NCBI GenBank assembly: GCA_002381615.1
Contig: DFWY01000027.1
Span: forward strand, 1 to 60,574
Length of the DNA stretch: 60,574 nucleotides
Reading direction: 5' to 3'
DNA from: Polaromonas sp. UBA4122
GTDB taxonomy: Bacteria > Pseudomonadota > Gammaproteobacteria > Burkholderiales > Burkholderiaceae_C
The notes under the pieces were generated by a model that saw nothing but the letters and a program-made list of their open reading frames with translations, was not told the DNA's origin and searched no databases. Below are positions 1 through 60,574 of the stretch, in pieces. Position 1 is the first letter of the stretch. Each line of letters starts with the position of its first letter. The translations under genes and the position numbers were made by a program.

Positions 1-1
1 G

Positions 2-91
2 CTGATGCCCCGCGATCTTGCTGCGGATAGCTGGATAAATGTGGACCTCTTCAAGAATCGGGCGTGGCATAAAGAGCTCCAGAAAAGTTGA
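2..91 (+). CDS. C-terminal end of an unrecognised protein (partial)
   Basis: An open frame enters from the left edge and stops with TGA at 89-91, encoding about 29 residues rich in Trp, Lys and Asp. The amino-acid make-up looks protein-like, but I do not recognise the family and the start lies outside the window. It would belong to the decayed element that ends at the tRNA near 1240. It could equally be a chance open frame. Confidence 0.25.
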   Translation: MMPRDLAADSWINVDLFKNRAWHKELQKS

Positions 92-399
92 ATAACGACA
101 GTATGCACCGCCACACGAACCAAAAAATGGCCCGTGCGTAGATGCGCGGGGTAGTTGTCGAATCGGCACCAGAGGCTCTCGCTGCATTAGAGTCCGGGTG
201 GAAGGCGTTGGTGATTGGTTCGGAGGAGAAACTGCTCGTTGAGACTTATAGTGCGGTTTGTCAAGGCGAACACAAGTCGATCAGCATTCGGTTACCGGGT
301 GCGATCGTCGTGGTCATCCCTGAACCTGGGTAGGCGTGGGGATGAAGGGGCGGGGTATACGAGGGATATATGTCTATCGCCCCGGCGTGGTTGGCTCCC
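92..399. other. Stretch without a supportable gene, left edge
   Basis: A 63-residue open frame at 142-333 has no recognisable motif and no convincing ribosome-binding site, so I do not call it. Nothing else is visible here. Confidence 0.4.
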
Positions 400-1144
400 T
401 CAATCTGCCGCTTCTGGTTGCACTGGCTGGGTTGGACGCGCTGTTACTGCGCGCAGCTCAAATCCATAGTCGATGGCTTCCAGCAGTCGCTGTTTATTCA
501 GAACGGGCAGCTTGCCTTCATATCCCCCTGGCTACCTTTTTCATCACCGGCATGACCTGTTATTGGCCCAACATCAATACTTGGCAATGTATTGTTGGCT
601 CGCGTCAATAGTGTGTGCCGGACGGAGTGCATGCCAGTGATCTTAAAGAATGGAGTGTTGTCGCGCAGTCCGATCTCTTCAAGGAACTCCCGGAACCATT
701 TTTCGGCCTGCGTGCTGGCACGTCCGTTGTTTGGACTCCAACTCGGAAAGATCTGTTTGGCTCCCCGGCGTTGAAGTGACTCCAGATAGTCCAGAAAGCC
801 GAGTTTGACCAGCGTTGAGGGATGGCTACGTTTCGACGTGAGACCTTGTTCTTGGTGGTCTTTTTTACCCCTTTCTCGCTTTCCGTCATGTTCGTAATCC
901 AGAAATACGGTACACCGCTGTCCGGGTCGTCGAGAATGTCCGTCATTGGATTCAATTGGCAGATTTCGCGAACCCGAGCGCCGGTGAAGAGGCCGATCAA
1001 TGGTAACGCTTTGGCACGATCACCTGTCTTAAGCGTCCTGGTGAACTCACGCTAGCCAACCATTTTGCGCAACTCGACTGGAACTTGAATGCGGAAGTAG
1101 AAATTGTCGCCGCGCCTCTGCATGAATGGGTGAATGTGAGCCAT
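400..1144 (-). pseudogene. Tyrosine recombinase (phage/island integrase) pseudogene
   Basis: Read on the minus strand from an ATG at 1144, the first residues (M-A-H-I-H-P-F-M-Q-R-R-G-D-N-F-Y-F-R) look like the N-terminus of DUF6538-type integrases. After an in-frame stop and a shift, the sequence runs from REFTRTLKTGDRAKAL straight into the catalytic-domain motif GLFTGARVREICQL, so most of the SAM-like core domain is missing. A further frame change near 830 restores HPSTLVKLGFLDYLE, then MHSVRHTL (the H-x-x-R box) and ITGHAG. A last shift near 520 restores LEAIDYGFEL, which carries the catalytic tyrosine. The remnant is about 745 bp against roughly 1.2-1.5 kb for intact members, so it has an internal deletion and at least three frame breaks. 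It lies directly downstream of the tRNA-Ala 3' end and in the same direction, the usual layout for an island integrated into a tRNA gene. Confidence 0.85.
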
Positions 1145-1239
1145 GACTTCCAGAGCGCGCTGTAGCACTCTTATGTAGCAAATTCATAAAAGCTACAAAC
1201 ATCAATGGCTTACAGAACCCACCTCTGAAAACGGGACTG

Positions 1240-1315
1240 TGGTGGAGAGGAGGAGGATCGAACTCCCGACCTCTGCATTGCGAACGCAGCGCTCTCCCAG
1301 CTGAGCTACCCCCCC
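1240..1315 (-). tRNA. tRNA-Ala (anticodon CGC)
   Basis: The minus strand folds as a full cloverleaf. The acceptor stem pairs GGGGGGG with CCTCTCC, allowing G-U pairs. The D arm is GCTC-AGCTGGGA-GAGC, the anticodon stem is CTGCG/TGCAG with loop TTCGCAA, and the T arm is GGGAG-TTCGATC-CTCCT. Anticodon CGC reads GCG (Ala). The 3' CCA is encoded (1240-1242). The 3' end faces the integrase pseudogene at 400-1144, so this tRNA was probably the attachment site of the decayed element. Confidence 0.93.
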
Positions 1316-1754
1316 AACAATTGGCAGTCTAACAATAAATCGGATGCTGGGCCAAATGTTTTTTAGTAGATCGCCAACGAACGATCGTTGTTGCAACTAA
1401 CAAGGCTTGGCTTTGGGGCTTCAAGGTAGGGGTGGAGTGTGTGAAAGAACTGAATCAGGCTTTGCGCCAGCAACGGAATGGCTGGAGTGAATGCCTACCA
1501 TGGCACTATCACTCATGACATGTCCAAGACGCAACAGACGAGGACGCTTTTATAAATGACGATGCTTATGACGGTATTTTTCGGAATCAACTTTGCAGAA
1601 CCTGGCATTCAGGCGGGTTTCAAGCGATTTTTTGGTTCCGGCCGCGCCACGGTGCTCTGCTATAAAAAGAATAGCAAGCACCGCATAAATCCCTGCTGAA
1701 CTGCGTGAGCATGGCAATGCATGCAGGTGCTTGCAGCTCATCCCGCACGCTGCC
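1316..1754. other. Intergenic region without a supportable gene
   Basis: About 440 bp between tRNA-Ala and the epimerase-like gene. A 63-residue minus-strand frame at 1550-1741 has no recognisable motif. Around 1660-1675 a GCTATAAAAAGAATAGC segment resembles half of the dispersed repeat described elsewhere in this window. A GTAGC...GCTAC inverted repeat lies on the other side of the tRNA, near 1175-1197. Confidence 0.4.
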
Positions 1755-2678
1755 TCAAGCGCGCAAACCCGCCGCCACCGTCGGGTAGCGCAGCGCCAGC
1801 TTCAGTTCCTTTTTCAGCCGCTGGTTGTCGAGTCGCCGTGACTCGCCCATGAAACTCAGCAGCATCAAGGGCATTTGCTCCTGCGCTGTGCTGCGCGGCA
1901 GTCGTGGGGGCCTTGGCAACTGGTAAAGGTCGGCAGCCAGATCAAAGTAGTCGCCCATCTTCATCTGCGTATCGTCGCTGGCATGGGTGATGCGCTGCGG
2001 CTTGCCGCGCCACAGGGCTGCCAGGCAGGCTCTGGCCAGGTCGTCGGCATGGATGTGGTTGGTGTAAACGTCGTCCTCCGCCCGCAGCACGGACGTGCCC
2101 TTGAGCAGCCGCCCGCGCGGCGTGCCGCCTTCGCGATCGGTCGCATAAATGCCCGGAATGCGCAGAATGTGTACCTGCGTGCCGGTGGCGCGCCCAAACA
2201 GGCGCAGGTGGCTTTCTGCATGCACGCGGCGCTGGGAACGCGGTGTGTCGGGATTCACGCGCCGCGTTTCGCTCACCCAGTCGCCCTGGCAGTCGCCATA
2301 AACCCCACTGGTCGAACCGTAGACCAGCGAGTACGGCAGGCTGCGTAAGCGCAGGGCGCGCAGCAGGGCCAGCGTGCGGGGATCGCTGCGCCAGTCCGGG
2401 TTGTCGCTGGGGGGCGGTGCCAGATGCACCACGCGGGTCGCCAACCCGGCCAGCCGACGCAAGGTGGCGCTGTCATCCAGATTGCCTTGCAAGGGGGTAA
2501 TGCCCTGCGCACGCAGGGCGGGCATGCGCTCGGCAGACGATGTGAGGGCCATCCGCTTGAGCCGGGAAGGCAACTGGCGGGCCACGCGCTGGCCCACATC
2601 ACCGCAGCCCACGATCAACACACGCTCACGGCGGAAACGGAAAGGCAGCGCGCCAAGGGGGTTTAGGTTTGAAGGCAA
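1755..2678 (-). CDS. NAD(P)-binding Rossmann-fold protein, epimerase/dehydratase family
   Basis: Near the N-terminus the glycine motif VLIVGCGDVGQRVAR marks a Rossmann nucleotide-binding fold. Further on come the strand VVHLAPPP and YGSTSGVYGD, where a Tyr in an S-x-G-V-Y-G context matches extended SDR epimerases of the YeeZ/SDR-like group. The substrate is not predictable. The open frame reaches 2843, but that start would run far into the divergent reductase gene. A TTG at 2678 gives about 307 residues and places the Rossmann motif near residue 20, as expected, although no clear Shine-Dalgarno precedes it. The gene is divergent from the flavin reductase at 2752, with only about 70 bp between them. 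Confidence 0.75.
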   Translation of the reverse strand: MPSNLNPLGALPFRFRRERVLIVGCGDVGQRVARQLPSRLKRMALTSSAERMPALRAQGITPLQGNLDDSATLRRLAGLATRVVHLAPPPSDNPDWRSDPRTLALLRALRLRSLPYSLVYGSTSGVYGDCQGDWVSETRRVNPDTPRSQRRVHAESHLRLFGRATGTQVHILRIPGIYATDREGGTPRGRLLKGTSVLRAEDDVYTNHIHADDLARACLAALWRGKPQRITHASDDTQMKMGDYFDLAADLYQLPRPPRLPRSTAQEQMPLMLLSFMGESRRLDNQRLKKELKLALRYPTVAAGLRA

Positions 2679-2751
2679 AATTGGGTTTTGCTGGAAAACC
2701 AGCCAGGTTAAATGAAAAATTGAACAACAGAACTTGCCAAGGATACCGAAT

Positions 2752-3792
2752 ATGAGCTTCAACGTGACCGTGCAACCCAGCGGCAGGGCCTTTATCGTCA
2801 ATAAGGACGAGGTCTTGCTGGCGGCAGCCATTCGCCAGGGCATTGGCCTGCCTTACGGCTGCAAGGACGGCGCCTGCGGGTCCTGCAAGTGCAAGAAGCT
2901 CGAAGGCACCGTGACCCTTGGTGCACACCAGCTCAAGGCCTTGTCGCCCGAAGAAGAAGCCAATGGCTTTATTCTGACCTGCTGCGCCACGGCGCATACC
3001 GACGTGGTCATCGAATCGCGCCAGGTGACCGACGAGAGCGCCTTTCCCGTCAAGAAAATGCCTGCGCGTGTGAGCAGCCTGGCGCGTGTCTCGCACGACG
3101 TGATGGTGATTCGCCTGCAGTTGCCCGCCAGCGACGTGTTCAAGTACCACGCCGGTCAATACGTGGAATTTCTGCTGCGTGATGGTGACCGCCGTGCCTA
3201 CTCCATGGCCAACGCACCGCATACCCAGGCCGACAACCCGAGCGTGGAATTGCACATTCGCCACATGCCGGGCGGCAAATTCACCGAGCACGTGTTCAGC
3301 ACGATGAAAGAGAAAGAAATTTTGCGGATTGAAGGGCCTTATGGCAGCTTTTTCCTGCGCGAAGACAGCAACAAGCCCATGGTACTGCTGGCTTCCGGCA
3401 CGGGCTTTGCGCCGATCAAGGCGCTGATCGAACACATGCAGTACAAGAACATCATGCGCCCCGCCGTGCTGTACTGGGGCGGGCGCCGCCCGGCCGACCT
3501 GTACATGAATGACTGGGTACTGGCCAAAGTGGCCGAGATGCCCCACCTGAAATACGTCCCGGTGATCTCCGACGCCTTGCCTGAAGACCACTGGACCGGC
3601 CGCACCGGTTTTGTTCACAAAACGGTTCTGGAAGATTTTTCAGACCTGTCTGGCCACCAGGTCTATGCCTGCGGCGCGCCGATTGTGGTGGACTCGGCCC
3701 GCGCCGAATACAGCGCGCTGGCGGGCTTACCGGCCGAAGAGTTTTACGCCGACTCGTTCACCACGGAGGCCGACAAGGCCAAGGCCGCTTAA
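2752..3792 (+). CDS. 2Fe-2S ferredoxin-type NAD(P)H-flavin reductase (CDP-6-deoxy-glucoseen reductase-like)
   Basis: The N-terminal ferredoxin domain carries the plant-type cluster CKDGACGSCKCK plus a downstream Cys in LTCCATAH (about residues 35-80). An FAD-binding domain follows, with the R-A-Y-S-M-A-N motif and HIRHMPGGKFTEHVF. The NAD-binding part has LASGTGFAPIKALIEH and ends with YACGAP. This cluster-flavin-NAD order matches AscD/CDP-6-deoxy-delta-3,4-glucoseen reductases and oxygenase reductases. In Comamonadaceae such genes often sit outside sugar pathways, so the true electron acceptor is unknown. The ATG at 2752 is preferred over the upstream TTG at 2734 because an AAGGA-like site precedes it. 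Length is 346 residues, normal for the family. Confidence 0.85.
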   Translation: MSFNVTVQPSGRAFIVNKDEVLLAAAIRQGIGLPYGCKDGACGSCKCKKLEGTVTLGAHQLKALSPEEEANGFILTCCATAHTDVVIESRQVTDESAFPVKKMPARVSSLARVSHDVMVIRLQLPASDVFKYHAGQYVEFLLRDGDRRAYSMANAPHTQADNPSVELHIRHMPGGKFTEHVFSTMKEKEILRIEGPYGSFFLREDSNKPMVLLASGTGFAPIKALIEHMQYKNIMRPAVLYWGGRRPADLYMNDWVLAKVAEMPHLKYVPVISDALPEDHWTGRTGFVHKTVLEDFSDLSGHQVYACGAPIVVDSARAEYSALAGLPAEEFYADSFTTEADKAKAA

Positions 3793-3856
3793 CACGCCTT
3801 AAGACTGGGGAATGCGACCACACCGGGCCGTCTTACTTTTTTTGCACAATACGCCT

Positions 3857-4882
3857 ATGAAACCTCATCCAACCACCCCCCGCATGTTCAGCCTGAAATC
3901 ACTCGTCACGAGCGCCGCGCTGCTTGCGGGCGCCCTCACGGCCGCGTTGGCGCCGCCCGCCATGGCGCAAAGCGCCACGCCATCCAACAAGATCATGCGC
4001 ATCATCGTGCCTTACGCGCCCGGTGGCCCGATTGACGTGACAGCCCGCCTGCTGGCCGAGCGCGTGAAGGACACGCTCGGCACCGTGATCATCGAAAACC
4101 GTCCCGGGGCCGGTGGCAACATCGGCGTGGACGCGATTGCCAAGGCGCCGCCCGATGGGCTGACCGTTGGCATTGCCGCCGTAGCCACGCATGCCATCAA
4201 CCCGTGGCTCTACAGCAAGATGCCCTACAACGCGGCCACCGACTTTGCGCCCATCACGCAAATGGTGCGTGTGCCCAATGTGCTGGTCATGAATGCCGAC
4301 ACGGCGCGGCGCCTGAACATCAACACGCTGGCCGATCTCATCCAATATGCCAAAGCCAACCCGGCCAAGCTCAACTATGCCAGCGGCGGCAACGGCAGTG
4401 CGGGCCACCTGGCCGGTGAAATGTTCAAGGCGCAGGCCGGTATCTTTGCACTGCATATTCCGTACAACGGCGGCAACCCGGCACAACTGGCCTTGCTGAG
4501 CGGCCAGGTCGATTTCAATTTTGACAACCTCGCCACCGCCTCCGCCAACATCAAGGCCGGCAAGCTCAAGGCGCTGGCTGTGACAACTGCCAAACGCAGC
4601 GCTGCACTGCCCGACATTCCTGCGATGGCCGAAACCCTCAAAGGGTTTGAGATCGACACCTGGTGGGGACTGGTCGCACCGGCCGCTACGCCGAAGGACG
4701 TGGTGGCCAGACTCAACCAGGCTTTTGTTGCCGCACTGAACTCGCCCGAGGTCAAAACCCGCTTTGCCATGCTGATGGCGGAACCGGTCGCGAATATGCC
4801 GGAGCAGTTCGGCGCCTTCATGAAAAGCGAACGGGCGAAGTATGAAAAAGTGGTGAAGGCATCAGGCGCCAGGGTAGATTGA
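3857..4882 (+). CDS. Bug/TctC-family periplasmic solute-binding protein
   Basis: A cleavable signal peptide is visible (hydrophobic LVTSAALLAGALTAALA ending near A-M-A-Q). The mature protein has Bug-family hallmarks: IRIIVPYAPGGPID-like start (here MRIIVPYAPGGPIDV), VIIENRPGAGGNIG, and later LAVTTAKRSAALPDIPAMAE. These proteins bind small carboxylates for tripartite tricarboxylate transporters or two-component sensing. No tctA/tctB genes lie beside it, so it is an orphan receptor, common in Burkholderiales. ATG 3857 is used; 3884 is an alternative that still keeps the signal peptide. Confidence 0.9.
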   Translation: MKPHPTTPRMFSLKSLVTSAALLAGALTAALAPPAMAQSATPSNKIMRIIVPYAPGGPIDVTARLLAERVKDTLGTVIIENRPGAGGNIGVDAIAKAPPDGLTVGIAAVATHAINPWLYSKMPYNAATDFAPITQMVRVPNVLVMNADTARRLNINTLADLIQYAKANPAKLNYASGGNGSAGHLAGEMFKAQAGIFALHIPYNGGNPAQLALLSGQVDFNFDNLATASANIKAGKLKALAVTTAKRSAALPDIPAMAETLKGFEIDTWWGLVAPAATPKDVVARLNQAFVAALNSPEVKTRFAMLMAEPVANMPEQFGAFMKSERAKYEKVVKASGARVD

Positions 4883-4891
4883 ATTAAATAG

Positions 4892-4952
4892 TCTTTTATG
4901 GCTCTAGACCACTGAATACGGGCGCATGCAGCTATTGAATTGATAGCATTTA
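4892..4952 (+). repeat. Dispersed about 60-bp repeat (family A), forward copy
   Basis: It contains TTTTATGGCTCTAGACC, then CGGGCGCATGCAGCTAT and TTGATAGCA. The same pattern recurs at 21853-21912, 42629-42696 and 54440-54500 in this orientation and elsewhere inverted. It lies just after the Bug-protein stop codon. A copy in the opposite orientation follows at 5002-5064, so together they form a large imperfect inverted repeat between two convergent genes. Confidence 0.7.
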
Positions 4953-5001
4953 ACCTGGCTGACATGCCGGGTCTCGCCGTGGCTTTCCAGCAAAGTGAGC
5001 C

Positions 5002-5064
5002 GCTACAAAATCAATAGCTACTCAGGAAGACAAAACGGGAGCTAGAGCCCTAAAGCACTTAAAA
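5002..5064 (-). repeat. Dispersed about 60-bp repeat (family A), inverted copy
   Basis: It reads GCTACAAAATCAATAGCTA, then GGGAGCTAGAGCCC and a T/A-rich end on the plus strand, the reverse complement of the family pattern. It abuts the livF stop codon at 5065. Confidence 0.65.
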
Positions 5065-5781
5065 CTACTCGCCCAAATAAGCCGCGCGAACCCGCGGATC
5101 GTTGAGCAATTCTTTGGCGTCGCCGTTCATGGTGACGTTACCCGACTCCATGACATAGCCCCGGTTCGCAATGCCTAGCGCGCGGCTGGCGTTTTGCTCA
5201 ACGAGCAGGATGGTCACGCCGCGCGCAGAGACGTCGCGCACCACCTCAAAAACCTTGTCCACCATGATGGGCGACAGCCCCATGGACGGTTCATCGAGCA
5301 GCAACACCTTGGGTCGGCTCATCAGCCCGCGGCCCATCGCCAGCATCTGCTGCTCACCGCCGGACAGGGTACCCGCCAACTGGTCCTTGCGCTCACGCAG
5401 GCGCGGGAACAGCTCAAACATCTTCTCGATGTCGGCGGCTATTTCCTGCTTGTCGTTGCGGATATAGGCGCCCATCTTCAGGTTTTCGGCAATGGTCATG
5501 CGGGTGAACACACCGCGGCCCTCAGGCACCATGGCCAGACCTTCTTTCACCAGATCCCATGCACCGCGGCCCCTGATGCTTTTGCCCAGGTATTCGATGT
5601 CACCCTCCAGCATCGGCAGAGTGCCGGTAATGGCTTTCATGGTGGTGGTTTTGCCGGCGCCATTGGAGCCGATCAGGGTCACCAGTTCGCCCTCGTTGAC
5701 TTCAAAGTCAATGCCCTTGACCGCCTGGATGCCGCCGTAGGCCACTTTGAGGCCCTTCACTTTAAGCAGTGTGTTTGCCAT
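5065..5781 (-). CDS. livF: Branched-chain amino acid ABC transporter ATP-binding protein LivF
   Basis: One of two cytoplasmic ATPases that drive uptake of branched-chain amino acids or related compounds. Walker A is GSNGAGKTTTMKAI, the signature motif is LSGGEQQMLAMGRGL, Walker B is VLLLDEPSMGL, and the H-loop region follows (LLVEQNASRAL). At 238 residues it has normal LivF length. It is last in the minus-strand order livH-livM-livG-livF and lies 52 nt after livG. No periplasmic binding protein (LivJ/LivK) is in the cluster, so substrate specificity cannot be read here. Confidence 0.93.
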   Translation of the reverse strand: MANTLLKVKGLKVAYGGIQAVKGIDFEVNEGELVTLIGSNGAGKTTTMKAITGTLPMLEGDIEYLGKSIRGRGAWDLVKEGLAMVPEGRGVFTRMTIAENLKMGAYIRNDKQEIAADIEKMFELFPRLRERKDQLAGTLSGGEQQMLAMGRGLMSRPKVLLLDEPSMGLSPIMVDKVFEVVRDVSARGVTILLVEQNASRALGIANRGYVMESGNVTMNGDAKELLNDPRVRAAYLGE

Positions 5782-5833
5782 TGTTATTTCCTTGCGGGAT
5801 AGACCTTTAGCTCTGCCCCCAACTGTTTAAGAC

Positions 5834-6601
5834 TCAATGACCTGTGCCCAGATAGGCGGTAATCACTTTTTCGTTTTTCTGCACGTCGGCGGGCGCCCCT
5901 TCGGCAATCTGCTTGCCGTAGTCGAGCACGGTCACGCGGTCGCACAGGCCCATGACCAGTTTCACGTCGTGCTCAATCAGCAGGATGGTGCGGTTGTCCT
6001 TGCGGATCCGGTCTATCAGTTCGCGCAGTTGCACTTTTTCAGTGGCGTTCATGCCGGCGGCCGGCTCGTCCAGCGCAATCAGCTGTGGATCGGTGGCGAG
6101 CGCCCGGGCGATCTCCAGACGTCGCTGGTCGCCATAGCTCAGTGTCCGCGCCTTGAAGTCGGCGTACTTGCCGATGCCCACGTAATCCAGCAACTCCTGG
6201 GAACGCTTGGCAATGGCGGCTTCTTCCTGCTTGAAGCCCGGGGTGCGAAAAACCGCGCCCAACAGGCCCGAGTAGGTACGTATGTGGCGACCAACCATCA
6301 CGTTCTCAAGTGCCGTCATGTCCGCAAACAGGCGGATGTTCTGAAAGGTGCGGGCAATGCCCGCTTTGGCCACTTCATGCACCGCCGTGGGCTTGTAGGG
6401 CTTGCCGGCCAGTTCAAACGTGCCACTGTCCGGCGTATAAAGGCCGGTCAGCACATTGAAGAACGTGGTTTTGCCGGCACCGTTGGGGCCAATCAGGCCA
6501 TAGACCTGTCCGCGCTGAATATGAATACCCACATCGCTGAGGGCCTGCAAACCGCCAAAGCGTTTGGAAACACCGGCAACTTTAAGAATGGTTTCGCTCA
6601 T
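5834..6601 (-). CDS. livG: Branched-chain amino acid ABC transporter ATP-binding protein LivG
   Basis: The second ATPase of the transporter. Walker A is GPNGAGKTTFFNVL, the signature is LSYGDQRRLEIARAL and Walker B is LIALDEPAAGM. The long C-terminal portion (IRKDNRTILLIEHDVKLVM, then VLDYGKQIAEG) is typical of LivG. ATG 6601 is preferred to ATG 6607 because an AAGGAG site stands 7 nt upstream of 6601 but only 1 nt from 6607. The gene starts 11 nt after the livM stop, so the two are translated as one operon. Confidence 0.92.
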   Translation of the reverse strand: MSETILKVAGVSKRFGGLQALSDVGIHIQRGQVYGLIGPNGAGKTTFFNVLTGLYTPDSGTFELAGKPYKPTAVHEVAKAGIARTFQNIRLFADMTALENVMVGRHIRTYSGLLGAVFRTPGFKQEEAAIAKRSQELLDYVGIGKYADFKARTLSYGDQRRLEIARALATDPQLIALDEPAAGMNATEKVQLRELIDRIRKDNRTILLIEHDVKLVMGLCDRVTVLDYGKQIAEGAPADVQKNEKVITAYLGTGH

Positions 6602-6612
6602 GTCCATTCTCC

Positions 6613-7698
6613 TTAGCTTTTAATGGGCTTGACCAACGACTTGCCGTGCTCTGACGAGGGCCACAGACCGCGCGGACGCATCAGCATGATGATGATCATG
6701 GCCAGCGCAATCAACAGCTGGCGCAAGATGGCAGAGTCCAGCCGGCCATCGGTCATGGCCTGCAGCGGCCCAGCCACATAGCGCAGCACCTCCGGCAGCG
6801 CTGCCAGCATCAGCGCGCCCAGAATCACGCCGGGCAAATGGCCGATGCCGCCCAACACCACCATGGCCACAATCATGATCGACTCCATCAGGCTGAACGA
6901 CTCGGGGGAGACAAAACCCTGGAAGGCCGCAAACATCGAACCCGACACGCCGCCAAACGTGGCACCCATGCCGAACGCCAGCAGCTTCAGGTTGCGGGTG
7001 TTGATGCCCATGGCCTTGGCGGCAATTTCGTCTTCACGAATCGCCATCCAGGCACGGCCGACGCGTGAATTTTCCAGCCGGTGGCAAATGATGACCGAAA
7101 CGATCACTAACGCCAGAAAGAGGTAGTAGTACATCGAGACCGAGGTGACCTCAAACCCGAAGAATTGATGGGACTTGCCCAGATCGAGGCCAAAAAACTT
7201 CATGGAGTCGATTTGGTTGATGCCTTTGGGTCCGTTGGTCAGGTTGATCGGACGGTCCAGGTTGTTCAGGAACACCCGGATGATTTCACCAAAGCCGAGC
7301 GTCACGATGGCCAGGTAGTCACCGCGCAGCTTGAGCGTCGGCGCGCCCAGCAACACACCAAACAGCCCTGCCACCGCGGCAGCGACCGGAATGGTGGCCC
7401 AGATCGGCAGATGCAGGCCATTGGGAAAGGCCGCTGCAATGGACGGAAAGGCTTCTGCCAGATGGGGCGAGCCGAGCAGCGCAAACAGATAGGCACCCAC
7501 CGCGAAAAATGCAACATAGCCCAGGTCCAGCAGACCGGCGTAGCCGACCACAATGTTGAGCCCGAGCGCCAGCATCACATAGAGCAGCGACATGTCCAAA
7601 ATGCGTACCCAGGCGTTGCCGCCTTGCTGCAGCAACAGAGGCAGCACCAGCAGCGCGGCTGCGGCCATTAAAAAAGTAAGCAGTTTGTTGGGTTTCAT
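6613..7698 (-). CDS. livM: Branched-chain amino acid ABC transporter permease LivM
   Basis: A polytopic inner-membrane permease with many hydrophobic helices. It carries LivM landmarks: ALGLNIVVGYAGLLDLGY near residue 45, LRGDYLAIVTLGFGEI near 125, and GGIGHLPGVILGALM near the C-terminus. Length is 361 residues. An AAGGAG site lies 8 nt before the ATG at 7698. It pairs with LivH to form the translocation path. Confidence 0.92.
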   Translation of the reverse strand: MKPNKLLTFLMAAAALLVLPLLLQQGGNAWVRILDMSLLYVMLALGLNIVVGYAGLLDLGYVAFFAVGAYLFALLGSPHLAEAFPSIAAAFPNGLHLPIWATIPVAAAVAGLFGVLLGAPTLKLRGDYLAIVTLGFGEIIRVFLNNLDRPINLTNGPKGINQIDSMKFFGLDLGKSHQFFGFEVTSVSMYYYLFLALVIVSVIICHRLENSRVGRAWMAIREDEIAAKAMGINTRNLKLLAFGMGATFGGVSGSMFAAFQGFVSPESFSLMESIMIVAMVVLGGIGHLPGVILGALMLAALPEVLRYVAGPLQAMTDGRLDSAILRQLLIALAMIIIMLMRPRGLWPSSEHGKSLVKPIKS

Positions 7699-7757
7699 CA
7701 GAATTTCTCCTTAACTCTCAGCGGGGTATCGGCTTGAACAGCAGCGCAAGGGCAGGC

Positions 7758-8687
7758 TCACGCCCGGTCGGCCACACGTTCACCCAGCAAGCCCGATGGC
7801 CGGAGCGTGAGCACAAAAATCAGCACGATAAAGGCAAAAATATCGGAGTACTGGCTGCCCAGCACGCCACCGGTCAGCGGACCGATGTAGCCGGCACCGA
7901 TGGATTCAATCAGCCCCAGCAAAATGCCGCCCAGCACGGCACCACCCAGGTTGCCGATGCCGCCAAACACGGCGGCGGTAAAGGCCTTGAGGCCGGGCAA
8001 AAAGCCCATGGTGTGCTGGACCGTTCCGTAGTTGGAGGCATACATCACGCCCGCCAGCGCGGCCAGAACGGCACCGATGATGAAGGTGGCGGAAATGACG
8101 GTATCGGGCCGCACCCCCATCAGCGCCGCAACGCGCGGGTTCTCGGCGGTGGCCCGCATGGCACGCCCCAGCTTGGTGTAGTGCACCAGCCACATCAGCA
8201 CCGACAGCGAAACCGCTGTGGCGCCCAAAATGAAAAGCTGAGTCACGGTAATCACGGCGCCGCCGAACTGGTAGGGCTCGGGGGGCAGCAGCGTGGGATA
8301 GGGCTTGTAGTTGGGCTTCCAGATGATCATGGCCAGCGTCTGCAGCAGCAGCGACATGCCGATGGCGGTGATCAGTGGCGCCAGTCTGGGCGAATTGCGC
8401 AGGGGCCGGTAGGCAATTTTTTCAATCGCGAAATTCAGCGCCCCGCACACAACGAAGGCTATCAACAGTGAAATCAGCAAAATCAGCCACCCCGGTGCGC
8501 CTGGCATGGCTTCCTGCATCCAGCCGATGACGGTCCAGCTGGTGAGCGCGCCCACCATCAAGACCTCGCCATGCGCAAAATTGATCAGGCTGATAATGCC
8601 GTACACCATGGTGTAGCCCAGGGCGATCAGGGCATACATGCTGCCCAGGACCAGACCATTGATGATCTGCTGTAGCAATACGTCCAT
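7758..8687 (-). CDS. livH: Branched-chain amino acid ABC transporter permease LivH
   Basis: The first gene of the livHMGF cluster. The N-terminus QQIINGLVLGSMYALIALG and the motif LINFAHGEVLMVGA are diagnostic of LivH, as is the C-terminal VFGGIGNLGGAVLGG. Eight or so hydrophobic segments fit an inner-membrane permease. ATG 8687 is chosen over 8699 because a GGAGAG site precedes 8687 at normal spacing. The cluster promoter should lie in 8688-8945. Confidence 0.92.
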   Translation of the reverse strand: MDVLLQQIINGLVLGSMYALIALGYTMVYGIISLINFAHGEVLMVGALTSWTVIGWMQEAMPGAPGWLILLISLLIAFVVCGALNFAIEKIAYRPLRNSPRLAPLITAIGMSLLLQTLAMIIWKPNYKPYPTLLPPEPYQFGGAVITVTQLFILGATAVSLSVLMWLVHYTKLGRAMRATAENPRVAALMGVRPDTVISATFIIGAVLAALAGVMYASNYGTVQHTMGFLPGLKAFTAAVFGGIGNLGGAVLGGILLGLIESIGAGYIGPLTGGVLGSQYSDIFAFIVLIFVLTLRPSGLLGERVADRA

Positions 8688-8945
8688 AACTCTCTCCATT
8701 TGATTGAAATTGCCAACTCCGCTTGGCGACCGCGAACCAATGGGATCACCACGGGATCACGCGAGTTAACAAAAAGCCCGCCTGTCCAAGCCAGATAACT
8801 GGCGTGCATGGCGAGCTGATTCGCGAATTGTAGCCACGCCGCTCAAGCGAGAATCGGGCCAACGTAGCGGTTTTCGCGGGGTTTACCCTTGCGAAATTTT
8901 ATTTCTTCGGCCGAATCGGGCTTTATCAGCAGCTTTTGTTTTTCA
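8688..8945. other. Intergenic region, presumed livHMGF promoter
   Basis: About 258 bp with no supportable gene. It must hold the promoter of the leftward livHMGF operon and the 3' end of the rarA transcript. I see no convincing rho-independent terminator. Confidence 0.4.
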
Positions 8946-10253
8946 TTAGTTTTTCTGGTTGTTCTTTAATTTCAACTCATTCAACTTATCGGAAATCCTG
9001 ATCTCCAGGCCGCGGTTGACGGGTCGGTAAAACCCGGGCGTAGCCATGCCTTCGGGGAAATAATTTTCACCCGCGGCAAAACCGTCTTCTTCATCGTGGG
9101 CGTAGCGATAGTTTTTGCCGTAATCCAGCTCTTTCATGAGCCGGGTTGGCGCATTGCGTAAATGCAGGGGCACCGGGCGCGTGCCGTCTTTCTTGATGAA
9201 GGCCTTGGCTTCATTGAACGCCTTGTACACCGCGTTGGACTTGGGCGCAACGGCCAGATAGACCACACATTGGGCCAGCGCCAGCTCACCTTCCGGTGAA
9301 CCCAGCCGTTCATAGACCTCGGCGGCATCCAGCGCCAGCCGCAATGCGCGCGGGTCGGCCAGCCCGATGTCTTCGCTGGCCATGCGAATGAGCCGACGCG
9401 CCATGTACCGGGGCTCCGCACCGCCATCGAGCATGCGCATGAACCAGTAGAGTGCAGCATCAGGGTCGGAACCGCGCACGGATTTGTGCAGCGCCGAAAT
9501 GGTGTCGTAAAACTGCTCGCCCCCTTTGTCGTAGCGGCGCAGGCGCTCGCCCAGCACCTTGAGCAACCAGGCGTCGGTCACCTCGGTGATCTTCTCGCTG
9601 CGAGCCGCCACGTTGAGGGATTCCAGCGTATTGAGCAGACGCCGGGCATCGCCGTCAGCGTAGGCAATCAGCCGTTCAACGGCCTCATTTGCTATTTTTT
9701 CGATAGCTGGTAGCGCACGTTCCACAAGGACCTTGGCTATTATTTGCTTAAGATCAACCTCTGAAAGCGGTTGTAGCACATACACCACGGCGCGCGACAG
9801 CAGGGCCGAATTGACTTCAAACGAGGGGTTTTCCGTGGTGGCACCAATAAAGGTAAACAGGCCGCTTTCCACATGCGGCAAAAAGGCGTCCTGCTGGCTT
9901 TTGTTGAAGCGGTGTACCTCATCAACGAATACGATGGTGCGCTTACCACTCCCATCGCCCTGCCCTTGCCAGACGGTGGCCTGCTCGACCGCTTCGCGAA
10001 TGTCCTTGACGCCACCGAGCACGGCTGAAATGGTGATGAAGTGCGCATCAAAACTGCTGGCCATCAGACGGGCGATGGTGGTTTTTCCCACGCCGGGCGG
10101 GCCCCACAAAATGCAGCTGTGCGGCTGGCCCGACTCAAACGCGATGCGCAGCGGCATGCCGCCCCCCAACAAATGCTGCTGGCCGACGACTTCGCCCAAG
10201 CTCTTCGGGCGCAGGCGCTCGGCCAGGGGTGAGTGGGTGACGGACGCGTCCAT
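8946..10253 (-). CDS. rarA: Replication-associated recombination protein A (RarA/MgsA), AAA+ ATPase
   Basis: RarA acts at stalled replication forks and single-strand gaps. The protein opens with APLAERLRPKSLGEVVGQQHLLG-like sequence, followed by Walker A GPPGVGKTTIARLM, Walker B IVFVDEVHRFN, sensor GATTENPSFEVN and RRLLNTLE. The C-terminal tetramerisation part contains RGSDPDAALYWFMRML and GSPEGELAL. From ATG 10253 the product is 435 residues, normal for RarA; an AAGGA site lies 4 nt upstream. ATG 10277 is an alternative. A family A dispersed repeat lies inside the gene at 9689-9750 and codes for the loop before the domain that ends in ADGDARRLL. In relatives rarA often follows lolA directly. 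Here HiPIP and transposase DNA separate them. Confidence 0.93.
   Translation of the reverse strand: MDASVTHSPLAERLRPKSLGEVVGQQHLLGGGMPLRIAFESGQPHSCILWGPPGVGKTTIARLMASSFDAHFITISAVLGGVKDIREAVEQATVWQGQGDGSGKRTIVFVDEVHRFNKSQQDAFLPHVESGLFTFIGATTENPSFEVNSALLSRAVVYVLQPLSEVDLKQIIAKVLVERALPAIEKIANEAVERLIAYADGDARRLLNTLESLNVAARSEKITEVTDAWLLKVLGERLRRYDKGGEQFYDTISALHKSVRGSDPDAALYWFMRMLDGGAEPRYMARRLIRMASEDIGLADPRALRLALDAAEVYERLGSPEGELALAQCVVYLAVAPKSNAVYKAFNEAKAFIKKDGTRPVPLHLRNAPTRLMKELDYGKNYRYAHDEEDGFAAGENYFPEGMATPGFYRPVNRGLEIRISDKLNELKLKNNQKN
9689..9750 (-). repeat. Family A dispersed repeat inside rarA
   Basis: The pattern TTGCTATTTTTTCGATAGCT, then GGTAGCGC...CAAGGACC and a final TTGGCTATTATTTGCTT matches the inverted family A copy. 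It lies in the rarA frame without a stop. Confidence 0.6.
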
Positions 10254-10277
10254 ACCGTCCTTGCTCGCAGGTGTCAT

Positions 10278-10751
10278 GCGGCGTCCGGCAGGGTGATCAG
10301 GCGAGGCGGGCTTTTGATGAGAATGTGGGTGTAAATCATGGTGGTGGTGACATGGCAGTGCGCGGACACAAGCAGCCCAACTCAGTGCGGATACTGTACT
10401 GTAGCGTGCGAACGTGCGTACCCGCCTAGCTCTTGCCGTTGAGGGCGTGTTGCCGCGACGGCGCGGACAGGATGATGGCGCGCCATGCTTGTTCTGGCTG
10501 ACAGCGAGAACCGTTATACGATTTCCACAGCTACTGCTTCGCCGAGGCCTTAACAAGCTGTGTATCCCGAGTCCCTGTTTTCAAATACCGAGTTCCAAAC
10601 AAGAGTTTCCTGTTGGCTGTAGACTTGAACTCGCGAAGACATGGACTGGCCTCGATTCGTTTCAATCCCCAAATCCCGGTCAATGCTTTGTCGACACGAC
10701 GGCTTGTCCGTCTCCGGCTATCTTTCATTTTAATTTCTAAGGACCCCCATC
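10278..10751. other. Intergenic region between rarA and the HiPIP gene
   Basis: About 470 bp between two divergent genes. Long open frames cross it but show no recognisable motif, so I call no gene. It must contain the promoters for rarA (leftward) and for the HiPIP gene (rightward). Confidence 0.4.
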
Positions 10752-11060
10752 ATGAATTCAAATCGCAGAACCTTTGTTATTCAATCCGTCGTCGGTGCGA
10801 GTGTTTTGGCCACTGCCAGCCTTGCTCAGGCCCAAGCCATGGTGGTGGAGAGTGATGCACAAGCCACGGCGCTAGGCTATAAAGCTGACGCAAGCAAGGC
10901 CGACAAGGTCAAGTACCCCAAGTATGCTGCGGATCAGCAGTGCGGTACCTGCGCACTCTATCAAGGCAAGGCTGGTGCCGCTACCGGCGGCTGTCCGCTG
11001 TTTGCCGGCAAGCAGGTATCAGCCAAAGGCTGGTGCAGCGCCTGGGCGAAGAAGGCCTGA
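10752..11060 (+). CDS. High-potential iron-sulfur protein (HiPIP)
   Basis: A small periplasmic electron carrier. The 102-residue product begins with a twin-arginine-type signal (MNSNRRTFVIQSVVG, then a hydrophobic stretch ending in A-Q-A). The mature part has the four cluster cysteines in HiPIP spacing: CGTC, then GGCPLF and GWCSAW. HiPIPs carry a 4Fe-4S cluster between cytochrome complexes and terminal reductases or oxidases. An AAGGA site precedes the ATG. The gene points opposite to rarA and lolA and lies beside a transposase remnant, so it appears to have been added to an older lolA-rarA neighbourhood. Confidence 0.9.
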   Translation: MNSNRRTFVIQSVVGASVLATASLAQAQAMVVESDAQATALGYKADASKADKVKYPKYAADQQCGTCALYQGKAGAATGGCPLFAGKQVSAKGWCSAWAKKA

Positions 11061-11204
11061 CATCTGACGCGCCTGGTTTGCTGATTGCAGCAGCGATTGT
11101 GGAGGTCAGGCTGATCTTCTCAGTCGCCGTGACTCCGTCAATTTTCAAGGTTTCGCCGCAGAAATGAGCCCGCGTCAGGCTTGAAGGCTCCAAGCAATGC
11201 CTCT

Positions 11205-11432
11205 GCTGGCGAAAATTACCCACGGTGACCGTCTCATGGCGCAGAGCCGGTCGCACATGATTCCATTTTTTGCGTTTCCGCCAGAGCTACGCTGGGTGAT
11301 TCACACCACTAACGCGAATGAGAGCATCAACGCGCGCTGCGCTTTGATCTCAAGACCCGAAGACACTTTCCGGGAATCAATTGGCGATTCTCTTTGAAGA
11401 CAGGTTCACAACCCCCCGCCAACAAAGACGCC
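11205..11432 (+). pseudogene. IS256-family (mutator-type) transposase remnant
   Basis: The frame contains MIPFFAFPPELRWVIHTTNANES, shortened here as IPFFAFPPELR and IHTTNANES, which is the well-conserved C-terminal signature of IS256-type transposases (usually IPFFAFPPEIR...YTTNAIES). A frame change follows, after which KTRRHFPG restores the KTRGHFP motif in another frame. Only about 70 of about 400 codons remain and no terminal inverted repeats are visible, so this is a dead fragment. It marks a past insertion between HiPIP and lolA. Confidence 0.8.
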
Positions 11433-11444
11433 AAAGCGCTTCTA

Positions 11445-12110
11445 TCACTGCCTGATCACATCCGCCCCCTTGGGCGGTTTGAACTGAAAAGTGTCCGCTG
11501 GAAGATTCGGGTTGACCTCCACCTTGCTGAAGCTCAGCATCGAACGCTGGCCAAAGCTGTCGAGAATTTCCAGCGCAGCCAGTTCAGTCGATTTTCCGGC
11601 GGACTTGTCACTTGCTTGGCCCGCGCGAAAACCCACGCGCACAGCCTGCAGCTGGCCATCTTTGGCCTTGGGCGTAGCCACCACCCATTGCAGGCCGTCC
11701 TTGTCAGGTGCGGCTGCCAGGATAAAGTCAGCCTGCAGGGCTCGCAGGTCGGGCGCGGCGGCAATCAGGGCTGCGGGGGTGGAGCCCAGAGCGCTGGATT
11801 GCTTGCGCGCGGTCACCTGGTTCAGGTCTGCGTCGTATAGCCATAGCGTCTGGCCGTCGGCCACGATGCTTTGCTCGAAGGGCTTTTTGTAGATGAACCT
11901 GAAGCGGTTGGGCCGGGAAAACGCAAACGTGCCACTCGATGTCTTGCTGCGCGTGCTCTGGCCTTCCTTGGCCGGAGCAGTGACCACCTGGGTGAACTCC
12001 GCGCGGCCGCTACTCACCGTTTTCACGAATGTTTCAAGACTTTCCAGGCCATTGGCCCTTGCAGACAGGACGCATCCAGCTATTAAAAAAGTAGCAAGCA
12101 GATTCTTCAT
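11445..12110 (-). CDS. lolA: Outer-membrane lipoprotein carrier protein LolA
   Basis: A periplasmic chaperone that ferries lipoproteins from the LolCDE complex to the outer membrane. The N-terminus MKNLLATFLIAGCVLSARA is a signal peptide. The mature part shows the LolA pattern FVKTVSSGRAEFTQVV, then GTFAFSRPNRFRFIYKKPF and LWLYDADLNQVTAR, and a final strand TFQFKPPKGADVI. ATG 12110 has a GGAG site 8 nt upstream, which overlaps the end of ftsK, so the two genes are translationally linked. A partial family A repeat (12062-12100) overlaps the signal-peptide codons. Confidence 0.93.
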   Translation of the reverse strand: MKNLLATFLIAGCVLSARANGLESLETFVKTVSSGRAEFTQVVTAPAKEGQSTRSKTSSGTFAFSRPNRFRFIYKKPFEQSIVADGQTLWLYDADLNQVTARKQSSALGSTPAALIAAAPDLRALQADFILAAAPDKDGLQWVVATPKAKDGQLQAVRVGFRAGQASDKSAGKSTELAALEILDSFGQRSMLSFSKVEVNPNLPADTFQFKPPKGADVIRQ

Positions 12111-12115
12111 GAAAT

Positions 12116-14455
12116 TCACTCCGCCCGTGTAGGCACCAGGATTTCGCGCTGGCCGCTGCCGCTCATGGCACTAACCAGTCCGGCGTTTTCCATCTCTTCC
12201 ACCAGGCGCGCGGCGCGGTTGTAGCCGATTTTGAGGTGGCGCTGCACCAGCGAGATGCTGGCCTTGCGGTTCTTGAGCACCACTTCCACGGCCTGGTCGT
12301 ACATCGGGTCTTTCTCGCCGCCGCTGGCTTCGCCAACCAAATCACCGCCCTCGCCATCGACCATGCCGCCTTCAAGCACACCCTCGATGTAGTTAGGTTC
12401 GCCCTGCTGCTTGAGGTAGGCGACCACACGGTGCACTTCGTCATCACTGACAAAGGCGCCATGCACCCGGATCGGGAAGCCCGTGCCGCTGGGCATGTAG
12501 AGCATGTCGCCCATGCCCAGCAAGGCCTCGGCACCCATCTGGTCAAGGATGGTGCGGCTGTCAATTTTGCTACTGACCTGGAACGACAGGCGCGTCGGGA
12601 TGTTGGCCTTGATCAGGCCGGTGATCACGTCGACGCTGGGGCGTTGCGTCGCCAGCACCAGGTGAATGCCGGCGGCACGGGCTTTTTGCGCCAGCCGCGC
12701 AATCAGCTCTTCAATCTTCTTGCCCACCACCATCATCAGGTCGGCCAGCTCGTCAATCACCACCACGATATAAGGCAGGCGTTCCAGAGGTTCGGGCTGC
12801 TCGGGCGTCAGGCTGAACGGGTTGTAGAGGAATTCGCCGCGCGCCTTGGCTTCATCAATCTTGACGTTGTAGCCCGCCAGATTGCGTACGCCCAGCTTGC
12901 TCATCAGCTTGTAGCGCTTTTCCATTTCGGCAACGCACCAAGTCAGGCCGTAGGCGGCTTGCCGCATGTCGGTCACCACCGGGCATAACAAATGCGGAAT
13001 GCCTTCGTAGGCACTCATCTCCAGCATCTTTGGATCGATAAGAAGCAGGCGCACATCGCGCGCATCGGCCTTGTACAGCAGGCTCAAAATCATCGCGTTG
13101 ATGCCCACCGACTTGCCCGAACCGGTGGTGCCGGCAACGAGGCAGTGCGGCATTTTGGCCAGATCGGCCACCACGGCATTGCCGGCGATGTCCTTGCCCA
13201 GACCGATCGTGAGCATTGATTTGGCTTCGTTGTAGACCTGTGAGCCCAGAATTTCACTGAGCCTGATCGACTGCCGTTTGGCGTTGGGCAACTCCAGCGC
13301 CATGTAGTTTTTACCGGGAATGGTCTCAATCACGCGGATGGACACCAGGCTCAGGGCACGGGCCAGATCCTTGGCCAGGTTGACCACCTGCGAGCCCTTC
13401 ACACCTGTGGCGGGCTCGATTTCATAGCGGGTGATGACCGGACCGGGTGCCGCGGCCACCACACGCACCTCGACACCAAAGTCCCTGAGCTTTTTCTCGA
13501 TCAGCCGCGACGTCATTTCCAGGGTCTCTGGTGCCACGCTTTCCTGCCGCTGCAGCGCACCGTCGAGCAAGTCCACTTGCGGCAGCTTGGAGTCGGGCAT
13601 CTCGCTGAACAGCGGCTTTTGCCGCTCTTTCGCCACCCGCTCGCTTTTCGGAATATCAGCCAACGTCGGCTCAATCAGGACCGGCACCGGGTGATGTTCT
13701 TCAATCTCGATGCGTTCGCCCGTCAGTGTTTCTTCACGCTCGCGGGCGGCCAGCTTTCCAAGGGCCAGGTCTTCGGCGATCTCGCGTTTTTCACGACGCG
13801 AGTCAATGAGGTTGTCAATCCAGGCACCAAGCGCCAAGGCGACACGGGCCCACGAGAAATTGAAGACGCTAGAGACGGCAATGACACCCAATGCGATGAA
13901 GACCAAACCGGAGCCTGCAAAACCCAGCCACTTGACGCCCAGGTTGCCGACCAGATAGCCGAGCACCCCGCCCGCATGGCCGGGTAGCCTGAATTCAAAA
14001 CGGTAAAGCCGCGACCACTCCAGCGCAGCACTGGCGACCAGCAACAGCAAAAGACCCAGCCAGAACCTGATGCGGCCAGCCTGCCGGGATGCCTCAAGAG
14101 TCAGCGGTTCGCCGCGCAGCCCGCGCGCCAGCGATGACAACCAGACCTGGCTGCCCGCAGCCAGCGCCCACCAGACAGAAAAACCCAGCAGGAAATAACT
14201 GGCGTCTGCAACCCAAGCACCCACACGCCCGCCCCAGTTTCGGGCTGCAACTTGCGCACCGGCCACAGCCTCGGCACTGCCAGAGGTCGACCAGGCAGCA
14301 TCCTGCGGCGAGTAGCTCAGCATTGCAGCCAGCCAGAAAATCAGGCCAAGCAGGCCCAGAATGAGGCTGACTTCGTGGGTGAAGCGTTTAATGCCGCCGG
14401 GCGCGCCCGCAGCAGGGGAATTTCTGGAGTTCAGGGTATCAAGTGAGTAAGTCAT
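12116..14455 (-). CDS. ftsK: DNA translocase FtsK
   Basis: A septal DNA pump that coordinates chromosome segregation with division. The N-terminal quarter has four hydrophobic helices (for example [16 protein letters not shown]). A short linker follows (about residues 230-300), much shorter than in E. coli. The motor domain has Walker [15 protein letters not shown] near residue 445, Walker [13 protein letters not shown] near 560 and [17 protein letters not shown]. The C-terminal gamma winged helix ([15 protein letters not shown], then [14 protein letters not shown]) recognises KOPS. At 779 residues it is typical for Burkholderiales. It ends 5 nt before the lolA start. Confidence 0.95.
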
Positions 14456-14526
14456 AAACCGGCTCAGAGCTTACCGCAGTTGGGTACGGACAGGCGGACC
14501 GACGGGTCAAAACAGCAAGCGGGCAG

Positions 14527-15204
14527 TCAACCCAGCGAATGGAGGCGTTCTTTCACCAGAAGGGTTCCGTCATCGCGGGTTTCAATGAATCCGCGCTCTG
14601 CGAGGTCTTTCATCACCCGGCTGACCATCTCGCGTGAGGCTCCTACCATCTTGGCCATATCCTGGCGCGAGACCTTGTCGCGGATCACGGCGTTGCCTTC
14701 GCCGTCCTCGCTGGCAGATTCCAGCAGCGCACGGGCCACACGGCCGTAGACGTCCATCAGCGCCAGCGATTCAATTTTGTGGTCCGCATGGCGCAGACGC
14801 TGCACCAGCCCCCTCAACACCGCATAGGCCATGGAACTGTTCTCGGGCAGGCAACGTGCAAACTCTGGCCGACCAAGTATCAGGGCGTCAGTTTGAATCT
14901 CTGCGCATACTGAGGCTGAATGCGGTTCATCGTCAATCAGACTCATCTCGCCCACATAATCACCAGGGTGCATGGTGGCCAGTATGACCTCACGGCCCCG
15001 GGCGTCGGTGGTTATCACACGCGCACGGCCCGTGAGAATGATGGACAGGGCATTGGATTTTTTGCCCTGTTCCACAATAGGCTCGCCACGTTTAAAACGG
15101 CGCTTGACTACCGTATCGGCCACGGACTCCGCCTGGCTGACTGTCAGCATGGAAAAAATAGGCACCCGGCGAATCAATTCCAGGTTGGATACCATTGTCG
15201 TCAT
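14527..15204 (-). CDS. Crp/Fnr-family transcriptional regulator
   Basis: An N-terminal cyclic-nucleotide-type beta-barrel (FKRGEPIVEQGKKSNALSII, given here as FKRGEPIVEQG, then MHPGDYVGEMSLID) is followed by a long dimer helix and a C-terminal winged helix with VSRQDMAKMVGASREMVSRVMKDL. The recognition helix has the E-x-x-S-R arrangement that in FNR contacts TTGAT half-sites. There is no N-terminal cysteine cluster, so it does not look like an oxygen-labile FNR. ATG 15204 has a GGAGAG site 7 nt upstream. It is divergent from trxB. Effector and targets are unknown. Confidence 0.88.
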   Translation of the reverse strand: MTTMVSNLELIRRVPIFSMLTVSQAESVADTVVKRRFKRGEPIVEQGKKSNALSIILTGRARVITTDARGREVILATMHPGDYVGEMSLIDDEPHSASVCAEIQTDALILGRPEFARCLPENSSMAYAVLRGLVQRLRHADHKIESLALMDVYGRVARALLESASEDGEGNAVIRDKVSRQDMAKMVGASREMVSRVMKDLAERGFIETRDDGTLLVKERLHSLG

Positions 15205-15342
15205 ATCAACTCTCTCCAAACCTCACAGCCAACAGCAAGTCGCGTGAGTTCTTACAATGGCATTTAGCTCGCAAAACAACAAATGCTGTCAAAGTTTGCC
15301 CTTGCGGCGCACTCGTACGACCTGACTCTACATGACTTCTAA

Positions 15343-16311
<969 letters not shown>

Positions 16312-16375
16312 ACAGCGGGCACAATCGCCCTTTTGCGGGCCTTTCGCAGGCCTTCTTGGAGCCACAGAGCGCCTG

Positions 16376-16405
16376 TTTTTAATAACTCCATTTTCAGGCT
16401 ATAAT
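16376..16405 (+). promoter_or_regulatory. Likely sigma-70 promoter of rpmBG
   Basis: A perfect TATAAT at 16400-16405, preceded by GGC, lies about 92 bp upstream of the rpmB start. A weak T-rich -35 region stands about 17 nt further upstream. Ribosomal protein genes usually have strong promoters, which fits. Confidence 0.5.
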
Positions 16406-16496
16406 TTATGGCTTAGCTGAGCATTCGTATGATCCGTACAGCACGGATTCCTGCAGTTGCCAGCATCCGATTTCTAATTTTTTACGGAGAGTGCTC

Positions 16497-16730
16497 ATGG
16501 CACGCGTCTGTCAGGTAACGGGCAAAGCCCCAATGGTGGGAAACAAAGTTTCTCACGCCAACAACAAAACCAAGCGCCGGTTCATGCCTAATCTGCAGTA
16601 CCGCCGCATCTGGGTCGAGAGCGAAAACCGCTGGGTGCGTCTGCGCATTACCAGTGCCGGTCTGCGCTTGATTGATAAAAAAGGCATCGACGCGGTCCTA
16701 GTGGACCTTCGTGCCCGCGGTGAAGTCTAA
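16497..16730 (+). CDS. rpmB: 50S ribosomal protein L28
   Basis: The 77-residue product begins [16 protein letters not shown] and continues with the basic [13 protein letters not shown] segment that is diagnostic of L28. It ends with a short helix containing [15 protein letters not shown]. The ATG at 16497 follows a TACGGAGAG ribosome-binding site. The gene is 11 nt upstream of rpmG, the usual rpmB-rpmG pair. Confidence 0.96.
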
Positions 16731-16741
16731 GGAGAACCATC

Positions 16742-16909
16742 ATGGCTAAAGGCGCACGCGAAAAAATCAAGCTGGAGTCCACTGCCGGCACGGGTCACTT
16801 TTACACGACCACCAAAAACAAGAAAACCACGCCCGACAAAATGCTGATCATGAAATTTGATCCAAAAGCACGAAAACACGTGGAATACAAAGAAATCAAA
16901 CTGAAGTAA
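16742..16909 (+). CDS. rpmG: 50S ribosomal protein L33
   Basis: A 55-residue basic protein beginning [14 protein letters not shown] and containing [16 protein letters not shown] and [14 protein letters not shown], the L33 signature. There are no CxxC pairs, so it is the zinc-free form. A TAAGGAG site lies upstream, just past the rpmB stop. Followed by a strong terminator at 16948-16975. Confidence 0.96.
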
Positions 16910-16947
16910 ATTCGTCTGATTTCTGCGACGCCCTGCGTTGCCCAAAA

Positions 16948-16975
16948 AACCCGCTGCATCACAGCGGGTTTTTTT
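16948..16975 (+). terminator. Rho-independent terminator after rpmBG
   Basis: A 9-bp stem AACCCGCTG / CAGCGGGTT with a 5-nt loop is followed by a run of T. It lies 39 nt past the rpmG stop. Confidence 0.9.
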
Positions 16976-17179
16976 ATGTCTGCTCGTCTCCTGATGCCGC
17001 CGCTAGCCAGACAATCAGCTGACCTGCAAAGACCACGGCTGGCAACGATAACACCAGGGGCCGGAGTGCCACTTTCGCTGCACTCTTTTACTAGCATGCG
17101 CCCTCGCCTGTCCGCCTCAACACAGTGACCCTGAGCCAGACAAATGAGTTACCTGACTACCTACCCAGCCACAAATAAC

Positions 17180-17215
17180 AAAGCCGCCTCAGCGAAATAT
17201 CGCTGAGGCGGCTTT
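17180..17215 (-). terminator. Terminator hairpin after the desaturase gene
   Basis: A perfect 14-15-bp stem (AAGCCGCCTCAGCG with its complement, loop AAATAT) lies 41 nt beyond the desaturase stop on the minus strand. It is followed on that strand by a T-rich TTTGTTATTTG stretch. It may also stop any transcript arriving from rpmG. Confidence 0.85.
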
Positions 17216-17255
17216 GAAAAATTTCAGCTCAAATAGTCTGAATGAGTCAATCAGC

Positions 17256-18455
17256 TCAGGTGCGGGCGGCACGCAACTTCATCGAGAATTCGCGAAGTGC
17301 GGCAATGCCGCTTTCTTCGGCACGGTGACACCAAGCCTGCAACTCAGAGGCGAGTTGCTCGCGCGACGCCGAAGTGGTTAACCACATCTGGCGAAGCTCT
17401 TCGCGCATGGTGACCATCTTGTCCAGCACAGGATGCTCAGCTCTAGCTTGGGCAAGTTGTGGCTTGGCCGCTGCCGGCACCCTGTCATCGTCACGGTGCA
17501 GCCAATGATTGGCTGCGCGCAACACCGACATGTCCGCTTTTTTGGCTTTCAGCACTTCAATCTCGGCCTTACCGGCACGGCGCAACTCGCGCGCAAAACC
17601 AGCCATCACCTCATAGCGGTGCGCAATCAGTGCTTCCAGCGTTTTCTCGTCAGCCACCGGCTGGATGGCACCCAGCTGAAGCTTGGGCGGAACTTTCTTC
17701 ACGGTCGCCAGGCCCACTTTTTCCATGGCACGGATATAGCCCCAGCCAATGTCAAACTCATAGGGCTTCACAGAGAATTTTGCCGACGTGGGATAGGTGT
17801 GGTGGTTGTTGTGCAACTCTTCACCGCCGATAATGATGCCCCAAGGCGAAACGTTGGTGCTGGCGTCAGGCGCTTCAAAGTTGCGGTAGCCCCAGTAATG
17901 GCCGATACCATTGATGATGCCGGCCGCCGTCACGGGAATCCACGCCATCTGGACTGCCCAGACGGCTAGGCCAGCTGCGCCAAACAGTGCCAGATTGATG
18001 ATCAGCATCAGGCCGACGCCTTGCCAGCTAAAACGCGTGTACAGATTGCGCTCAAGCCAGTCATCGGGCGTCCCACGGCCAAACTTGGCGATGGTTTCCA
18101 TGTTTTTCGTCTCGGCCCGGTAGAGCTCGGCACCTTTCCAGAACACGGTTTTGATGCCGTGTGCATAGGGACTGTGCGGGTCTTCCATGGTTTCGCATTT
18201 GGCGTGGTGCTTGCGGTGCACGGACACCCATTCCTTGGTGACCTGACCGGTGCCAAGCCACAGCCAGAAGCGGAAGAAATGAGCCGGAATGGCGTGCAAA
18301 TCCATGGCGCGGTGCGCCTGATGGCGATGCAGATAAAGCGTCACGCTGACGATTGTGATGTGGGTTGTCACAAGTGCGTACAGCACGATTTGCCACCAGC
18401 TGGCGGCTACAAGTCCATGAGCCAGCCAGTCGAGGACGGCATCAAAAACGATCAT
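17256..18455 (-). CDS. Acyl-CoA / fatty acid desaturase
   Basis: A membrane-bound di-iron desaturase that puts a double bond into saturated acyl chains. The three histidine boxes are present: HRHQAHRA near residue 43, HRKHHAKCE near 80 and HNNHHTYPTSAKFS near 215. Several hydrophobic segments flank them. The last 130 residues form a charged helical extension (including ELRRAGKAEIEVLKAKKAD) not needed for catalysis. At 399 residues it resembles stearoyl-CoA-type desaturases of Burkholderiales. It is a single-gene unit with its own terminator. Confidence 0.92.
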   Translation of the reverse strand: MIVFDAVLDWLAHGLVAASWWQIVLYALVTTHITIVSVTLYLHRHQAHRAMDLHAIPAHFFRFWLWLGTGQVTKEWVSVHRKHHAKCETMEDPHSPYAHGIKTVFWKGAELYRAETKNMETIAKFGRGTPDDWLERNLYTRFSWQGVGLMLIINLALFGAAGLAVWAVQMAWIPVTAAGIINGIGHYWGYRNFEAPDASTNVSPWGIIIGGEELHNNHHTYPTSAKFSVKPYEFDIGWGYIRAMEKVGLATVKKVPPKLQLGAIQPVADEKTLEALIAHRYEVMAGFARELRRAGKAEIEVLKAKKADMSVLRAANHWLHRDDDRVPAAAKPQLAQARAEHPVLDKMVTMREELRQMWLTTSASREQLASELQAWCHRAEESGIAALREFSMKLRAART

Positions 18456-18650
18456 AAAAGTCCTTTAAACAATCTGCACCAGCCATGTATTTAAAACTTG
18501 TCTCTTGGGCTGCACCAGACAACCCTCTATTATATGGCGATGGTCAAAAAACACCACGACTTGCTCGCAGCGCTCGGAATGACCAGGAAAGAATCAAAAG
18601 TCGGATAAAGAGGCAACGCCCGCTTATCTGCGGTCATGCATCGCCAAAGA

Positions 18651-19904
18651 TCAAACTTTTTGCCACACTGCCGCAAAAAACCCATCAGTCTGGTGCAGGT
18701 AAGGCCAGAGCCTGAGGTAGGGGCCGCGGCAAAGTGTTTCGGCCTTTTCCACTCCCAGATGGGTCAACAAAGGCCCAACTTCAAGCAGGTTGAAATCTTT
18801 ATTTGCGGCGCTGAAAGCCTCAGCAATCGCCTCATTCTCTTCGCGCAGGATGCTGCAAGTGGCGTAAACCAGCCGTCCACCGGGCTTCAGAAGGCGTGCG
18901 GCGCTCTGCAAAATGGCGGTTTGCTTGGCCGTGAGCTCTTCAATCGCCTTGGGGCTTTGCCGCCATTTCAGGTCAGGATTGCGCCGCAAGGTGCCCAGCC
19001 CCGAGCATGGCGCATCCACCAGCACCCGGTCGATCTTGCCTGCCAGACGCTTGATGCGGTCATCGCGTTCATGCGCAATGGCCACCGGATGGACGTTGGA
19101 CAAGCCGCTGCGCGCCAGCCGCGGCTTGAGGGCCGCCAGCCGGTGGCCAGAGGTGTCAAAGGCATACAGTCGCCCGGTATTTCGCATGGCGGCGCCAATT
19201 GCCAGCGTTTTACCGCCCGCGCCAGCACAAAAGTCCACCACCATTTCGCCGCGTTTGCCATCGACCAGCAGGGCCAGCAACTGCGAGCCTTCGTCCTGCA
19301 CTTCAATGGCACCGCGCGTGAAAGCGTCCAGCTTGCCGAGTTGCGGTTTGTCCACCAGCCGCAGACCCCAGGGCGAATACGGTGTTGCTACCGTTTTAAT
19401 AGCTGACTTGGCAAGTTCCTTCTGTACTTCAGCCCGTTTATCTTTCAAGGTATTGACGCGCAAGTCCAGGCCCGCAGGGGCATTGAGGCTTTCGACCAGC
19501 GGCCAGAAGTCGTCTCCCAACTGCTCTTTGAGGGGCTCTACCAGCCATTGCGGCAGGTTGTGGCGGTGCAGTTCCATCAGATCCGAGGGTTTGACCTGGT
19601 CACAGCGGGCCAGCCAGTCTTGCTCCTGATCGGTCAGCGCACTCAGCAAGAAATCGCGTTCGGCAGCGAAACCCAGAATCGCCAGGCGCCGCTCCGGCGG
19701 TCCACTGCCATGCTGGGCCAGGTAGGTGAAAAGCGATTTTTTGCGCAGCACGGTGTAAACCGTTTCAGCCAGCGTGGCCCGCTCGCGGGGTCCGAGACGC
19801 AACTCGCGAAAATAGCGCGACAACACCATGTCGGCGGGGTGGTCAAATTTGAGAACCTGCTTGAGTAGCTCGGAACAACTGTCTAGTAAGGCTTTAGGAT
19901 GCAT
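18651..19904 (-). CDS. rsmB: RsmB/NOP-family rRNA (cytosine-C5) methyltransferase
   Basis: A SAM-dependent m5C RNA methyltransferase. An N-terminal helical NusB-like region precedes the catalytic domain, which has SAM motif VDFCAGAGGKTLAIGA. It has both active-site cysteines of the family: DAPCSGLGTLRRNPD and YATCSILREENEAI. It is placed in the RsmB group by fold and length (417 residues), but RsmF-like alternatives cannot be excluded. The ATG at 19904 begins MHPKALLDSC. A family A repeat lies inside the gene at 19385-19448. Confidence 0.87.
   Translation of the reverse strand: MHPKALLDSCSELLKQVLKFDHPADMVLSRYFRELRLGPRERATLAETVYTVLRKKSLFTYLAQHGSGPPERRLAILGFAAERDFLLSALTDQEQDWLARCDQVKPSDLMELHRHNLPQWLVEPLKEQLGDDFWPLVESLNAPAGLDLRVNTLKDKRAEVQKELAKSAIKTVATPYSPWGLRLVDKPQLGKLDAFTRGAIEVQDEGSQLLALLVDGKRGEMVVDFCAGAGGKTLAIGAAMRNTGRLYAFDTSGHRLAALKPRLARSGLSNVHPVAIAHERDDRIKRLAGKIDRVLVDAPCSGLGTLRRNPDLKWRQSPKAIEELTAKQTAILQSAARLLKPGGRLVYATCSILREENEAIAEAFSAANKDFNLLEVGPLLTHLGVEKAETLCRGPYLRLWPYLHQTDGFFAAVWQKV
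19385..19448 (-). repeat. Family A dispersed repeat inside the RsmB-type gene
   Basis: TTGCTACCGTTTTAATAGCTG and a following CTTCAGCCC...TCTTT half match the inverted family A pattern weakly to moderately. It codes for a linker before the catalytic domain and keeps the frame. Confidence 0.45.
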
Positions 19905-19953
19905 GGCCCTATTGTCCCACTGCGGTCCCATAACCCACCTCATGGAGTCTTGA

Positions 19954-20196
19954 TTGACCCTGCCCGACCTCTTGCCACCGCTGATTGAAACCCCGCCCGG
20001 CCTGTACCGCCACTACAAGGGCATGCTCTATGAGGTGGTGGGGACGGTCCGCCACAGCGAAAGCCTGGAGCCCATGACGCTGTACCGGGCGCGGTATGGC
20101 GAAAAAGGCCTGTGGGTCAGGCCGGCGGCCATGTTCAACGAAGAGGTGGTGATTGACGGCCTCCGGCAGCCACGTTTCGCACGGCAGCCCGATTAG
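19954..20196 (+). CDS. DUF1653 domain-containing protein
   Basis: An 80-residue protein whose core (GLYRHYKGMLYEVVG, ARHSE-like VRHSESLEPMTLYRA and GLWVRPAAMF) matches the DUF1653 family. These are small cytoplasmic proteins of unknown function. The start is TTG at 19954 with a GGAG site 6 nt upstream. It lies 50 bp from the divergent RsmB-type gene and 39 bp before prfC. Confidence 0.85.
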   Translation: MTLPDLLPPLIETPPGLYRHYKGMLYEVVGTVRHSESLEPMTLYRARYGEKGLWVRPAAMFNEEVVIDGLRQPRFARQPD

Positions 20197-20235
20197 CGTG
20201 CTAGCCGAGGCAAGCGTCACCGATAATCATGGGTT

Positions 20236-21852
<1,617 letters not shown>

Positions 21853-21912
21853 TGTTTTATGGCTCTAGCCCAATAAAGGCGGGCGAGATAAGCTATTATT
21901 TTTATAGCAAAT
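21853..21912 (+). repeat. Family A dispersed repeat after prfC
   Basis: The clearest copy: TTTTATGGCTCTAGCCC, then GGCGGGCGAGATAAGCTAT and TTTTTATAGCA. It starts directly at the prfC stop codon and fills most of the gap to the convergent purN, a position that could let it act as a 3' end element. Confidence 0.75.
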
Positions 21913-21949
21913 AAACCAGGCACCCCAAGCAGAGACGGGTCGTCAAAAA

Positions 21950-22534
21950 TCAGACACAGCGTTCAAAAAAGGACCGGACGGCTTGCGGAAAAATCAGGTG
22001 TTCCTGCGTGAGCACGCGGGTAGCCAGCGTATCCGCACTGTCGCCGGGTAACACGGGCACCACCGCCTGCGCCAGGATGGCGCCGTGGTCCAGCTCGACC
22101 GTCACCTGATGCACGGTTGCGCCCGCAACCTGACAGCCCGCGTCGATGGCACGCTGGTGCGTGTTAAGGCCCGTGAAAGCCGGCAACAGTGAGGGGTGGA
22201 TATTGATCAGCCGGCCCGCGTAGTGCTGCACAAAGCCAGGCGTGAGGATGCGCATGAAGCCCGCCAGCACCACCAGTTGCGGCGCATGCTGGTCAATACG
22301 TGCCATGAGCGCTGCATCAAAGGCCTCACGCGAGTCAAAAGAACGGTGCGACACGACCTCGGTCGCTATTCCCATATCTTTGGCCAGCGCCAGCCCCTGG
22401 GCGTCCGCGCGGTTGCTGATGACAGCGGCAACACGCATGCCGCGCCTGTCCTGCCAGGCTTCTTTTTGTGCAGTCCTGGCAATGGCAGCCATGTTGGAGC
22501 CGCTGCCAGAAATTAAGATCACGATGTTTTTCAT
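21950..22534 (-). CDS. purN: Phosphoribosylglycinamide formyltransferase
   Basis: The third step of purine synthesis: transfer of formyl from 10-formyl-THF to GAR. The N-terminus is MKNIVILISGSGSNMAAI. The catalytic segment is RLINIHPSLLPAF (Asn and His), and the catalytic Asp lies in TVELDHGAI. At 194 residues from ATG 22534 it is of usual length. The open frame runs further upstream, but the GSGSN motif position fixes this start. Confidence 0.95.
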   Translation of the reverse strand: MKNIVILISGSGSNMAAIARTAQKEAWQDRRGMRVAAVISNRADAQGLALAKDMGIATEVVSHRSFDSREAFDAALMARIDQHAPQLVVLAGFMRILTPGFVQHYAGRLINIHPSLLPAFTGLNTHQRAIDAGCQVAGATVHQVTVELDHGAILAQAVVPVLPGDSADTLATRVLTQEHLIFPQAVRSFFERCV

Positions 22535-22552
22535 TGTTTCAGGATTATCCCC

Positions 22553-23236
22553 ATGAGATCCCTCACACCGATAGAAGCCCGCGTGCTGGCCACCTTGATG
22601 GAAAAAGCCCGCACCGTGCCCGACAGTTACCCGCTGTCGCTCAACGCCTTGCTGCTGGGCTGCAACCAAAAAACCAGCCGCGACCCAGTGATGGAAGTCA
22701 CCGAGGCCCAAGCCCAAGCGGCGATTGACGCGCTCAAAGCCCTGAGCCTGGCGTTTGAAGCCAGTTCCAGCCGTGTGCCGCGTTTTGAGCACAATTTTCA
22801 GCGCGGCTTGCGGGTGAGCGAGCCGCAGGCGGTACTCCTGGGTTTGCTCATGCTGCGCGGGCCGCAAACGCCCGGCGAGCTGCGCACCAACAGCGAGCGT
22901 TGGTACAAATTTTCCGATATCGCCAGCGTGGAAGACGCTTTGGCCGAACTGAAAGCCCGCAGCGAAGACGGCGGCGCCGCCATGGTGGCACACTTGCCTC
23001 GGGCCGCTGGCATGAGGGAGCAGCGCTGGGCACATTTACTCTGCGGCGATGGGCTATTAGCCTCCCTTCCGCACATCGGCACTAGCGATGACGCTATCAA
23101 TTCTGAAGCTGAGCCGATTTCTTTGGGCCAGGCCGAACGCCTGGAGCAGCGCATTGAAACCCTGGAAACCCAGGTCTTGCAGCTTCAAGGCCAGCTGGCC
23201 CACTTGCAAAAAGAGCTGGGCTTGTCTCAAGCCTGA
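22553..23236 (+). CDS. YceH/UPF0502-family (DUF480) protein
   Basis: It begins MRSLTPIEARVLATLMEKA and contains ALLLGCNQKTSRDPVM and LRGPQTPGELRTNSER, hallmarks of the DUF480 family of paired winged-helix domains. The biochemical role is unknown. The last 40 residues are a predicted coiled coil (ERLEQRIETLETQVLQLQ). Divergent from purN by 18 bp. A family A-like segment at 23049-23108 codes for the variable link before the coiled coil. Confidence 0.85.
   Translation: MRSLTPIEARVLATLMEKARTVPDSYPLSLNALLLGCNQKTSRDPVMEVTEAQAQAAIDALKALSLAFEASSSRVPRFEHNFQRGLRVSEPQAVLLGLLMLRGPQTPGELRTNSERWYKFSDIASVEDALAELKARSEDGGAAMVAHLPRAAGMREQRWAHLLCGDGLLASLPHIGTSDDAINSEAEPISLGQAERLEQRIETLETQVLQLQGQLAHLQKELGLSQA
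23049..23108 (+). repeat. Family A-like repeat inside the yceH-like gene
   Basis: The segment ATGGGCTATTAGCCTCCC, then CGGCACTAGCG and CGCTATCAATTCTGAAGC follows the forward family A order but is more diverged than the other copies. Confidence 0.4.
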
Positions 23237-23286
23237 CAGGATGGCGCGAATGATCGTGCTAAAAACACTGCATTGGAGAACTTGCC

Positions 23287-24468
23287 ATGGATTTAGCTTT
23301 TACCCCTGAAGAGCAGGCCTTTCGCGAAGAGATACGCGCCTGGGTTCATGCCAACTTGCCGGCTGATATTTCGCACAAGGTACACAACGCCTTGCGCTTG
23401 TCGCGTGACGACATGCAGCGCTGGGCCAAAATCCTCGGTAAAAAGGGCTGGCTGGGCCACGCCTGGCCCAAGGAATTTGGCGGCCCGGGCTGGAACGCCG
23501 TGCAAAAGCACTTGTTTGAAGAAGAATGCGCGCTGGCTGGCGCCCCCCGCGTCCTCCCATTTGGACCGGTGATGGTCGCCCCCGTCATCATGGCGTTCGG
23601 CAATGCGGAGCAACAAAAGCGCTTTCTGCCCGGCATCGCCAGCGGCGAAGTCTGGTGGAGCCAGGGCTACAGCGAGCCAGGCGCCGGCTCCGACCTCGCC
23701 TCGGTCAAGTGCCGGGCCGAGCGGCAGGGCAACCAGTACATCGTCAATGGCCAGAAGACCTGGACCACGCTGGGCCAGTATGGCGAGTGGATTTTTTGCC
23801 TGGTGCGCACCAGTAACGAAGGCAAGCCGCAGACCGGCATTTCCTTCCTGCTGATCGACATGAAGTCGCCCGGCGTGACGGTGCGCCCCATTGTGTTGCT
23901 GGACGGCGAAGCCGAAGTCAATGAGGTCTGGTTCGACAACGTGGAAGTGCCCGCCGAGAACCTGATTGGCGAAGAAAACAAGGGCTGGACGTATGCCAAG
24001 CACCTGCTCAGCCATGAGCGCACCAACATCGCCGACGTGAACCGTTCCAAGCGCGAACTCGAGCGCCTCAAGCGCATTGCCAAAGCCGAAAACGTCTACA
24101 ACGACGTGCGTTTTCGCGATGAAATCGCCAAACTTGAAGTGGACGTGGTCGCGCTTGAAATGCTGGTTCTGCGCGTGCTCTCGGCTGAAAAATCCGGCAA
24201 AAACTCGCTGGACATCGCGGGCCTGCTGAAAATCCGCGGCAGTGAAATCCAGCAGCGCTACAGCGAGCTCATGATGCTGGCCGCAGGCCCTTACAGCCTG
24301 CCCTTTATCGAAGAAGCCATGGAAGCGGGCTGGCAAGGCGACTTCCCAGGTGGCTTGACCGCCAACGCCCCGCTAGCCTCGAGTTACTTCAATCTGCGCA
24401 AGACCACGATTTATGGCGGCTCCAACGAGGTGCAGCGAAATATCGTCGCTCAAACAGTTCTTGGTTAA
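23287..24468 (+). CDS. Acyl-CoA dehydrogenase, pimeloyl-CoA dehydrogenase large-subunit type
   Basis: A flavoenzyme that oxidises acyl-CoA to enoyl-CoA. The N-terminus MDLAFTPEEQAFREEIRAW and the core WWSQGYSEPGAGSDLAS are typical, as is the C-terminal IYGGSNEVQRNIVAQ. Overall the sequence resembles PimC, the large subunit of the pimeloyl-CoA dehydrogenase used for dicarboxylic acid degradation. Its partner follows 11 nt downstream, so they are co-translated. The substrate is inferred from the pair, not from visible residues. Confidence 0.85.
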   Translation: MDLAFTPEEQAFREEIRAWVHANLPADISHKVHNALRLSRDDMQRWAKILGKKGWLGHAWPKEFGGPGWNAVQKHLFEEECALAGAPRVLPFGPVMVAPVIMAFGNAEQQKRFLPGIASGEVWWSQGYSEPGAGSDLASVKCRAERQGNQYIVNGQKTWTTLGQYGEWIFCLVRTSNEGKPQTGISFLLIDMKSPGVTVRPIVLLDGEAEVNEVWFDNVEVPAENLIGEENKGWTYAKHLLSHERTNIADVNRSKRELERLKRIAKAENVYNDVRFRDEIAKLEVDVVALEMLVLRVLSAEKSGKNSLDIAGLLKIRGSEIQQRYSELMMLAAGPYSLPFIEEAMEAGWQGDFPGGLTANAPLASSYFNLRKTTIYGGSNEVQRNIVAQTVLG

Positions 24469-24479
24469 AGGAAAGCATC

Positions 24480-25595
24480 ATGAATTTCGATTTTACGGAC
24501 GACCAGGAACAACTGCGCGACGCGGTACGCAAGTGGGTTGACAAAGGCTACAACTTCGAACGCCGCCGCAGCATTGCCAAGGCGGGCGGATTTTCACGCG
24601 AGGCCTATGGCCAGCTGGCCGAATTGGGCCTGGCGGGCCTCTACATCCCCGAGGCGCAAGGCGGACTTGGCATGGGGCCTGTGGAAGGCATGGTGGTGAT
24701 GGAAGAACTCGGGCGCGGCATTGTGCTGGAGCCTTTCGCCCAGACGCTGATGGCTGGCGCCGTGCTCTCTGGCTACGCACCGGAGGCTGTCCAGGCAGCC
24801 TGGCTGCCAAAAATAGCCTCGGGCGAAAGCCTGGTGGTGCTGGCTTACCAGGAGCGCGCCGCACGCTACAAATTCGAAATTTGCGAAGCAAAAGCGACTC
24901 TAGCCCAAGATACATGGGCGCTAAGCGCTACAAAAAGCATAGTGCACGCCGGTGACCAGGCAGATGCTTTCATGGTGCCAGCCATGATTAACGGCAAGAT
25001 GGCGCTCTTTCTGGTCGAGCGCACAGCAGCAGGCGTGGCCACCCGCGGCTACGGTACGCAAGATGGCGGCCGGGCTGCAGAAGTGACGTTCAAGGAGGCA
25101 CTCGCCAGCCTGATCACCCTGGAAGGCTTGACAGCTCTCGCCCATGCCATTGACATCGGCATCGCCGCCTCCTGCGCCGAAGCCGTCGGGGTGATGGACA
25201 AGACGCTCAGCATCACGGTGGAGTACATGAACACCCGCAAACAGTTTGGTGTGGCCATCAGCAGCTTCCAGGCACTGCGTCACCGCGTGGCCGACATGAA
25301 AATGCAGCTGGAACTGGCCCGCTCCATGAGCTACTATGCGTCGCTCAAACTCAATGCGCCGGCAGAAGAGCGCCGCCGCGCCCTGGCCCGCGCCAAATAC
25401 CAGTTAGGCGTCTCCATGCGTTTTGTGGGCCAGCAGGCCGTGCAGCTGCATGGCGGCATTGGCGTGACCGACGAATACATCGTGAGCCACTACTTCAAGA
25501 AGCTCACCCAGCTTGAGATGACGTTTGGCGACACGCTCCATCACTTGGGCGAGGTATCCAGGCAGATGCAGGACACGGCAGGCGTGTTTGCATAA
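24480..25595 (+). CDS. Acyl-CoA dehydrogenase, pimeloyl-CoA dehydrogenase small-subunit type
   Basis: Begins MNFDFTDDQEQLRDAVRKW and contains GLAGLYIPEAQGGLGMG, YMNTRKQFGVAISSFQALRH (an FAD/CoA segment) and VQLHGGIGVTDEYIV. It matches the PimD-like partner of the preceding gene and probably forms a heteromer with it. Family A sequence at 24883-24944 lies in the middle of the frame (coding from CEAKATLAQD to SATKSIV) without breaking it. Confidence 0.85.
   Translation: MNFDFTDDQEQLRDAVRKWVDKGYNFERRRSIAKAGGFSREAYGQLAELGLAGLYIPEAQGGLGMGPVEGMVVMEELGRGIVLEPFAQTLMAGAVLSGYAPEAVQAAWLPKIASGESLVVLAYQERAARYKFEICEAKATLAQDTWALSATKSIVHAGDQADAFMVPAMINGKMALFLVERTAAGVATRGYGTQDGGRAAEVTFKEALASLITLEGLTALAHAIDIGIAASCAEAVGVMDKTLSITVEYMNTRKQFGVAISSFQALRHRVADMKMQLELARSMSYYASLKLNAPAEERRRALARAKYQLGVSMRFVGQQAVQLHGGIGVTDEYIVSHYFKKLTQLEMTFGDTLHHLGEVSRQMQDTAGVFA
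24883..24944 (+). repeat. Family A dispersed repeat inside an acyl-CoA dehydrogenase gene
   Basis: GAAGCAAAAGCGACTCTAGCCC, given in parts as GCAAAAGCGACTCTAGCCC, then ATGGGCGCTAAGCGCTACAA and AAAGCATAGT. It keeps the reading frame. Confidence 0.55.
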
Positions 25596-25622
25596 GGCCT
25601 GCCCCGCAGACAGGCATTTCGC

Positions 25623-26180
25623 TCAGGCGTGCAGGCGCGATGTCTTGGGAATGTGTGCCATCAAAAACTCCATCTGGTCCGCCAGAATACGGCGGTTGCG
25701 CAGAATGAAGTCTTCCCACAGGCTGGGCACATAAGGCGTGTACAACAGCGGCATGTGGGCCTGCTCGGGCGTGCGGCTGCTTTTGCGGTGGTTGCAGGCG
25801 CGACAGGCGGTCACCACGTTCATCCAGGTATCAATGCCGTTTTGCGCAAACGGAATAATGTGCTCACGCGTCAGGTCTTCTTCGTAAAAGTGATCACCGC
25901 AGTAGGCGCACAGATTGCGGTCGCGCGCGAACAGCTTGCCGTTGGTAAGCCCTGGCTTTATGTCAAACGGGCTGATGTTGGGCACGCCCTTGGTGCCGAT
26001 GATGCTGTTGACCGTGATGATGGACTGCTCGCCCGTGATGGCGTTGTGGCCACCGTGAAACGTGGCAACCCGCGCTCCGATCTCCCAGCGCACTTCATCA
26101 GCCGCGTAATGCAACACGGCCTGTTCAAGGCTGATCCACGATTGTGGCAATCCCTGGGCTGAGAGCTTCAAGACCTTCAA
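25623..26180 (-). CDS. HNH endonuclease family protein
   Basis: The HNH fold is visible as ICAYCGDHF-like NLCAYCGDHFYEED, then TREHIIPFAQNG and NVVTACRACNHRKSSR, which give a two-CxxC zinc knuckle around the catalytic His pair. It resembles a conserved 185-residue chromosomal HNH family of Burkholderiales with a C-terminal WEDFILRNRRILADQM tail. Start TTG 26180 follows a GGAGG site by 6 nt. Its role is unknown; nothing here marks it as mobile. Confidence 0.82.
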   Translation of the reverse strand: MKVLKLSAQGLPQSWISLEQAVLHYAADEVRWEIGARVATFHGGHNAITGEQSIITVNSIIGTKGVPNISPFDIKPGLTNGKLFARDRNLCAYCGDHFYEEDLTREHIIPFAQNGIDTWMNVVTACRACNHRKSSRTPEQAHMPLLYTPYVPSLWEDFILRNRRILADQMEFLMAHIPKTSRLHA

Positions 26181-26343
26181 AACGAACCTCCATGAACATG
26201 GAAACACGGCATCAGACTATCTGCTTGTCAATATACAGTGAAATCATGATAGCTAGCATGACAAACAGGTTCCAATTCACAAGTAGCCGCGTTCAGTCCC
26301 CACCCGATCGGCCGGTGTCGCTATAAAAACGATAATTGGTCCC

Positions 26344-27393
26344 ATGAAAGTCTTCCGCGGCTACCGACATCCCCAACTGGCGACGCAGTGCGCCCTGACC
26401 ATTGGCAATTTCGATGGCGTTCACCGCGGCCACCAGGCCATGCTGGCGCTGCTTAAAAATGAGGCCGAGCACCGCAGCGTGCCCAGCTGCGTCATGACCT
26501 TTGAGCCCCATCCGCGTGACTATTTCGCCGCGCTCGCCCGCAAACCCGAGCTGGCGCCCGCGCGCATTGCCACGCTGCGCGACAAGCTCACCGAGCTGGC
26601 GCACTGCGGCATCGACCAGTGCGTGGTCCTTCCCTTTAATGCGCAGCTAGCATCGCAACCGCCCGAAGGCTTTATTCAGGATGTGCTGGTTCGGGACTTG
26701 GGGGTCCGGTACGTGCTGGTGGGCGATGATTTCCGTTTTGGTGCCCAACGCGCAGGCGACTATGCCATGCTGGACGCAGCAGGTGAGCGTCTCGGTTTTG
26801 ACGTCGCCCGCATGAACAGCTACGAAATATCTGACCCCCACGCCCGGCTGCACCTCGCTGCACCCCAAGGGGGCGCTCCCACCTTGGGACGGCCCGGCGG
26901 CGGGCATAGCACCCGAGTTTCCAGCTCAGCCGTGCGCGAGGCGCTGGCACAGGGTGATATGGGCCGCGTGGCGAGCCTGCTGGGCCGGCCTTACAGCATC
27001 TCGGGCCATGTGGTACACGGCCGCAAATTGGGCCGCGATCTGGGTTTTCGTACGCTCAACTTGCGGTTTTCCCACTGGAATCCGGCTGCCAGCGGGATTT
27101 TTGCCGTGCATGTGCATGGCCTGACCGGGCCACCGCTGCCTGGGGTCGCCAATCTGGGTATACGGCCCTCGCTCGACCCTGGCGACGCTAACGGCGGGCG
27201 CGTGCTGCTCGAGACCCATTGCCTCGAATGGCCCGCCAGCCTTGGCCCAGAGGGGGCATACGGTAAAATCATTCGTGTGGAACTGCTACACAAACTGCAC
27301 GACGAACTGAAATACGACAGCCTGGAAGCCCTCACGCAGGGAATCACAACAGACTGTGTTGATGCACTTGCTTTTTTCGCTGCGCGAATTTGA
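26344..27393 (+). CDS. ribF: Bifunctional riboflavin kinase / FMN adenylyltransferase
   Basis: Makes FMN and FAD. The adenylyltransferase domain has ALTIGNFDGVHRGHQAM near residue 20 and DDFRFGAQRAGDY. The C-terminal kinase domain has GHVVHGRKLGRDLGFRT and NLGIRPSL. Between them, before the conserved TRVSSSAVREAL, lies an extra HARLHLAAPQGGAPTLG stretch of about 24 residues, coded by a GC-rich dispersed repeat (26834-26906) inserted in frame. The 349-residue length exceeds the usual 310-330 by about that amount. Confidence 0.93.
   Translation: MKVFRGYRHPQLATQCALTIGNFDGVHRGHQAMLALLKNEAEHRSVPSCVMTFEPHPRDYFAALARKPELAPARIATLRDKLTELAHCGIDQCVVLPFNAQLASQPPEGFIQDVLVRDLGVRYVLVGDDFRFGAQRAGDYAMLDAAGERLGFDVARMNSYEISDPHARLHLAAPQGGAPTLGRPGGGHSTRVSSSAVREALAQGDMGRVASLLGRPYSISGHVVHGRKLGRDLGFRTLNLRFSHWNPAASGIFAVHVHGLTGPPLPGVANLGIRPSLDPGDANGGRVLLETHCLEWPASLGPEGAYGKIIRVELLHKLHDELKYDSLEALTQGITTDCVDALAFFAARI
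26834..26906 (-). repeat. GC-rich dispersed repeat (family B) inside ribF
   Basis: CACCTCGCTGCACCCCAAGG, then GGGCGC...CCTTGGGACGGCCCGGCGG. A similar block with CCCCTCGGGGGG and GGGCCGCCCCAAG lies between trmL and comF (41460-41590) in the opposite order. I recognise this kind of repeat from intergenic regions of Comamonadaceae. Confidence 0.6.
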
Positions 27394-27516
27394 CGGGGCG
27401 CTGCGCCCCGCTCTAACCGTTCGCCCCCTGCATTCATTGACATACCGCAGGGGATCTTTTGAAGGTGGTCCTGACGACTGCCTGTCAACCCAAAAGTTTG
27501 TCCCAAGAGTTTCAAA

Positions 27517-30345
27517 ATGACAGAAAAAGTCGATTACCGCCAAACACTGAACCTGCCCGAAACCCCCTTCCCCATGCGCGGCGACCTGCCCAAGCGCGAG
27601 GCGGGCTGGGTCAAGGAGTGGGAAGACCAGGGGCTTTACAAAAAACTGCGCGAGGCGCGCTGCGGCGCAGTGAAGTTTGTGCTGCACGACGGTCCGCCGT
27701 ATGCCAACGGCAGGATCCACATCGGCCACGCCGTCAACAAGATTCTGAAAGACATGATCGTCAAGGCGCGCCAGCTCAAGGGGCTGGACGCCATTTATGT
27801 GCCGGGCTGGGACTGCCATGGCCTGCCGATTGAAAACGCCATTGAAAAGCTGCATGGGCGCAACCTGCCGCGCGATGAAGTACAAGCCAAGAGCCGCGCC
27901 TTTGCCACCGAGCAAATTGTGGGGCAGATGGCCGACTTCAAACGCCTGGGCGTGCTGGGCGAATGGGACAACCCCTACCGCACCATGGATTTCGGCAACG
28001 AAGCCAATGAAATCCGCGCGCTCAAACGCATCATGGAACGCGGCTTTGTATACCGTGGTCTGAAACCCGTGTACTGGTGTTTCGACTGCGGCTCGTCGCT
28101 GGCCGAATTCGAGATCGAATACGCCGACAAGAAATCCCAGACGCTGGACGTCGGCTTCAAATGCGCCGAGCCCGAAAAGCTGGCAGCAGCTTTTGGATTG
28201 TCCAGCCTTGCCAAAGACGCCTTTGCCGTGATCTGGACCACCACCGCGTGGACCATTCCGGCCAACCAGGCGCTCAACCTCAATCCCGAACTTGAGTATG
28301 CACTGGTCGATACCGAACGCGGCCTGCTTCTATTGGCGGCCGTGCTGGTGGACAAGTGCCTGGAACGCTACCAGCTCACTGGCCAAGTGCTGGCGACCAC
28401 GCATGGCAAACACCTGGCGCTGCTGAACTTCATGCATCCGCTGTATGACGTGGACGCCGGCTATCGGCGCTTCAGCCCGGTGTTTCTGGCCGACTACGCC
28501 ACCGCCGACGACGGCACGGGTATCGTGCACTCCTCGCCCGCTTATGGGGTGGAAGACTTTAACTCCTGCGTGGCCAATGGTATGGCCTATGACGACATCC
28601 TGAACCCGGTGCAGGGCAATGGCCGCTATGTGGACGACTTACCGCTGTTTGGCGGCCTCAACATCTGGAAAGCCTGCCCCGTCGTCATTGAGACGCTGCG
28701 CGAGCACGGGCGCCTGTTTGCCACCGACAACATCGTTCACAGCTACCCGCACTGCTGGCGCCACAAGACGCCGGTGATCTACCGCGCAGCGGCCCAGTGG
28801 TTCATCCGCATGGACGAAGAAACATCGGGCACCCAGGGCGTGTTCACCAAGGACAAGGCCGGCAAAACGCTGCGCCAGCTGGCTTTGGCCGCGATCGAGG
28901 AAACCCGCTTTTATCCCGAAAACGGCAAAGTGCGCTTGCGCGACATGATCGCCGGCCGGCCCGACTGGTGCATCAGCCGCCAGCGCAACTGGGGCGTGCC
29001 GCTGCCCTTCTTCATCCACACCGCCACGGGCGAATTGCACCCGCGCACCATGGAAATCATGGACCAGGCGGCCGACATGGTGGAAGCTGGTGGTATCGAG
29101 GCCTGGAGCAAGGCGAGCGCTGAATCCATCATCGGCGCTGATGCCCCCGACTACATCAAAAGCACCGACATTCTCGACGTGTGGTTTGACTCTGGAACCA
29201 CGCATGACCACGTCCTCCGGCACAGCCACGCGGCGCAGTCGACCTGGCCGGCTGACCTGTACCTGGAAGGCCACGACCAGCACCGCGGCTGGTTTCACTC
29301 GTCGCTGCTCACGGCTTGCGCGATGTATGACCATGCGCCCTACAAAGGCCTGCTCACCCATGGCTTCACTGTTGACGGCAAAGGCCGCAAGATGAGCAAG
29401 AGCGAGGGGAATGTCGTGGCGCCACAAGAAGTCAGCGACAAGCTCGGTGCCGAAATCATCCGCCTGTGGTGCGCGTCCACCGATTACTCGGGCGACCTGG
29501 GCATTGACGACAAAATTTTGGCCCGCGTGGTCGACGCCTACCGCCGCATCCGCAATACGCTGCGCTTTCTGATGGCCAACGTGAGCGATTTCGACCCCGC
29601 CCAGGACGCGGTACCGTTTGACGAGATGCTGGAGATCGACCGCTACGCGCTGAGCCGTGCGGCGCAACTGCAGGCCGACATCCTGGCGCACTACGAGGTG
29701 TATGAATTTCATCCGGTCGTCTCCAAACTGCAGATTTACTGCAGCGAAGACCTGGGGGCTTTTTACCTCGACATCCTGAAAGACCGGCTCTACACGACGG
29801 GTCCCAAGTCGCTGGCACGGCGCAGCGCGCAAACAGCGCTGCACGCGATCACGCATGCCATGCTGCGCTGGATGGCGCCGTTTTTGAGCTTTACCGCCGA
29901 AGAGGCTTGGAAGATTTTCGGCCAGTCGGAGTCCATCTTTCTGGAAACCTACGCCGAACTTCCCGCGCCCGATGCCGCCCTGCTGGCCAAGTGGTCACGC
30001 ATTCGCGAAATCCGCGATGCGGTCAACAAAGACATCGAAGCCTTGCGGGCCGACGGCAAGGTGGGCTCGTCGTTGCAGGCCAACCTGATACTGGCCGTGC
30101 CGTCCGACGACCACGCGCTGCTGGCCAGCCTGGGCCATGATCTGAAGTTTGCATTCATTACATCTGCTATTGATTTGATAGCTGGAAGCACCCTTCAATC
30201 AAGCGTTAGTACCAGTTCAGCCACAAAATGCGAGCGCTGCTGGCACTACCGGGACGACGTGGGCATTGACCCCGCTCACCCCACGATTTGCGGCCGATGC
30301 ACCAGCAACCTGTATGGCGCGGGTGAAGACAGGAAGTTCGCGTAA
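27517..30345 (+). CDS. ileS: Isoleucyl-tRNA synthetase
   Basis: Class Ia synthetase charging tRNA-Ile. The HIGH motif is [13 protein letters not shown] and the KMSKS motif is [12 protein letters not shown]. The editing domain and anticodon-binding domain follow. The C-terminal zinc knuckle is [12 protein letters not shown]...CGRC. Length 942 residues is normal for the bacterial type. Family A repeat sequence at 30164-30230 codes for the linker just before the zinc knuckle (including [13 protein letters not shown]) without breaking the frame. The stop overlaps the lspA start by one base. Confidence 0.97.
30164..30230 (-). repeat. Family A dispersed repeat inside ileS
   Basis: CTGCTATTGATTTGATAGCTG, given in part as GCTATTGATTTGATAGCTG, then AAGCACCCTTCAATCAAGCG and GCCACAAAATG. 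It matches the inverted family A pattern well and lies in an essential gene. Confidence 0.7.
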
Positions 30346-30845
30346 TGGCAAAAACCTCATTCAAGAAAACATCGGGGTCCATGCTGCCCTGGCTGGGCTT
30401 GGCACTGATCCTGGTCATTACCGACCAGTTCACCAAGGTGCTGATCCTGGGCTATTACCGCCTCGGTGATGCCACCTACGTGACCAGCTTCTTCAATGTG
30501 GTGCGGGTTCACAACCTGGGGGCTGCGTTTTCATTCCTGGCATCGGCTTCGGGCTGGCAGCGCTGGTTTTTTACCGTCATCGGTGTGGTGGCTGCCGTCT
30601 TTATCGTATGGCTACTCAAGTCGCATGCCGGGCAAAAGCTGTTCTCGTTTGCCCTGGCCTGCATTTTGGCCGGCGCGGTGGGCAACGTGATTGACCGCAG
30701 CCTGCACGGCTATGTGGTGGACTTTCTGGATTTTCACTATGGCAGCTGGCATTTCCCGGCCTTCAACATGGCCGACAGCGCCATCACCTTCGGCGCGATC
30801 TGCCTGATCCTGGACGAATTGCTGCGCGTGCGGAAGACACACTAA
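30345..30845 (+). CDS. lspA: Lipoprotein signal peptidase (signal peptidase II)
   Basis: An inner-membrane aspartyl protease that cleaves prolipoprotein signal peptides. Four hydrophobic helices are visible. The catalytic motifs are [13 protein letters not shown] and [11 protein letters not shown], which hold the two Asp residues. The start overlaps the ileS stop (TAATG), so the genes are translationally coupled, as in many proteobacteria. Length 166 residues. Confidence 0.96.
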
Positions 30846-30852
30846 GGCCAGC

Positions 30853-31231
30853 TCACACTGTTTTCACCCCCGCTCCCTTCCGGTTGCGACCCAAAAGGCC
30901 ATGTGCCGCGTTCCGGTTTGAGCAGCGCCATTCATAGAGCTCGTTCTTGACGCTGTTCGCGGCGCCGAACGACAGGTCGAAACCGGGCCACAGGCCCGCG
31001 ACCGAGCGCCGAGTGAGTCGAGGACAGCCTGATACGAAAGGTCATGAACTCGGATCCGACGAATCAACGCGCCGGAGGCGCCAGCGCGCGCTCGACGCGC
31101 TGTTCCAACTCTGTCAGGCCGAAGCTGGTAAGGTCCAGGTCGTGGGTGGTGGATAGCAGGCACACGGTGGCTGCGCCGAGTTCGGCCTTGAGTTCGCCCA
31201 GGAAGGGACTGGACGCAAAGATAGCCAGCGA
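30853..31231 (-). pseudogene. Coding remnants downstream of a universal stress gene
   Basis: On the minus strand, 31064-31231 reads as a protein-like C-terminus (FASSPFLGELKAELG, then HDLDLTSFGLTELEQR) with no start. The stretch 30853-30995 reads in another frame with SFGAANSVKNELYEW and ends in a stop. I do not recognise either family. They look like eroded ends of genes that once followed the universal stress protein. Confidence 0.35.
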
Positions 31232-31243
31232 ACGTTTTTAGGT

Positions 31244-32083
31244 TCAATGCACCATCAGCACCGGCAAGGTCATGGACCGCAGCACCGTGCGAGAGGTACC
31301 GCCCAATACCCACTCGCGGGCGCGGCTGTGGCCGTAGCAACCCATCACCAGCAGGTCGGCCTCGAGGTCGAAAGCACGCGACAACAGCAATTCGCCCAGT
31401 GCCTCGGGCTCCTCGCCCTCGCGGTGCCAGGTCACCTCCACCCCATGCAGCTTGAGGTAGCCGTTCAGGTCCAGCCGGTCGCCGCCGATCGCCCCTTCCT
31501 CGCCGGACCAGGAGAGGACGTGAACGCGACGCGCGCGCTGCAGCAGAGGCACGGCGGCGCTGACGGCATGGGCCGCCTCGCGGGTAGGTTTCCACGCGAT
31601 CACGACGGTCTCGCCAACCCTGGGCGGAACGCCCGCATAAGGCAGGATCAAGGCCGGCTTGCCGCTTGCGGCCATCACGGTCTCGGCGAAATCGAATGGA
31701 ACGCCGTCCGTTGATGGACTGGAAGGGTCGTGCTGGCCCAGCACCAGCAGGTCCGCGTAGAGCGCCTGCTGCGCGAACGCAGCCATGATGGGATCGTCGC
31801 GAATCTCGGCCCATGCGACGTAGACGCCGGTCGTCGCCAGCGACTGCTCGAACGCGGTGCGCGCGCGGAGCCGCCGCTCGTCGTCAATGTCACGCAAGGC
31901 GGCCGCGATGCCTGGTCCGGCCTCAGGCGAGAACGGCAACTCCACAAAACTGGGTGTCACAGCGTACAGCGCGGTCACCGCAGCGCCGTGCGCCTGCCCG
32001 AACCGGCGCGCCACCTCCAGGCGTTGCACCGCCCGCGGCGAGGCGTCAAGGTGCACCAGCAGTTGTGTCAGGGAAGCTTTCAT
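31244..32083 (-). CDS. Tandem universal stress protein (two UspA domains)
   Basis: A 279-residue cytoplasmic protein made of two Usp domains (about 1-148 and 150-279). The second keeps the ATP-binding signature G-x2-G-x9-G-T (MGCYGHSRAREWVLGGTS). In the first the motif is degenerate (LGQHDPSSPSTDG), a common asymmetry in UspE-like tandem proteins. An FNR-type box at 32145-32158 is centred 68 nt upstream of the ATG, so the gene is probably induced at low oxygen. Confidence 0.9.
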   Translation of the reverse strand: MKASLTQLLVHLDASPRAVQRLEVARRFGQAHGAAVTALYAVTPSFVELPFSPEAGPGIAAALRDIDDERRLRARTAFEQSLATTGVYVAWAEIRDDPIMAAFAQQALYADLLVLGQHDPSSPSTDGVPFDFAETVMAASGKPALILPYAGVPPRVGETVVIAWKPTREAAHAVSAAVPLLQRARRVHVLSWSGEEGAIGGDRLDLNGYLKLHGVEVTWHREGEEPEALGELLLSRAFDLEADLLVMGCYGHSRAREWVLGGTSRTVLRSMTLPVLMVH

Positions 32084-32144
32084 GGACCTACTCCTTCAAC
32101 AGCTTGCGATCCCACAACGTTAGAGCGCGAGCGCCCGGGACGGA

Positions 32145-32158
32145 TTGACAAGCATCAA
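32145..32158 (-). promoter_or_regulatory. FNR/Dnr-type box upstream of the tandem usp gene
   Basis: TTGACAAGCATCAA matches the TTGAT-N4-ATCAA consensus in 13 of 14 counted positions (N allowed). Its centre is 68.5 nt from the usp start codon. It lies between the response regulator stop and the usp gene. Confidence 0.65.
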
Positions 32159-32177
32159 CCACCCGTCATGGCCGCGT

Positions 32178-32822
32178 TCACGGCTCCAGCGGTTCGCTCA
32201 CGCCGTGTTTGATGGCGTAGCGAATCAGCTCGCTGTGGTTTTGCAGGCCCATTTTCTGCATCAGGTTGGCCTTGTGGGTACTGACGGTCTTGACCGAGAG
32301 CTTGAGGTCCGCGGCAATGTCGGTCACGGATACGCCGTCAGCGAGCAGACGGAACACTTCGAACTCCCGGTCCGACAGCGACTCGTGTGCTGGCGCAGCC
32401 CCACCCTGCATGGCGCCCAAGGCCAGTTGCTCGGCCACCTCGGCGCTAATAAAGGCACCACCTGCGGCGACCCTGCGCAGGGCCTGGACCAACTGCGTCG
32501 GCGCGCTTTCCTTGGTCAGGTAGCCGCTCGCACCGGACTTGATGGCGCGTACGGCGTACTGGAGTTCCTCGTGCATGCTGAGAACGAGGATGCGCAGCTT
32601 GGGCTTCTCCCCATGCACTAGCTTGATCAGTTCCATACCACTGCGCCCAGGCATGGACAGGTCCATCACCAGCACATCGAAATCTGATTCGCGCACGCGC
32701 TGCATCACTTCGGTTCCGTCAGCCGCCTCACCCGCCACCTCCATGTCGTCGACAGAAGCAAAGATGCGCTTGAGCCCCTCCCGGACGATGGCGTGGTCAT
32801 CGGCGATCACGATCCTGATCAT
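32178..32822 (-). CDS. NarL/FixJ-type response regulator
   Basis: The receiver domain has the acidic pair ADDHAIVREGL, the phospho-acceptor in DVLVMDLSMPG (near residue 55) and the conserved Lys in YLTKESAP. The C-terminal LuxR-type helix-turn-helix is LSDREFEVFRLLADGVS...SVKTVSTHKANLMQKM. Length 214 residues. The start ATG overlaps the stop of the sensor kinase gene, so they form a cognate pair. Targets are likely within the surrounding stress locus. Confidence 0.93.
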   Translation of the reverse strand: MIRIVIADDHAIVREGLKRIFASVDDMEVAGEAADGTEVMQRVRESDFDVLVMDLSMPGRSGMELIKLVHGEKPKLRILVLSMHEELQYAVRAIKSGASGYLTKESAPTQLVQALRRVAAGGAFISAEVAEQLALGAMQGGAAPAHESLSDREFEVFRLLADGVSVTDIAADLKLSVKTVSTHKANLMQKMGLQNHSELIRYAIKHGVSEPLEP

Positions 32823-33682
32823 TCCGGAACTCCCGATTGCGGCAACGGAATGTACATTTCGACCAATGTGCCATGCCCCAGCGCGCTATTGATGGCGATG
32901 CTACCCCCGAGCAGCTGCGCCCGCTCGCGCAAACCCATAAGCCCCAGCGATTGCGGCTTGCGCGGCACCGCCGTGACAAAACCGCAGCCGTTGTCCCGCA
33001 CGGTCAGCATGACCGCGCGCGGCACCTTGTCGATGACCACGGCGACCTCCGACGCCCCAGCATGTTTGGCGACGTTGGCCAGCGACTCCTGGACGATCCG
33101 GAACACTGCAGTCGCGTAAGGTTCCTGCAGTTCCAACTCCTCGTCCACGGAGAGCTTGCAGGCAACACCGCAGCGCTGGGTGAAGTTGCCCACCAGCCAT
33201 TCAATGGCGGGCACCAGGCCCAGGTCGTCCAGCAGCAGCGGCCGCAAGTCCGCGGCAATACGGCGCGTGGCGCCGATCGTACGGTCGAGCGTCTCCAGCA
33301 TGTTGGTTAGCTTGGCAACTGCGGCCTCGGGAGCGATGGCGGCGTTGTCGCGCACCCAAATGGTGTCCATCTTCAGCGCCGTCAGGGATTGGGCAAGGTC
33401 GTCATGCAACTCGCGCGCCACGCGGGCTTTTTCTTCTTCGAGGATGGCATTGGCCGCCATAGCGAAAGCGTTCCGTTCCTCCTGAACTCGATCACGCTCG
33501 GTCACATCAGGCGGTCTGATGGTAAAGAACTTCCCATCGGCTGTCCTGAGCCGGGAAACCGGCACGTCCATCTGGAACTCTTCGCCGATTGAGCGCAGCC
33601 CGTATAAGTGACCGCCCACCGCCGGAGTTCCAATTCCCATCAATGGCCTCGACCTAAGGTCAGTCTGGATACGGTTGTCCAT
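32819..33682 (-). CDS. NarX-type sensor histidine kinase with a shortened PAS domain
   Basis: The dimerisation box ARELHDDLAQSLTALK has the phosphorylated His (HisKA_3 type). The ATPase domain has VRDNGCGF and GLMGLRERAQLLGG. The N-terminal 70 residues hold only the last strands of a PAS domain (GEEFQMDVPVSRL, KFFTIRPPDVTERDR). The start ATG at 33682 has an AGGAGG site 4 nt upstream. With no membrane segment and only part of a PAS fold, the sensor input is either lost or supplied by a partner. Length 287 residues is short for the class. Confidence 0.88.
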   Translation of the reverse strand: MDNRIQTDLRSRPLMGIGTPAVGGHLYGLRSIGEEFQMDVPVSRLRTADGKFFTIRPPDVTERDRVQEERNAFAMAANAILEEEKARVARELHDDLAQSLTALKMDTIWVRDNAAIAPEAAVAKLTNMLETLDRTIGATRRIAADLRPLLLDDLGLVPAIEWLVGNFTQRCGVACKLSVDEELELQEPYATAVFRIVQESLANVAKHAGASEVAVVIDKVPRAVMLTVRDNGCGFVTAVPRKPQSLGLMGLRERAQLLGGSIAINSALGHGTLVEMYIPLPQSGVPE

Positions 33683-34175
33683 AAATCCTCCTGAAGCTTC
33701 CCTCTTCCTCAGTCATGCTTTGTATCTTCAGCCGCCTTTTTGACGGATTGACTACAACTGCTTGCACTGTCTTGCGTGGGAATGTCTAATCTATTTATGT
33801 CACGCTCAAACCTTAGGGTAAATTGATGTTCGCATCTATATCAATAGCCGAAAAAAAACATATAGTTACAATAGTTGCATAACGTAACTACCAAATTCAA
33901 ACCCTGTGGTGTTTAGCAAAAAAGATAGCAAGACAGGTTGATGCTGATTCATGGAAGCAGTCAGACATGAGCAGCAATGACCCGCCCGTCGCTCATGCGC
34001 CGGGCGCTAAAACGATGTTTGGCTGCTCGTTCCCCATTATGATGGCGTCCATGACCGAGTCCAACACAGCCGTAAGGCGTGCTTCCACATTGCTGACCTG
34101 GGAGGCATCAAGGCTGTGGACGGAAGAAAAAGGCAGGGCCCAGTGCAGCCGACACTGCGCAAGGCCGACAGGCTC
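33683..34175. other. Intergenic region with low-GC core
   Basis: About 490 bp between divergent sensor kinase and convergent lipoprotein genes. The part at 33780-33930 is markedly AT-rich compared with its surroundings and should hold the kinase promoter. TTGATGCTGATTCA at 33928-33941 is a near match to the FNR-type box. A 70-residue plus-strand frame at 33967-34179 has no recognisable motif. Confidence 0.4.
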
Positions 34176-34739
34176 CTAGCGCATCAGCACGGCACCGGCC
34201 GACTCCTGGAATGGGCCAAGCGGGTTGCTCTGCCTCTCGACGCGAGCGATTTGCGCCTGCCCTGCATAGTTGCGAAACAGCACCGTGCTGTCACTGACAA
34301 CCACCAAGGCCTGAAACGACCACCCGGTGACGTCTGTCGTGCGGCGAATATTCAGGACGTCCAGCCAGAAGCCGCCGGTGCGGCGCCGATCCTGTCGCTC
34401 GAAGTGGAACAGGTAACCACGGCACGCCGCTTGGGCCTCTACGCACTTCCTGACGCCGGGATCCAGTGCCGACAGCGGCAGGCCCGGGTAAGGAGCCAGC
34501 CGCGCGACGATGTCGGGGTAGGGAATCAGGGTGACGTTGGCACCGCCCTCGGGATCGAACCCGAGGTCTTTGAGTTCCGAAAAACGCGTCTTCAGAGGGA
34601 CGATGCGCTCGGCCGCCGCTTGGGCGGACTCGAATGTGGCAAAGGTACCTGGCGTGTCGCTGCTGCCGCGTGGCAGCATGGCAGAGCAGGCAGACAAGGC
34701 GGCGCAGGCAAGCACGACGATTAGCAGGCGGTATTTCAT
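34176..34739 (-). CDS. Putative lipoprotein of unknown function
   Basis: From ATG 34739 the product begins MKYRLLIVVLACAALSAC, a lipoprotein signal with lipobox L-S-A-C at residue 18. The mature part (about 170 residues) has ERIVPLKTRFSELKDLGFDP near its start, a Cys pair (VRKCVEAQAAC) and GFWLDVLNIRRTTDVTGW. I do not recognise the family. A palindromic FNR-like box centred 64.5 nt upstream (34797-34810) is shared with the divergent universal stress gene, which suggests it belongs to the same stress response. Confidence 0.75.
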   Translation of the reverse strand: MKYRLLIVVLACAALSACSAMLPRGSSDTPGTFATFESAQAAAERIVPLKTRFSELKDLGFDPEGGANVTLIPYPDIVARLAPYPGLPLSALDPGVRKCVEAQAACRGYLFHFERQDRRRTGGFWLDVLNIRRTTDVTGWSFQALVVVSDSTVLFRNYAGQAQIARVERQSNPLGPFQESAGAVLMR

Positions 34740-34773
34740 GCAAACACTATGCTCGCTGCTAAACGATCCCGGT

Positions 34774-34787
34774 TTGACCCGCATCAA
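34774..34787. promoter_or_regulatory. FNR/Dnr-type box, first of a close pair
   Basis: TTGACCCGCATCAA, 10 bp from a second box at 34797-34810. It stands 41.5 nt from the lipoprotein ATG. Confidence 0.55.
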
Positions 34788-34796
34788 CAAAATTCA

Positions 34797-34810
34797 TTGA
34801 CCCACGTCAA
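34797..34810. promoter_or_regulatory. FNR/Dnr-type box between lipoprotein and usp genes
   Basis: TTGACCCACGTCAA has perfectly symmetric half-sites. Its centre is 64.5 nt from the leftward lipoprotein start and 68.5 nt from the rightward usp start, so it could serve both. Confidence 0.65.
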
Positions 34811-34871
34811 TGCCGTCCGCCCGGCCGTCGACCACACTGAAGCCGTCAAATACAGCATAAAGGAGCTGATC

Positions 34872-35342
34872 ATGTACAAGCGAATACTCGTTCCAGTGGA
34901 CGGAAGTGAGACCTCAAACAAAGCTTTGGTGGCTGCACTGCAACTGGCCAAAGACGCAGGAGGACGCGTGCGGCTCGTCCACGTCGTTGAAGAGCTGGCC
35001 TACCTGAGCGGCTATGAGCAGTTTGGCGGTTATTCGGACGAGTTATTCAGGGTGATGCGCGAAACCGGGACCAAGGTGCTCAATGACGGCATGGCCATTG
35101 CCCAGGCTGCGGGCATAGAGGCGGACAACCTGCTGTTCGACAACCTTGGTGGGCGACTCGCCGAAGTAGTTGCCGACGCCGCCAAACAATGGAACGCCGA
35201 CCTCATCGTAGTCGGCACTCACGGCCGCCGGGGCGTGGGCCGCATGCTGCTGGGCAGTGGCGCCGAACAGATCATCCGCTTGGCACCCATGCCGGTGCTG
35301 GTGGTTCGCTCGGGCGAGGACAGCGGCTCAAAAGCGGCCTGA
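34872..35342 (+). CDS. Universal stress protein (UspA family)
   Basis: A 156-residue single Usp domain: [18 protein letters not shown] at the N-terminus and the ATP-binding motif [18 protein letters not shown] near residue 130. An AAAGGAG site precedes the ATG. An FNR-type box lies upstream at the same distance as at the other usp genes. Usp proteins of this type are linked to survival under anoxia or stasis. Confidence 0.93.
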
Positions 35343-35365
35343 AACGCAGCCCATCCAGAACAGGC

Positions 35366-35905
35366 CACGAGGGAACACAGACACTCAACCAGTTGCTGGC
35401 CGAACTGGACGGCTTCGACACCAGCGCGGGGTTGATCCTGCTGGCCGCCACCAACCGGCCCGAAATTCTCAACCCTGCCCTGCTGCGGGCGCGTGGAGAT
35501 TCTCAGCGTGCACCTCAAACGCATCAAGCGGGCATCCAGTGTGGACTTGGTGAACGAGGCCGCGTTGCTGGCGACGTGGCGCGAAGCCGAGGAAGTGACG
35601 CTGCATGATTTCACGGAGGCTATCGAACGCATCATGGCCGGACTGGAAAGGCGCAATCGCGTCTTCAACGCCAGTGAGTGCCGCATCATTGCCGTGCATG
35701 AAGCGGGACATGCGCTGGTAGCCATGTCGATCCATGGCATGGACAAAGTCCACGAGGTGTCGATCATCCCGCGGGGTATCGACTCGCTGGGCTACACCAT
35801 CCATAGACCGACGGCAGACCGCTTCGTGACGACACGGCAGGAATTCAAGGAAAAGCATGGCGATGCTGATGGCGGCCGTGCCGCCGAGCCCCAGGGAATA
35901 CCGTG
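35366..35905 (+). pseudogene. FtsH protease pseudogene with internal deletions
   Basis: The segment [14 protein letters not shown]...[11 protein letters not shown] is the AAA+ second-region sequence of FtsH. The frame then shifts near 35495 with a gap (the FDRQ...DRPD part is lost) into [12 protein letters not shown], and again jumps to [17 protein letters not shown]. The zinc site HEAGHALVAM is present, followed by VSIIPRG and YTIHRPTADRF, after which the frame decays. The ATPase N-terminus, membrane region and C-terminus are gone. About 540 bp remain of roughly 1.9 kb. An FtsH-like gene beside usp genes is common in anaerobic stress loci. Confidence 0.85.
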
Positions 35906-35961
35906 AAGCGCTCGACCAAGGCGTACTCCCGCCATACCTTCAGCCTTGAGCCGTCCGGGCC

Positions 35962-36615
35962 CTACTTGCAGCGTGGGACGGCATGCACCAGCAGTTCGCG
36001 AACCTGCTCGTCGCTAATCTGGTCGAAGTCGCGGTAATACTGGCCGACACTGCGGAAATCCGGCGGACTCAGCACGCAGACGAACTCGTCCGCCGCCGTG
36101 CCGATCAGATCCTGCGCCCCGGACGGCGCTACCGGCACAGCCACCACGATCCACGCCGGCTTGGCGCTTCGCAGGGCCATGAGCGCGGCGCGCATCGTGG
36201 CGCCGGTGGCCACGCCGTCATCGACCACAATGACCGCGCGCCCTTCGATCCTCGCGGGTTCACGCGTGCCGCGGTAGAGAACCTCGCGCCGAGCCGGTTC
36301 GCGGCTCCCGGTGGCGATGGCCCCCTCCTGCTGCTGCAGGCTCATGCAACTGCTGGCCACGATCTGCTGGTTGACATACATCGCGCCGCCACCGGCGATC
36401 GCGCTCATGGTCAGTTCGGGCTGGTGCGGCACGCCCAGCTTGCGCACAATCAGCAGGTCCAGCTCCGCACCCAGCGCCCGGGCCACTTCCCATGCGACGG
36501 GCACACCGCCATGCGGCAGAGCCAGCACCACGACATCGTCGCGTCCGGCATAGGCCTGCAGGTGCCGGGCCAATATGCGCCCGGCAGCGGCGCGATCAGT
36601 AAACAAGCCGTTCAT
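35962..36615 (-). CDS. Phosphoribosyltransferase-domain protein
   Basis: The PRPP-binding motif VIVVDDGVATGATMRAAL near residue 125 is the type I PRTase signature. The N-terminal part has VLALPHGGVPVAWEVARAL and LIVRKLGVPHQPELTMSAIA. Members of this family are stand-alone, with unknown substrate, and occur in stress or anaerobic clusters with usp genes. Start ATG 36615. An FNR-type box (36672-36685) is centred 63.5 nt upstream. Confidence 0.88.
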   Translation of the reverse strand: MNGLFTDRAAAGRILARHLQAYAGRDDVVVLALPHGGVPVAWEVARALGAELDLLIVRKLGVPHQPELTMSAIAGGGAMYVNQQIVASSCMSLQQQEGAIATGSREPARREVLYRGTREPARIEGRAVIVVDDGVATGATMRAALMALRSAKPAWIVVAVPVAPSGAQDLIGTAADEFVCVLSPPDFRSVGQYYRDFDQISDEQVRELLVHAVPRCK

Positions 36616-36671
36616 AAGTTTTCCCTCTGGATACCTGGCTATCAAGTTAGGGCACGATCTGCCCGGCTGCA

Positions 36672-36685
36672 TTGACCCACATCAA
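36672..36685 (-). promoter_or_regulatory. FNR/Dnr-type box upstream of the PRTase gene
   Basis: TTGACCCACATCAA, centre 63.5 nt from the PRTase start. Confidence 0.65.
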
Positions 36686-36840
36686 TGCCCTTGCCGACGG
36701 CGTCCTTGAAGTGCCGTGGCTGCATGCAACAGTTCAAACCAAAGCATGGCCGCCAGCGCCAAGCCAATCACAGCAGGGACTATGGCTTCAGCCGCGCCGC
36801 ATTCTCCTGCGTGAGACCTGGGATTTCGGAATTTGTTCAT
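36682..36840 (-). CDS. Possible small membrane protein (52 aa)
   Basis: From ATG 36840 the frame encodes MNKFRNPRSHAG, then one clear hydrophobic helix (VPAVIGLALAAMLWFELL) and a basic tail. The coding frame overlaps the PRTase promoter box. I do not recognise a family and no strong ribosome-binding site is visible, so it could be chance. Its start lies 76 nt from the divergent box at 36910. Confidence 0.35.
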   Translation of the reverse strand: MNKFRNPRSHAGECGAAEAIVPAVIGLALAAMLWFELLHAATALQGRRRQGH

Positions 36841-36909
36841 GACGCCAGCGTATGGACAACAGGTGTTCGCCTTGTTGAGCGACGACAAGCTTGCAGCGCG
36901 GCAACGCGC

Positions 36910-36923
36910 TTGACAATTGTCAA
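36910..36923 (+). promoter_or_regulatory. FNR/Dnr-type box upstream of the DUF883 gene
   Basis: TTGACAATTGTCAA, fully palindromic, centre 63.5 nt from the start at 36980. A TAAACT hexamer at 36945-36950 sits where a -10 element should be if the box is at -41.5. Confidence 0.7.
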
Positions 36924-36979
36924 CCCCATCGGAAGGAACCTCGCTAAACTGGCTTCGCGTTCTTACCCAGGAGAGAAAC

Positions 36980-37300
36980 ATGAACGATGCAAGCACAACT
37001 CCCAAAGACAGTCAGACGCAGCTGGCGCAGGATTTCAAGGCCGTGGTCAATGATGCCGAGGAGCTACTTCGCCACGCGGCTCATGATGCGGGCCAGGGCT
37101 ACCACGACGCGCGCGAGCGGCTTGAGCAAAGCCTGAGGACCGCGCGCCGCGAACTTGACAGCATGGAGCAAGCCCTTCTGGAGGGTGCGCGCCACGCCGG
37201 CCGCGCCACCGACGACTATGTCCACGGCCATCCCTGGGAATCGATCGGCATTGGTACCGGCGTGGGCCTGCTGGTGGGCATGCTGATCGCGCGCAAGTAG
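36980..37300 (+). CDS. DUF883 (YqjD/ElaB-type) membrane-anchored protein
   Basis: A 106-residue protein: a long charged amphipathic helix (VVNDAEELLRHAAHDAG, then ARERLEQSLRTARREL) followed by a C-terminal transmembrane helix with GIGTGVGLLVGMLIARK. This layout is typical of DUF883 proteins such as YqjD, which in E. coli associate with ribosomes and the inner membrane in stationary phase. AGGAGAG lies 6 nt before the ATG. Its own FNR-type box suggests expression at low oxygen. Confidence 0.88.
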   Translation: MNDASTTPKDSQTQLAQDFKAVVNDAEELLRHAAHDAGQGYHDARERLEQSLRTARRELDSMEQALLEGARHAGRATDDYVHGHPWESIGIGTGVGLLVGMLIARK

Positions 37301-37667
37301 GCACCTGGGCCGGGTGCCAAACCTTGACGCGGCGGGGCTCCAATCGTCTGCTACTCTACCGCGGAGGCTCGAACTGGCCTCGCTCGACATTAAGGAGGAA
37401 CGGCTATGTATCGGTGCCTTGGTCGCTGGAACCTTGACTCGCGCTCATGCTCGCGCGGGTACTCGCGGCCGCCGTGGTGATCTAATTCTGGGACGGCGAC
37501 GGCCAGTGCGAAACTTGCTGGGCGACACCGATGCCGATCGGAAGGATGGCAATTTGCGTGAACCAGGGCTATCGGCCGGACGGGAGCTTGCCATTGACCT
37601 GGATCAACACCGGTGGCGAATGCCACGCCTAAGCTGAAGCCCTCGCATCAAATCCGGAGAACCCACC
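37301..37667 (+). other. Intergenic region with a probable gene relic
   Basis: At 37391-37399 a strong TAAGGAGGA site precedes an ATG at 37406, but the frame (MYRCLGRWNLDS...) stops after about 24 codons. A second short frame from about 37531 runs to 37632. Neither is recognisable. The pattern fits a small gene that has decayed, leaving its ribosome-binding site. The 3' part holds the FNR-type box of the next usp gene. Confidence 0.4.
37594..37607 (+). promoter_or_regulatory. FNR/Dnr-type box upstream of the paired usp genes
   Basis: TTGACCTGGATCAA, centre 67.5 nt from the usp start at 37668. Confidence 0.65.
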
Positions 37668-38111
37668 ATGTACCAACGCATTCTTGTGGCAACCGACGGC
37701 TCTACCCTTTCGAAGAAGGCTGTGCGTAGCGCTATCAACTTGGCCGCTGCCGTCGGTGCAGAGTTGGTCGCGCTGTATGTCGTGCCGCGCTACCCCGTCA
37801 GTTACTTCGAAGGCGGCGTAACGATCTCGGTGCAAGACATCGCACGCACCGAGAAACAGTGGAGCGACAAGGGTCAGGCCGTGGTCGACGCCGTGCAACA
37901 GTTGGCGCAGGCCGATGACGTCAAAACCAAGGCCGTCGTTACTCAGTCAGACTTCGTGGCCGAATCGATCATGGCCACTGCCAAGAAATACAAGTGCGAC
38001 CTCGTCGTCATGGCCTCGCACGGCCGCAAGGGCATCAAACGGGTGCTACTGGGTAGCGAAACCCAACATGTGCTCACGCACGGTACTGTGCCCGTTCTGG
38101 TGTTGCGTTGA
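37668..38111 (+). CDS. Universal stress protein (UspA family)
   Basis: A 147-residue Usp domain beginning MYQRILVATDGSTLSKKA. Near the C-terminus the nucleotide motif is VMASHGRKGIKRVLLGSE, with Ala in place of the first Gly, so ATP binding may be weakened. It is followed after 27 nt by another usp gene, forming a two-gene operon behind the box at 37594. Confidence 0.92.
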   Translation: MYQRILVATDGSTLSKKAVRSAINLAAAVGAELVALYVVPRYPVSYFEGGVTISVQDIARTEKQWSDKGQAVVDAVQQLAQADDVKTKAVVTQSDFVAESIMATAKKYKCDLVVMASHGRKGIKRVLLGSETQHVLTHGTVPVLVLR

Positions 38112-38138
38112 ACCTGCAAAAAAAAGAAGGGGAAACGC

Positions 38139-38561
38139 ATGAAAGTCCTGCTTGCCGCCGACGGCAGCAAGTTCACCAAGAAGGCACTGGCCTTTCTCGT
38201 CACCCATGAAAGCCTGGCTGGCGCCGAGGGCGAACTGGTCGTACTGCATGTGCAGCCGCCTGTTCCTCCGCGCGTCAAGCGCATGGTAGGCGCCGCCACC
38301 GTCACCGCCTACCATCGCGACGAGGCCAAAAAGGTGCTGGACCCGATCGAGCGCTTCCTCAAGCGCCACAAGATGCGGTTTAGCACGTCCTGGGTCGTCG
38401 GCTCGCCGCCTGTCGAGATCGTGCGTGCCGCGCAACGGGACAAGGCACACCTAATCGTCATGGGCACCCATGGCCACGGCCTCATCGGCCGCGCGCTGAT
38501 GGGCAGCGTGGCCCAGCGGGTCGTGGCAGATTGCGATATTCCGGTTCTGCTGGTGAAGTAG
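38139..38561 (+). CDS. Universal stress protein (UspA family)
   Basis: A 140-residue Usp domain: MKVLLAADGSKFTKKAL at the start and an intact G-x2-G-x9-G-S motif (VMGTHGHGLIGRALMGS) near residue 115. An AAGGGGAA site precedes the ATG. It is the second gene of the usp pair. Its sequence differs clearly from the preceding gene, so this is not a recent duplication. Confidence 0.92.
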   Translation: MKVLLAADGSKFTKKALAFLVTHESLAGAEGELVVLHVQPPVPPRVKRMVGAATVTAYHRDEAKKVLDPIERFLKRHKMRFSTSWVVGSPPVEIVRAAQRDKAHLIVMGTHGHGLIGRALMGSVAQRVVADCDIPVLLVK

Positions 38562-38602
38562 CGGCTACGGCCCCAGGCAAAACTCATTTTTCGTTCACCC
38601 TT

Positions 38603-39084
38603 TCAGCCCGGCCAGCCGGTGGGACGGCGCTGCGCCAACTGTTCGTGCTCCTGCACCATTTGGACTTCCAGCTGCGGGCGTCCTTTTTTCGCCACGGCGA
38701 TGGCCTTGGCGCGGTCTTTGCGGTGCGGGTACATCTGCTCGAACAGCTCAAGGTTGTGCTGGCAAAAACGTATGGCGTTTTGCCGTGATCCATGGGGTGG
38801 GCGGCACAGGCTGGACTCGAACACCTCGCGCTCCACCCCGCATCACGCCGCAGTCACGCAGCGCGTTCCAGTGTGTTGCATCGCGGGCATCGAATACCAC
38901 TGGATGGGGTGCCGCAGCAGCACCAGCCTGGCCTGGGCCAGCGCGGCTTGCTCGCGGTCCACGTCAATCGCGTAATCGGGGTAGCTGGAATGCAGGTCTT
39001 GCAGTTGCACGCGCGGCAGTGCTTGCGTTGCCTCCATCAGGGGAGCGATTGATCCGCAACTCGCGCCAAATAACAATTGGGCCA
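38603..39084 (-). pseudogene. Remnant of a KefF-like NAD(P)H oxidoreductase and an adjoining fragment
   Basis: On the minus strand, 38843-39084 carries VQLQDLHSSYPDYAIDVDREQ and LVLLRHPIQWYSMPA, which match the flavodoxin-fold NAD(P)H:quinone oxidoreductases of the KefF type (usually DLY..YPDF.IDV, HP..WYS.PA). The frame breaks right after that motif and lacks both the N-terminal start and the C-terminal half. A second frame, 38603-38836 (with NLELFEQMYPHRKDRAK), is protein-like but not recognised. Both look eroded. Confidence 0.6.
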
Positions 39085-39202
39085 TGATGACATGAATGTC
39101 ACGGCTTGCCATTCTTTCAGCGGCTATATCAGCGGTTGTGAGAACCGTGTCCATGCCGTTACCATAGCGGGAAAGCAAGATGAAGCAGCAGAGGAGATTT
39201 GT

Positions 39203-39817
39203 ATGCCCGTGGTTGTAATTGCCAATCCGAAGGGGGGCGTCGGCAAATCGACGTTGGCCACCAACGTAGCCGGCTACTTTGCCAGCCAGGGCCATGCGGT
39301 CATGCTAGGGGACGCCGACCGGCAGCAGTCTTCCAGGTTGTGGCTGGGCTTGCGACCGCCGGCTGCGCGACCCATCGCGACCTGGGAAGTAAACGCCGAC
39401 CTGATTGTCAAACCGCCCAAAGGCACGACCCATGTGGTGCTGGACACGCCCGCCGGCCTGCATGGCCGGCGTTTCAGCGATGTCGTCAAGCTCGCCGACA
39501 AGGTGATCGTGCCGCTGCAGCCCAGCGTGTTCGATATTTTTGCCACGCGCGCGTTTCTGGATCAGTTGGCCGAGCACCGCCATGCCGGCAAGCTGCAGGT
39601 GGGCATTGTCGGCATGCGCGTGGATTCACGCACGATTGCGGCCGACAAGCTGCGTGAATTTGTGGACGGCCTGGGCCTGCCGGTGCTGGGTTATGTGCGC
39701 GACACGCAAAACTACATCCATCTGGCGGCACGGGGCTTGACGTTGTTTGACGTGACTCCCGGCCGGGTTGAAAAGGACCTGGTGCAATGGCAGGGCATCT
39801 GCAACTGGCTGGGCTAG
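39203..39817 (+). CDS. ParA-family ATPase
   Basis: A deviant Walker A motif (ANPKGGVGKSTLATNVA) near residue 10 and VVLDTPAGLHG (Walker B-like) define the ParA/MinD superfamily. At 204 residues it lacks an N-terminal DNA-binding extension. No parB-like gene or parS array is seen nearby. Single ParA proteins of this type place or segregate varied cargo (for example chemotaxis clusters or carboxysomes), so the cargo is unknown. Start ATG 39203 has a GAGGAG site upstream. Confidence 0.88.
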   Translation: MPVVVIANPKGGVGKSTLATNVAGYFASQGHAVMLGDADRQQSSRLWLGLRPPAARPIATWEVNADLIVKPPKGTTHVVLDTPAGLHGRRFSDVVKLADKVIVPLQPSVFDIFATRAFLDQLAEHRHAGKLQVGIVGMRVDSRTIAADKLREFVDGLGLPVLGYVRDTQNYIHLAARGLTLFDVTPGRVEKDLVQWQGICNWLG

Positions 39818-39909
39818 CTTGCAGCGCCGCCGCAGTCAGCGGGCCGACTTGTCGCTGACTCGACAAGCCTGACCCCGCATTGCTCTGGATATGCCGCTAA
39901 AGTCAGGGC

Positions 39910-40365
39910 ATGAAAACATTCCAAACCCTCTCTGAGCTGGTTCCCCTGGTCGGACAGGAAGTCGCTGTCAGCGACTGGGTCACCATCACGCAGCAGCAGG
40001 TCAACCTGTTCGCCGAGGCCACGGGCGACCACCAGTGGATTCATGTGGACCCCGAAAAAGCCAGCGCCGGGCCGTTTGGCGGGCCCATCGCACACGGCTT
40101 TCTGACCCTGTCGCTGCTGCCGAGGTTTTTTGAATCATCGTTTGAGATCACCGGCTCACGCATGGGCGTGAATTACGGTCTGAACAAGGTACGCTTCACG
40201 GCACCCGTCCCCGTGGGCAGCCGCCTGCGCGCCCACATGAAGCTGCTGGCGGCCGAGCCGATTGACCATGGCGGCATGCAGATGGCCTGGGAAGTGACGG
40301 TGGAGCGCGAAGGGTCGGCCAAGCCGGTGTGCGTGGCCGAATCGCTGGTGCGGCGCTTTCCCTGA
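39910..40365 (+). CDS. MaoC-family (R)-specific enoyl-CoA hydratase-like protein
   Basis: A single hot-dog domain of 151 residues. The hydratase motif is FAEATGDHQWIHVDPE, with the catalytic Asp and His, followed by GPFGGPIAHGFLTLSLLP. It resembles NodN/MaoC dehydratases that act on acyl-CoA esters, for example in PHA or fatty acid metabolism. The substrate is not visible. Confidence 0.9.
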   Translation: MKTFQTLSELVPLVGQEVAVSDWVTITQQQVNLFAEATGDHQWIHVDPEKASAGPFGGPIAHGFLTLSLLPRFFESSFEITGSRMGVNYGLNKVRFTAPVPVGSRLRAHMKLLAAEPIDHGGMQMAWEVTVEREGSAKPVCVAESLVRRFP

Positions 40366-40422
40366 GCCATGGAGCTTCGGGGGCCGACGCGCCTGGTGGT
40401 GCGTCAGCGCGCGCTTTGTGTT

Positions 40423-40743
40423 TTAAATGGTCGTCAACTGGCCGGCTGGCACCCAGCCTTCAAATACATTGATCAGACTGTGGATGCGCTCGGTTGCCTC
40501 GGTCTGGCTGTGTACTTTCGCAATGCATTGATGCAGGTCGCTGCGCAACAGCCACAGGTCAGCCGGTGTCCGGGCGACGTTGATCTTGTAGATGACCCGC
40601 TGCGTACGCATGTCTTTGCAGTCATGCAATACCGTCTGAAGGCTTTCCCGGATTTGCTCAATCGGCAATCGGCTGTTCGCCCTTCCGGAATCGGAAACGC
40701 TGGACGCTGTACGATCAAAAATACGGTGGATAACCATGTTCAC
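40423..40743 (-). CDS. Conserved-looking hypothetical protein (106 aa)
   Basis: A GTG start at 40743 follows an AGGAG site by 6 nt. The product is helical, with IEQIRESLQTVLHDCKDM and RTPADLWLLRSDLHQCIAK, and has no signal or membrane segment. I do not recognise a domain. Codon use and the ribosome-binding site make it a credible gene. Confidence 0.6.
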   Translation of the reverse strand: MNMVIHRIFDRTASSVSDSGRANSRLPIEQIRESLQTVLHDCKDMRTQRVIYKINVARTPADLWLLRSDLHQCIAKVHSQTEATERIHSLINVFEGWVPAGQLTTI

Positions 40744-40940
40744 TCAGTACTCCTGCCAGTCTCGTGAACTGAAAGGATAGAGGGAATTACGCAAGACCAG
40801 CCGGGTGTCGGCATCCCTGCGAACGAGAGTTCGTGTTATAGGGTTTTCCCTAGGCTTCCCCAAACCAAAAAGTTGGTGAAAAGGGCTAGAGGCTTATTGA
40901 TGTGCCAACAACAGTATGCGGCAGAGTGGTGCTTGGCTCG

Positions 40941-41429
40941 TTATTCGATGTTGGGCAGGCAGGTTGCCCCGGCAAAACCGTTCTGCCGCCAGGCCTCAAA
41001 CACCGTGACTGCGACGGTATTGGACAAGTTGAGGCTGCGCTGGTCCGGCCGCATGGGTACCTTGAGGCGCTGGATCGCCGGAAAGAACTCCCGCACTTCA
41101 GGCGCCAGGCCCTTGGTTTCAGAGCCAAACACCAGCCAGTCACCGGGCAGGAAGCGCATGTCATACAGGCTGCTGGTGCCTTGCGTGGTCATGGCAAATA
41201 GCCGCCCGGGCTGCGGTTGCTGGCTGTCCAGCAGCGCTTGCCAGTTGGCGTGACGCAGCACCTGGGCGTACTCGTGGTAGTCGAGCCCGGCGCGCCGCAT
41301 GTGCTTGTCGTCCATCGAAAAACCGAGCGGCTCCACCAAATGCAGGCGGCATCCGGTGTTGGCGGCCAGACGAATCACATTGCCGGTGTTGGGCGGAATT
41401 TCGGGCTCGACAAGGACAATATTGAACAT
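40941..41429 (-). CDS. trmL: tRNA (cytidine(34)-2'-O)-methyltransferase TrmL
   Basis: A small SPOUT methyltransferase acting on the wobble base of tRNA-Leu. It begins MFNIVLVEPEIPPNTGNVIRL-like sequence (EPEIPPNTGNVIRLAA), with HLVEPLGF, then LVFGSETKGL and the knot segment RSLNLSNTVAVTVFEAWRQ. From ATG 41429 the length is 162 residues, normal for the family. Confidence 0.93.
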   Translation of the reverse strand: MFNIVLVEPEIPPNTGNVIRLAANTGCRLHLVEPLGFSMDDKHMRRAGLDYHEYAQVLRHANWQALLDSQQPQPGRLFAMTTQGTSSLYDMRFLPGDWLVFGSETKGLAPEVREFFPAIQRLKVPMRPDQRSLNLSNTVAVTVFEAWRQNGFAGATCLPNIE

Positions 41430-41459
41430 CGCTGGATTGTCGCCCGTGAGCCAACTTGG

Positions 41460-41590
41460 GGGGAGTGATTCACCAAGCGAAAAGCGTGCGGGCTTACTGC
41501 GTGCGCTGCGAAGGGCCGCCCCAAGCAAGCACAGCCCCCTCGGGGGGCAACGCATTACACGCAGTGAAAAGCGTGGGGGCTTATTGCGTA
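41460..41590. repeat. GC-rich family B repeat block between comF and trmL
   Basis: The block has GGGCCGCCCCAAG...CCCCCTCGGGGGGC in the middle. On each side stands a related copy of GAAAAGCGTG-G-GGGCTTA-TGCGT, at about 41479-41502 and 41567-41588. The second copy overlaps the 3' end of comF. It separates two same-direction genes and is similar in kind to the insertion inside ribF. Confidence 0.6.
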
Positions 41591-42339
41591 CGCGCCAGCA
41601 CCACAGCGGTGATATGTGCAGCACCGGCCTCCCGCAGGGCCTGCGCCGCTGTAAACAGCGAGGCGCCGCTGGTCATCACGTCGTCCACTAGCACCACGCG
41701 TCGGCCCTCCAGCTCGGCAACGCGCAGCGGATCGACCTGGAAGGCACCCTTGACATTGGTCAGTCGGGCCTCGCGTTTGAGCTGGCTCTGCGGACGGGTG
41801 TGTTTGACGCGTAGCAGCAGCTGGGCATCAGGATTGGCCCTGGTCTGCGTTTGCCGGGCCAGCGCGCTGGCCAACTCCCAGGCCTGGTTGAATCCGCGGG
41901 TCTGCAGGCGTTCGGCCGACAGCGGCAGCGGAACCACCCAGTCTTTGACATCCAGATCGGCAAACACCTGCAGCACGCCGGGCGTCTTGAGCAACAAGGC
42001 TGCAAAAAAAGCAGCCCAACCGTGCTGCTCGCCAAATTTGTAACTGGCAATCAGGGTGGACCACGGGTAGGCATAGGGCACTGCCGCCAGCGCCCTGTCC
42101 AGCGGCGGCCGCTGGCGCGCGCAGGCAGCGCAAAGATCGGGGCCAGCCCTGAGGCCCATGGATAAATCGGCGGGCAAGGCCAGCGCGCAATGGTCGCAGC
42201 GAGGCTGCACCGTCGCAAAGCGCGCCTCGCAGGGCTGGCACACCTGGCGCGCTGGCCAGCTGCGGCAAACGGCGCACTGACTGGCAAAGCCGGGTAGCCG
42301 GGGCAGGAATAAACCAGGGGAAAGCAGGCGGGTGAACAC
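41581..42339 (-). CDS. comF: ComF-family amidophosphoribosyltransferase-like protein
   Basis: The N-terminal zinc region has cysteines as CAVCRSW, CQPCEA, CDHCAL and CAACAR. The C-terminal PRTase domain has the PRPP loop VVLVDDVMTSGASLFTAA. Required for DNA uptake in some bacteria; in others its role is unclear. The GTG start at 42339 gives 252 residues. The 3' end overlaps the flanking repeat block by about 10 bp. Confidence 0.88.
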   Translation of the reverse strand: MFTRLLSPGLFLPRLPGFASQCAVCRSWPARQVCQPCEARFATVQPRCDHCALALPADLSMGLRAGPDLCAACARQRPPLDRALAAVPYAYPWSTLIASYKFGEQHGWAAFFAALLLKTPGVLQVFADLDVKDWVVPLPLSAERLQTRGFNQAWELASALARQTQTRANPDAQLLLRVKHTRPQSQLKREARLTNVKGAFQVDPLRVAELEGRRVVLVDDVMTSGASLFTAAQALREAGAAHITAVVLARTQ

Positions 42340-42413
42340 CGTGTCAATATACTCGCGTACTTCCTGCTCCCGATCTGTTCCGCGGACTCCCCGTCAAACG
42401 TCTAGCCCCTCCA

Positions 42414-43313
42414 ATGACCACCACCCAGCGCCCGCCCACACTTGATCCGCTCGCCGTCAGCCGCTGGCAGCGCACGGCGCCGCTTGCCTCACCGTGGCTC
42501 CATGAAGAAGTGGCAAACCGCATGCTTGACAGGTTGCAGTGGATCAAGCTGAAGCCGCAAGCGTGGGCGCACTGGGGCGCCGTGCGCGGCGGTCTGCAGG
42601 CCCATGCGAAATTGGCCACCATGTATCAAAATTCAGCATGTTTTGTGGCTGAATCCCATACAGGACGGGCACAAGCAGCTATAAAACATATAGCAAAACC
42701 GTGGTGGAACCCTAAGCAATGGAGGGCAGTTCCCACTCGCTTTGAGACGCCACCACCGGCCAGTGTGGACATGCTGTGGGCCAACATGGCCCTGCACGAA
42801 TCGGCCGACCCGCAAGCCCTGCTGGCCGAGTGGCACCAAGCGCTGAAGGTTGACGGGTTCCTGATGTTTTCATGTTTGGGGCCCGATACTGCCCGGGAAT
42901 TGCGCGACATTTACGCCCAACTGGGCTGGCCTCCTGCGGGGCATGAGTTGACCGACATGCACGACTGGGGCGACATGCTGGTGCAAACCGGCTTTGCCGA
43001 ACCGGTGATGGACATGGAGCGCATTACGCTGACCTATGAGACGCCAGCGCGGCTGTTGCATGAACTCGCTGAACTGGGCCGCAACTTTCATCCGGCGCGC
43101 TTTCCTGCCCTGCGCGGCCGTCAGTGGAAGGCGCGGCTGGAGCAGGCGCTGGTTGAGCATCTGACAGGCCAGGATGGTCGACTGTCGCTCACCTTTGAAG
43201 TGATTTACGGCCACGCGCTCAAGGCACCCCCCAAAATCAGGATCAGCGCGCTCAGCGCGGTGTCAGTGGCGGACATGCGCAGCATGCTGCAGGGGCAGCG
43301 GCCGCACGCCTGA
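42414..43313 (+). CDS. BioC-like methyltransferase-domain protein
   Basis: The first 20 residues (LDPLAVSRWQRTAPLAS) and the later part (LHESADPQALLAEWHQALKVDGFLMFSCLG, shown here as LAEWHQALKVDGFLMFS) resemble malonyl-ACP O-methyltransferase BioC. The SAM-binding loop is unusual (AHWGAVRGG in place of D-x-G-x-G-x-G). The stretch after it is coded by a family A repeat (42629-42696, giving HTGRAQAAIKH), so the canonical acidic residue after beta-2 may be altered. Activity is therefore uncertain. Divergent from comF by 74 bp. Confidence 0.7.
   Translation: MTTTQRPPTLDPLAVSRWQRTAPLASPWLHEEVANRMLDRLQWIKLKPQAWAHWGAVRGGLQAHAKLATMYQNSACFVAESHTGRAQAAIKHIAKPWWNPKQWRAVPTRFETPPPASVDMLWANMALHESADPQALLAEWHQALKVDGFLMFSCLGPDTARELRDIYAQLGWPPAGHELTDMHDWGDMLVQTGFAEPVMDMERITLTYETPARLLHELAELGRNFHPARFPALRGRQWKARLEQALVEHLTGQDGRLSLTFEVIYGHALKAPPKIRISALSAVSVADMRSMLQGQRPHA
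42629..42696 (+). repeat. Family A dispersed repeat inside the BioC-like gene
   Basis: TTCAGCATGTTTTGTGGCTG, then CAGGACGGGCACAAGCAGCT and ATAAAACATATAGC. It follows the forward family pattern closely and keeps the reading frame. Confidence 0.7.
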
Positions 43314-43536
43314 ATTGCGGCATTTTTCTGGTTACAGGGCGCCACCCCGGTGATGCTCTTTGCCTGGGCTGAGTTGCGGTCGGCGCTGGCCCGCGAGATC
43401 CGCTCTTCGCACTGCGGGCCTGCTGAGCAAGTCCTGAAGGACTTGCATCATTTTCAGCGGCGGCGGTTTGATCTGCCGCAAACTTTGTGATAATAAGCTG
43501 ATTCAGTCGGTAATCGAAGCAGAAAAAGTAATCACG

Positions 43537-44739
43537 ATGAACGCAAGCAACACCATGAGCAAAATGACACGACTGGGCATGCAGCATGCAGGCGCAATTC
43601 TGGTATCTGCGGCCGCCTGGGTCAGTACCGCCGCTTACGCCGTGAATGATTTGCCCGGTGGTCCTGCTGTCAACCAGCTAAATTTACATCCTGCGGCCAC
43701 CAAAATTGCCGAAGAGCAGATATGGTTGCATTGGTTCATGATGGCAATTTGCCTCGTGATTTTTGTGGCTGTGTTCGGTGTGATGTTCTATTCCATCCTG
43801 AAACACCGTAAATCAGTGGGCCACAAGGCAGCCAATTTCCATGAGTCCACCGCCGTTGAAATTGCGTGGACTATCGTTCCTTTCATCATCGTGATAGTGA
43901 TGGCGCTGCCAGCCACCAAGCTGGTGGTAGCCCAAAAAGACACCACCAGCGCTGACCTCACCGTCAAGGCCACGGGTATCCAGTGGAAGTGGGGTTACGA
44001 CTACATCAAGGGCGAAGGCGAGGGCATCGGTTTTGTGTCCACGCTCGACAACGCCCAGCGCGAGATGTCCAACAATGGCGGTCCGAAAGCCGGCGAAGCG
44101 CCTGACAACTACCTGCTCAAGGTTGACAATCCGCTTGTCGTGCCAGTGAACAAAAAAATCCGAGTCATCACCACTTCCAATGACGTGATTCACGCCTTCG
44201 CGGTGCCCGCTTTTGGCATTCATCAGGACGCGATTCCCGGCTTCGTGCGCGACACCTGGTTTCGGGCCGACGAAATCGGCGACTATTACGGTCAGTGCGC
44301 CAAGATTTGCGGCAAGGAGCACTCTTACATGCCCATCCATGTGAAGGTGGTTTCCGCAGAGGATTACACCGCATGGGTTTCGGTCAAGACCAAGGAAGCT
44401 GCTGCCAAGGCGGACGATCCGAGCAAGGTCTGGACACTGGACGACATCCTCAAACGCGGCGAGAAGGTCTACGCTGCCAATTGCGCGGCTTGCCACCAGG
44501 CCAATGGCAAGGGTGCTGGTCCGATCAAACCGCTCGACGGCTCTGCCATCGTGCTGAATGCGGACCACAACAAGCAAATTCTGACCGTGCTCAATGGCGT
44601 TGTCGGTACCGCGATGCCATCATGGAAGGCGCTGAGCGACACCGATCTCGCCGCCGTGATCAGCTACACCAAAAACAACTGGTCCAACAAGACGGGTCAA
44701 CTGGTTCAGCCTGCCGACATCCTGGCTGCCCGCAAGTAG
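43537..44739 (+). CDS. coxB: Cytochrome c oxidase subunit II with fused cytochrome c domain
   Basis: An N-terminal signal and two transmembrane helices (WFMMAICLVIFVAVFGVM, then IVPFIIVIVMALP) precede the CuA cupredoxin domain with its ligands in GQCAKICGKEHSYM. A C-terminal cytochrome c domain follows from about residue 305, with haem motif CAACH and a Met in TAMPSW. It accepts electrons from soluble cytochrome c and passes them to subunit I. At 400 residues it is the long betaproteobacterial form. First gene of the oxidase operon. Confidence 0.95.
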   Translation: MNASNTMSKMTRLGMQHAGAILVSAAAWVSTAAYAVNDLPGGPAVNQLNLHPAATKIAEEQIWLHWFMMAICLVIFVAVFGVMFYSILKHRKSVGHKAANFHESTAVEIAWTIVPFIIVIVMALPATKLVVAQKDTTSADLTVKATGIQWKWGYDYIKGEGEGIGFVSTLDNAQREMSNNGGPKAGEAPDNYLLKVDNPLVVPVNKKIRVITTSNDVIHAFAVPAFGIHQDAIPGFVRDTWFRADEIGDYYGQCAKICGKEHSYMPIHVKVVSAEDYTAWVSVKTKEAAAKADDPSKVWTLDDILKRGEKVYAANCAACHQANGKGAGPIKPLDGSAIVLNADHNKQILTVLNGVVGTAMPSWKALSDTDLAAVISYTKNNWSNKTGQLVQPADILAARK

Positions 44740-44788
44740 GCAGTCCGTTCCGGCGAAACGTTTTTAGAGAATTGAAAAGGAAATCACG

Positions 44789-46432
44789 ATGAGTGCCGTT
44801 CTAGACCATCACGCCCATGACGGCCACCACGACGACGACCACGCCCACCATGCCCCCACAGGCTGGCGTCGCTGGGTTTTCGCCACCAACCACAAAGACA
44901 TTGGCACGCTGTACCTGCTGTTTTCCTTCACCATGCTGATCTTCGGCGGTATTCTGGCGCTGCTAATCCGTGCCGAGCTGTTTCAGCCCGGCCTGCAATT
45001 GATGAATCCCGAACTGTTCAACCAGCTCACCACCATGCACGGCCTGATCATGGTGTTCGGCGCCATCATGCCGGCCTTCGTGGGTTTCGCGAACTGGATG
45101 ATTCCACTGCAGATTGGCGCATCCGACATGGCCTTTGCGCGCATGAACAACTTCAGCTTTTGGCTGATGATTCCGGCTGCCCTGATGCTCACAAGTTCGT
45201 TCTTCCTGCCTGGCGGAGCGCCCGCCGGCGGCTGGACGATGTACGCACCGCTTTCGCTGCAAATGGGCCCGGGCATGGACGCCGGCATTTTTGCACTGCA
45301 TATTCTGGGTGCTTCGTCCATCATGGGTTCGATCAACATCATCGTGACCATCCTGAACATGCGTGCGCCCGGCATGCCGCTGATGAAGATGCCCATGTTC
45401 TGCTGGACCTGGCTCATCACCGCCTACCTGCTGATCGCCGTTATGCCCGTGCTGGCCGGTGCCATCACCATGACGCTGACTGACCGCCACTTTGGCACCA
45501 GCTTTTTCAACCCCGGCGGCGGTGGCGACCCAGTGATGTTTCAGCACATTTTCTGGTTCTTTGGTCACCCTGAGGTGTACATCATGATTTTGCCGGCCTT
45601 CGGCATCATCAGCCATATCATTCCCGCGTTCTCACGCAAGCGCCTCTTCGGCTACGCCTCCATGGTCTATGCCACCGCGTCAATTGCCATTTTGTCCTTC
45701 GTCGTCTGGGCGCACCACATGTTCACCACCGGCATGCCCGTCACTGGTCAGCTGTTCTTCATGTACTCGACCATGCTGATCGCGGTGCCAACAGGTGTGA
45801 AGGTGTTCAACTGGATTGCAACGATGTGGAAGGGTTCCATGTCATTTGAAACTCCCATGCTGTTTGCCGTGGGTTTCATCTTCGTGTTTACCGTGGGTGG
45901 CCTGTCGGGCGTGATCCTTGCGGTGGCACCCATTGACATTCAACTGCAGGACACCTACTACGTGGTGGCGCACTTTCACTATGTACTGGTGGCCGGCTCG
46001 CTGTACGCGATGTTTGCCGGCTATTACTACTGGTCGCCCAAATGGACTGGCGTGATGTACAACGAAACCCGCGGCAAAATTCACTTCTGGTGGTCGCTGA
46101 TTTCTTTTAATGTGACCTTCTTCCCGATGCACTTTCTGGGTCTTGCCGGCATGCCACGCCGCTACGCCGACTACCCGATGCAGTTTGCCGACTTCAACGC
46201 GATTGCCACCGTAGGTTCGTTCTTCTTCGGTTTTGCGCAGGTGTATTTTTTCCTGTTCATCGTGCTACCCACGATGCGCGGCAAAGGTGCGCCGGCCAAG
46301 CAGAACCCTTGGATGGATGAAGGCGGCAAGGGCGCTGAAGGCCTGGAGTGGGAAGTCCCATCGCCAGCACCTTTCCACACCTATGAAACCCCGCCCAAGC
46401 TTGATATCACGGCAACCCGCGTGATTGGCTGA
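44789..46432 (+). CDS. coxA: Cytochrome c oxidase subunit I (aa3-type)
   Basis: The catalytic subunit with 12 membrane helices. Haem and CuB ligands lie in [26 protein letters not shown] (His and the cross-linked Tyr), WAHHMFTTG and HFHYVLV. The Glu of GHPEVY marks a type A1 proton channel. The first 25 residues are unusually His/Asp-rich ([16 protein letters not shown]). This may be a metal-binding tail and deserves notice. 547 residues. Confidence 0.96.
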
Positions 46433-46452
46433 GCAAACCAGCGGCAAGCACC

Positions 46453-46563
46453 ATGACACCTGAGCAAAAGAAAAACAACCTTCGCCTGGCATTGATACTG
46501 GCGTCAGTCGCGCTCGTCTTTTTCGTCGGCTTCATGGCCAAGATGATTTTTCTGGGCCACTAG
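46453..46563 (+). CDS. Cytochrome oxidase small assembly protein (36 aa)
   Basis: MTPEQKKNNLRLALILASV starts a single transmembrane helix that continues with LVFFVGFMAKMIF, ending at a TAG at 46561. This 36-residue membrane peptide between coxA and ctaG recurs in Comamonadaceae and is named for that position. Its function is not established. Confidence 0.8.
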   Translation: MTPEQKKNNLRLALILASVALVFFVGFMAKMIFLGH

Positions 46564-46605
46564 GCCGGTTCGACAGCCCACATAGCTCAAACCGGTACAA
46601 CTCTG

Positions 46606-47214
46606 ATGCGGCTCAAGCACGAAAATTTCAAGATGGTGGGCAAGCTGGGCGTGATAGTGCTCGGCATGTTCGCCTTCGGCTATGCGCTCGTGCCCATTTA
46701 CAGGGCCATTTGTGAGGTGACGGGCATCAACGTACTGGCCTTGGCTGATCAGCAAATCCCTGGTGCTACCCCCAAGCTACCAGCCAACACGCAGGTCGAT
46801 CTCACACGCACCATCACAGTGGAGTTTGACGCCAACTCGCGCGGGCCGTGGCATTTCAAGCCGGCCCAGAACACGCTACAGGTGCACCCGGGCGAAGTGA
46901 CCACGGTGATGTACGAATTCCAGAATGTACAGAACCGCACCATGACCGCGCAAGCCATTCCCAGCTATGCACCGGCGCAAGCGGCCGCTCATTTCAACAA
47001 GCTGGAGTGCTTCTGCTTCAGCCAGTACACCTTGGCGCCCGGTGAGAAAAAACAGTGGCCCGTGGTGTTCGTGATTGATCCGAAGCTGTCCAAGGATGTG
47101 GACACCATCACGCTGTCCTACACGTTTTTTGAAGTGGGCGGCAAGACGCCTGCGGCACCGGACACCTCCAGATCGACCTCGGCGGCAGCGCCTGGCAAGC
47201 AAGTAGGTGCATGA
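46606..47214 (+). CDS. ctaG: Cytochrome c oxidase assembly protein CtaG/Cox11
   Basis: A copper chaperone that loads CuB of subunit I. One N-terminal membrane helix (VIVLGMFAFGYALVPIY) is followed by a periplasmic domain with the copper-binding motif ECFCFSQYTLAPGE. VDLTRTITVEFDAN and RTMTAQAIPSYAP are also typical. 202 residues. Confidence 0.95.
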   Translation: MRLKHENFKMVGKLGVIVLGMFAFGYALVPIYRAICEVTGINVLALADQQIPGATPKLPANTQVDLTRTITVEFDANSRGPWHFKPAQNTLQVHPGEVTTVMYEFQNVQNRTMTAQAIPSYAPAQAAAHFNKLECFCFSQYTLAPGEKKQWPVVFVIDPKLSKDVDTITLSYTFFEVGGKTPAAPDTSRSTSAAAPGKQVGA

Positions 47215-47420
47215 GCATGGCCGAAACGCCTGCCAAAAAATCCATCTGGCGAACCGCCAAGGTCGTCGCATGGTCTTTTGTCGGCTTGCGGGGGCGCGGT
47301 GCCTATGACGAAGATGCCAAAAATTTGAGTCTCATCCACATCATCGTGGTCGGGCTGGTCGCTATTTTGGTATTTGTGGCATCCCTGGTGTTTCTGGTGA
47401 ACTGGGTCGTTGCGCACTAG
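47211..47420 (+). CDS. DUF2970 domain-containing membrane protein
   Basis: A 69-residue protein with IWRTAKVVAWSFVGLRGRG and a transmembrane helix (IIVVGLVAILVFVASLVF). DUF2970 proteins sit in cytochrome oxidase operons of Burkholderiales, so a role in assembly is inferred from position. The start overlaps the ctaG stop (ATGA); ATG 47217 is an alternative. Confidence 0.85.
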   Translation: MSMAETPAKKSIWRTAKVVAWSFVGLRGRGAYDEDAKNLSLIHIIVVGLVAILVFVASLVFLVNWVVAH

Positions 47421-47517
47421 CAGTCCTAGAAGGCTGACAAGCCAAAATGCGGCAAAGCGCATCACGGTTTGAATGAAAAGATTATTGAAAATTCGAGAGA
47501 AAAACAGGAGTCGAGCA

Positions 47518-48399
47518 ATGTCATCAGCAACCCACGGGGCAACCCCTTACTACTTCGTGCCCGGCCCATCCCGGCATCCGGTCACGGCCGCTACTGGCCT
47601 ATTTTTTGTCATTCTGGGCGCCAGCCAGTGGATCAATGGTGCGGGCTGGGGGGCCTGGTCGCTGGCCTTCGGCATGCTTTTGTGGCTCGGCACCCTGTTC
47701 CTGTGGTTCCGTGAGGCCGTTTCCGAAAGCGAAGGCGGCATGTACGGTCGCAAGGTCGACCTGTCTTTCCGCTGGAGCATGAGCTGGTTCATTTTTTCCG
47801 AAGTGATGTTCTTCGGTGCCTTCTTCACGGCGCTCTGGTGGGCCCGCTCGCATTCGGTGCCGGCGCTGGGCAGCCTGGACAATGCCTTGCTGTGGCCGGA
47901 TTTCAAGGCGGTCTGGCCCAGCCTTGCCGTCGGTGTGACGGCGTCACCTGCCGATATCGTTGAGCCGTTCTCGACCATGACGCCGTTCTGGCTGCCCACC
48001 ATCAACACCGCACTGCTGCTGAGTTCCGGCGTGACCTTGACGATTGCCCACCATGCCCTGCGCGAGAACCACCGTGGCCGCACCATTGCATTCATGTGGA
48101 TGACCGTGCTGCTGGGCATCGCCTTCCTGTCGGTACAAGGCTACGAGTACTTCCACGCCTACTCCGAACTCAATCTCAAGCTCACGTCTGGCGTGTATGG
48201 CTCGACCTTTTACATGCTGACGGGCTTTCACGGCTTTCACGTGTTTGTCGGCATGCTGATGTTGCTGTTCATCACCCTGCGCCTGCAAAAAGGGCATTTC
48301 ACACCCGAAAAGCATTTCGGCTTTGAAGGCGCGGCCTGGTACTGGCACTTTGTGGACGTGGTCTGGCTAGGCCTTTACATCCTCGTTTACTGGCTGTGA
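47518..48399 (+). CDS. coxC: Cytochrome c oxidase subunit III
   Basis: Seven membrane helices. Landmarks are ATPYYFVPGPSRHP at the N-terminus, WFIFSEVMFFGAFFTALW and LTGFHGFHVFVGMLML, ending with WYWHFVDVVWLGLY. From ATG 47518, with AGGAG upstream, the length is 293 residues. Subunit III stabilises the proton uptake of subunit I. Confidence 0.95.
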   Translation: MSSATHGATPYYFVPGPSRHPVTAATGLFFVILGASQWINGAGWGAWSLAFGMLLWLGTLFLWFREAVSESEGGMYGRKVDLSFRWSMSWFIFSEVMFFGAFFTALWWARSHSVPALGSLDNALLWPDFKAVWPSLAVGVTASPADIVEPFSTMTPFWLPTINTALLLSSGVTLTIAHHALRENHRGRTIAFMWMTVLLGIAFLSVQGYEYFHAYSELNLKLTSGVYGSTFYMLTGFHGFHVFVGMLMLLFITLRLQKGHFTPEKHFGFEGAAWYWHFVDVVWLGLYILVYWL

Positions 48400-48490
48400 A
48401 ATCAGCCTGAGGCGACTGGACGGGCCTGCTGTACTGTTGGGCGGTGCCCCTAACCCTTCGGCTCACTGCGCCGGGTCACGACAATTAAAA

Positions 48491-48515
48491 CAAAGGCCGC
48501 AGTGATCGGCCTTTG
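48491..48515 (-). terminator. Terminator hairpin between coxC and the DUF2909 gene
   Basis: CAAAGGCCG / CGGCCTTTG with a 7-nt loop. On the minus strand it is followed by TTTTAATTG, so it best serves the leftward DUF2909 gene. It may also affect coxC readthrough. Confidence 0.65.
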
Positions 48516-48534
48516 CTGTTGATCCTTATGTTTT

Positions 48535-48756
48535 TTATTTGCCCACCGGAATGCCGGTAGGCTGTATGTAACCCAGCTTCCACGCCATCAGAATGCCGAC
48601 AAACAGCACCACCGAGAACCCGACACGGAACGCCAGCGCGCGCGCCATGTTGCTGGTTTTGCGTTTGCCGTCGGTGCCGTCCTTCAGCATGAAGAAGAGC
48701 GCTGAGCCCAGGCTGGCGATGATGGCGATAAATGCCAGTGCAACGAGATAAGTCAT
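48535..48756 (-). CDS. DUF2909-type twin transmembrane protein
   Basis: A 73-residue protein with two membrane helices (YLVALAFIAIIASLGSALFF-like and FSVVLFVGILMAWKLG) joined by a basic loop with KDGTDGKRKTSNMAR. This matches the DUF2909 family that lies in cox clusters. It is on the strand opposite to its neighbours and divergent from SURF1 by 18 bp. Function unknown. Confidence 0.82.
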   Translation of the reverse strand: MTYLVALAFIAIIASLGSALFFMLKDGTDGKRKTSNMARALAFRVGFSVVLFVGILMAWKLGYIQPTGIPVGK

Positions 48757-48774
48757 GAACCAGATTATCTGCCC

Positions 48775-49527
48775 ATGACCTCCGCTTTGCACTCACCCCG
48801 GCGCTGGCTGATCACGCTGGCCGCCGTGCTGGTGGCGGGAACGACGTTTTCGCTGGGCCAGTGGCAGTTGCGCCGCGCCGCGCAGAAAGAGGCGCTCCAG
48901 GCGGCCATCGAGTCCCAGGGCAATCTCCCCATCATTGATACGCGCGCGCTGGCCGCTGTAAAAAACGTGACCGATGTCATCCACCGGCAGGCCACCCTGA
49001 AAGGCAGCTGGCGCGCCGCTTACACGGTATACCTGGACAACCGGCCCATGAACGGCAAAGCCGGTTTTGTGGTGGTCACGCCGCTGCTACTGGAAGGCGG
49101 ATCGCAGGTCATTTTGGTGCAACGCGGCTGGGTGCAGCGTGATTTCACGGACCGCACGCACTTGCCCGACATTTCAACGCCCATGGGGCTCGTCACCGTC
49201 CGGGGCCGTATTGCCCCGCCGCCTTCCAAGCTATATGAGTTCAAGGGCATGGAGAGCGGCCGCATCCGGCAAAATATCGATATACCTGCCTTCACGGCGC
49301 AAACCGGCTTGCCACTGCTTGGGGTTTCATTGCTGCAGACGGGTGTCGCCAGCGAAGGCCTGCTGCGCGAATGGGCAGCGCCCAATCTGGGTGTGGAAAC
49401 ACACTACGGCTATGCCTTCCAGTGGTTCGGCATGTGCAGTCTGGTGGTCATACTGTATGGCTGGTTTCAATTGATTCTTCCTTTGCGCAACAAATTGCGC
49501 ACCCAACGCCGCGATCAACTGCTGTGA
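48775..49527 (+). CDS. SURF1-family cytochrome oxidase biogenesis protein
   Basis: Two transmembrane helices at the ends (LITLAAVLVAGTTFSLGQW and CSLVVILYGWFQLILP) enclose a periplasmic domain. The N-terminal GQWQLRRAAQKEAL and the VILVQRGWVQRD segment are SURF1 signatures. It helps haem A insertion into subunit I. 250 residues. Its stop overlaps the next gene's GTG start. Confidence 0.93.
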   Translation: MTSALHSPRRWLITLAAVLVAGTTFSLGQWQLRRAAQKEALQAAIESQGNLPIIDTRALAAVKNVTDVIHRQATLKGSWRAAYTVYLDNRPMNGKAGFVVVTPLLLEGGSQVILVQRGWVQRDFTDRTHLPDISTPMGLVTVRGRIAPPPSKLYEFKGMESGRIRQNIDIPAFTAQTGLPLLGVSLLQTGVASEGLLREWAAPNLGVETHYGYAFQWFGMCSLVVILYGWFQLILPLRNKLRTQRRDQLL

Positions 49528-50252
49528 CAAACAACCCTCCAGAATCTCCCTCACCCCGTGACAGTTCAGCTGCCGCCCTTGCCGTGCAAGACCAGCCCCT
49601 GAGCCTGACGGTGCACGCCATGCCGACGCTGGATCGATCCGGCACCCGGGCACCGAATACCACGGCAGGCCGCTGGAAAATGCTGGCTGTGCTGCTCGTT
49701 TGCGCCGCCCCGGTGATCGCCTCCTACTTCACCTACTACGTGATTCGGCCCGAGGGGCGCCGCAACTTCGGCGAGCTGATCAATCCGCAGCGTCCCTTGC
49801 CGGCCATGGCCACGCAGACGCTGGACGGCCTGACCGGCGAACTGACGGCCTTGAAGGGCCAGTGGTTGCTGCTGAGCGTGGCAGGCGGTGCTTGCGATAC
49901 GCGCTGCGACAAAAACCTGTATTTGCAGCGCCAGCTGCGCGAGTCGCTGGGCCAGGAAAAAGACCGGGTGGACCGAGTCTGGCTGGTCAATGACGAAGCG
50001 GGTATACCCGATGCCCTGCGGCCGGCACTGGCGTCATCAACAGTGCTGCGCGTGGCCCCTGCCGCGCTGGCGCAATGGCTGGAGCCCGCCGCGGGCCAGC
50101 GTTTGCAGGACCACATTTACGTGGTGGATCCGATGGGCAACTGGATGATGCGTTTCCCGGCCAACATGGACGCAGCGGCCGCTGCCAAAGCCAAGGGTGA
50201 TTTGGAGCGCTTGCTGCGCGCATCCAGCAGTTGGGACAAGGTCGGACGCTAA
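49524..50252 (+). CDS. Membrane-anchored thioredoxin-like protein of the cox cluster
   Basis: One N-terminal helix (MLAVLLVCAAPVIASYFTYY) precedes a domain with LKGQWLLLSVAGGACDTRCDKNLY, shown here as GGACDTRCDKNLY, and HIYVVDPMGNWMMRFP. The fold order resembles SCO/thioredoxin proteins, and the CDTRC pair sits where SCO has CxxxC. Such proteins recur between SURF1 and ctaA in Burkholderiales without assigned function. A role in copper or thiol handling is inferred. GTG 49524 overlaps the SURF1 stop; ATG 49620 is an alternative start. Confidence 0.75.
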   Translation: MTNNPPESPSPRDSSAAALAVQDQPLSLTVHAMPTLDRSGTRAPNTTAGRWKMLAVLLVCAAPVIASYFTYYVIRPEGRRNFGELINPQRPLPAMATQTLDGLTGELTALKGQWLLLSVAGGACDTRCDKNLYLQRQLRESLGQEKDRVDRVWLVNDEAGIPDALRPALASSTVLRVAPAALAQWLEPAAGQRLQDHIYVVDPMGNWMMRFPANMDAAAAAKAKGDLERLLRASSSWDKVGR

Positions 50253-50303
50253 TCGTTTAAAAGCCAGTCGTCTAAAAGACCTTCGTCGCTCATCTTTCAC
50301 ACC

Positions 50304-51473
50304 ATGTCTACAACCGCTCTTTATGACCTGAGTCCGGCCCTGCGCCTGATGCTCATGGGCCTGATCGTGGCGCTCGGGCCGCTGGCCTGGATCTGGGTGC
50401 GCAACAAGAACGCGTCGGTGGCACAGCGCCTGCGGGTGCTGACGCTGCTCATCTTGTTTTTGACCTTCGATCTGGTGATTTTTGGCGCCTTTACCCGCCT
50501 GACCGATGCCGGCCTGGGGTGCCCCGACTGGCCCGGCTGCTATGGCAGCGCCAGCCCGGTCGGCGCACAGATTCCTATCGACGCCGCGCAAAACGCCATG
50601 CCCACCGGTCCGGTCACGCACTCCAAGGCCTGGATAGAGATGATTCATCGCTACCTGGCTACGGGGGTGGGAGTGCTGATCCTCACGCTGACCTTGAGTA
50701 CCTGGTTCGAACGCAAGCGCGTCCCCGTGTCACCGTGGTGGCCTACGGTCACGCTCATATGGGTGTGCTTGCAGGGCGCATTTGGCGCACTCACCGTCAC
50801 GATGAAGCTGTTTCCAGCGATTGTCACCCTGCATCTGCTCGGTGGTCTGGTCTTGCTGGCGCTGCTGCGGGCGCAGTCAGCGCGCTATGCACAGCGACAG
50901 ATGCTGACGCAGGCAGAGTCAGCGAACACGGCAACAACCTTAAGCGCCGGCACCCGGCTCTTTGTCATCGCCGCATTGGCCTTGCTATGGCTGCAGATCG
51001 CCTTGGGCGGCTGGGTCAGTACCAACTACGCGGTGCTCGCCTGCACAGACTTCCCCAGTTGCCAGAATTCGCTGTGGCCGCTCATGGACTTCAACCAGGG
51101 CTTCACGCTGTGGCGCGAACTGGGCGCGGGCCATGAGGGTGCCAACATCAGCTTTCAGGCGCTCACGGCCATCCACTATGCACATCGCCTGGCCTCTTAT
51201 CTGGTATTGGCGGTTCTCTTGGCGCTGGCCTTTCGCCTGCACCGCGTGCCCGCCCTTCGCAAACAGGCACGCTGGTTGGCCGGCCTGACCTTGCTGCAGG
51301 CCGCCACCGGCCTGAGCAATGTGGTGCTGGGCTGGCCGCTGCTGGCCGCAGTCATGCACACCGGCGGCGCTGCTGCGCTGGTGGTGGTGCTCACCGGTAT
51401 CGTTTTTTCAAGTCGTAGCCTCCCCGAGACGGTGCCAGCGTCCACATTGAATGCATCGAAATTGCCCGCATGA
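50304..51473 (+). CDS. ctaA: Haem A synthase (COX15/CtaA)
   Basis: An integral membrane enzyme that oxidises haem O to haem A. Landmarks are [22 protein letters not shown] near residue 55 (shown as [17 protein letters not shown]), [11 protein letters not shown] with a haem-ligand His, and in the second half [12 protein letters not shown] and [11 protein letters not shown]. 389 residues. Overlaps the cyoE start by 4 nt. Confidence 0.94.
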
Positions 51474-52387
51474 ACCCCAGCAACCCGCCCGCCGCATCAG
51501 CTCCCACGCCCCGCATTCCGTCAAGGTTTGGCCAGTTTTATGCGCTAACCAAGCCACGCGTGGTGCAGCTCATCGTGTTTTGTGCGTTGATCGGCATGGT
51601 GCTGGCGGTTCCAGGCGTTCCGACGTGGGCCGACGTGAAGCTCGCAGCGGTCGCCTGTGCAGGCATCTGGCTGGTGGCAGGTGCCGCCGCGGCATTCAAT
51701 TGTCTGGTCGAGCAGCAGATTGACGCCAGAATGCGGCGTACCGCCTGGCGCCCCACGGCCAGGGGCGATCTCAGCAATCCACTCACACTGGCGTTCTCCG
51801 CCGGCCTGTGTACTTTGGGCTCGGCAATTTTGTATGTGTGGGTCAATCCGCTCACCATGTGGCTGACCTTTGCCACCTTCGTTGGCTATGCGGTGGTCTA
51901 CACCGTCATCCTCAAACCGCTCACACCCCAAAACATCGTGATCGGCGGTGCCTCCGGGGCCATGCCACCCGTGCTTGGCTGGGCCGCAATGACGGGCTCG
52001 GTGGCCCCTGAAGCGCTGATTTTGTTCTTGATTATTTTTCTCTGGACGCCGCCGCACTTCTGGGCGCTGGCGCTCTATCGTGTCGAGGACTACCGCAAGG
52101 CGGGCCTGCCCATGCTGCCAGTCACACACGGCAATGAATTCACCCGCTTGCAAGTGTTTTTGTACACCCTGGTGCTGTTCGCCGCTTGCCTGATGCCGTT
52201 TGCTTTCAAGATGAGCGGTTGGCTCTATCTGGTGGCTGCCGTAGTGCTCAGTATCGGCTTCAGCTGGTATGGCTGGCGCCTGTGGCGCAATTACTCCGAT
52301 GCACTGGCGCGCAAGACCTTCCGCTTTTCACTGATTCATCTCTCGGCTTTATTTGCAGCCCTGCTGCTGGACCACTACCTCGTATGA
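51470..52387 (+). CDS. cyoE: Protohaem IX farnesyltransferase (haem O synthase, CtaB/CyoE)
   Basis: A UbiA-type prenyltransferase of the inner membrane making haem O. After [15 protein letters not shown] the first Asp-rich motif reads [19 protein letters not shown], close to the family's N-x-x-x-D-x-x-D-x-x-M-x-R-T. The second loop is [16 protein letters not shown]. About eight hydrophobic helices; 305 residues. Coupled to ctaA and SCO by ATGA overlaps. Confidence 0.94.
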
Positions 52388-53022
52388 AGACCCGACCCAC
52401 ACGACTCACGCTGCCCAGCCGCAGGCTCATTGTCAAATCAATGGCTGGCGCTGTGGCTCTCACCATGACTGCCGGGCTTTTGACGGCCTGCACGCCGGAC
52501 AAGCCACAGTTCAAGAGCATTGACCTGACCGGTGCCGACTACGCGCAGGGCTTTTCCCTGACTGACCACAACGGCCAGGTGCGCACGCTCAAGGACTTTG
52601 CCGGCAAGGTGGTGGTGGTGTTTTTTGGCTACACCCAGTGCCCTGATGTCTGCCCAACAACCATGGCCGAACTGGCGCAGGTCAAGCAGTTGCTGGGGCC
52701 TGATGGCGACAAGCTGCAGGGGATATTCATCACGGTCGACCCCGAACGGGACACGCCGGAACTGCTCAAAGCCTATATGGGCAATTTTGACGCCTCTTTC
52801 CTGGCGCTGCGGCCCACCATGGCCCAGTTGCCAGAAGTCGCCAAAGACTTCAAGATTTATTACAAAAAAGTCGATGGGGAAACGCCGGGCAGCTACAGCA
52901 TGGACCACTCGGCGGGTAGCTATATCTTTGACGGCAAAGGCCGCATTCGTCTGTACACCCGCTACGGTAGTGGCGCTGAAGCGCTGGCATCCGACATCCG
53001 GCTGCTGCTCAAGAACACCTGA
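52384..53022 (+). CDS. SCO1/SenC-family copper chaperone
   Basis: A lipoprotein-like N-terminus (MTAGLLTAC) anchors a thioredoxin fold. Copper ligands are [16 protein letters not shown] (CxxxC) and the His in [12 protein letters not shown]. It delivers copper to the CuA site of subunit II. Last gene of the oxidase operon; overlaps cyoE by 4 nt. 212 residues from ATG 52384. Confidence 0.94.
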
Positions 53023-53062
53023 TACGTCACATCGCCGGTTTTGCAGTTGCAAGACGGCCATG

Positions 53063-53094
53063 AAAAAGGCCCGCACCTTTCAGGGAGCAGGCCT
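53063..53094 (-). terminator. Rho-independent terminator after rpoH
   Basis: On the minus strand AGGCCTGC pairs with GCGGGCCT (8 bp, one G-U) around a 12-nt loop, followed by TTTTTC. It lies about 90 nt past the rpoH stop. Confidence 0.75.
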
Positions 53095-53181
53095 GCTTGC
53101 ATGGCGGCATGCAAGAAAAGAAGCAGATGAGCGCACGGGAAGGGCCGCGTGAATCGCAACCCTCCCGCTCAGGCAGCCATC

Positions 53182-54138
53182 TCAAGCGTAGCTTGCCAGC
53201 ACCTTTTTCATCTTCTTCATGGCCGCCACTTCAATCTGGCGAATGCGCTCGGCGCTCACCTTGTACTCGGCGGCCAGATCGTGCAGCGTCTTGCCGCCCG
53301 AGCCATCGTCGTTGACCTTGAGCCAGCGTTCTTCCACAATGCGGCGCGAACGCGCGTCCAGGTCTTCCAGCGCGGCGGAGATGCCGTTGCTGGCCAGGTT
53401 ATCCCGCTGGCGCGACGCCATCAAAGCCGTCGGCTCCTGTGTGGCGTCGGCCAGGTAGGCAATCGGGCCAAAGACATCTTCACCGTCGTCGCTGGGGCTC
53501 GGGTCCAGCAGCACGTCGCCGCCTGACATGCGCTGCTCCATCTCGATGACTTCCTCACGCTTGACGTTCAGCGTTTTCGCCATCGAGTCAATCTGGCCTT
53601 CGGTCAGCGTATCGCGGTGCGTCGCCACATCGGCATCGTCCTTGAAACCCTGCTTCATCGAGCGCAGGTTGAAAAACAGCTTACGCTGGGCCTTGGTGGT
53701 GGCCACCTTGACCATGCGCCAGTTTTTCAGGATGTACTCGTGAATCTCGGCCTTGATCCAGTGCATGGCGTAGCTGACCAGGCGCACGCCCTGATCGGGA
53801 TCAAAACGTTTGACCGCCTTCATCAGGCCAATGTTGCCTTCCTGGATCAGGTCGCCGTGAGGCAGCCCATAGCCCAGGTATTTGCGGGATATCGACACCA
53901 CCAGACGCAAGTGTGAGAGCACTAACTTACCGGCTGAGTCAAGATCGTTGTTGTCTCTCAGATTTTTGGCAAATTCCTGTTCCTGCTCCAGGGTGAGCAT
54001 AGGCAGGCGGTTGACCGCCGAGATATATGCGTCCAGGTTGCCCAATGGAGGAATCACCGACCAGGGATTGACGGTGGCCAAGGCACCGGTGGGGACAACG
54101 GGAGCAACCATGGCTTTGGGGGAAAGAGTGTGTGACAT
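53182..54138 (-). CDS. rpoH: RNA polymerase sigma-32 factor (heat shock)
   Basis: Region 2 has LVLSHLRLVVSISRKYLGYGLP and DLIQEGNIGLMKAVKRFDP (shown as DLIQEGNIGLMKAVKRF), then YAMHWIKAEIHEYILKNW, typical of RpoH. The RpoH box QRKLFFNLRSMK follows. Region 4 ends with AAEYKVSAERIRQIEVAAMKKM, shown as VSAERIRQIEVAAMKK. 318 residues. It is transcribed towards the cox operon. Heat-shock control of translation through 5' mRNA structure is known for this gene but not evident here. Confidence 0.95.
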   Translation of the reverse strand: MSHTLSPKAMVAPVVPTGALATVNPWSVIPPLGNLDAYISAVNRLPMLTLEQEQEFAKNLRDNNDLDSAGKLVLSHLRLVVSISRKYLGYGLPHGDLIQEGNIGLMKAVKRFDPDQGVRLVSYAMHWIKAEIHEYILKNWRMVKVATTKAQRKLFFNLRSMKQGFKDDADVATHRDTLTEGQIDSMAKTLNVKREEVIEMEQRMSGGDVLLDPSPSDDGEDVFGPIAYLADATQEPTALMASRQRDNLASNGISAALEDLDARSRRIVEERWLKVNDDGSGGKTLHDLAAEYKVSAERIRQIEVAAMKKMKKVLASYA

Positions 54139-54755
54139 AGCAGAACTCCTTTTCTCTAATCTTTAATGTTAGCAGTCTGTTAGAGAGAGTGCCAAGCAAT
54201 AGGTTCAATGGCTTTGATAGAGGCAGGCTAATTCACACGACCTCAAGCCGATTTAGTTTAGGTTCTGATCCTGCGCTTTAGTTCAGCGGGTGTTTGTAGG
54301 AAAAACAGCAGAAGCTGCGGCGTCAAATATCCCTTGAAGGCTTCATGGTCACTTTTTTGACCAGCCGCCAGACCTTCCAGGGATGGAAAAGCTCAGGCGT
54401 CCGGCCCTGCCGATACCTTCAAAACCGCCAGAATTTATGAAAAAAGAGGCTTTTATCCAATAACTACGGGCGCAAGCAGCTATTAATAAAGTAGCAATTT
54501 CGGTGGCTTTCAGGGCATTTCAGGCCACCTGAGCCGGCACCCGGACCAGCGCTTGCCCGGCCAGCCAGGCCTGCAGGCGCTCCGTCTGCCCCGCTACAAA
54601 GCTGCTGATGCTCGCATTGCACAGGGCAATCAGGGACTTGGAAATCCCTGTGCTCCCCCAGTGCGGTGTTGCACGCTATCTGGCACATAAAACCGCGTTT
54701 ATTTGTGCCATCAAGCATGCAACACCACACTAGAATGCCCTACAACGGAGGGGGA
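54139..54755. other. Intergenic region before the restriction locus
   Basis: About 617 bp. It holds the rpoH promoter region, a family A repeat at 54440-54500 and, on the minus strand at about 54521-54620, a protein-like C-terminus (SSFVAGQTERLQAWLAG) without a start, which I do not recognise. The last 100 bp should hold the promoter of hsdR. No other gene is supported. Confidence 0.45.
54440..54500 (+). repeat. Family A dispersed repeat upstream of hsdR
   Basis: AAAAAGAGGCTTTTATCC, then CTACGGGCGCAAGCAGCTAT and AATAAAGTAGCA follow the forward family pattern. Confidence 0.7.
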
Positions 54756-57637
54756 ATGACACCAGAAGCCAAAGCCAGACAAAGCATTGATGCGCTACTC
54801 ATGCAAGCAGGCTGGCATGTCTGCGATATGAATGACGCCAACATCCACGCCGCCCGTGGCGTGGCGATTCGCGAATTCCCCCTCAACGCCGGCTTTGGCT
54901 TTGCCGACTACCTGCTCTACCTCGATGCCAAAGCCGCCGGCGTGATCGAGGCCAAGAAAGAAGGCGCCACCCTCACTGGCGTGGAAGTGCAATCCGCCCG
55001 CTACGCCCAGGGCTTGCCCGCCACCCTGCCCGCTTGGCGCAGGCCCCTGCCCTTCAGCTACGAATCCACCGGCATCGAGACCCATTTCACCCAGGGGCTG
55101 GACCCGCAGCCTAGAGCCCGCAGCGTGTTTGCCTTCCACCGGCCCGAAACCCTGGCCGCCTTCCTGAAAGACGCGCTCGCCGCCGCCGTTCTCCCTGACG
55201 CGAATTCCGTCCAGGAACCCCGCCCCGCCTACCTCACCGCCGCCGCCAACGACCCGGCCACCTTCCTGGCCCGCCTGCAAGCCATGCCGCCGCTGATAGA
55301 AGACGGCCTGTGGCCCGCCCAGAAAATCGCCATCCGCAAAACCTGGAAGCCTCGCTCAAAGCCAACAAGCCACGCGCCCTGATCCAGATGGCCACCGGCA
55401 GCGGCAAAACGTTTACCAGCATCAGCTTCATCTACCGCCTGATCAAGTTCGCCGGTGCCAAACGCGTGCTGTTTCTGGTGGACCGGGGCAACCTGGGGCG
55501 GCAAACCAAAAAAGAGTTTGACCAATACACCTCGCCCTACAACAACTACAAGTTTGGCGAGGAATACATCGTCCAGCACCTCACCAGCAACCAGCTCGAC
55601 ACGACAGCACGCGTCACCATCTGCACCATCCAGCGCCTGTTCAGCATGCTCAAAGGCCGCGAGCTGGCGCCTGAAGACGACGAGCAAAGCGTCGATGGTC
55701 TGGATAACGTCACCCGTAGTCTGTTCGCCAAACCCGAGCCCATTGGCTACAACCCCAGCTTTCCGATCGAGACCTTCGACATCATCGTCACCGACGAGGC
55801 GCACCGCAGCATCTACAACCTGTGGCGCCAGGTGCTGGAGTACTTTGACGCCTACCTCATCGGCCTCACCGCCACGCCCAGCAAACAGACCTTTGGCTTC
55901 TTCAACCAAAACCTGGTCATGGAATACGGCCACCAGCAGGCTGTGGCCGATGGCGTCAACGTCAACTACGACGTCTACCGCATCCGCACCCAGGTCAGCG
56001 AGCAGGGCAGTCAGGTGGAAGCCGGCTACTCCGTCGGTTACCGCGACCGCCTGACCCGCAAAACCCGCTGGCAAGAACTGGATGAAGACATGGCCTACGA
56101 CGCCGACGCGCTGGACCGCGCCGTGCAAACCCCCGACCAGATCCGCACCATAGCCCGCACCTTCCGCGACAAGCTGTTCACGGAGATATTCCCCGGCCGC
56201 ACCGAGGTGCCCAAGACCATCGTGTTTGCCAAAGACGACAACCACGCCGAGAAGATTGTCGAAATCCTGCGCGAAGAGTTTGGCAAGGGCAACGACTTTG
56301 CCCAAAAGATCACCTACCGCACCACCGGCGAAAAGCCCGAGAACCTGATCAACGCCTTCAGAAACAGCTACTTTCCGCGCATTGCCGTCACCGTGGACAT
56401 GATCGCCACCGGCACCGACATCAAGCCGGTCGAAATTGTCATGTTCATGCGCTCGGTCAAAAGCCGCAACTTCTTCGAGCAGATGAAAGGCCGCGGCGTG
56501 CGCATCATCCCGCCCACTGACCTGCAGGCCGTCACGCCCGACGCCAAAGCCAAAGACCACTTCGTCATCGTCGATTGCGTGGGCGTGTGCGAGCAAGACA
56601 AAACCGACTCCGCCCCCATGGACCCCAAAAAGTCCGTGCCCTTCGACAAACTGCTGCAAGCCGTGGCGCTGGGCAATGTGGAGCCCGAAGTGCTGTCCAG
56701 CGTCGCCGCCCGCCTGGCCCGGCTCGACCGCGAACTGACCGAGCCCGACAGACTCAAAATCATGCAGGCCAGCGGTGGCTATTCACTCAAAGACCTGGCG
56801 CGCGGCATTGTCGATGCCCTTGACCCCGACTTGGCCGCCGACCACCCTGAGGCAGTCGAAGGGCGCATCACCAACGCCACCAAACCGCTGTGCGACCCGG
56901 CGCTGCGCCATCTGCTCATCGACCTGAAGAAAAAGGCCGAGCAAATCATCGACACCGTCACGCAAGACAAGCTGATCGACGCCGACTTTTCTGAAGCTGC
57001 CCGCGAGCGCGCCAAAGGTACGGTCGACTCCTTTGAACGCTTTATTGCCGAGCACAAAGACGAAATCACTGCGCTACAAATTTTGTATCAGCGTCCGCAG
57101 CGTTTACAAGGGCTACGGGCCGAAACACTTACATTTGAAGCCCTCAAAACCTTGGCCGACGCCCTGCAAGCCCCGCCGCACCTGTGGACCGAGGGCCAGC
57201 TCTGGCAAGCCTACGCCGCGCTGGACAAAACCAAGGTGAAGGGCGAAAACCGCCGCCGCATCCTCACGGATTTGGTCAGCCTGGTGCGCTTTGCCATGCA
57301 CCAGGACAATGAGCTGGTGCCCTTTCCCGAGCGCGTCAACGCCAACTTCAAGGCCTGGCTGGCGCAAATGTCTCAGTCCGACACCTCTCCCCGTCATTCC
57401 GACCACCCCACGCGTCATTCCGACGAAGGAAGGAATCCAGGTATTCCTTTCACAAAAGAACAAATGCACTGGCTAGAAATGATCCGTGACCACATCGCTG
57501 CTAACCTTGGCATCGAGCCCGATGATTTTGAATATTCCCCGTTTGCGCAGGAGGGCGGCATCGGCAAGGTGCACCAGTTGTTTGGCGCGGAATTACCGAA
57601 GGTGCTTGAAGCGATGAATCGGGAGTTGGCGGCGTGA
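54756..57637 (+). pseudogene. hsdR: Type I restriction enzyme subunit R (HsdR), frameshifted
   Basis: The motor and nuclease subunit of a type I restriction system. ATG 54756 has a GGAGGGGG site upstream. The first part (to about residue 195) holds the PD-(D/E)xK nuclease (FGFADYLLYLDAKAAG, GVIEAKKEG). The reading frame then breaks at an A4 run (55338-55341): adding one A would give AIRKNLEASLKANKPR and restore the second frame. That frame has Walker A ATGSGKTFTS, the DEAH box VTDEAHRSIYN and LTATPSKQ, then the C-terminal EcoEI-like domain. An in-frame 60-bp repeat (57390-57448) sits near the end. It is either disrupted or a one-base sequencing error. No hsdM is adjacent. Confidence 0.88.
57390..57448 (+). 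repeat. CGTCATTCC-type repeat (family C) inside hsdR
   Basis: Two CGTCATTCCGAC units, 20 bp apart, then GAAGGAAGGAATCCAGG, the kind of palindromic repeat found between genes in many proteobacteria. It codes for HSDHPTRHSDEGRNPG in frame, between AWLAQMSQ and FTKEQMHWLEM of HsdR. Confidence 0.65.
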
Positions 57638-58167
57638 GTGCAAAGCAACGCATTTTCATCAGCTCGGTGCAAAAAGAGCTGGCGCTGGAACGACGGGCGG
57701 TTAAAGACTTCATTCACGCCGAGCCGCTGTTTTTGGCCCGCTACATTGAAAAGGCGGGCACCGGTACGCTGGACATGATCAGCCAGTGTGCCAAAGCGGG
57801 CTTGCCAGCGCCGGAGTTTCGGCAAGACGGGGGGCAATTTATTCAGACCTTGTGGCGGCCCAAGGGCACGACGGATGGTGCCGACGTGACTACGGCAGGG
57901 ACCAAGCCAGGGACCAAGTTGGGACCAAGTCGGGACCAAGTCCAAATCCTCGTCAAAGCCAGCACTGGCGCGGCTTTGACTGAATTGATGACCGTGGCCG
58001 ACAGAACCAACCGAACCAAGTTCAGGGACCAAGTCATCCAGCCATTAATGGACCAAGGCTTGCTGGAAATGACGCATCCAGACTCCCCCCGTAGCCCCCA
58101 ACAAAAATACCGCCTCACCGAGCAAGGCGCGGCGTGGCTGGCCAATCAGACCGGAAACAAAAAATGA
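57634..58167 (+). CDS. Internally deleted DUF4062 / ATP-binding (AlbA-type) protein
   Basis: The first 31 residues (KQRIFISSVQKELALERRAVKDFIH) match the N-terminus of DUF4062 proteins. The next residues jump to RYIEKAGTGTLDMISQC and PEFRQDGGQFIQTLWR, which belong to the C-terminal third of the AlbA/HATPase-type DNA-binding proteins. About 350-450 residues that normally lie between are missing. The C-terminus has an 11-residue periodic GTKLGPSRDQV linker coded by an 11-nt tandem array, then a winged-helix-like YRLTEQGAAWLA. It starts with GTG overlapping the hsdR stop. It is an in-frame deletion derivative, so function is doubtful. Confidence 0.6.
   Translation: MSAKQRIFISSVQKELALERRAVKDFIHAEPLFLARYIEKAGTGTLDMISQCAKAGLPAPEFRQDGGQFIQTLWRPKGTTDGADVTTAGTKPGTKLGPSRDQVQILVKASTGAALTELMTVADRTNRTKFRDQVIQPLMDQGLLEMTHPDSPRSPQQKYRLTEQGAAWLANQTGNKK
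57898..57943 (+). repeat. 11-nt tandem array (four GGGACCAAG units)
   Basis: GGGACCAAG units start at 57898, 57910, 57921 and 57932 (spacing 12, 11, 11). As 11 is not a multiple of three, gain or loss of one unit would shift the frame. All three frames of the unit are open, which explains the 11-residue peptide period. Confidence 0.75.
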
Positions 58168-58298
58168 ACATGCGCGAACACACAGCAGGCGAGCTCTCCC
58201 CCTTTGCGCAGGAGGGCGGCATCGGCAAGGTGCATCAGCTGTTTGGCGCGGAGTTGCCGAAGGTGCTTGAGGCGGTGAATCGGGAGTTGGCGGCGTGA
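58164..58298 (+). CDS. Short open frame made from a duplicated HsdR C-terminus
   Basis: The frame (44 residues) overlaps the stop of the preceding gene (ATGA). After a dozen unrelated residues it encodes SPFAQEGGIGKVHQLFG and ends in NRELAA, a copy of the HsdR C-terminus. The DNA 58197-58299 matches 57536-57638 at 96 of 103 positions with no gaps, and most differences are synonymous. It is probably a relic of the duplication or insertion that created this arrangement rather than a functional gene. Confidence 0.55.
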   Translation: MNMREHTAGELSPFAQEGGIGKVHQLFGAELPKVLEAVNRELAA

Positions 58299-59734
58299 GC
58301 GGGCAACCGCAAACCGCCGCGCCCATCAGCCAGCCTGGCACCAAGTGCGCACCAAGTAGGCACCAAGTGCGAAATGACGACATCGCCGTCACGCGAATGG
58401 TCCCGCTGTCGGAAGCGGTAGAGGTCAACCCAAAGCTCGACCGCAGTTTGTTTTCTGATGACTTGGACGTTTCGTTCGTTCCAATGGCCGCAGTCGAAGC
58501 CACCTCTGGCGTCATTGATGTGACCACCACCCGCAAGTATGCAGATGTGAAAAAGGGTTACACCCACTTTCGCGAGAGCGACGTTTTATTTGCGAAGGTC
58601 ACGCCGTGTATGGAAAACGGAAAGATGGCTATTGCACGACAGCTCCGAAATGGCGTCGGGTTTGGTTCAACCGAGTTTCACGTTCTTCGCCCGCGTGCTG
58701 ACGTTGACGCTCGTTACATCTACTACTTCGTATCGAGCCAAACATTCAGAAAAGAAGCATCCGGCCATATGACTGGCGCGGTCGGTCTTCGGCGCGTGCC
58801 AAGTGCATTCCTTGAAGACAGCGTAATTCCACTGCCGCATATTGATGAGCAGCGCCGCGTCGTCGCCGAACTCGAAAAGCAGTTCTCCCGCCTCGACGAA
58901 GCCGTCGCCAACCTGAAGCGCGTCAAGGCCAACCTCAAACGCTACAAAGCCTCCGTCCTCAAAGACGCCGTAGAAGGCCGCCTCGTCCCTACCGAAGCCG
59001 AACTCGCCCGTAGCGAAGGCCGCAGCTGCGAAACCGGCGAGCAACTTTTGCAACGGATTCTTGAAACGCGGCGTAGTCAGTGGAGCGGTCGGGGAAAATT
59101 CAGGACACCACAAATACCTGACGGTGATGCCGCATGCCTTTCCGATGGCTGGACTTGGTCTTCTATAGATCAACTGGCGGACGTAGGAACTGGCGCAACG
59201 CCTAACCGTAGTAATCCGGCTTATTGGGATGCCGGTGACGTGCCGTGGGTCACCAGCGGAGTGGTTAATGCAGGCTACGTTGATAAGGCTTCTGAATTCG
59301 TGACCCGCCGAGCACTTGCTGAAACTAATCTCACCTTGTATCCCTCTGGCACGCTGTTGGTCGCTATGTACGGAGAGGGAAAAACTCGGGGCAAATGCGC
59401 CGAGCTTCGCATTCCCGCGACGACCAATCAAGCGCTTGCAGCGTTGCAGGTTAACGAGGATGTTCGCGGCTACGTCCGGCACTTCCTCGAACTCAATTAC
59501 GAGCAGATGCGGAAGGTCGCTTCAGGCGGGGTGCAGCCAAATCTCAATTTGAGTCTTGTTCGCTCGGTTGCTGTCCCACTGCCGCCGCTCGCAGAACAGG
59601 TCCGCATCGTCGCCGAGGTCGATAGGCGACTGTCCCTTTTGCGCGGAGTCGAAGCAGAAATTGATGTCAATCTCAAGCGCTCCCAGTCGCTGCGGAACGC
59701 CACCTTGAATAAAGCTTTTTCTGTGAATCAATAG
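58295..59734 (+). CDS. hsdS: Type I restriction-modification specificity subunit (HsdS)
   Basis: A DNA recognition subunit with two target-recognition domains. The first runs to about residue 185 and ends with IPLPHIDEQRRVVAELEKQF, followed by a coiled conserved region (ANLKRVKANLKRYKASVL, then DAVEGRLVPTEAE). The second has WTWSSIDQLADVGTGATPNR and VPLPPLAEQVRIVAEVDRRL. 479 residues from GTG 58295, which overlaps the previous stop. The N-terminal 33 residues, containing PGTKCAPSRHQV, come from an 11-nt tandem array (58337-58369) and are not part of the normal fold; an ATG near 58398 would give the usual start. Confidence 0.9.
   Translation: MSGQPQTAAPISQPGTKCAPSRHQVRNDDIAVTRMVPLSEAVEVNPKLDRSLFSDDLDVSFVPMAAVEATSGVIDVTTTRKYADVKKGYTHFRESDVLFAKVTPCMENGKMAIARQLRNGVGFGSTEFHVLRPRADVDARYIYYFVSSQTFRKEASGHMTGAVGLRRVPSAFLEDSVIPLPHIDEQRRVVAELEKQFSRLDEAVANLKRVKANLKRYKASVLKDAVEGRLVPTEAELARSEGRSCETGEQLLQRILETRRSQWSGRGKFRTPQIPDGDAACLSDGWTWSSIDQLADVGTGATPNRSNPAYWDAGDVPWVTSGVVNAGYVDKASEFVTRRALAETNLTLYPSGTLLVAMYGEGKTRGKCAELRIPATTNQALAALQVNEDVRGYVRHFLELNYEQMRKVASGGVQPNLNLSLVRSVAVPLPPLAEQVRIVAEVDRRLSLLRGVEAEIDVNLKRSQSLRNATLNKAFSVNQ
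58337..58369 (+). repeat. 11-nt tandem array just inside the hsdS start
   Basis: Three units (GGCACCAAGTG, CGCACCAAGTA, GGCACCAAGTG) lie 42 nt after the GTG. The core ACCAAGT is the same as in the array at 57898-57943. Confidence 0.75.
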
Positions 59735-59749
59735 TCTGAGGTGTACTCC

Positions 59750-60574
59750 ATGAAATACAGATTGCCCGAACTGGAAGTCCCACCGGAAAACCCGTTTCAA
59801 AATGACGCATTGGAACGAAAACCGTTAGTTGAGTTTTTAGCAAGTCTGATCGCAAGGTTGGAGGGCCCTTTTGTTCTGGCACTGGACTCGCCGTGGGGGA
59901 CAGGTAAAACAACGATTGTCAAAATGTTGATGGCCAAGTTGGCGCAAGAGCAATTTCAGTGCGTCTACTTCAACGCTTGGCAAGTTGACTATGTGACTGA
60001 CCCTTTGGTGGCGTTGGTGTCGGCGATAGATGACATTCGTCTGGCAAATGGCGAGGCTGAATCTGCCTTCCGTGGCCATCTGAAAACAGCTAAAAAAATA
60101 ACGTCAGCGGTAGCTAAGCGTGCTGTGGTCGCGGGTGTTAAGGCCGCAACGTTAGGAATTTTGGACATAGAAGAAGACCTTGAGAAGATGGCCGCAGACG
60201 CTGCAGGAGAGATGGCAGGTAACCTAGTTGACGCATTTCAAAAAGAGAAGGAGTCGCTTGAAAAATTCCGGCACGAAGTGGGGAAGGCCGTCGAACAGTT
60301 AAAGACTGCTGGGAAAAAGGAGACGCTCGTCTTCTTCGTTGATGAACTTGACCGTTGCCGCCCAACCTTTGCCATCGAGATGCTTGAACGCATCAAGCAT
60401 CTTTTCGATGTGCCCAATATCGTTTTTGTGTTGTCGGTTGACAAGTCTCAGCTTGAGGCCAGCACCGCAGCTGTGTACGGCGAAAAAATCAATGCGCCAG
60501 AATATTTGCGGAGGTTCATTGACATTGAATACGCGCTACCGTTACCAAGAGTGTTGGCGCCGACCGAAAATTGA
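59750..60574 (+). CDS. KAP-family P-loop NTPase (short form)
   Basis: The N-terminus has FQNDALERKPLVEFL, Walker A SPWGTGKTTIVKML and YFNAWQVD, the KAP signature. Walker B is LVFFVDELDRCRP, followed by HLFDVPNIVFVLSVDKSQL and YLRRFIDIEYALP. The stop codon TGA is the very last triplet of the window. At 274 residues from ATG 59750 it lacks the C-terminal half that most KAP NTPases have after the FIDIEY segment, so it may be truncated. KAP NTPases are frequent in defence islands. No membrane helices, which some KAP proteins insert in the NTPase domain, are visible; a weakly hydrophobic helix lies near residues 110-130. Confidence 0.8.
   Translation: MKYRLPELEVPPENPFQNDALERKPLVEFLASLIARLEGPFVLALDSPWGTGKTTIVKMLMAKLAQEQFQCVYFNAWQVDYVTDPLVALVSAIDDIRLANGEAESAFRGHLKTAKKITSAVAKRAVVAGVKAATLGILDIEEDLEKMAADAAGEMAGNLVDAFQKEKESLEKFRHEVGKAVEQLKTAGKKETLVFFVDELDRCRPTFAIEMLERIKHLFDVPNIVFVLSVDKSQLEASTAAVYGEKINAPEYLRRFIDIEYALPLPRVLAPTEN

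Follow-up and report, generated by a model that had tools for sequence, protein, structure and literature searches.

A long dispersed repeat of Polaromonas as a candidate DNA uptake sequence of the Comamonadaceae

REP and REPIN elements are high-copy repeats with palindromic parts that often lie after genes; REPs are extragenic and are tied to a RAYT gene. The Rickettsia palindromic elements lie inside open reading frames without bringing in stops and are in-frame insertions that lengthen the proteins. The repeat described here shares copy number, palindromic parts and a position after genes with the former and stop-free palindromic copies in open frames with the latter. It differs from REP/REPIN elements in that about 30% of its matches lie in genes, in place, and in that RAYT-like genes occur without it, and from the Rickettsia elements in adding no element-sized piece to proteins at 16 of 17 sites. 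In a REP survey (PMC3733652), none of six Comamonadaceae genera was found by word search.

According to the available part of PMC7811141, the USS of Haemophilus influenzae and the Pasteurellaceae number in the hundreds to thousands, lie both between and within coding sequences, arise by point mutation and not by insertion, are under-represented in acquired DNA and combine a core with A/T tracts that have shape effects and are described as rigid and slightly bent. The same text states that, as of 2020, strong sequence-biased DNA uptake had been reported for two families only. The DUS of the Neisseriaceae are described, in the parts available, as high in copy number, biased to the core genome, divided into lineage dialects and limited in their reading frame by stop codons (PMC3630211, PMC2397512). 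The present motif appears to be alike in all of these respects. It differs from USS in its unrelated sequence and other host family and in its length of 55–75 bp with two dyads (USS have a 9-bp core and two tracts), and the uptake preference is putative here. DUS differ in being 10–12 bp long and, in the available part of PMC2397512, in often arising by recombination; their receptor ComP is known in the Neisseriaceae, whereas the ComP_DUS family does not separate motif-rich from motif-poor genomes here. Natural transformation of Verminephrobacter eiseniae and Acidovorax temperans, both Comamonadaceae, prefers self DNA, the sequence basis being left open in the available part of the report (PMC4212676). 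A search of the open-licence literature found neither an uptake sequence nor the present repeat for the Comamonadaceae.

The repeat family in the window

The window, the whole 60,574-nucleotide stretch of DNA analysed, comes from Polaromonas sp. UBA4122 (G000). A covariance model was built from 26 copies of the same genome, collected by blastn with window positions 4885–4960 as the query. Searching the whole window with cmsearch gave ten distinct sites at E ≤ 0.0011, two of which (4885 and 21846) had themselves been used to build the model.

4885–4960, plus strand: intergenic copy where two convergent genes meet with their 3' ends; E 4.8e-22; training copy
4989–5064, minus strand: intergenic copy, orientation opposite to the 4885 copy; E 1.1e-6
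9678–9753, minus strand: copy in rarA (MgsA_C/AAA in Pfam), sense, encoding ...ALPAIEKIA; E 9.6e-13
12032–12108, plus strand: antisense copy over the part of lolA that encodes the N-terminus (signal peptide), left half weak; LolA in Pfam from residue 34; E 6.1e-7
19374–19449, minus strand: copy in an rsmB/F-type rRNA methyltransferase gene, sense, encoding SAIKTVA; E 2.5e-6
21846–21921, plus strand: intergenic copy between convergent genes; E 7.6e-18; training copy
24881–24956, plus strand: copy in an acyl-CoA dehydrogenase gene, sense; E 0.0011
30153–30228, minus strand: antisense copy in the ileS linker that precedes the zinc finger (residues 904–930; Pfam); E 1.5e-9
42632–42707, plus strand: copy in a BioC-like methyltransferase gene (frame 42414–43313), sense, encoding AAIKHIA; E 7.9e-14
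54433–54508, plus strand: intergenic copy upstream of a type I restriction system; E 2.4e-16

The dispersed family of about 60 bp described in the original prediction is therefore real, and ten of the 11 copies listed there belong to it. The remaining one, at 23049–23108, does not belong to the family: the covariance model found no match there at E values up to 10. It was also one of the seven copies said to lie in open frames without stops; the other six (rarA, lolA, rsmB-type, acyl-CoA dehydrogenase, ileS and BioC-like methyltransferase, recognised by Pfam and ORFs) are indeed in frames and introduce no stop, and the ileS copy falls before the zinc knuckle as described. Four copies (4885, 4989, 21846 and 54433) are intergenic.

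A matrix of 55 columns made from these 26 copies matched the window 11 times at a score of at least 12, and one Markov-resampled version of the window not at all. With a cmsearch E of 9.7, the eleventh match (57072, minus strand, in hsdR) is weak and was left out of the count. The link CGGGCGCAAGC that had been noted between the halves is not enriched alone (57 occurrences in the window with up to two mismatches, 59.7 expected); the enrichment belongs to the whole arrangement.

Over about 55 bp, this arrangement consists of an A/T tract, a GGCTCTAGCCC-like block, a CGGGCG-like block and GCTAT-N7-ATAGC. When every 5-bp dyad spaced by 3–12 bp was counted, GCTAT-N7-ATAGC ranked first in the DNA of the genome itself (37 seen, 0.1 expected) and was also top in the closed congener G130 (34 against 0.1). 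The motif was revealed by this spaced-dyad scan but not by maximal-order Markov k-mer enrichment, even in positive genomes. Its information, about 50 bits as estimated from a small training set, is spread over at least 55 columns and is strongest in the 17-bp dyad. The A/T tracts show strong neighbour dependence between columns, and neither dyad shows covariation (of the roughly 50 pairs tested in each genome, none exceeds z 2.8), a combination pointing to a protein on duplex DNA as the probable reader.

Abundance and placement of the copies

There are 84 distinct copies in 453 kb of the Polaromonas genome and 64 in 400 kb of G130, with none in one Markov resample of each set. This corresponds to about 1.6–1.9 copies per 10 kb of sampled chromosome and, by extrapolation, to about 700–780 per genome, so that both genomes have the over-represented motif in hundreds of chromosomal copies that is typical of DUS and USS. 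Among 299 genomes of the family, taken from its named relatives to be the Comamonadaceae, 112 have the motif; of 16 genomes from other families, none does. Within a single genus the abundance runs from about 700 to none, the congener G013 having no matrix match in 400 kb. The consensus sequences of G000 and G130 differ at columns 26, 27 and 29, as expected of lineage-specific dialects in the DUS/USS class. By eye, the copies in Comamonas loci diverge further from the consensus.

Predicted genes contain 26 of 88 matches in the window's genome and 20 of 66 in G130. In the former, 24 copies lie in 51 convergent spaces and three in 51 divergent spaces, so that gene 3' ends are favoured. This preference would also fit a terminator or nucleoid role.

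If the motif worked in RNA, as a terminator, attenuator or processing hairpin used mainly at gene 3' ends, this would account for the intergenic copies lying mostly after genes, and RNAalifold predicts one five-pair helix in the right half of the motif. We regard this explanation as very improbable. Tandem intergenic spaces hold both orientations (33 same, 24 opposite), some copies inside genes run antisense and the conserved tail is ATAGCA instead of a T run. The hairpin itself was rejected: the helix has no compensatory changes, no pair exceeds z 2.8 and an Rfam search of the window gave only a tRNA, with nothing at the motif copies.

Copies are scarce in DNA that is probably acquired, as with DUS and USS. 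In G024 there are two in 435 kb of small contigs, inferred to be plasmids, against 52 in 340 kb of chromosome; this genome was used for the contrast because none of the 87 genomes of the genus contains the Rhodoferax ferrireducens plasmid stretch. Both small-contig copies are on one putative plasmid (C4). Named plasmid stretches totalling 300 kb, scanned as plasmids alone, held no copies; the count for 250 kb of an R. ferrireducens plasmid is likewise zero. A blastn search with the consensus, which is insensitive, gave one weak match to a Delftia plasmid (E 0.02) and none to phages; an equally insensitive exact-pattern search of viruses gave none.

The copies could instead be binding sites of the cell's own chromosome-organising or nucleoid protein, kept by ordinary selection at many spread chromosomal positions, for which matS, SlmA sites and KOPS are models. 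The duplex-type motif with its two dyads and A/T tracts, the location on the chromosome rather than on small contigs, the bias to gene 3' ends and a spacing that is more regular than chance would give (P 0.019 and 0.006) are all consistent with such a role. The swing from none (G013, 400 kb) to hundreds within one genus is odd for a core chromosome function, however, and known sites of this kind are short, unlike a 55-bp site at about 700 places. The G-rich strand bias is not significant (32/32 in G130; 31/20 in G024, P 0.16), nor do copies cluster across 17 chromosomal slices. On balance, we consider this explanation possible but unlikely.

Origin of the copies

For the RarA tree, genomes with at least 27 covariance-model matches, or with high counts in the genome survey, were classed as motif-rich. 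The rarA motif is found in six of six motif-rich genomes compared and is absent at equal length in the motif-poor G041. G041 was used, and G013 and G018 were set aside, because their RarA groups with Burkholderia in a tree that includes the motif columns. The acyl-CoA dehydrogenase motif is likewise present in six of six motif-rich genomes compared and absent at equal length in G041 and G018; the G013 gene is 21 bases shorter. Motif-free orthologues of equal length were found for the rsmB-type gene (G013, G018, G023, G041 and the motif-rich G004) and for ileS (G013, G018, G041 and the motif-rich G010), and those of the BioC-like methyltransferase (G041, G018, G023) show a net length change of zero. 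In lolA the motif-less relatives are longer at the site and the alignment is not clean.

At 17 further coding sites, 57 comparisons were made, of which 30 gave a net change of zero, and 16 of the sites show no element-sized length difference. This comparison supersedes a cruder length count, in which 49 comparisons had little spill-over; 22 of these gave 0, four gave −18 and the rest lay from −10 to +15. By the cruder count the MetG linker, outside the 17 sites, varies by −10 to +15 residues. Residues around the 17 sites often equal those of motif-free orthologues, and relatives without the motif use other codons for identical or similar residues. Fourfold-site conservation in four genes, with only six core sites, went in the expected direction and was not significant (P 0.38).

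Since orthologues that lack the motif are as long as the copies of rarA, rsmB, ileS and the acyl-CoA dehydrogenase gene that have it, and an element-sized difference is missing from 16 of 17 further sites, the motif at coding sites appears not to be inserted DNA and to arise in place. The DUS/USS trait of in-place origin, including inside genes, is thus seen at four window genes and 16 of 17 other sites, all of them coding. The earlier suggestion that the acyl-CoA dehydrogenase is not lengthened holds, and the other three genes behave alike. 'Changed in place' describes the sites better than the proposed 'overwritten', residues around them often matching those of motif-free orthologues. Plain protein conservation fails as an explanation, given the other codons used by motif-free relatives and the absence of matrix matches from 400 kb of G013.

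The relations among copies suggest little or no genealogy. Mean nearest-neighbour identity is 0.731 in G000 (n = 56; 0.728 for independent draws) and 0.748 in G130 (n = 42; 0.751 for independent draws), so that the copies resemble independent draws from one motif. The intergenic copies of G000 have a pairwise-identity variance of 0.077 (simulated 0.067, with none of 300 simulations as high), and its top pairs are slightly more alike (0.818 against 0.788, s.d. 0.014); G130 shows no such excess in either measure.

The idea of a RAYT-type transposase, raised in the original prediction, was not borne out. The motif-free G007, G013, G022 and G023 have a RAYT-like Y1 transposase frame just as motif-rich congeners do, and the RAYT-like locus of the window's genome (3.3 kb) has no core-dyad copy within 1.5 kb. 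Three other Y1 loci of this genome, apparently of IS200 type (L031, L032 with L036, and L033), have motif copies inside their 3-kb loci, the chance expectation being about 0.6 per 3.3 kb. Transposition via RAYT/IS200 was rejected, as the RAYT-like gene does not co-occur with motif abundance.

An ancient non-autonomous mobile element (of REP/REPIN, MITE or Rickettsia palindromic type), inserted and then eroded, is improbable. It would fit the long ordered motif, the high copy number, the intergenic enrichment, the palindromic parts, head-to-head pairs in one Comamonas MAG and the slight excess of alike pairs in G000. Moreover, one coding site is shorter by exactly 18 residues in four of five motif-free or motif-poor genomes, although the motif-poor G041 carries the long form without the motif. 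Apart from this exception-like site, no insertion relative to empty orthologous sites was seen at the coding sites compared, where orthologues are of equal length. The copies otherwise fit independent draws, are nearly missing from small contigs and are not confined to extragenic DNA; no cognate RAYT gene flanked by copies accompanies them, and the five predicted hairpin pairs are kept by neither compensatory change nor convincing covariation.

The motif as a candidate uptake sequence

Taking these comparisons together, we favour, with somewhat better than even confidence, a genome-wide DNA recognition motif that is most likely a candidate DNA uptake sequence of naturally transformable Comamonadaceae. 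The regular spacing of the copies and the lack of a significant strand bias also speak for this reading. It would work like DUS and USS and is not filed as a proven member of their class, because its information spans at least 55 columns; its 55–75 bp contrast with their short core of about 9–12 bp. In such a system, the type IV pilus machinery for uptake would prefer the motif through a surface that binds duplex DNA, and incoming self DNA with better copies would be taken up and recombined more often. Copies would build up by mutation and recombination (molecular drive) to a limit set by gene function, and would decay once the preference was lost or changed. In coding sequence the motif is tolerated where the reading frame permits.

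ComEC was found in 23 of 26 genomes, in motif-free and motif-rich congeners alike; the other three (G002, G011 and G020) are motif-rich and only 79–87% complete. A ComP_DUS-type pilin was found in 18 of 18 genomes, both motif-rich and motif-free. Neither gene tracks the motif, and both were rejected as discriminating genes.

The chances seem to us evenly balanced that the Comamonadaceae are a third family, after the Neisseriaceae and Pasteurellaceae, with an independently evolved self-DNA uptake watermark, here a motif of unusual length and structure that is recognised through the shape of its DNA duplex. If so, drive theory could be tested outside animal-associated bacteria, on a motif that is gained, changed in dialect and lost within single genera, and congeneric pairs of motif-rich and motif-free genomes would provide material for testing the spread and decay of such marks. 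Whatever protein reads the motif, the in-place reshaping of coding sequence at many sites calls for explanation. If uptake sequences did originate a third time, in environmental bacteria that are widespread, this could account for the self-preferring transformation described for Verminephrobacter and Acidovorax in the available part of PMC4212676, and could predict gene-exchange partners and give a handle for transforming Comamonadaceae.

Detection, copy number and relatedness of copies

The 11 segments of the original prediction were aligned, and one was used as a blastn query against the window's own genome (G000; 4,169,319 bp in 172 contigs, the window being contig 133), giving 40 matches at E ≤ 1. 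A covariance model of the motif (R1) and a 55-column scoring matrix were both built from 26 oriented own-genome copies. R1 matched ten of the 11 predicted copies at E ≤ 0.0011 but gave no match to the remaining one, 23049–23108. Across G000, the best 150 of 1466 first-look candidates all had E ≤ 1.8e-11. Using matrices refined separately on each set, 84 distinct copies were counted in 453 kb of own sequence (the window and 20 stretches) and 64 in 400 kb of G130, a closed congener genome of 4,507,493 bp; by extrapolation the two genomes hold roughly 775 and 720 copies, respectively. The unrefined matrix gave 61 matches with score ≥ 12 in G130, which lay outside training, and one Markov resample per set gave 0 matrix matches at score ≥ 12. 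Divergent dialects are under-counted because the training copies were all traced from one window copy.

A motif-blind scan was made of all 5-bp dyads at each spacing from 3 to 12. GCTAT-N7-ATAGC was the top dyad both in 391 kb of own DNA (37 observed versus 0.1 expected) and in G130 (34 versus 0.1). Weaker conservation was seen in columns −14 to −2, with TTT then AAG, preceded in several genera by GATT; this upstream stretch suggests a motif length of up to about 75 bp.

Mean similarity among the copies of one genome did not exceed that expected for independent draws from the motif; the own set had some excess variance and slightly more similar top pairs, and G130 had neither. Base-pair covariation was sought in both dyads (about 50 pairs per genome) and no pair exceeded z 2.8. 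Neighbouring bases of the A/T tracts were strongly linked (columns 1–2, z 14.9 and 23.9), with AAAA, TTTT, AAAT and ATTT interchangeable. Together these two observations are what is expected if a protein senses the shape of double-stranded DNA, and not what a folded strand would give.

Distribution among genomes and in acquired DNA

Of 25 genomes of the genus, including the own one, 16 had at least 106 R1 matches each; the other nine had 45, 8 and 4 (one genome each), 1 (two genomes) and 0 (four genomes). In the family, presumably Comamonadaceae from its named relatives, a motif match was obtained in at least 112 of 299 genomes, with at least 58 of 126 genera represented, and in none of 16 genomes from the order's other families; many of the assemblies behind these counts are incomplete. 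Among 26 named genomes, reached via RarA loci and picked from 80, at least 11 had matches.

Motif matches in named genomes (lower bounds)
Polaromonas sp. 39-63-25: at least 150
Burkholderiales REEB401: at least 150
Groundwater MAG 750: at least 150
Rhodoferax 340R: at least 148
MAG co117: at least 135
Rhodoferax MAG_33: at least 92
Comamonas badia: at least 55
Uncultured Comamonas: at least 32
Comamonas terrae: at least 30
Rhodoferax C15: at least 27
Variovorax OK212: at least 12

No match was present among the scored candidates of Variovorax J22P168, Hylemonella, Limnohabitans T6-5, Pseudorhodoferax, Lampropedia, Ramlibacter rhizophilus and Allofranklinella, or of all eight other-family genomes in the named set. 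When the motif label is mapped onto a 34-row RarA tree, at least four changes are required, of which starred branches force three. The motif-free congener G013 (0 R1 matches) gave 0 matrix matches in 400 kb (top score 1.2), and the dyad scan revealed no dyad of similar strength that would be peculiar to it (z at most 7.4, compared with 45).

Separately, the RarA sequences of the congeners G013 and G018 (loci L109 and L113) grouped with Burkholderia, which would fit a replacement of the gene. In locus L192 of the uncultured Comamonas, head-to-head motif pairs 51 bases apart (2592−/2643+ and 8657−/8708+) had a common GGATTTCA...TGAAATCC-like dyad.

The G024 assembly comprises one 4.41-Mb contig and eight small contigs of 353 to 6 kb. 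The small contigs yielded two copies over 435 kb, against 52 over 340 kb of the large contig, at whose density 67 would be expected on the small ones (Poisson P 3e-26). Both small-contig copies lay on C4, and the other seven had 0 copies in 355 kb. Ten proteins from seven small contigs were submitted to a family search.

Family assignments among the ten proteins, by small contig of G024
C1: integrase
C2: defence-type ABC-3C component
C3: Tn5-type transposase
C4: two proteins, metabolic enzymes
C5: one protein, no family match
C6: MmeI-type restriction enzyme
C8: relaxase

The small contigs thus appear plasmid-like, C4 being the weakest case. Taken on their own, a 250-kb plasmid of Rhodoferax ferrireducens and a 50-kb part of a Polaromonas plasmid had 0 copies. 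The window also holds a restriction cluster, whose scarcity of motif copies fits the picture of motif-poor acquired DNA.

Features of the restriction cluster in the window
54660–54731: two abutting 36-base arms, 78% complementary, immediately before the restriction genes
54666–59734: type I restriction genes by Pfam, HsdR (EcoEI_R_C) and HsdS (Methylase_S domains), holding no more than a single, weak motif copy (57072)
57536–57638 and 58197–58299: direct repeat of 103 bases, the two copies 93% identical and at a distance of 661 bases

Placement and origin of copies in genes

By our own hexamer-based gene caller, which is rough and has unreliable starts, about 30% of matches lay in genes (26 of 88 own, 20 of 66 in G130; the lists contain four and two palindromic duplicates, respectively); late starts placed the lolA and BioC copies outside genes. 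In-gene copies occurred in both senses, and the sense copies lay in the sole stop-free frame reading Ala-Ile-x-x-Ile-Ala or similar in 10/10 own and 7/9 G130 cases. Intergenic copies favoured convergent spaces over divergent ones (own, 24 copies in 51 convergent and 3 in 51 divergent spaces, the 3 including the BioC copy; G130, 15 in 36 and 5 in 51).

The main rival to an uptake sequence is a binding site for a chromosome-organising protein. Spacing was more even than random (CV 0.80 own and 0.71 G130, versus 0.97 and 0.96), and orientation relative to GC skew had no significant bias (32/32 in G130; 31/20 in G024, P 0.16). The first 35 kb of G130 (C1:1–35200) lacked copies altogether, a longer gap than any other in the 400 kb sampled.

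Four window genes had motif-free orthologues of equal length across the site, in line with the remark in the original prediction that the acyl-CoA dehydrogenase seems not to be lengthened. These were found for rsmB in G013, G018, G023, G041 (motif-poor) and also motif-rich G004; for ileS in G013, G018, G041 and also motif-rich G010; for the dehydrogenase in G041 and G018 (G013 is 21 bases shorter); and for rarA in G041 (G013 and G018, whose RarA groups elsewhere, are 4 to 15 bases shorter, depending on the alignment). At lolA motif-free relatives are 27 to 168 bases longer, in a region too variable to judge. In codon alignments, motif-free relatives encode identical or similar residues by different codons: rsmB has AIKTVA (GCT ATT AAA ACG GTA GCA) in the window and GVKSAA (GGC GTC AAG AGC GCT GCC) in G023. 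The second half-site of rarA and the dehydrogenase uses the rare Ile codon ATA in 6/6 motif-rich genomes; in the own sample, 5721 Ile codons were counted and ATA accounts for 5.6% of them.

For further coding sites, 21 of 37 coding segments were searched in five genomes with few or no motif copies (G013, G018, G023, G041 and G005), 20 extra stretches were fetched and all 37 segments were aligned to 50 loci, giving spanning alignments at 17 sites (57 comparisons). The net length change was 0 in 30 comparisons, −18 in four, −7, −6 and −5 in one each, −4 in two, −3 in five, −2 in three, −1 in two, +1 in three, +2 in four and +3 in one; 53/57 thus fell between −7 and +3. All four −18 values came from one site (G130, position 41994 of the L127–L131 block), in what we take to be a large oxidase-like protein, where an 18-residue motif-bearing linker is missing in four of the five genomes. 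Since G041 carries the linker but not the motif, a variable linker explains this site as well as an insertion does. A cruder length count found a few variable linkers outside the 17 sites, the most variable (−10 to +15) being in a protein presumed to be MetG.

Three traces are expected of a mobile element: empty sites, groups of nearly identical copies, and insertions on plasmids. None of these was seen where examinable; the length comparison covers coding sites, the flanks of intergenic copies being unalignable across genomes.

The motif as a putative uptake sequence

Uptake sequences such as the DUS of Neisseriaceae and USS of Pasteurellaceae occur in high copy number, are tolerated inside genes, change in place, are scarce in acquired DNA and are divided into dialects (PMC7811141, PMC2397512, PMC3630211). 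USS have flanking A/T tracts sensed by shape (PMC7811141), and many DUS are held to arise through recombination, not point mutation (PMC2397512). Verminephrobacter eiseniae, of the same family, is described as undergoing natural transformation through type IV pili, which foreign DNA in large excess inhibits only about tenfold, and Acidovorax temperans as transformed solely by own-species DNA; sequence specificity is those authors' suggestion, and the passages name no sequence (PMC4212676).

The tested genes, ComEC and ComP_DUS, did not separate motif-rich from motif-free genomes, and three genomes without ComEC were motif-rich, though incomplete. On a modest balance of probability we favour a putative uptake sequence, because the traits of the motif listed above match this class, the only one known to us that combines them all, and because V. 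eiseniae and A. temperans reportedly transform with a preference for their own DNA.
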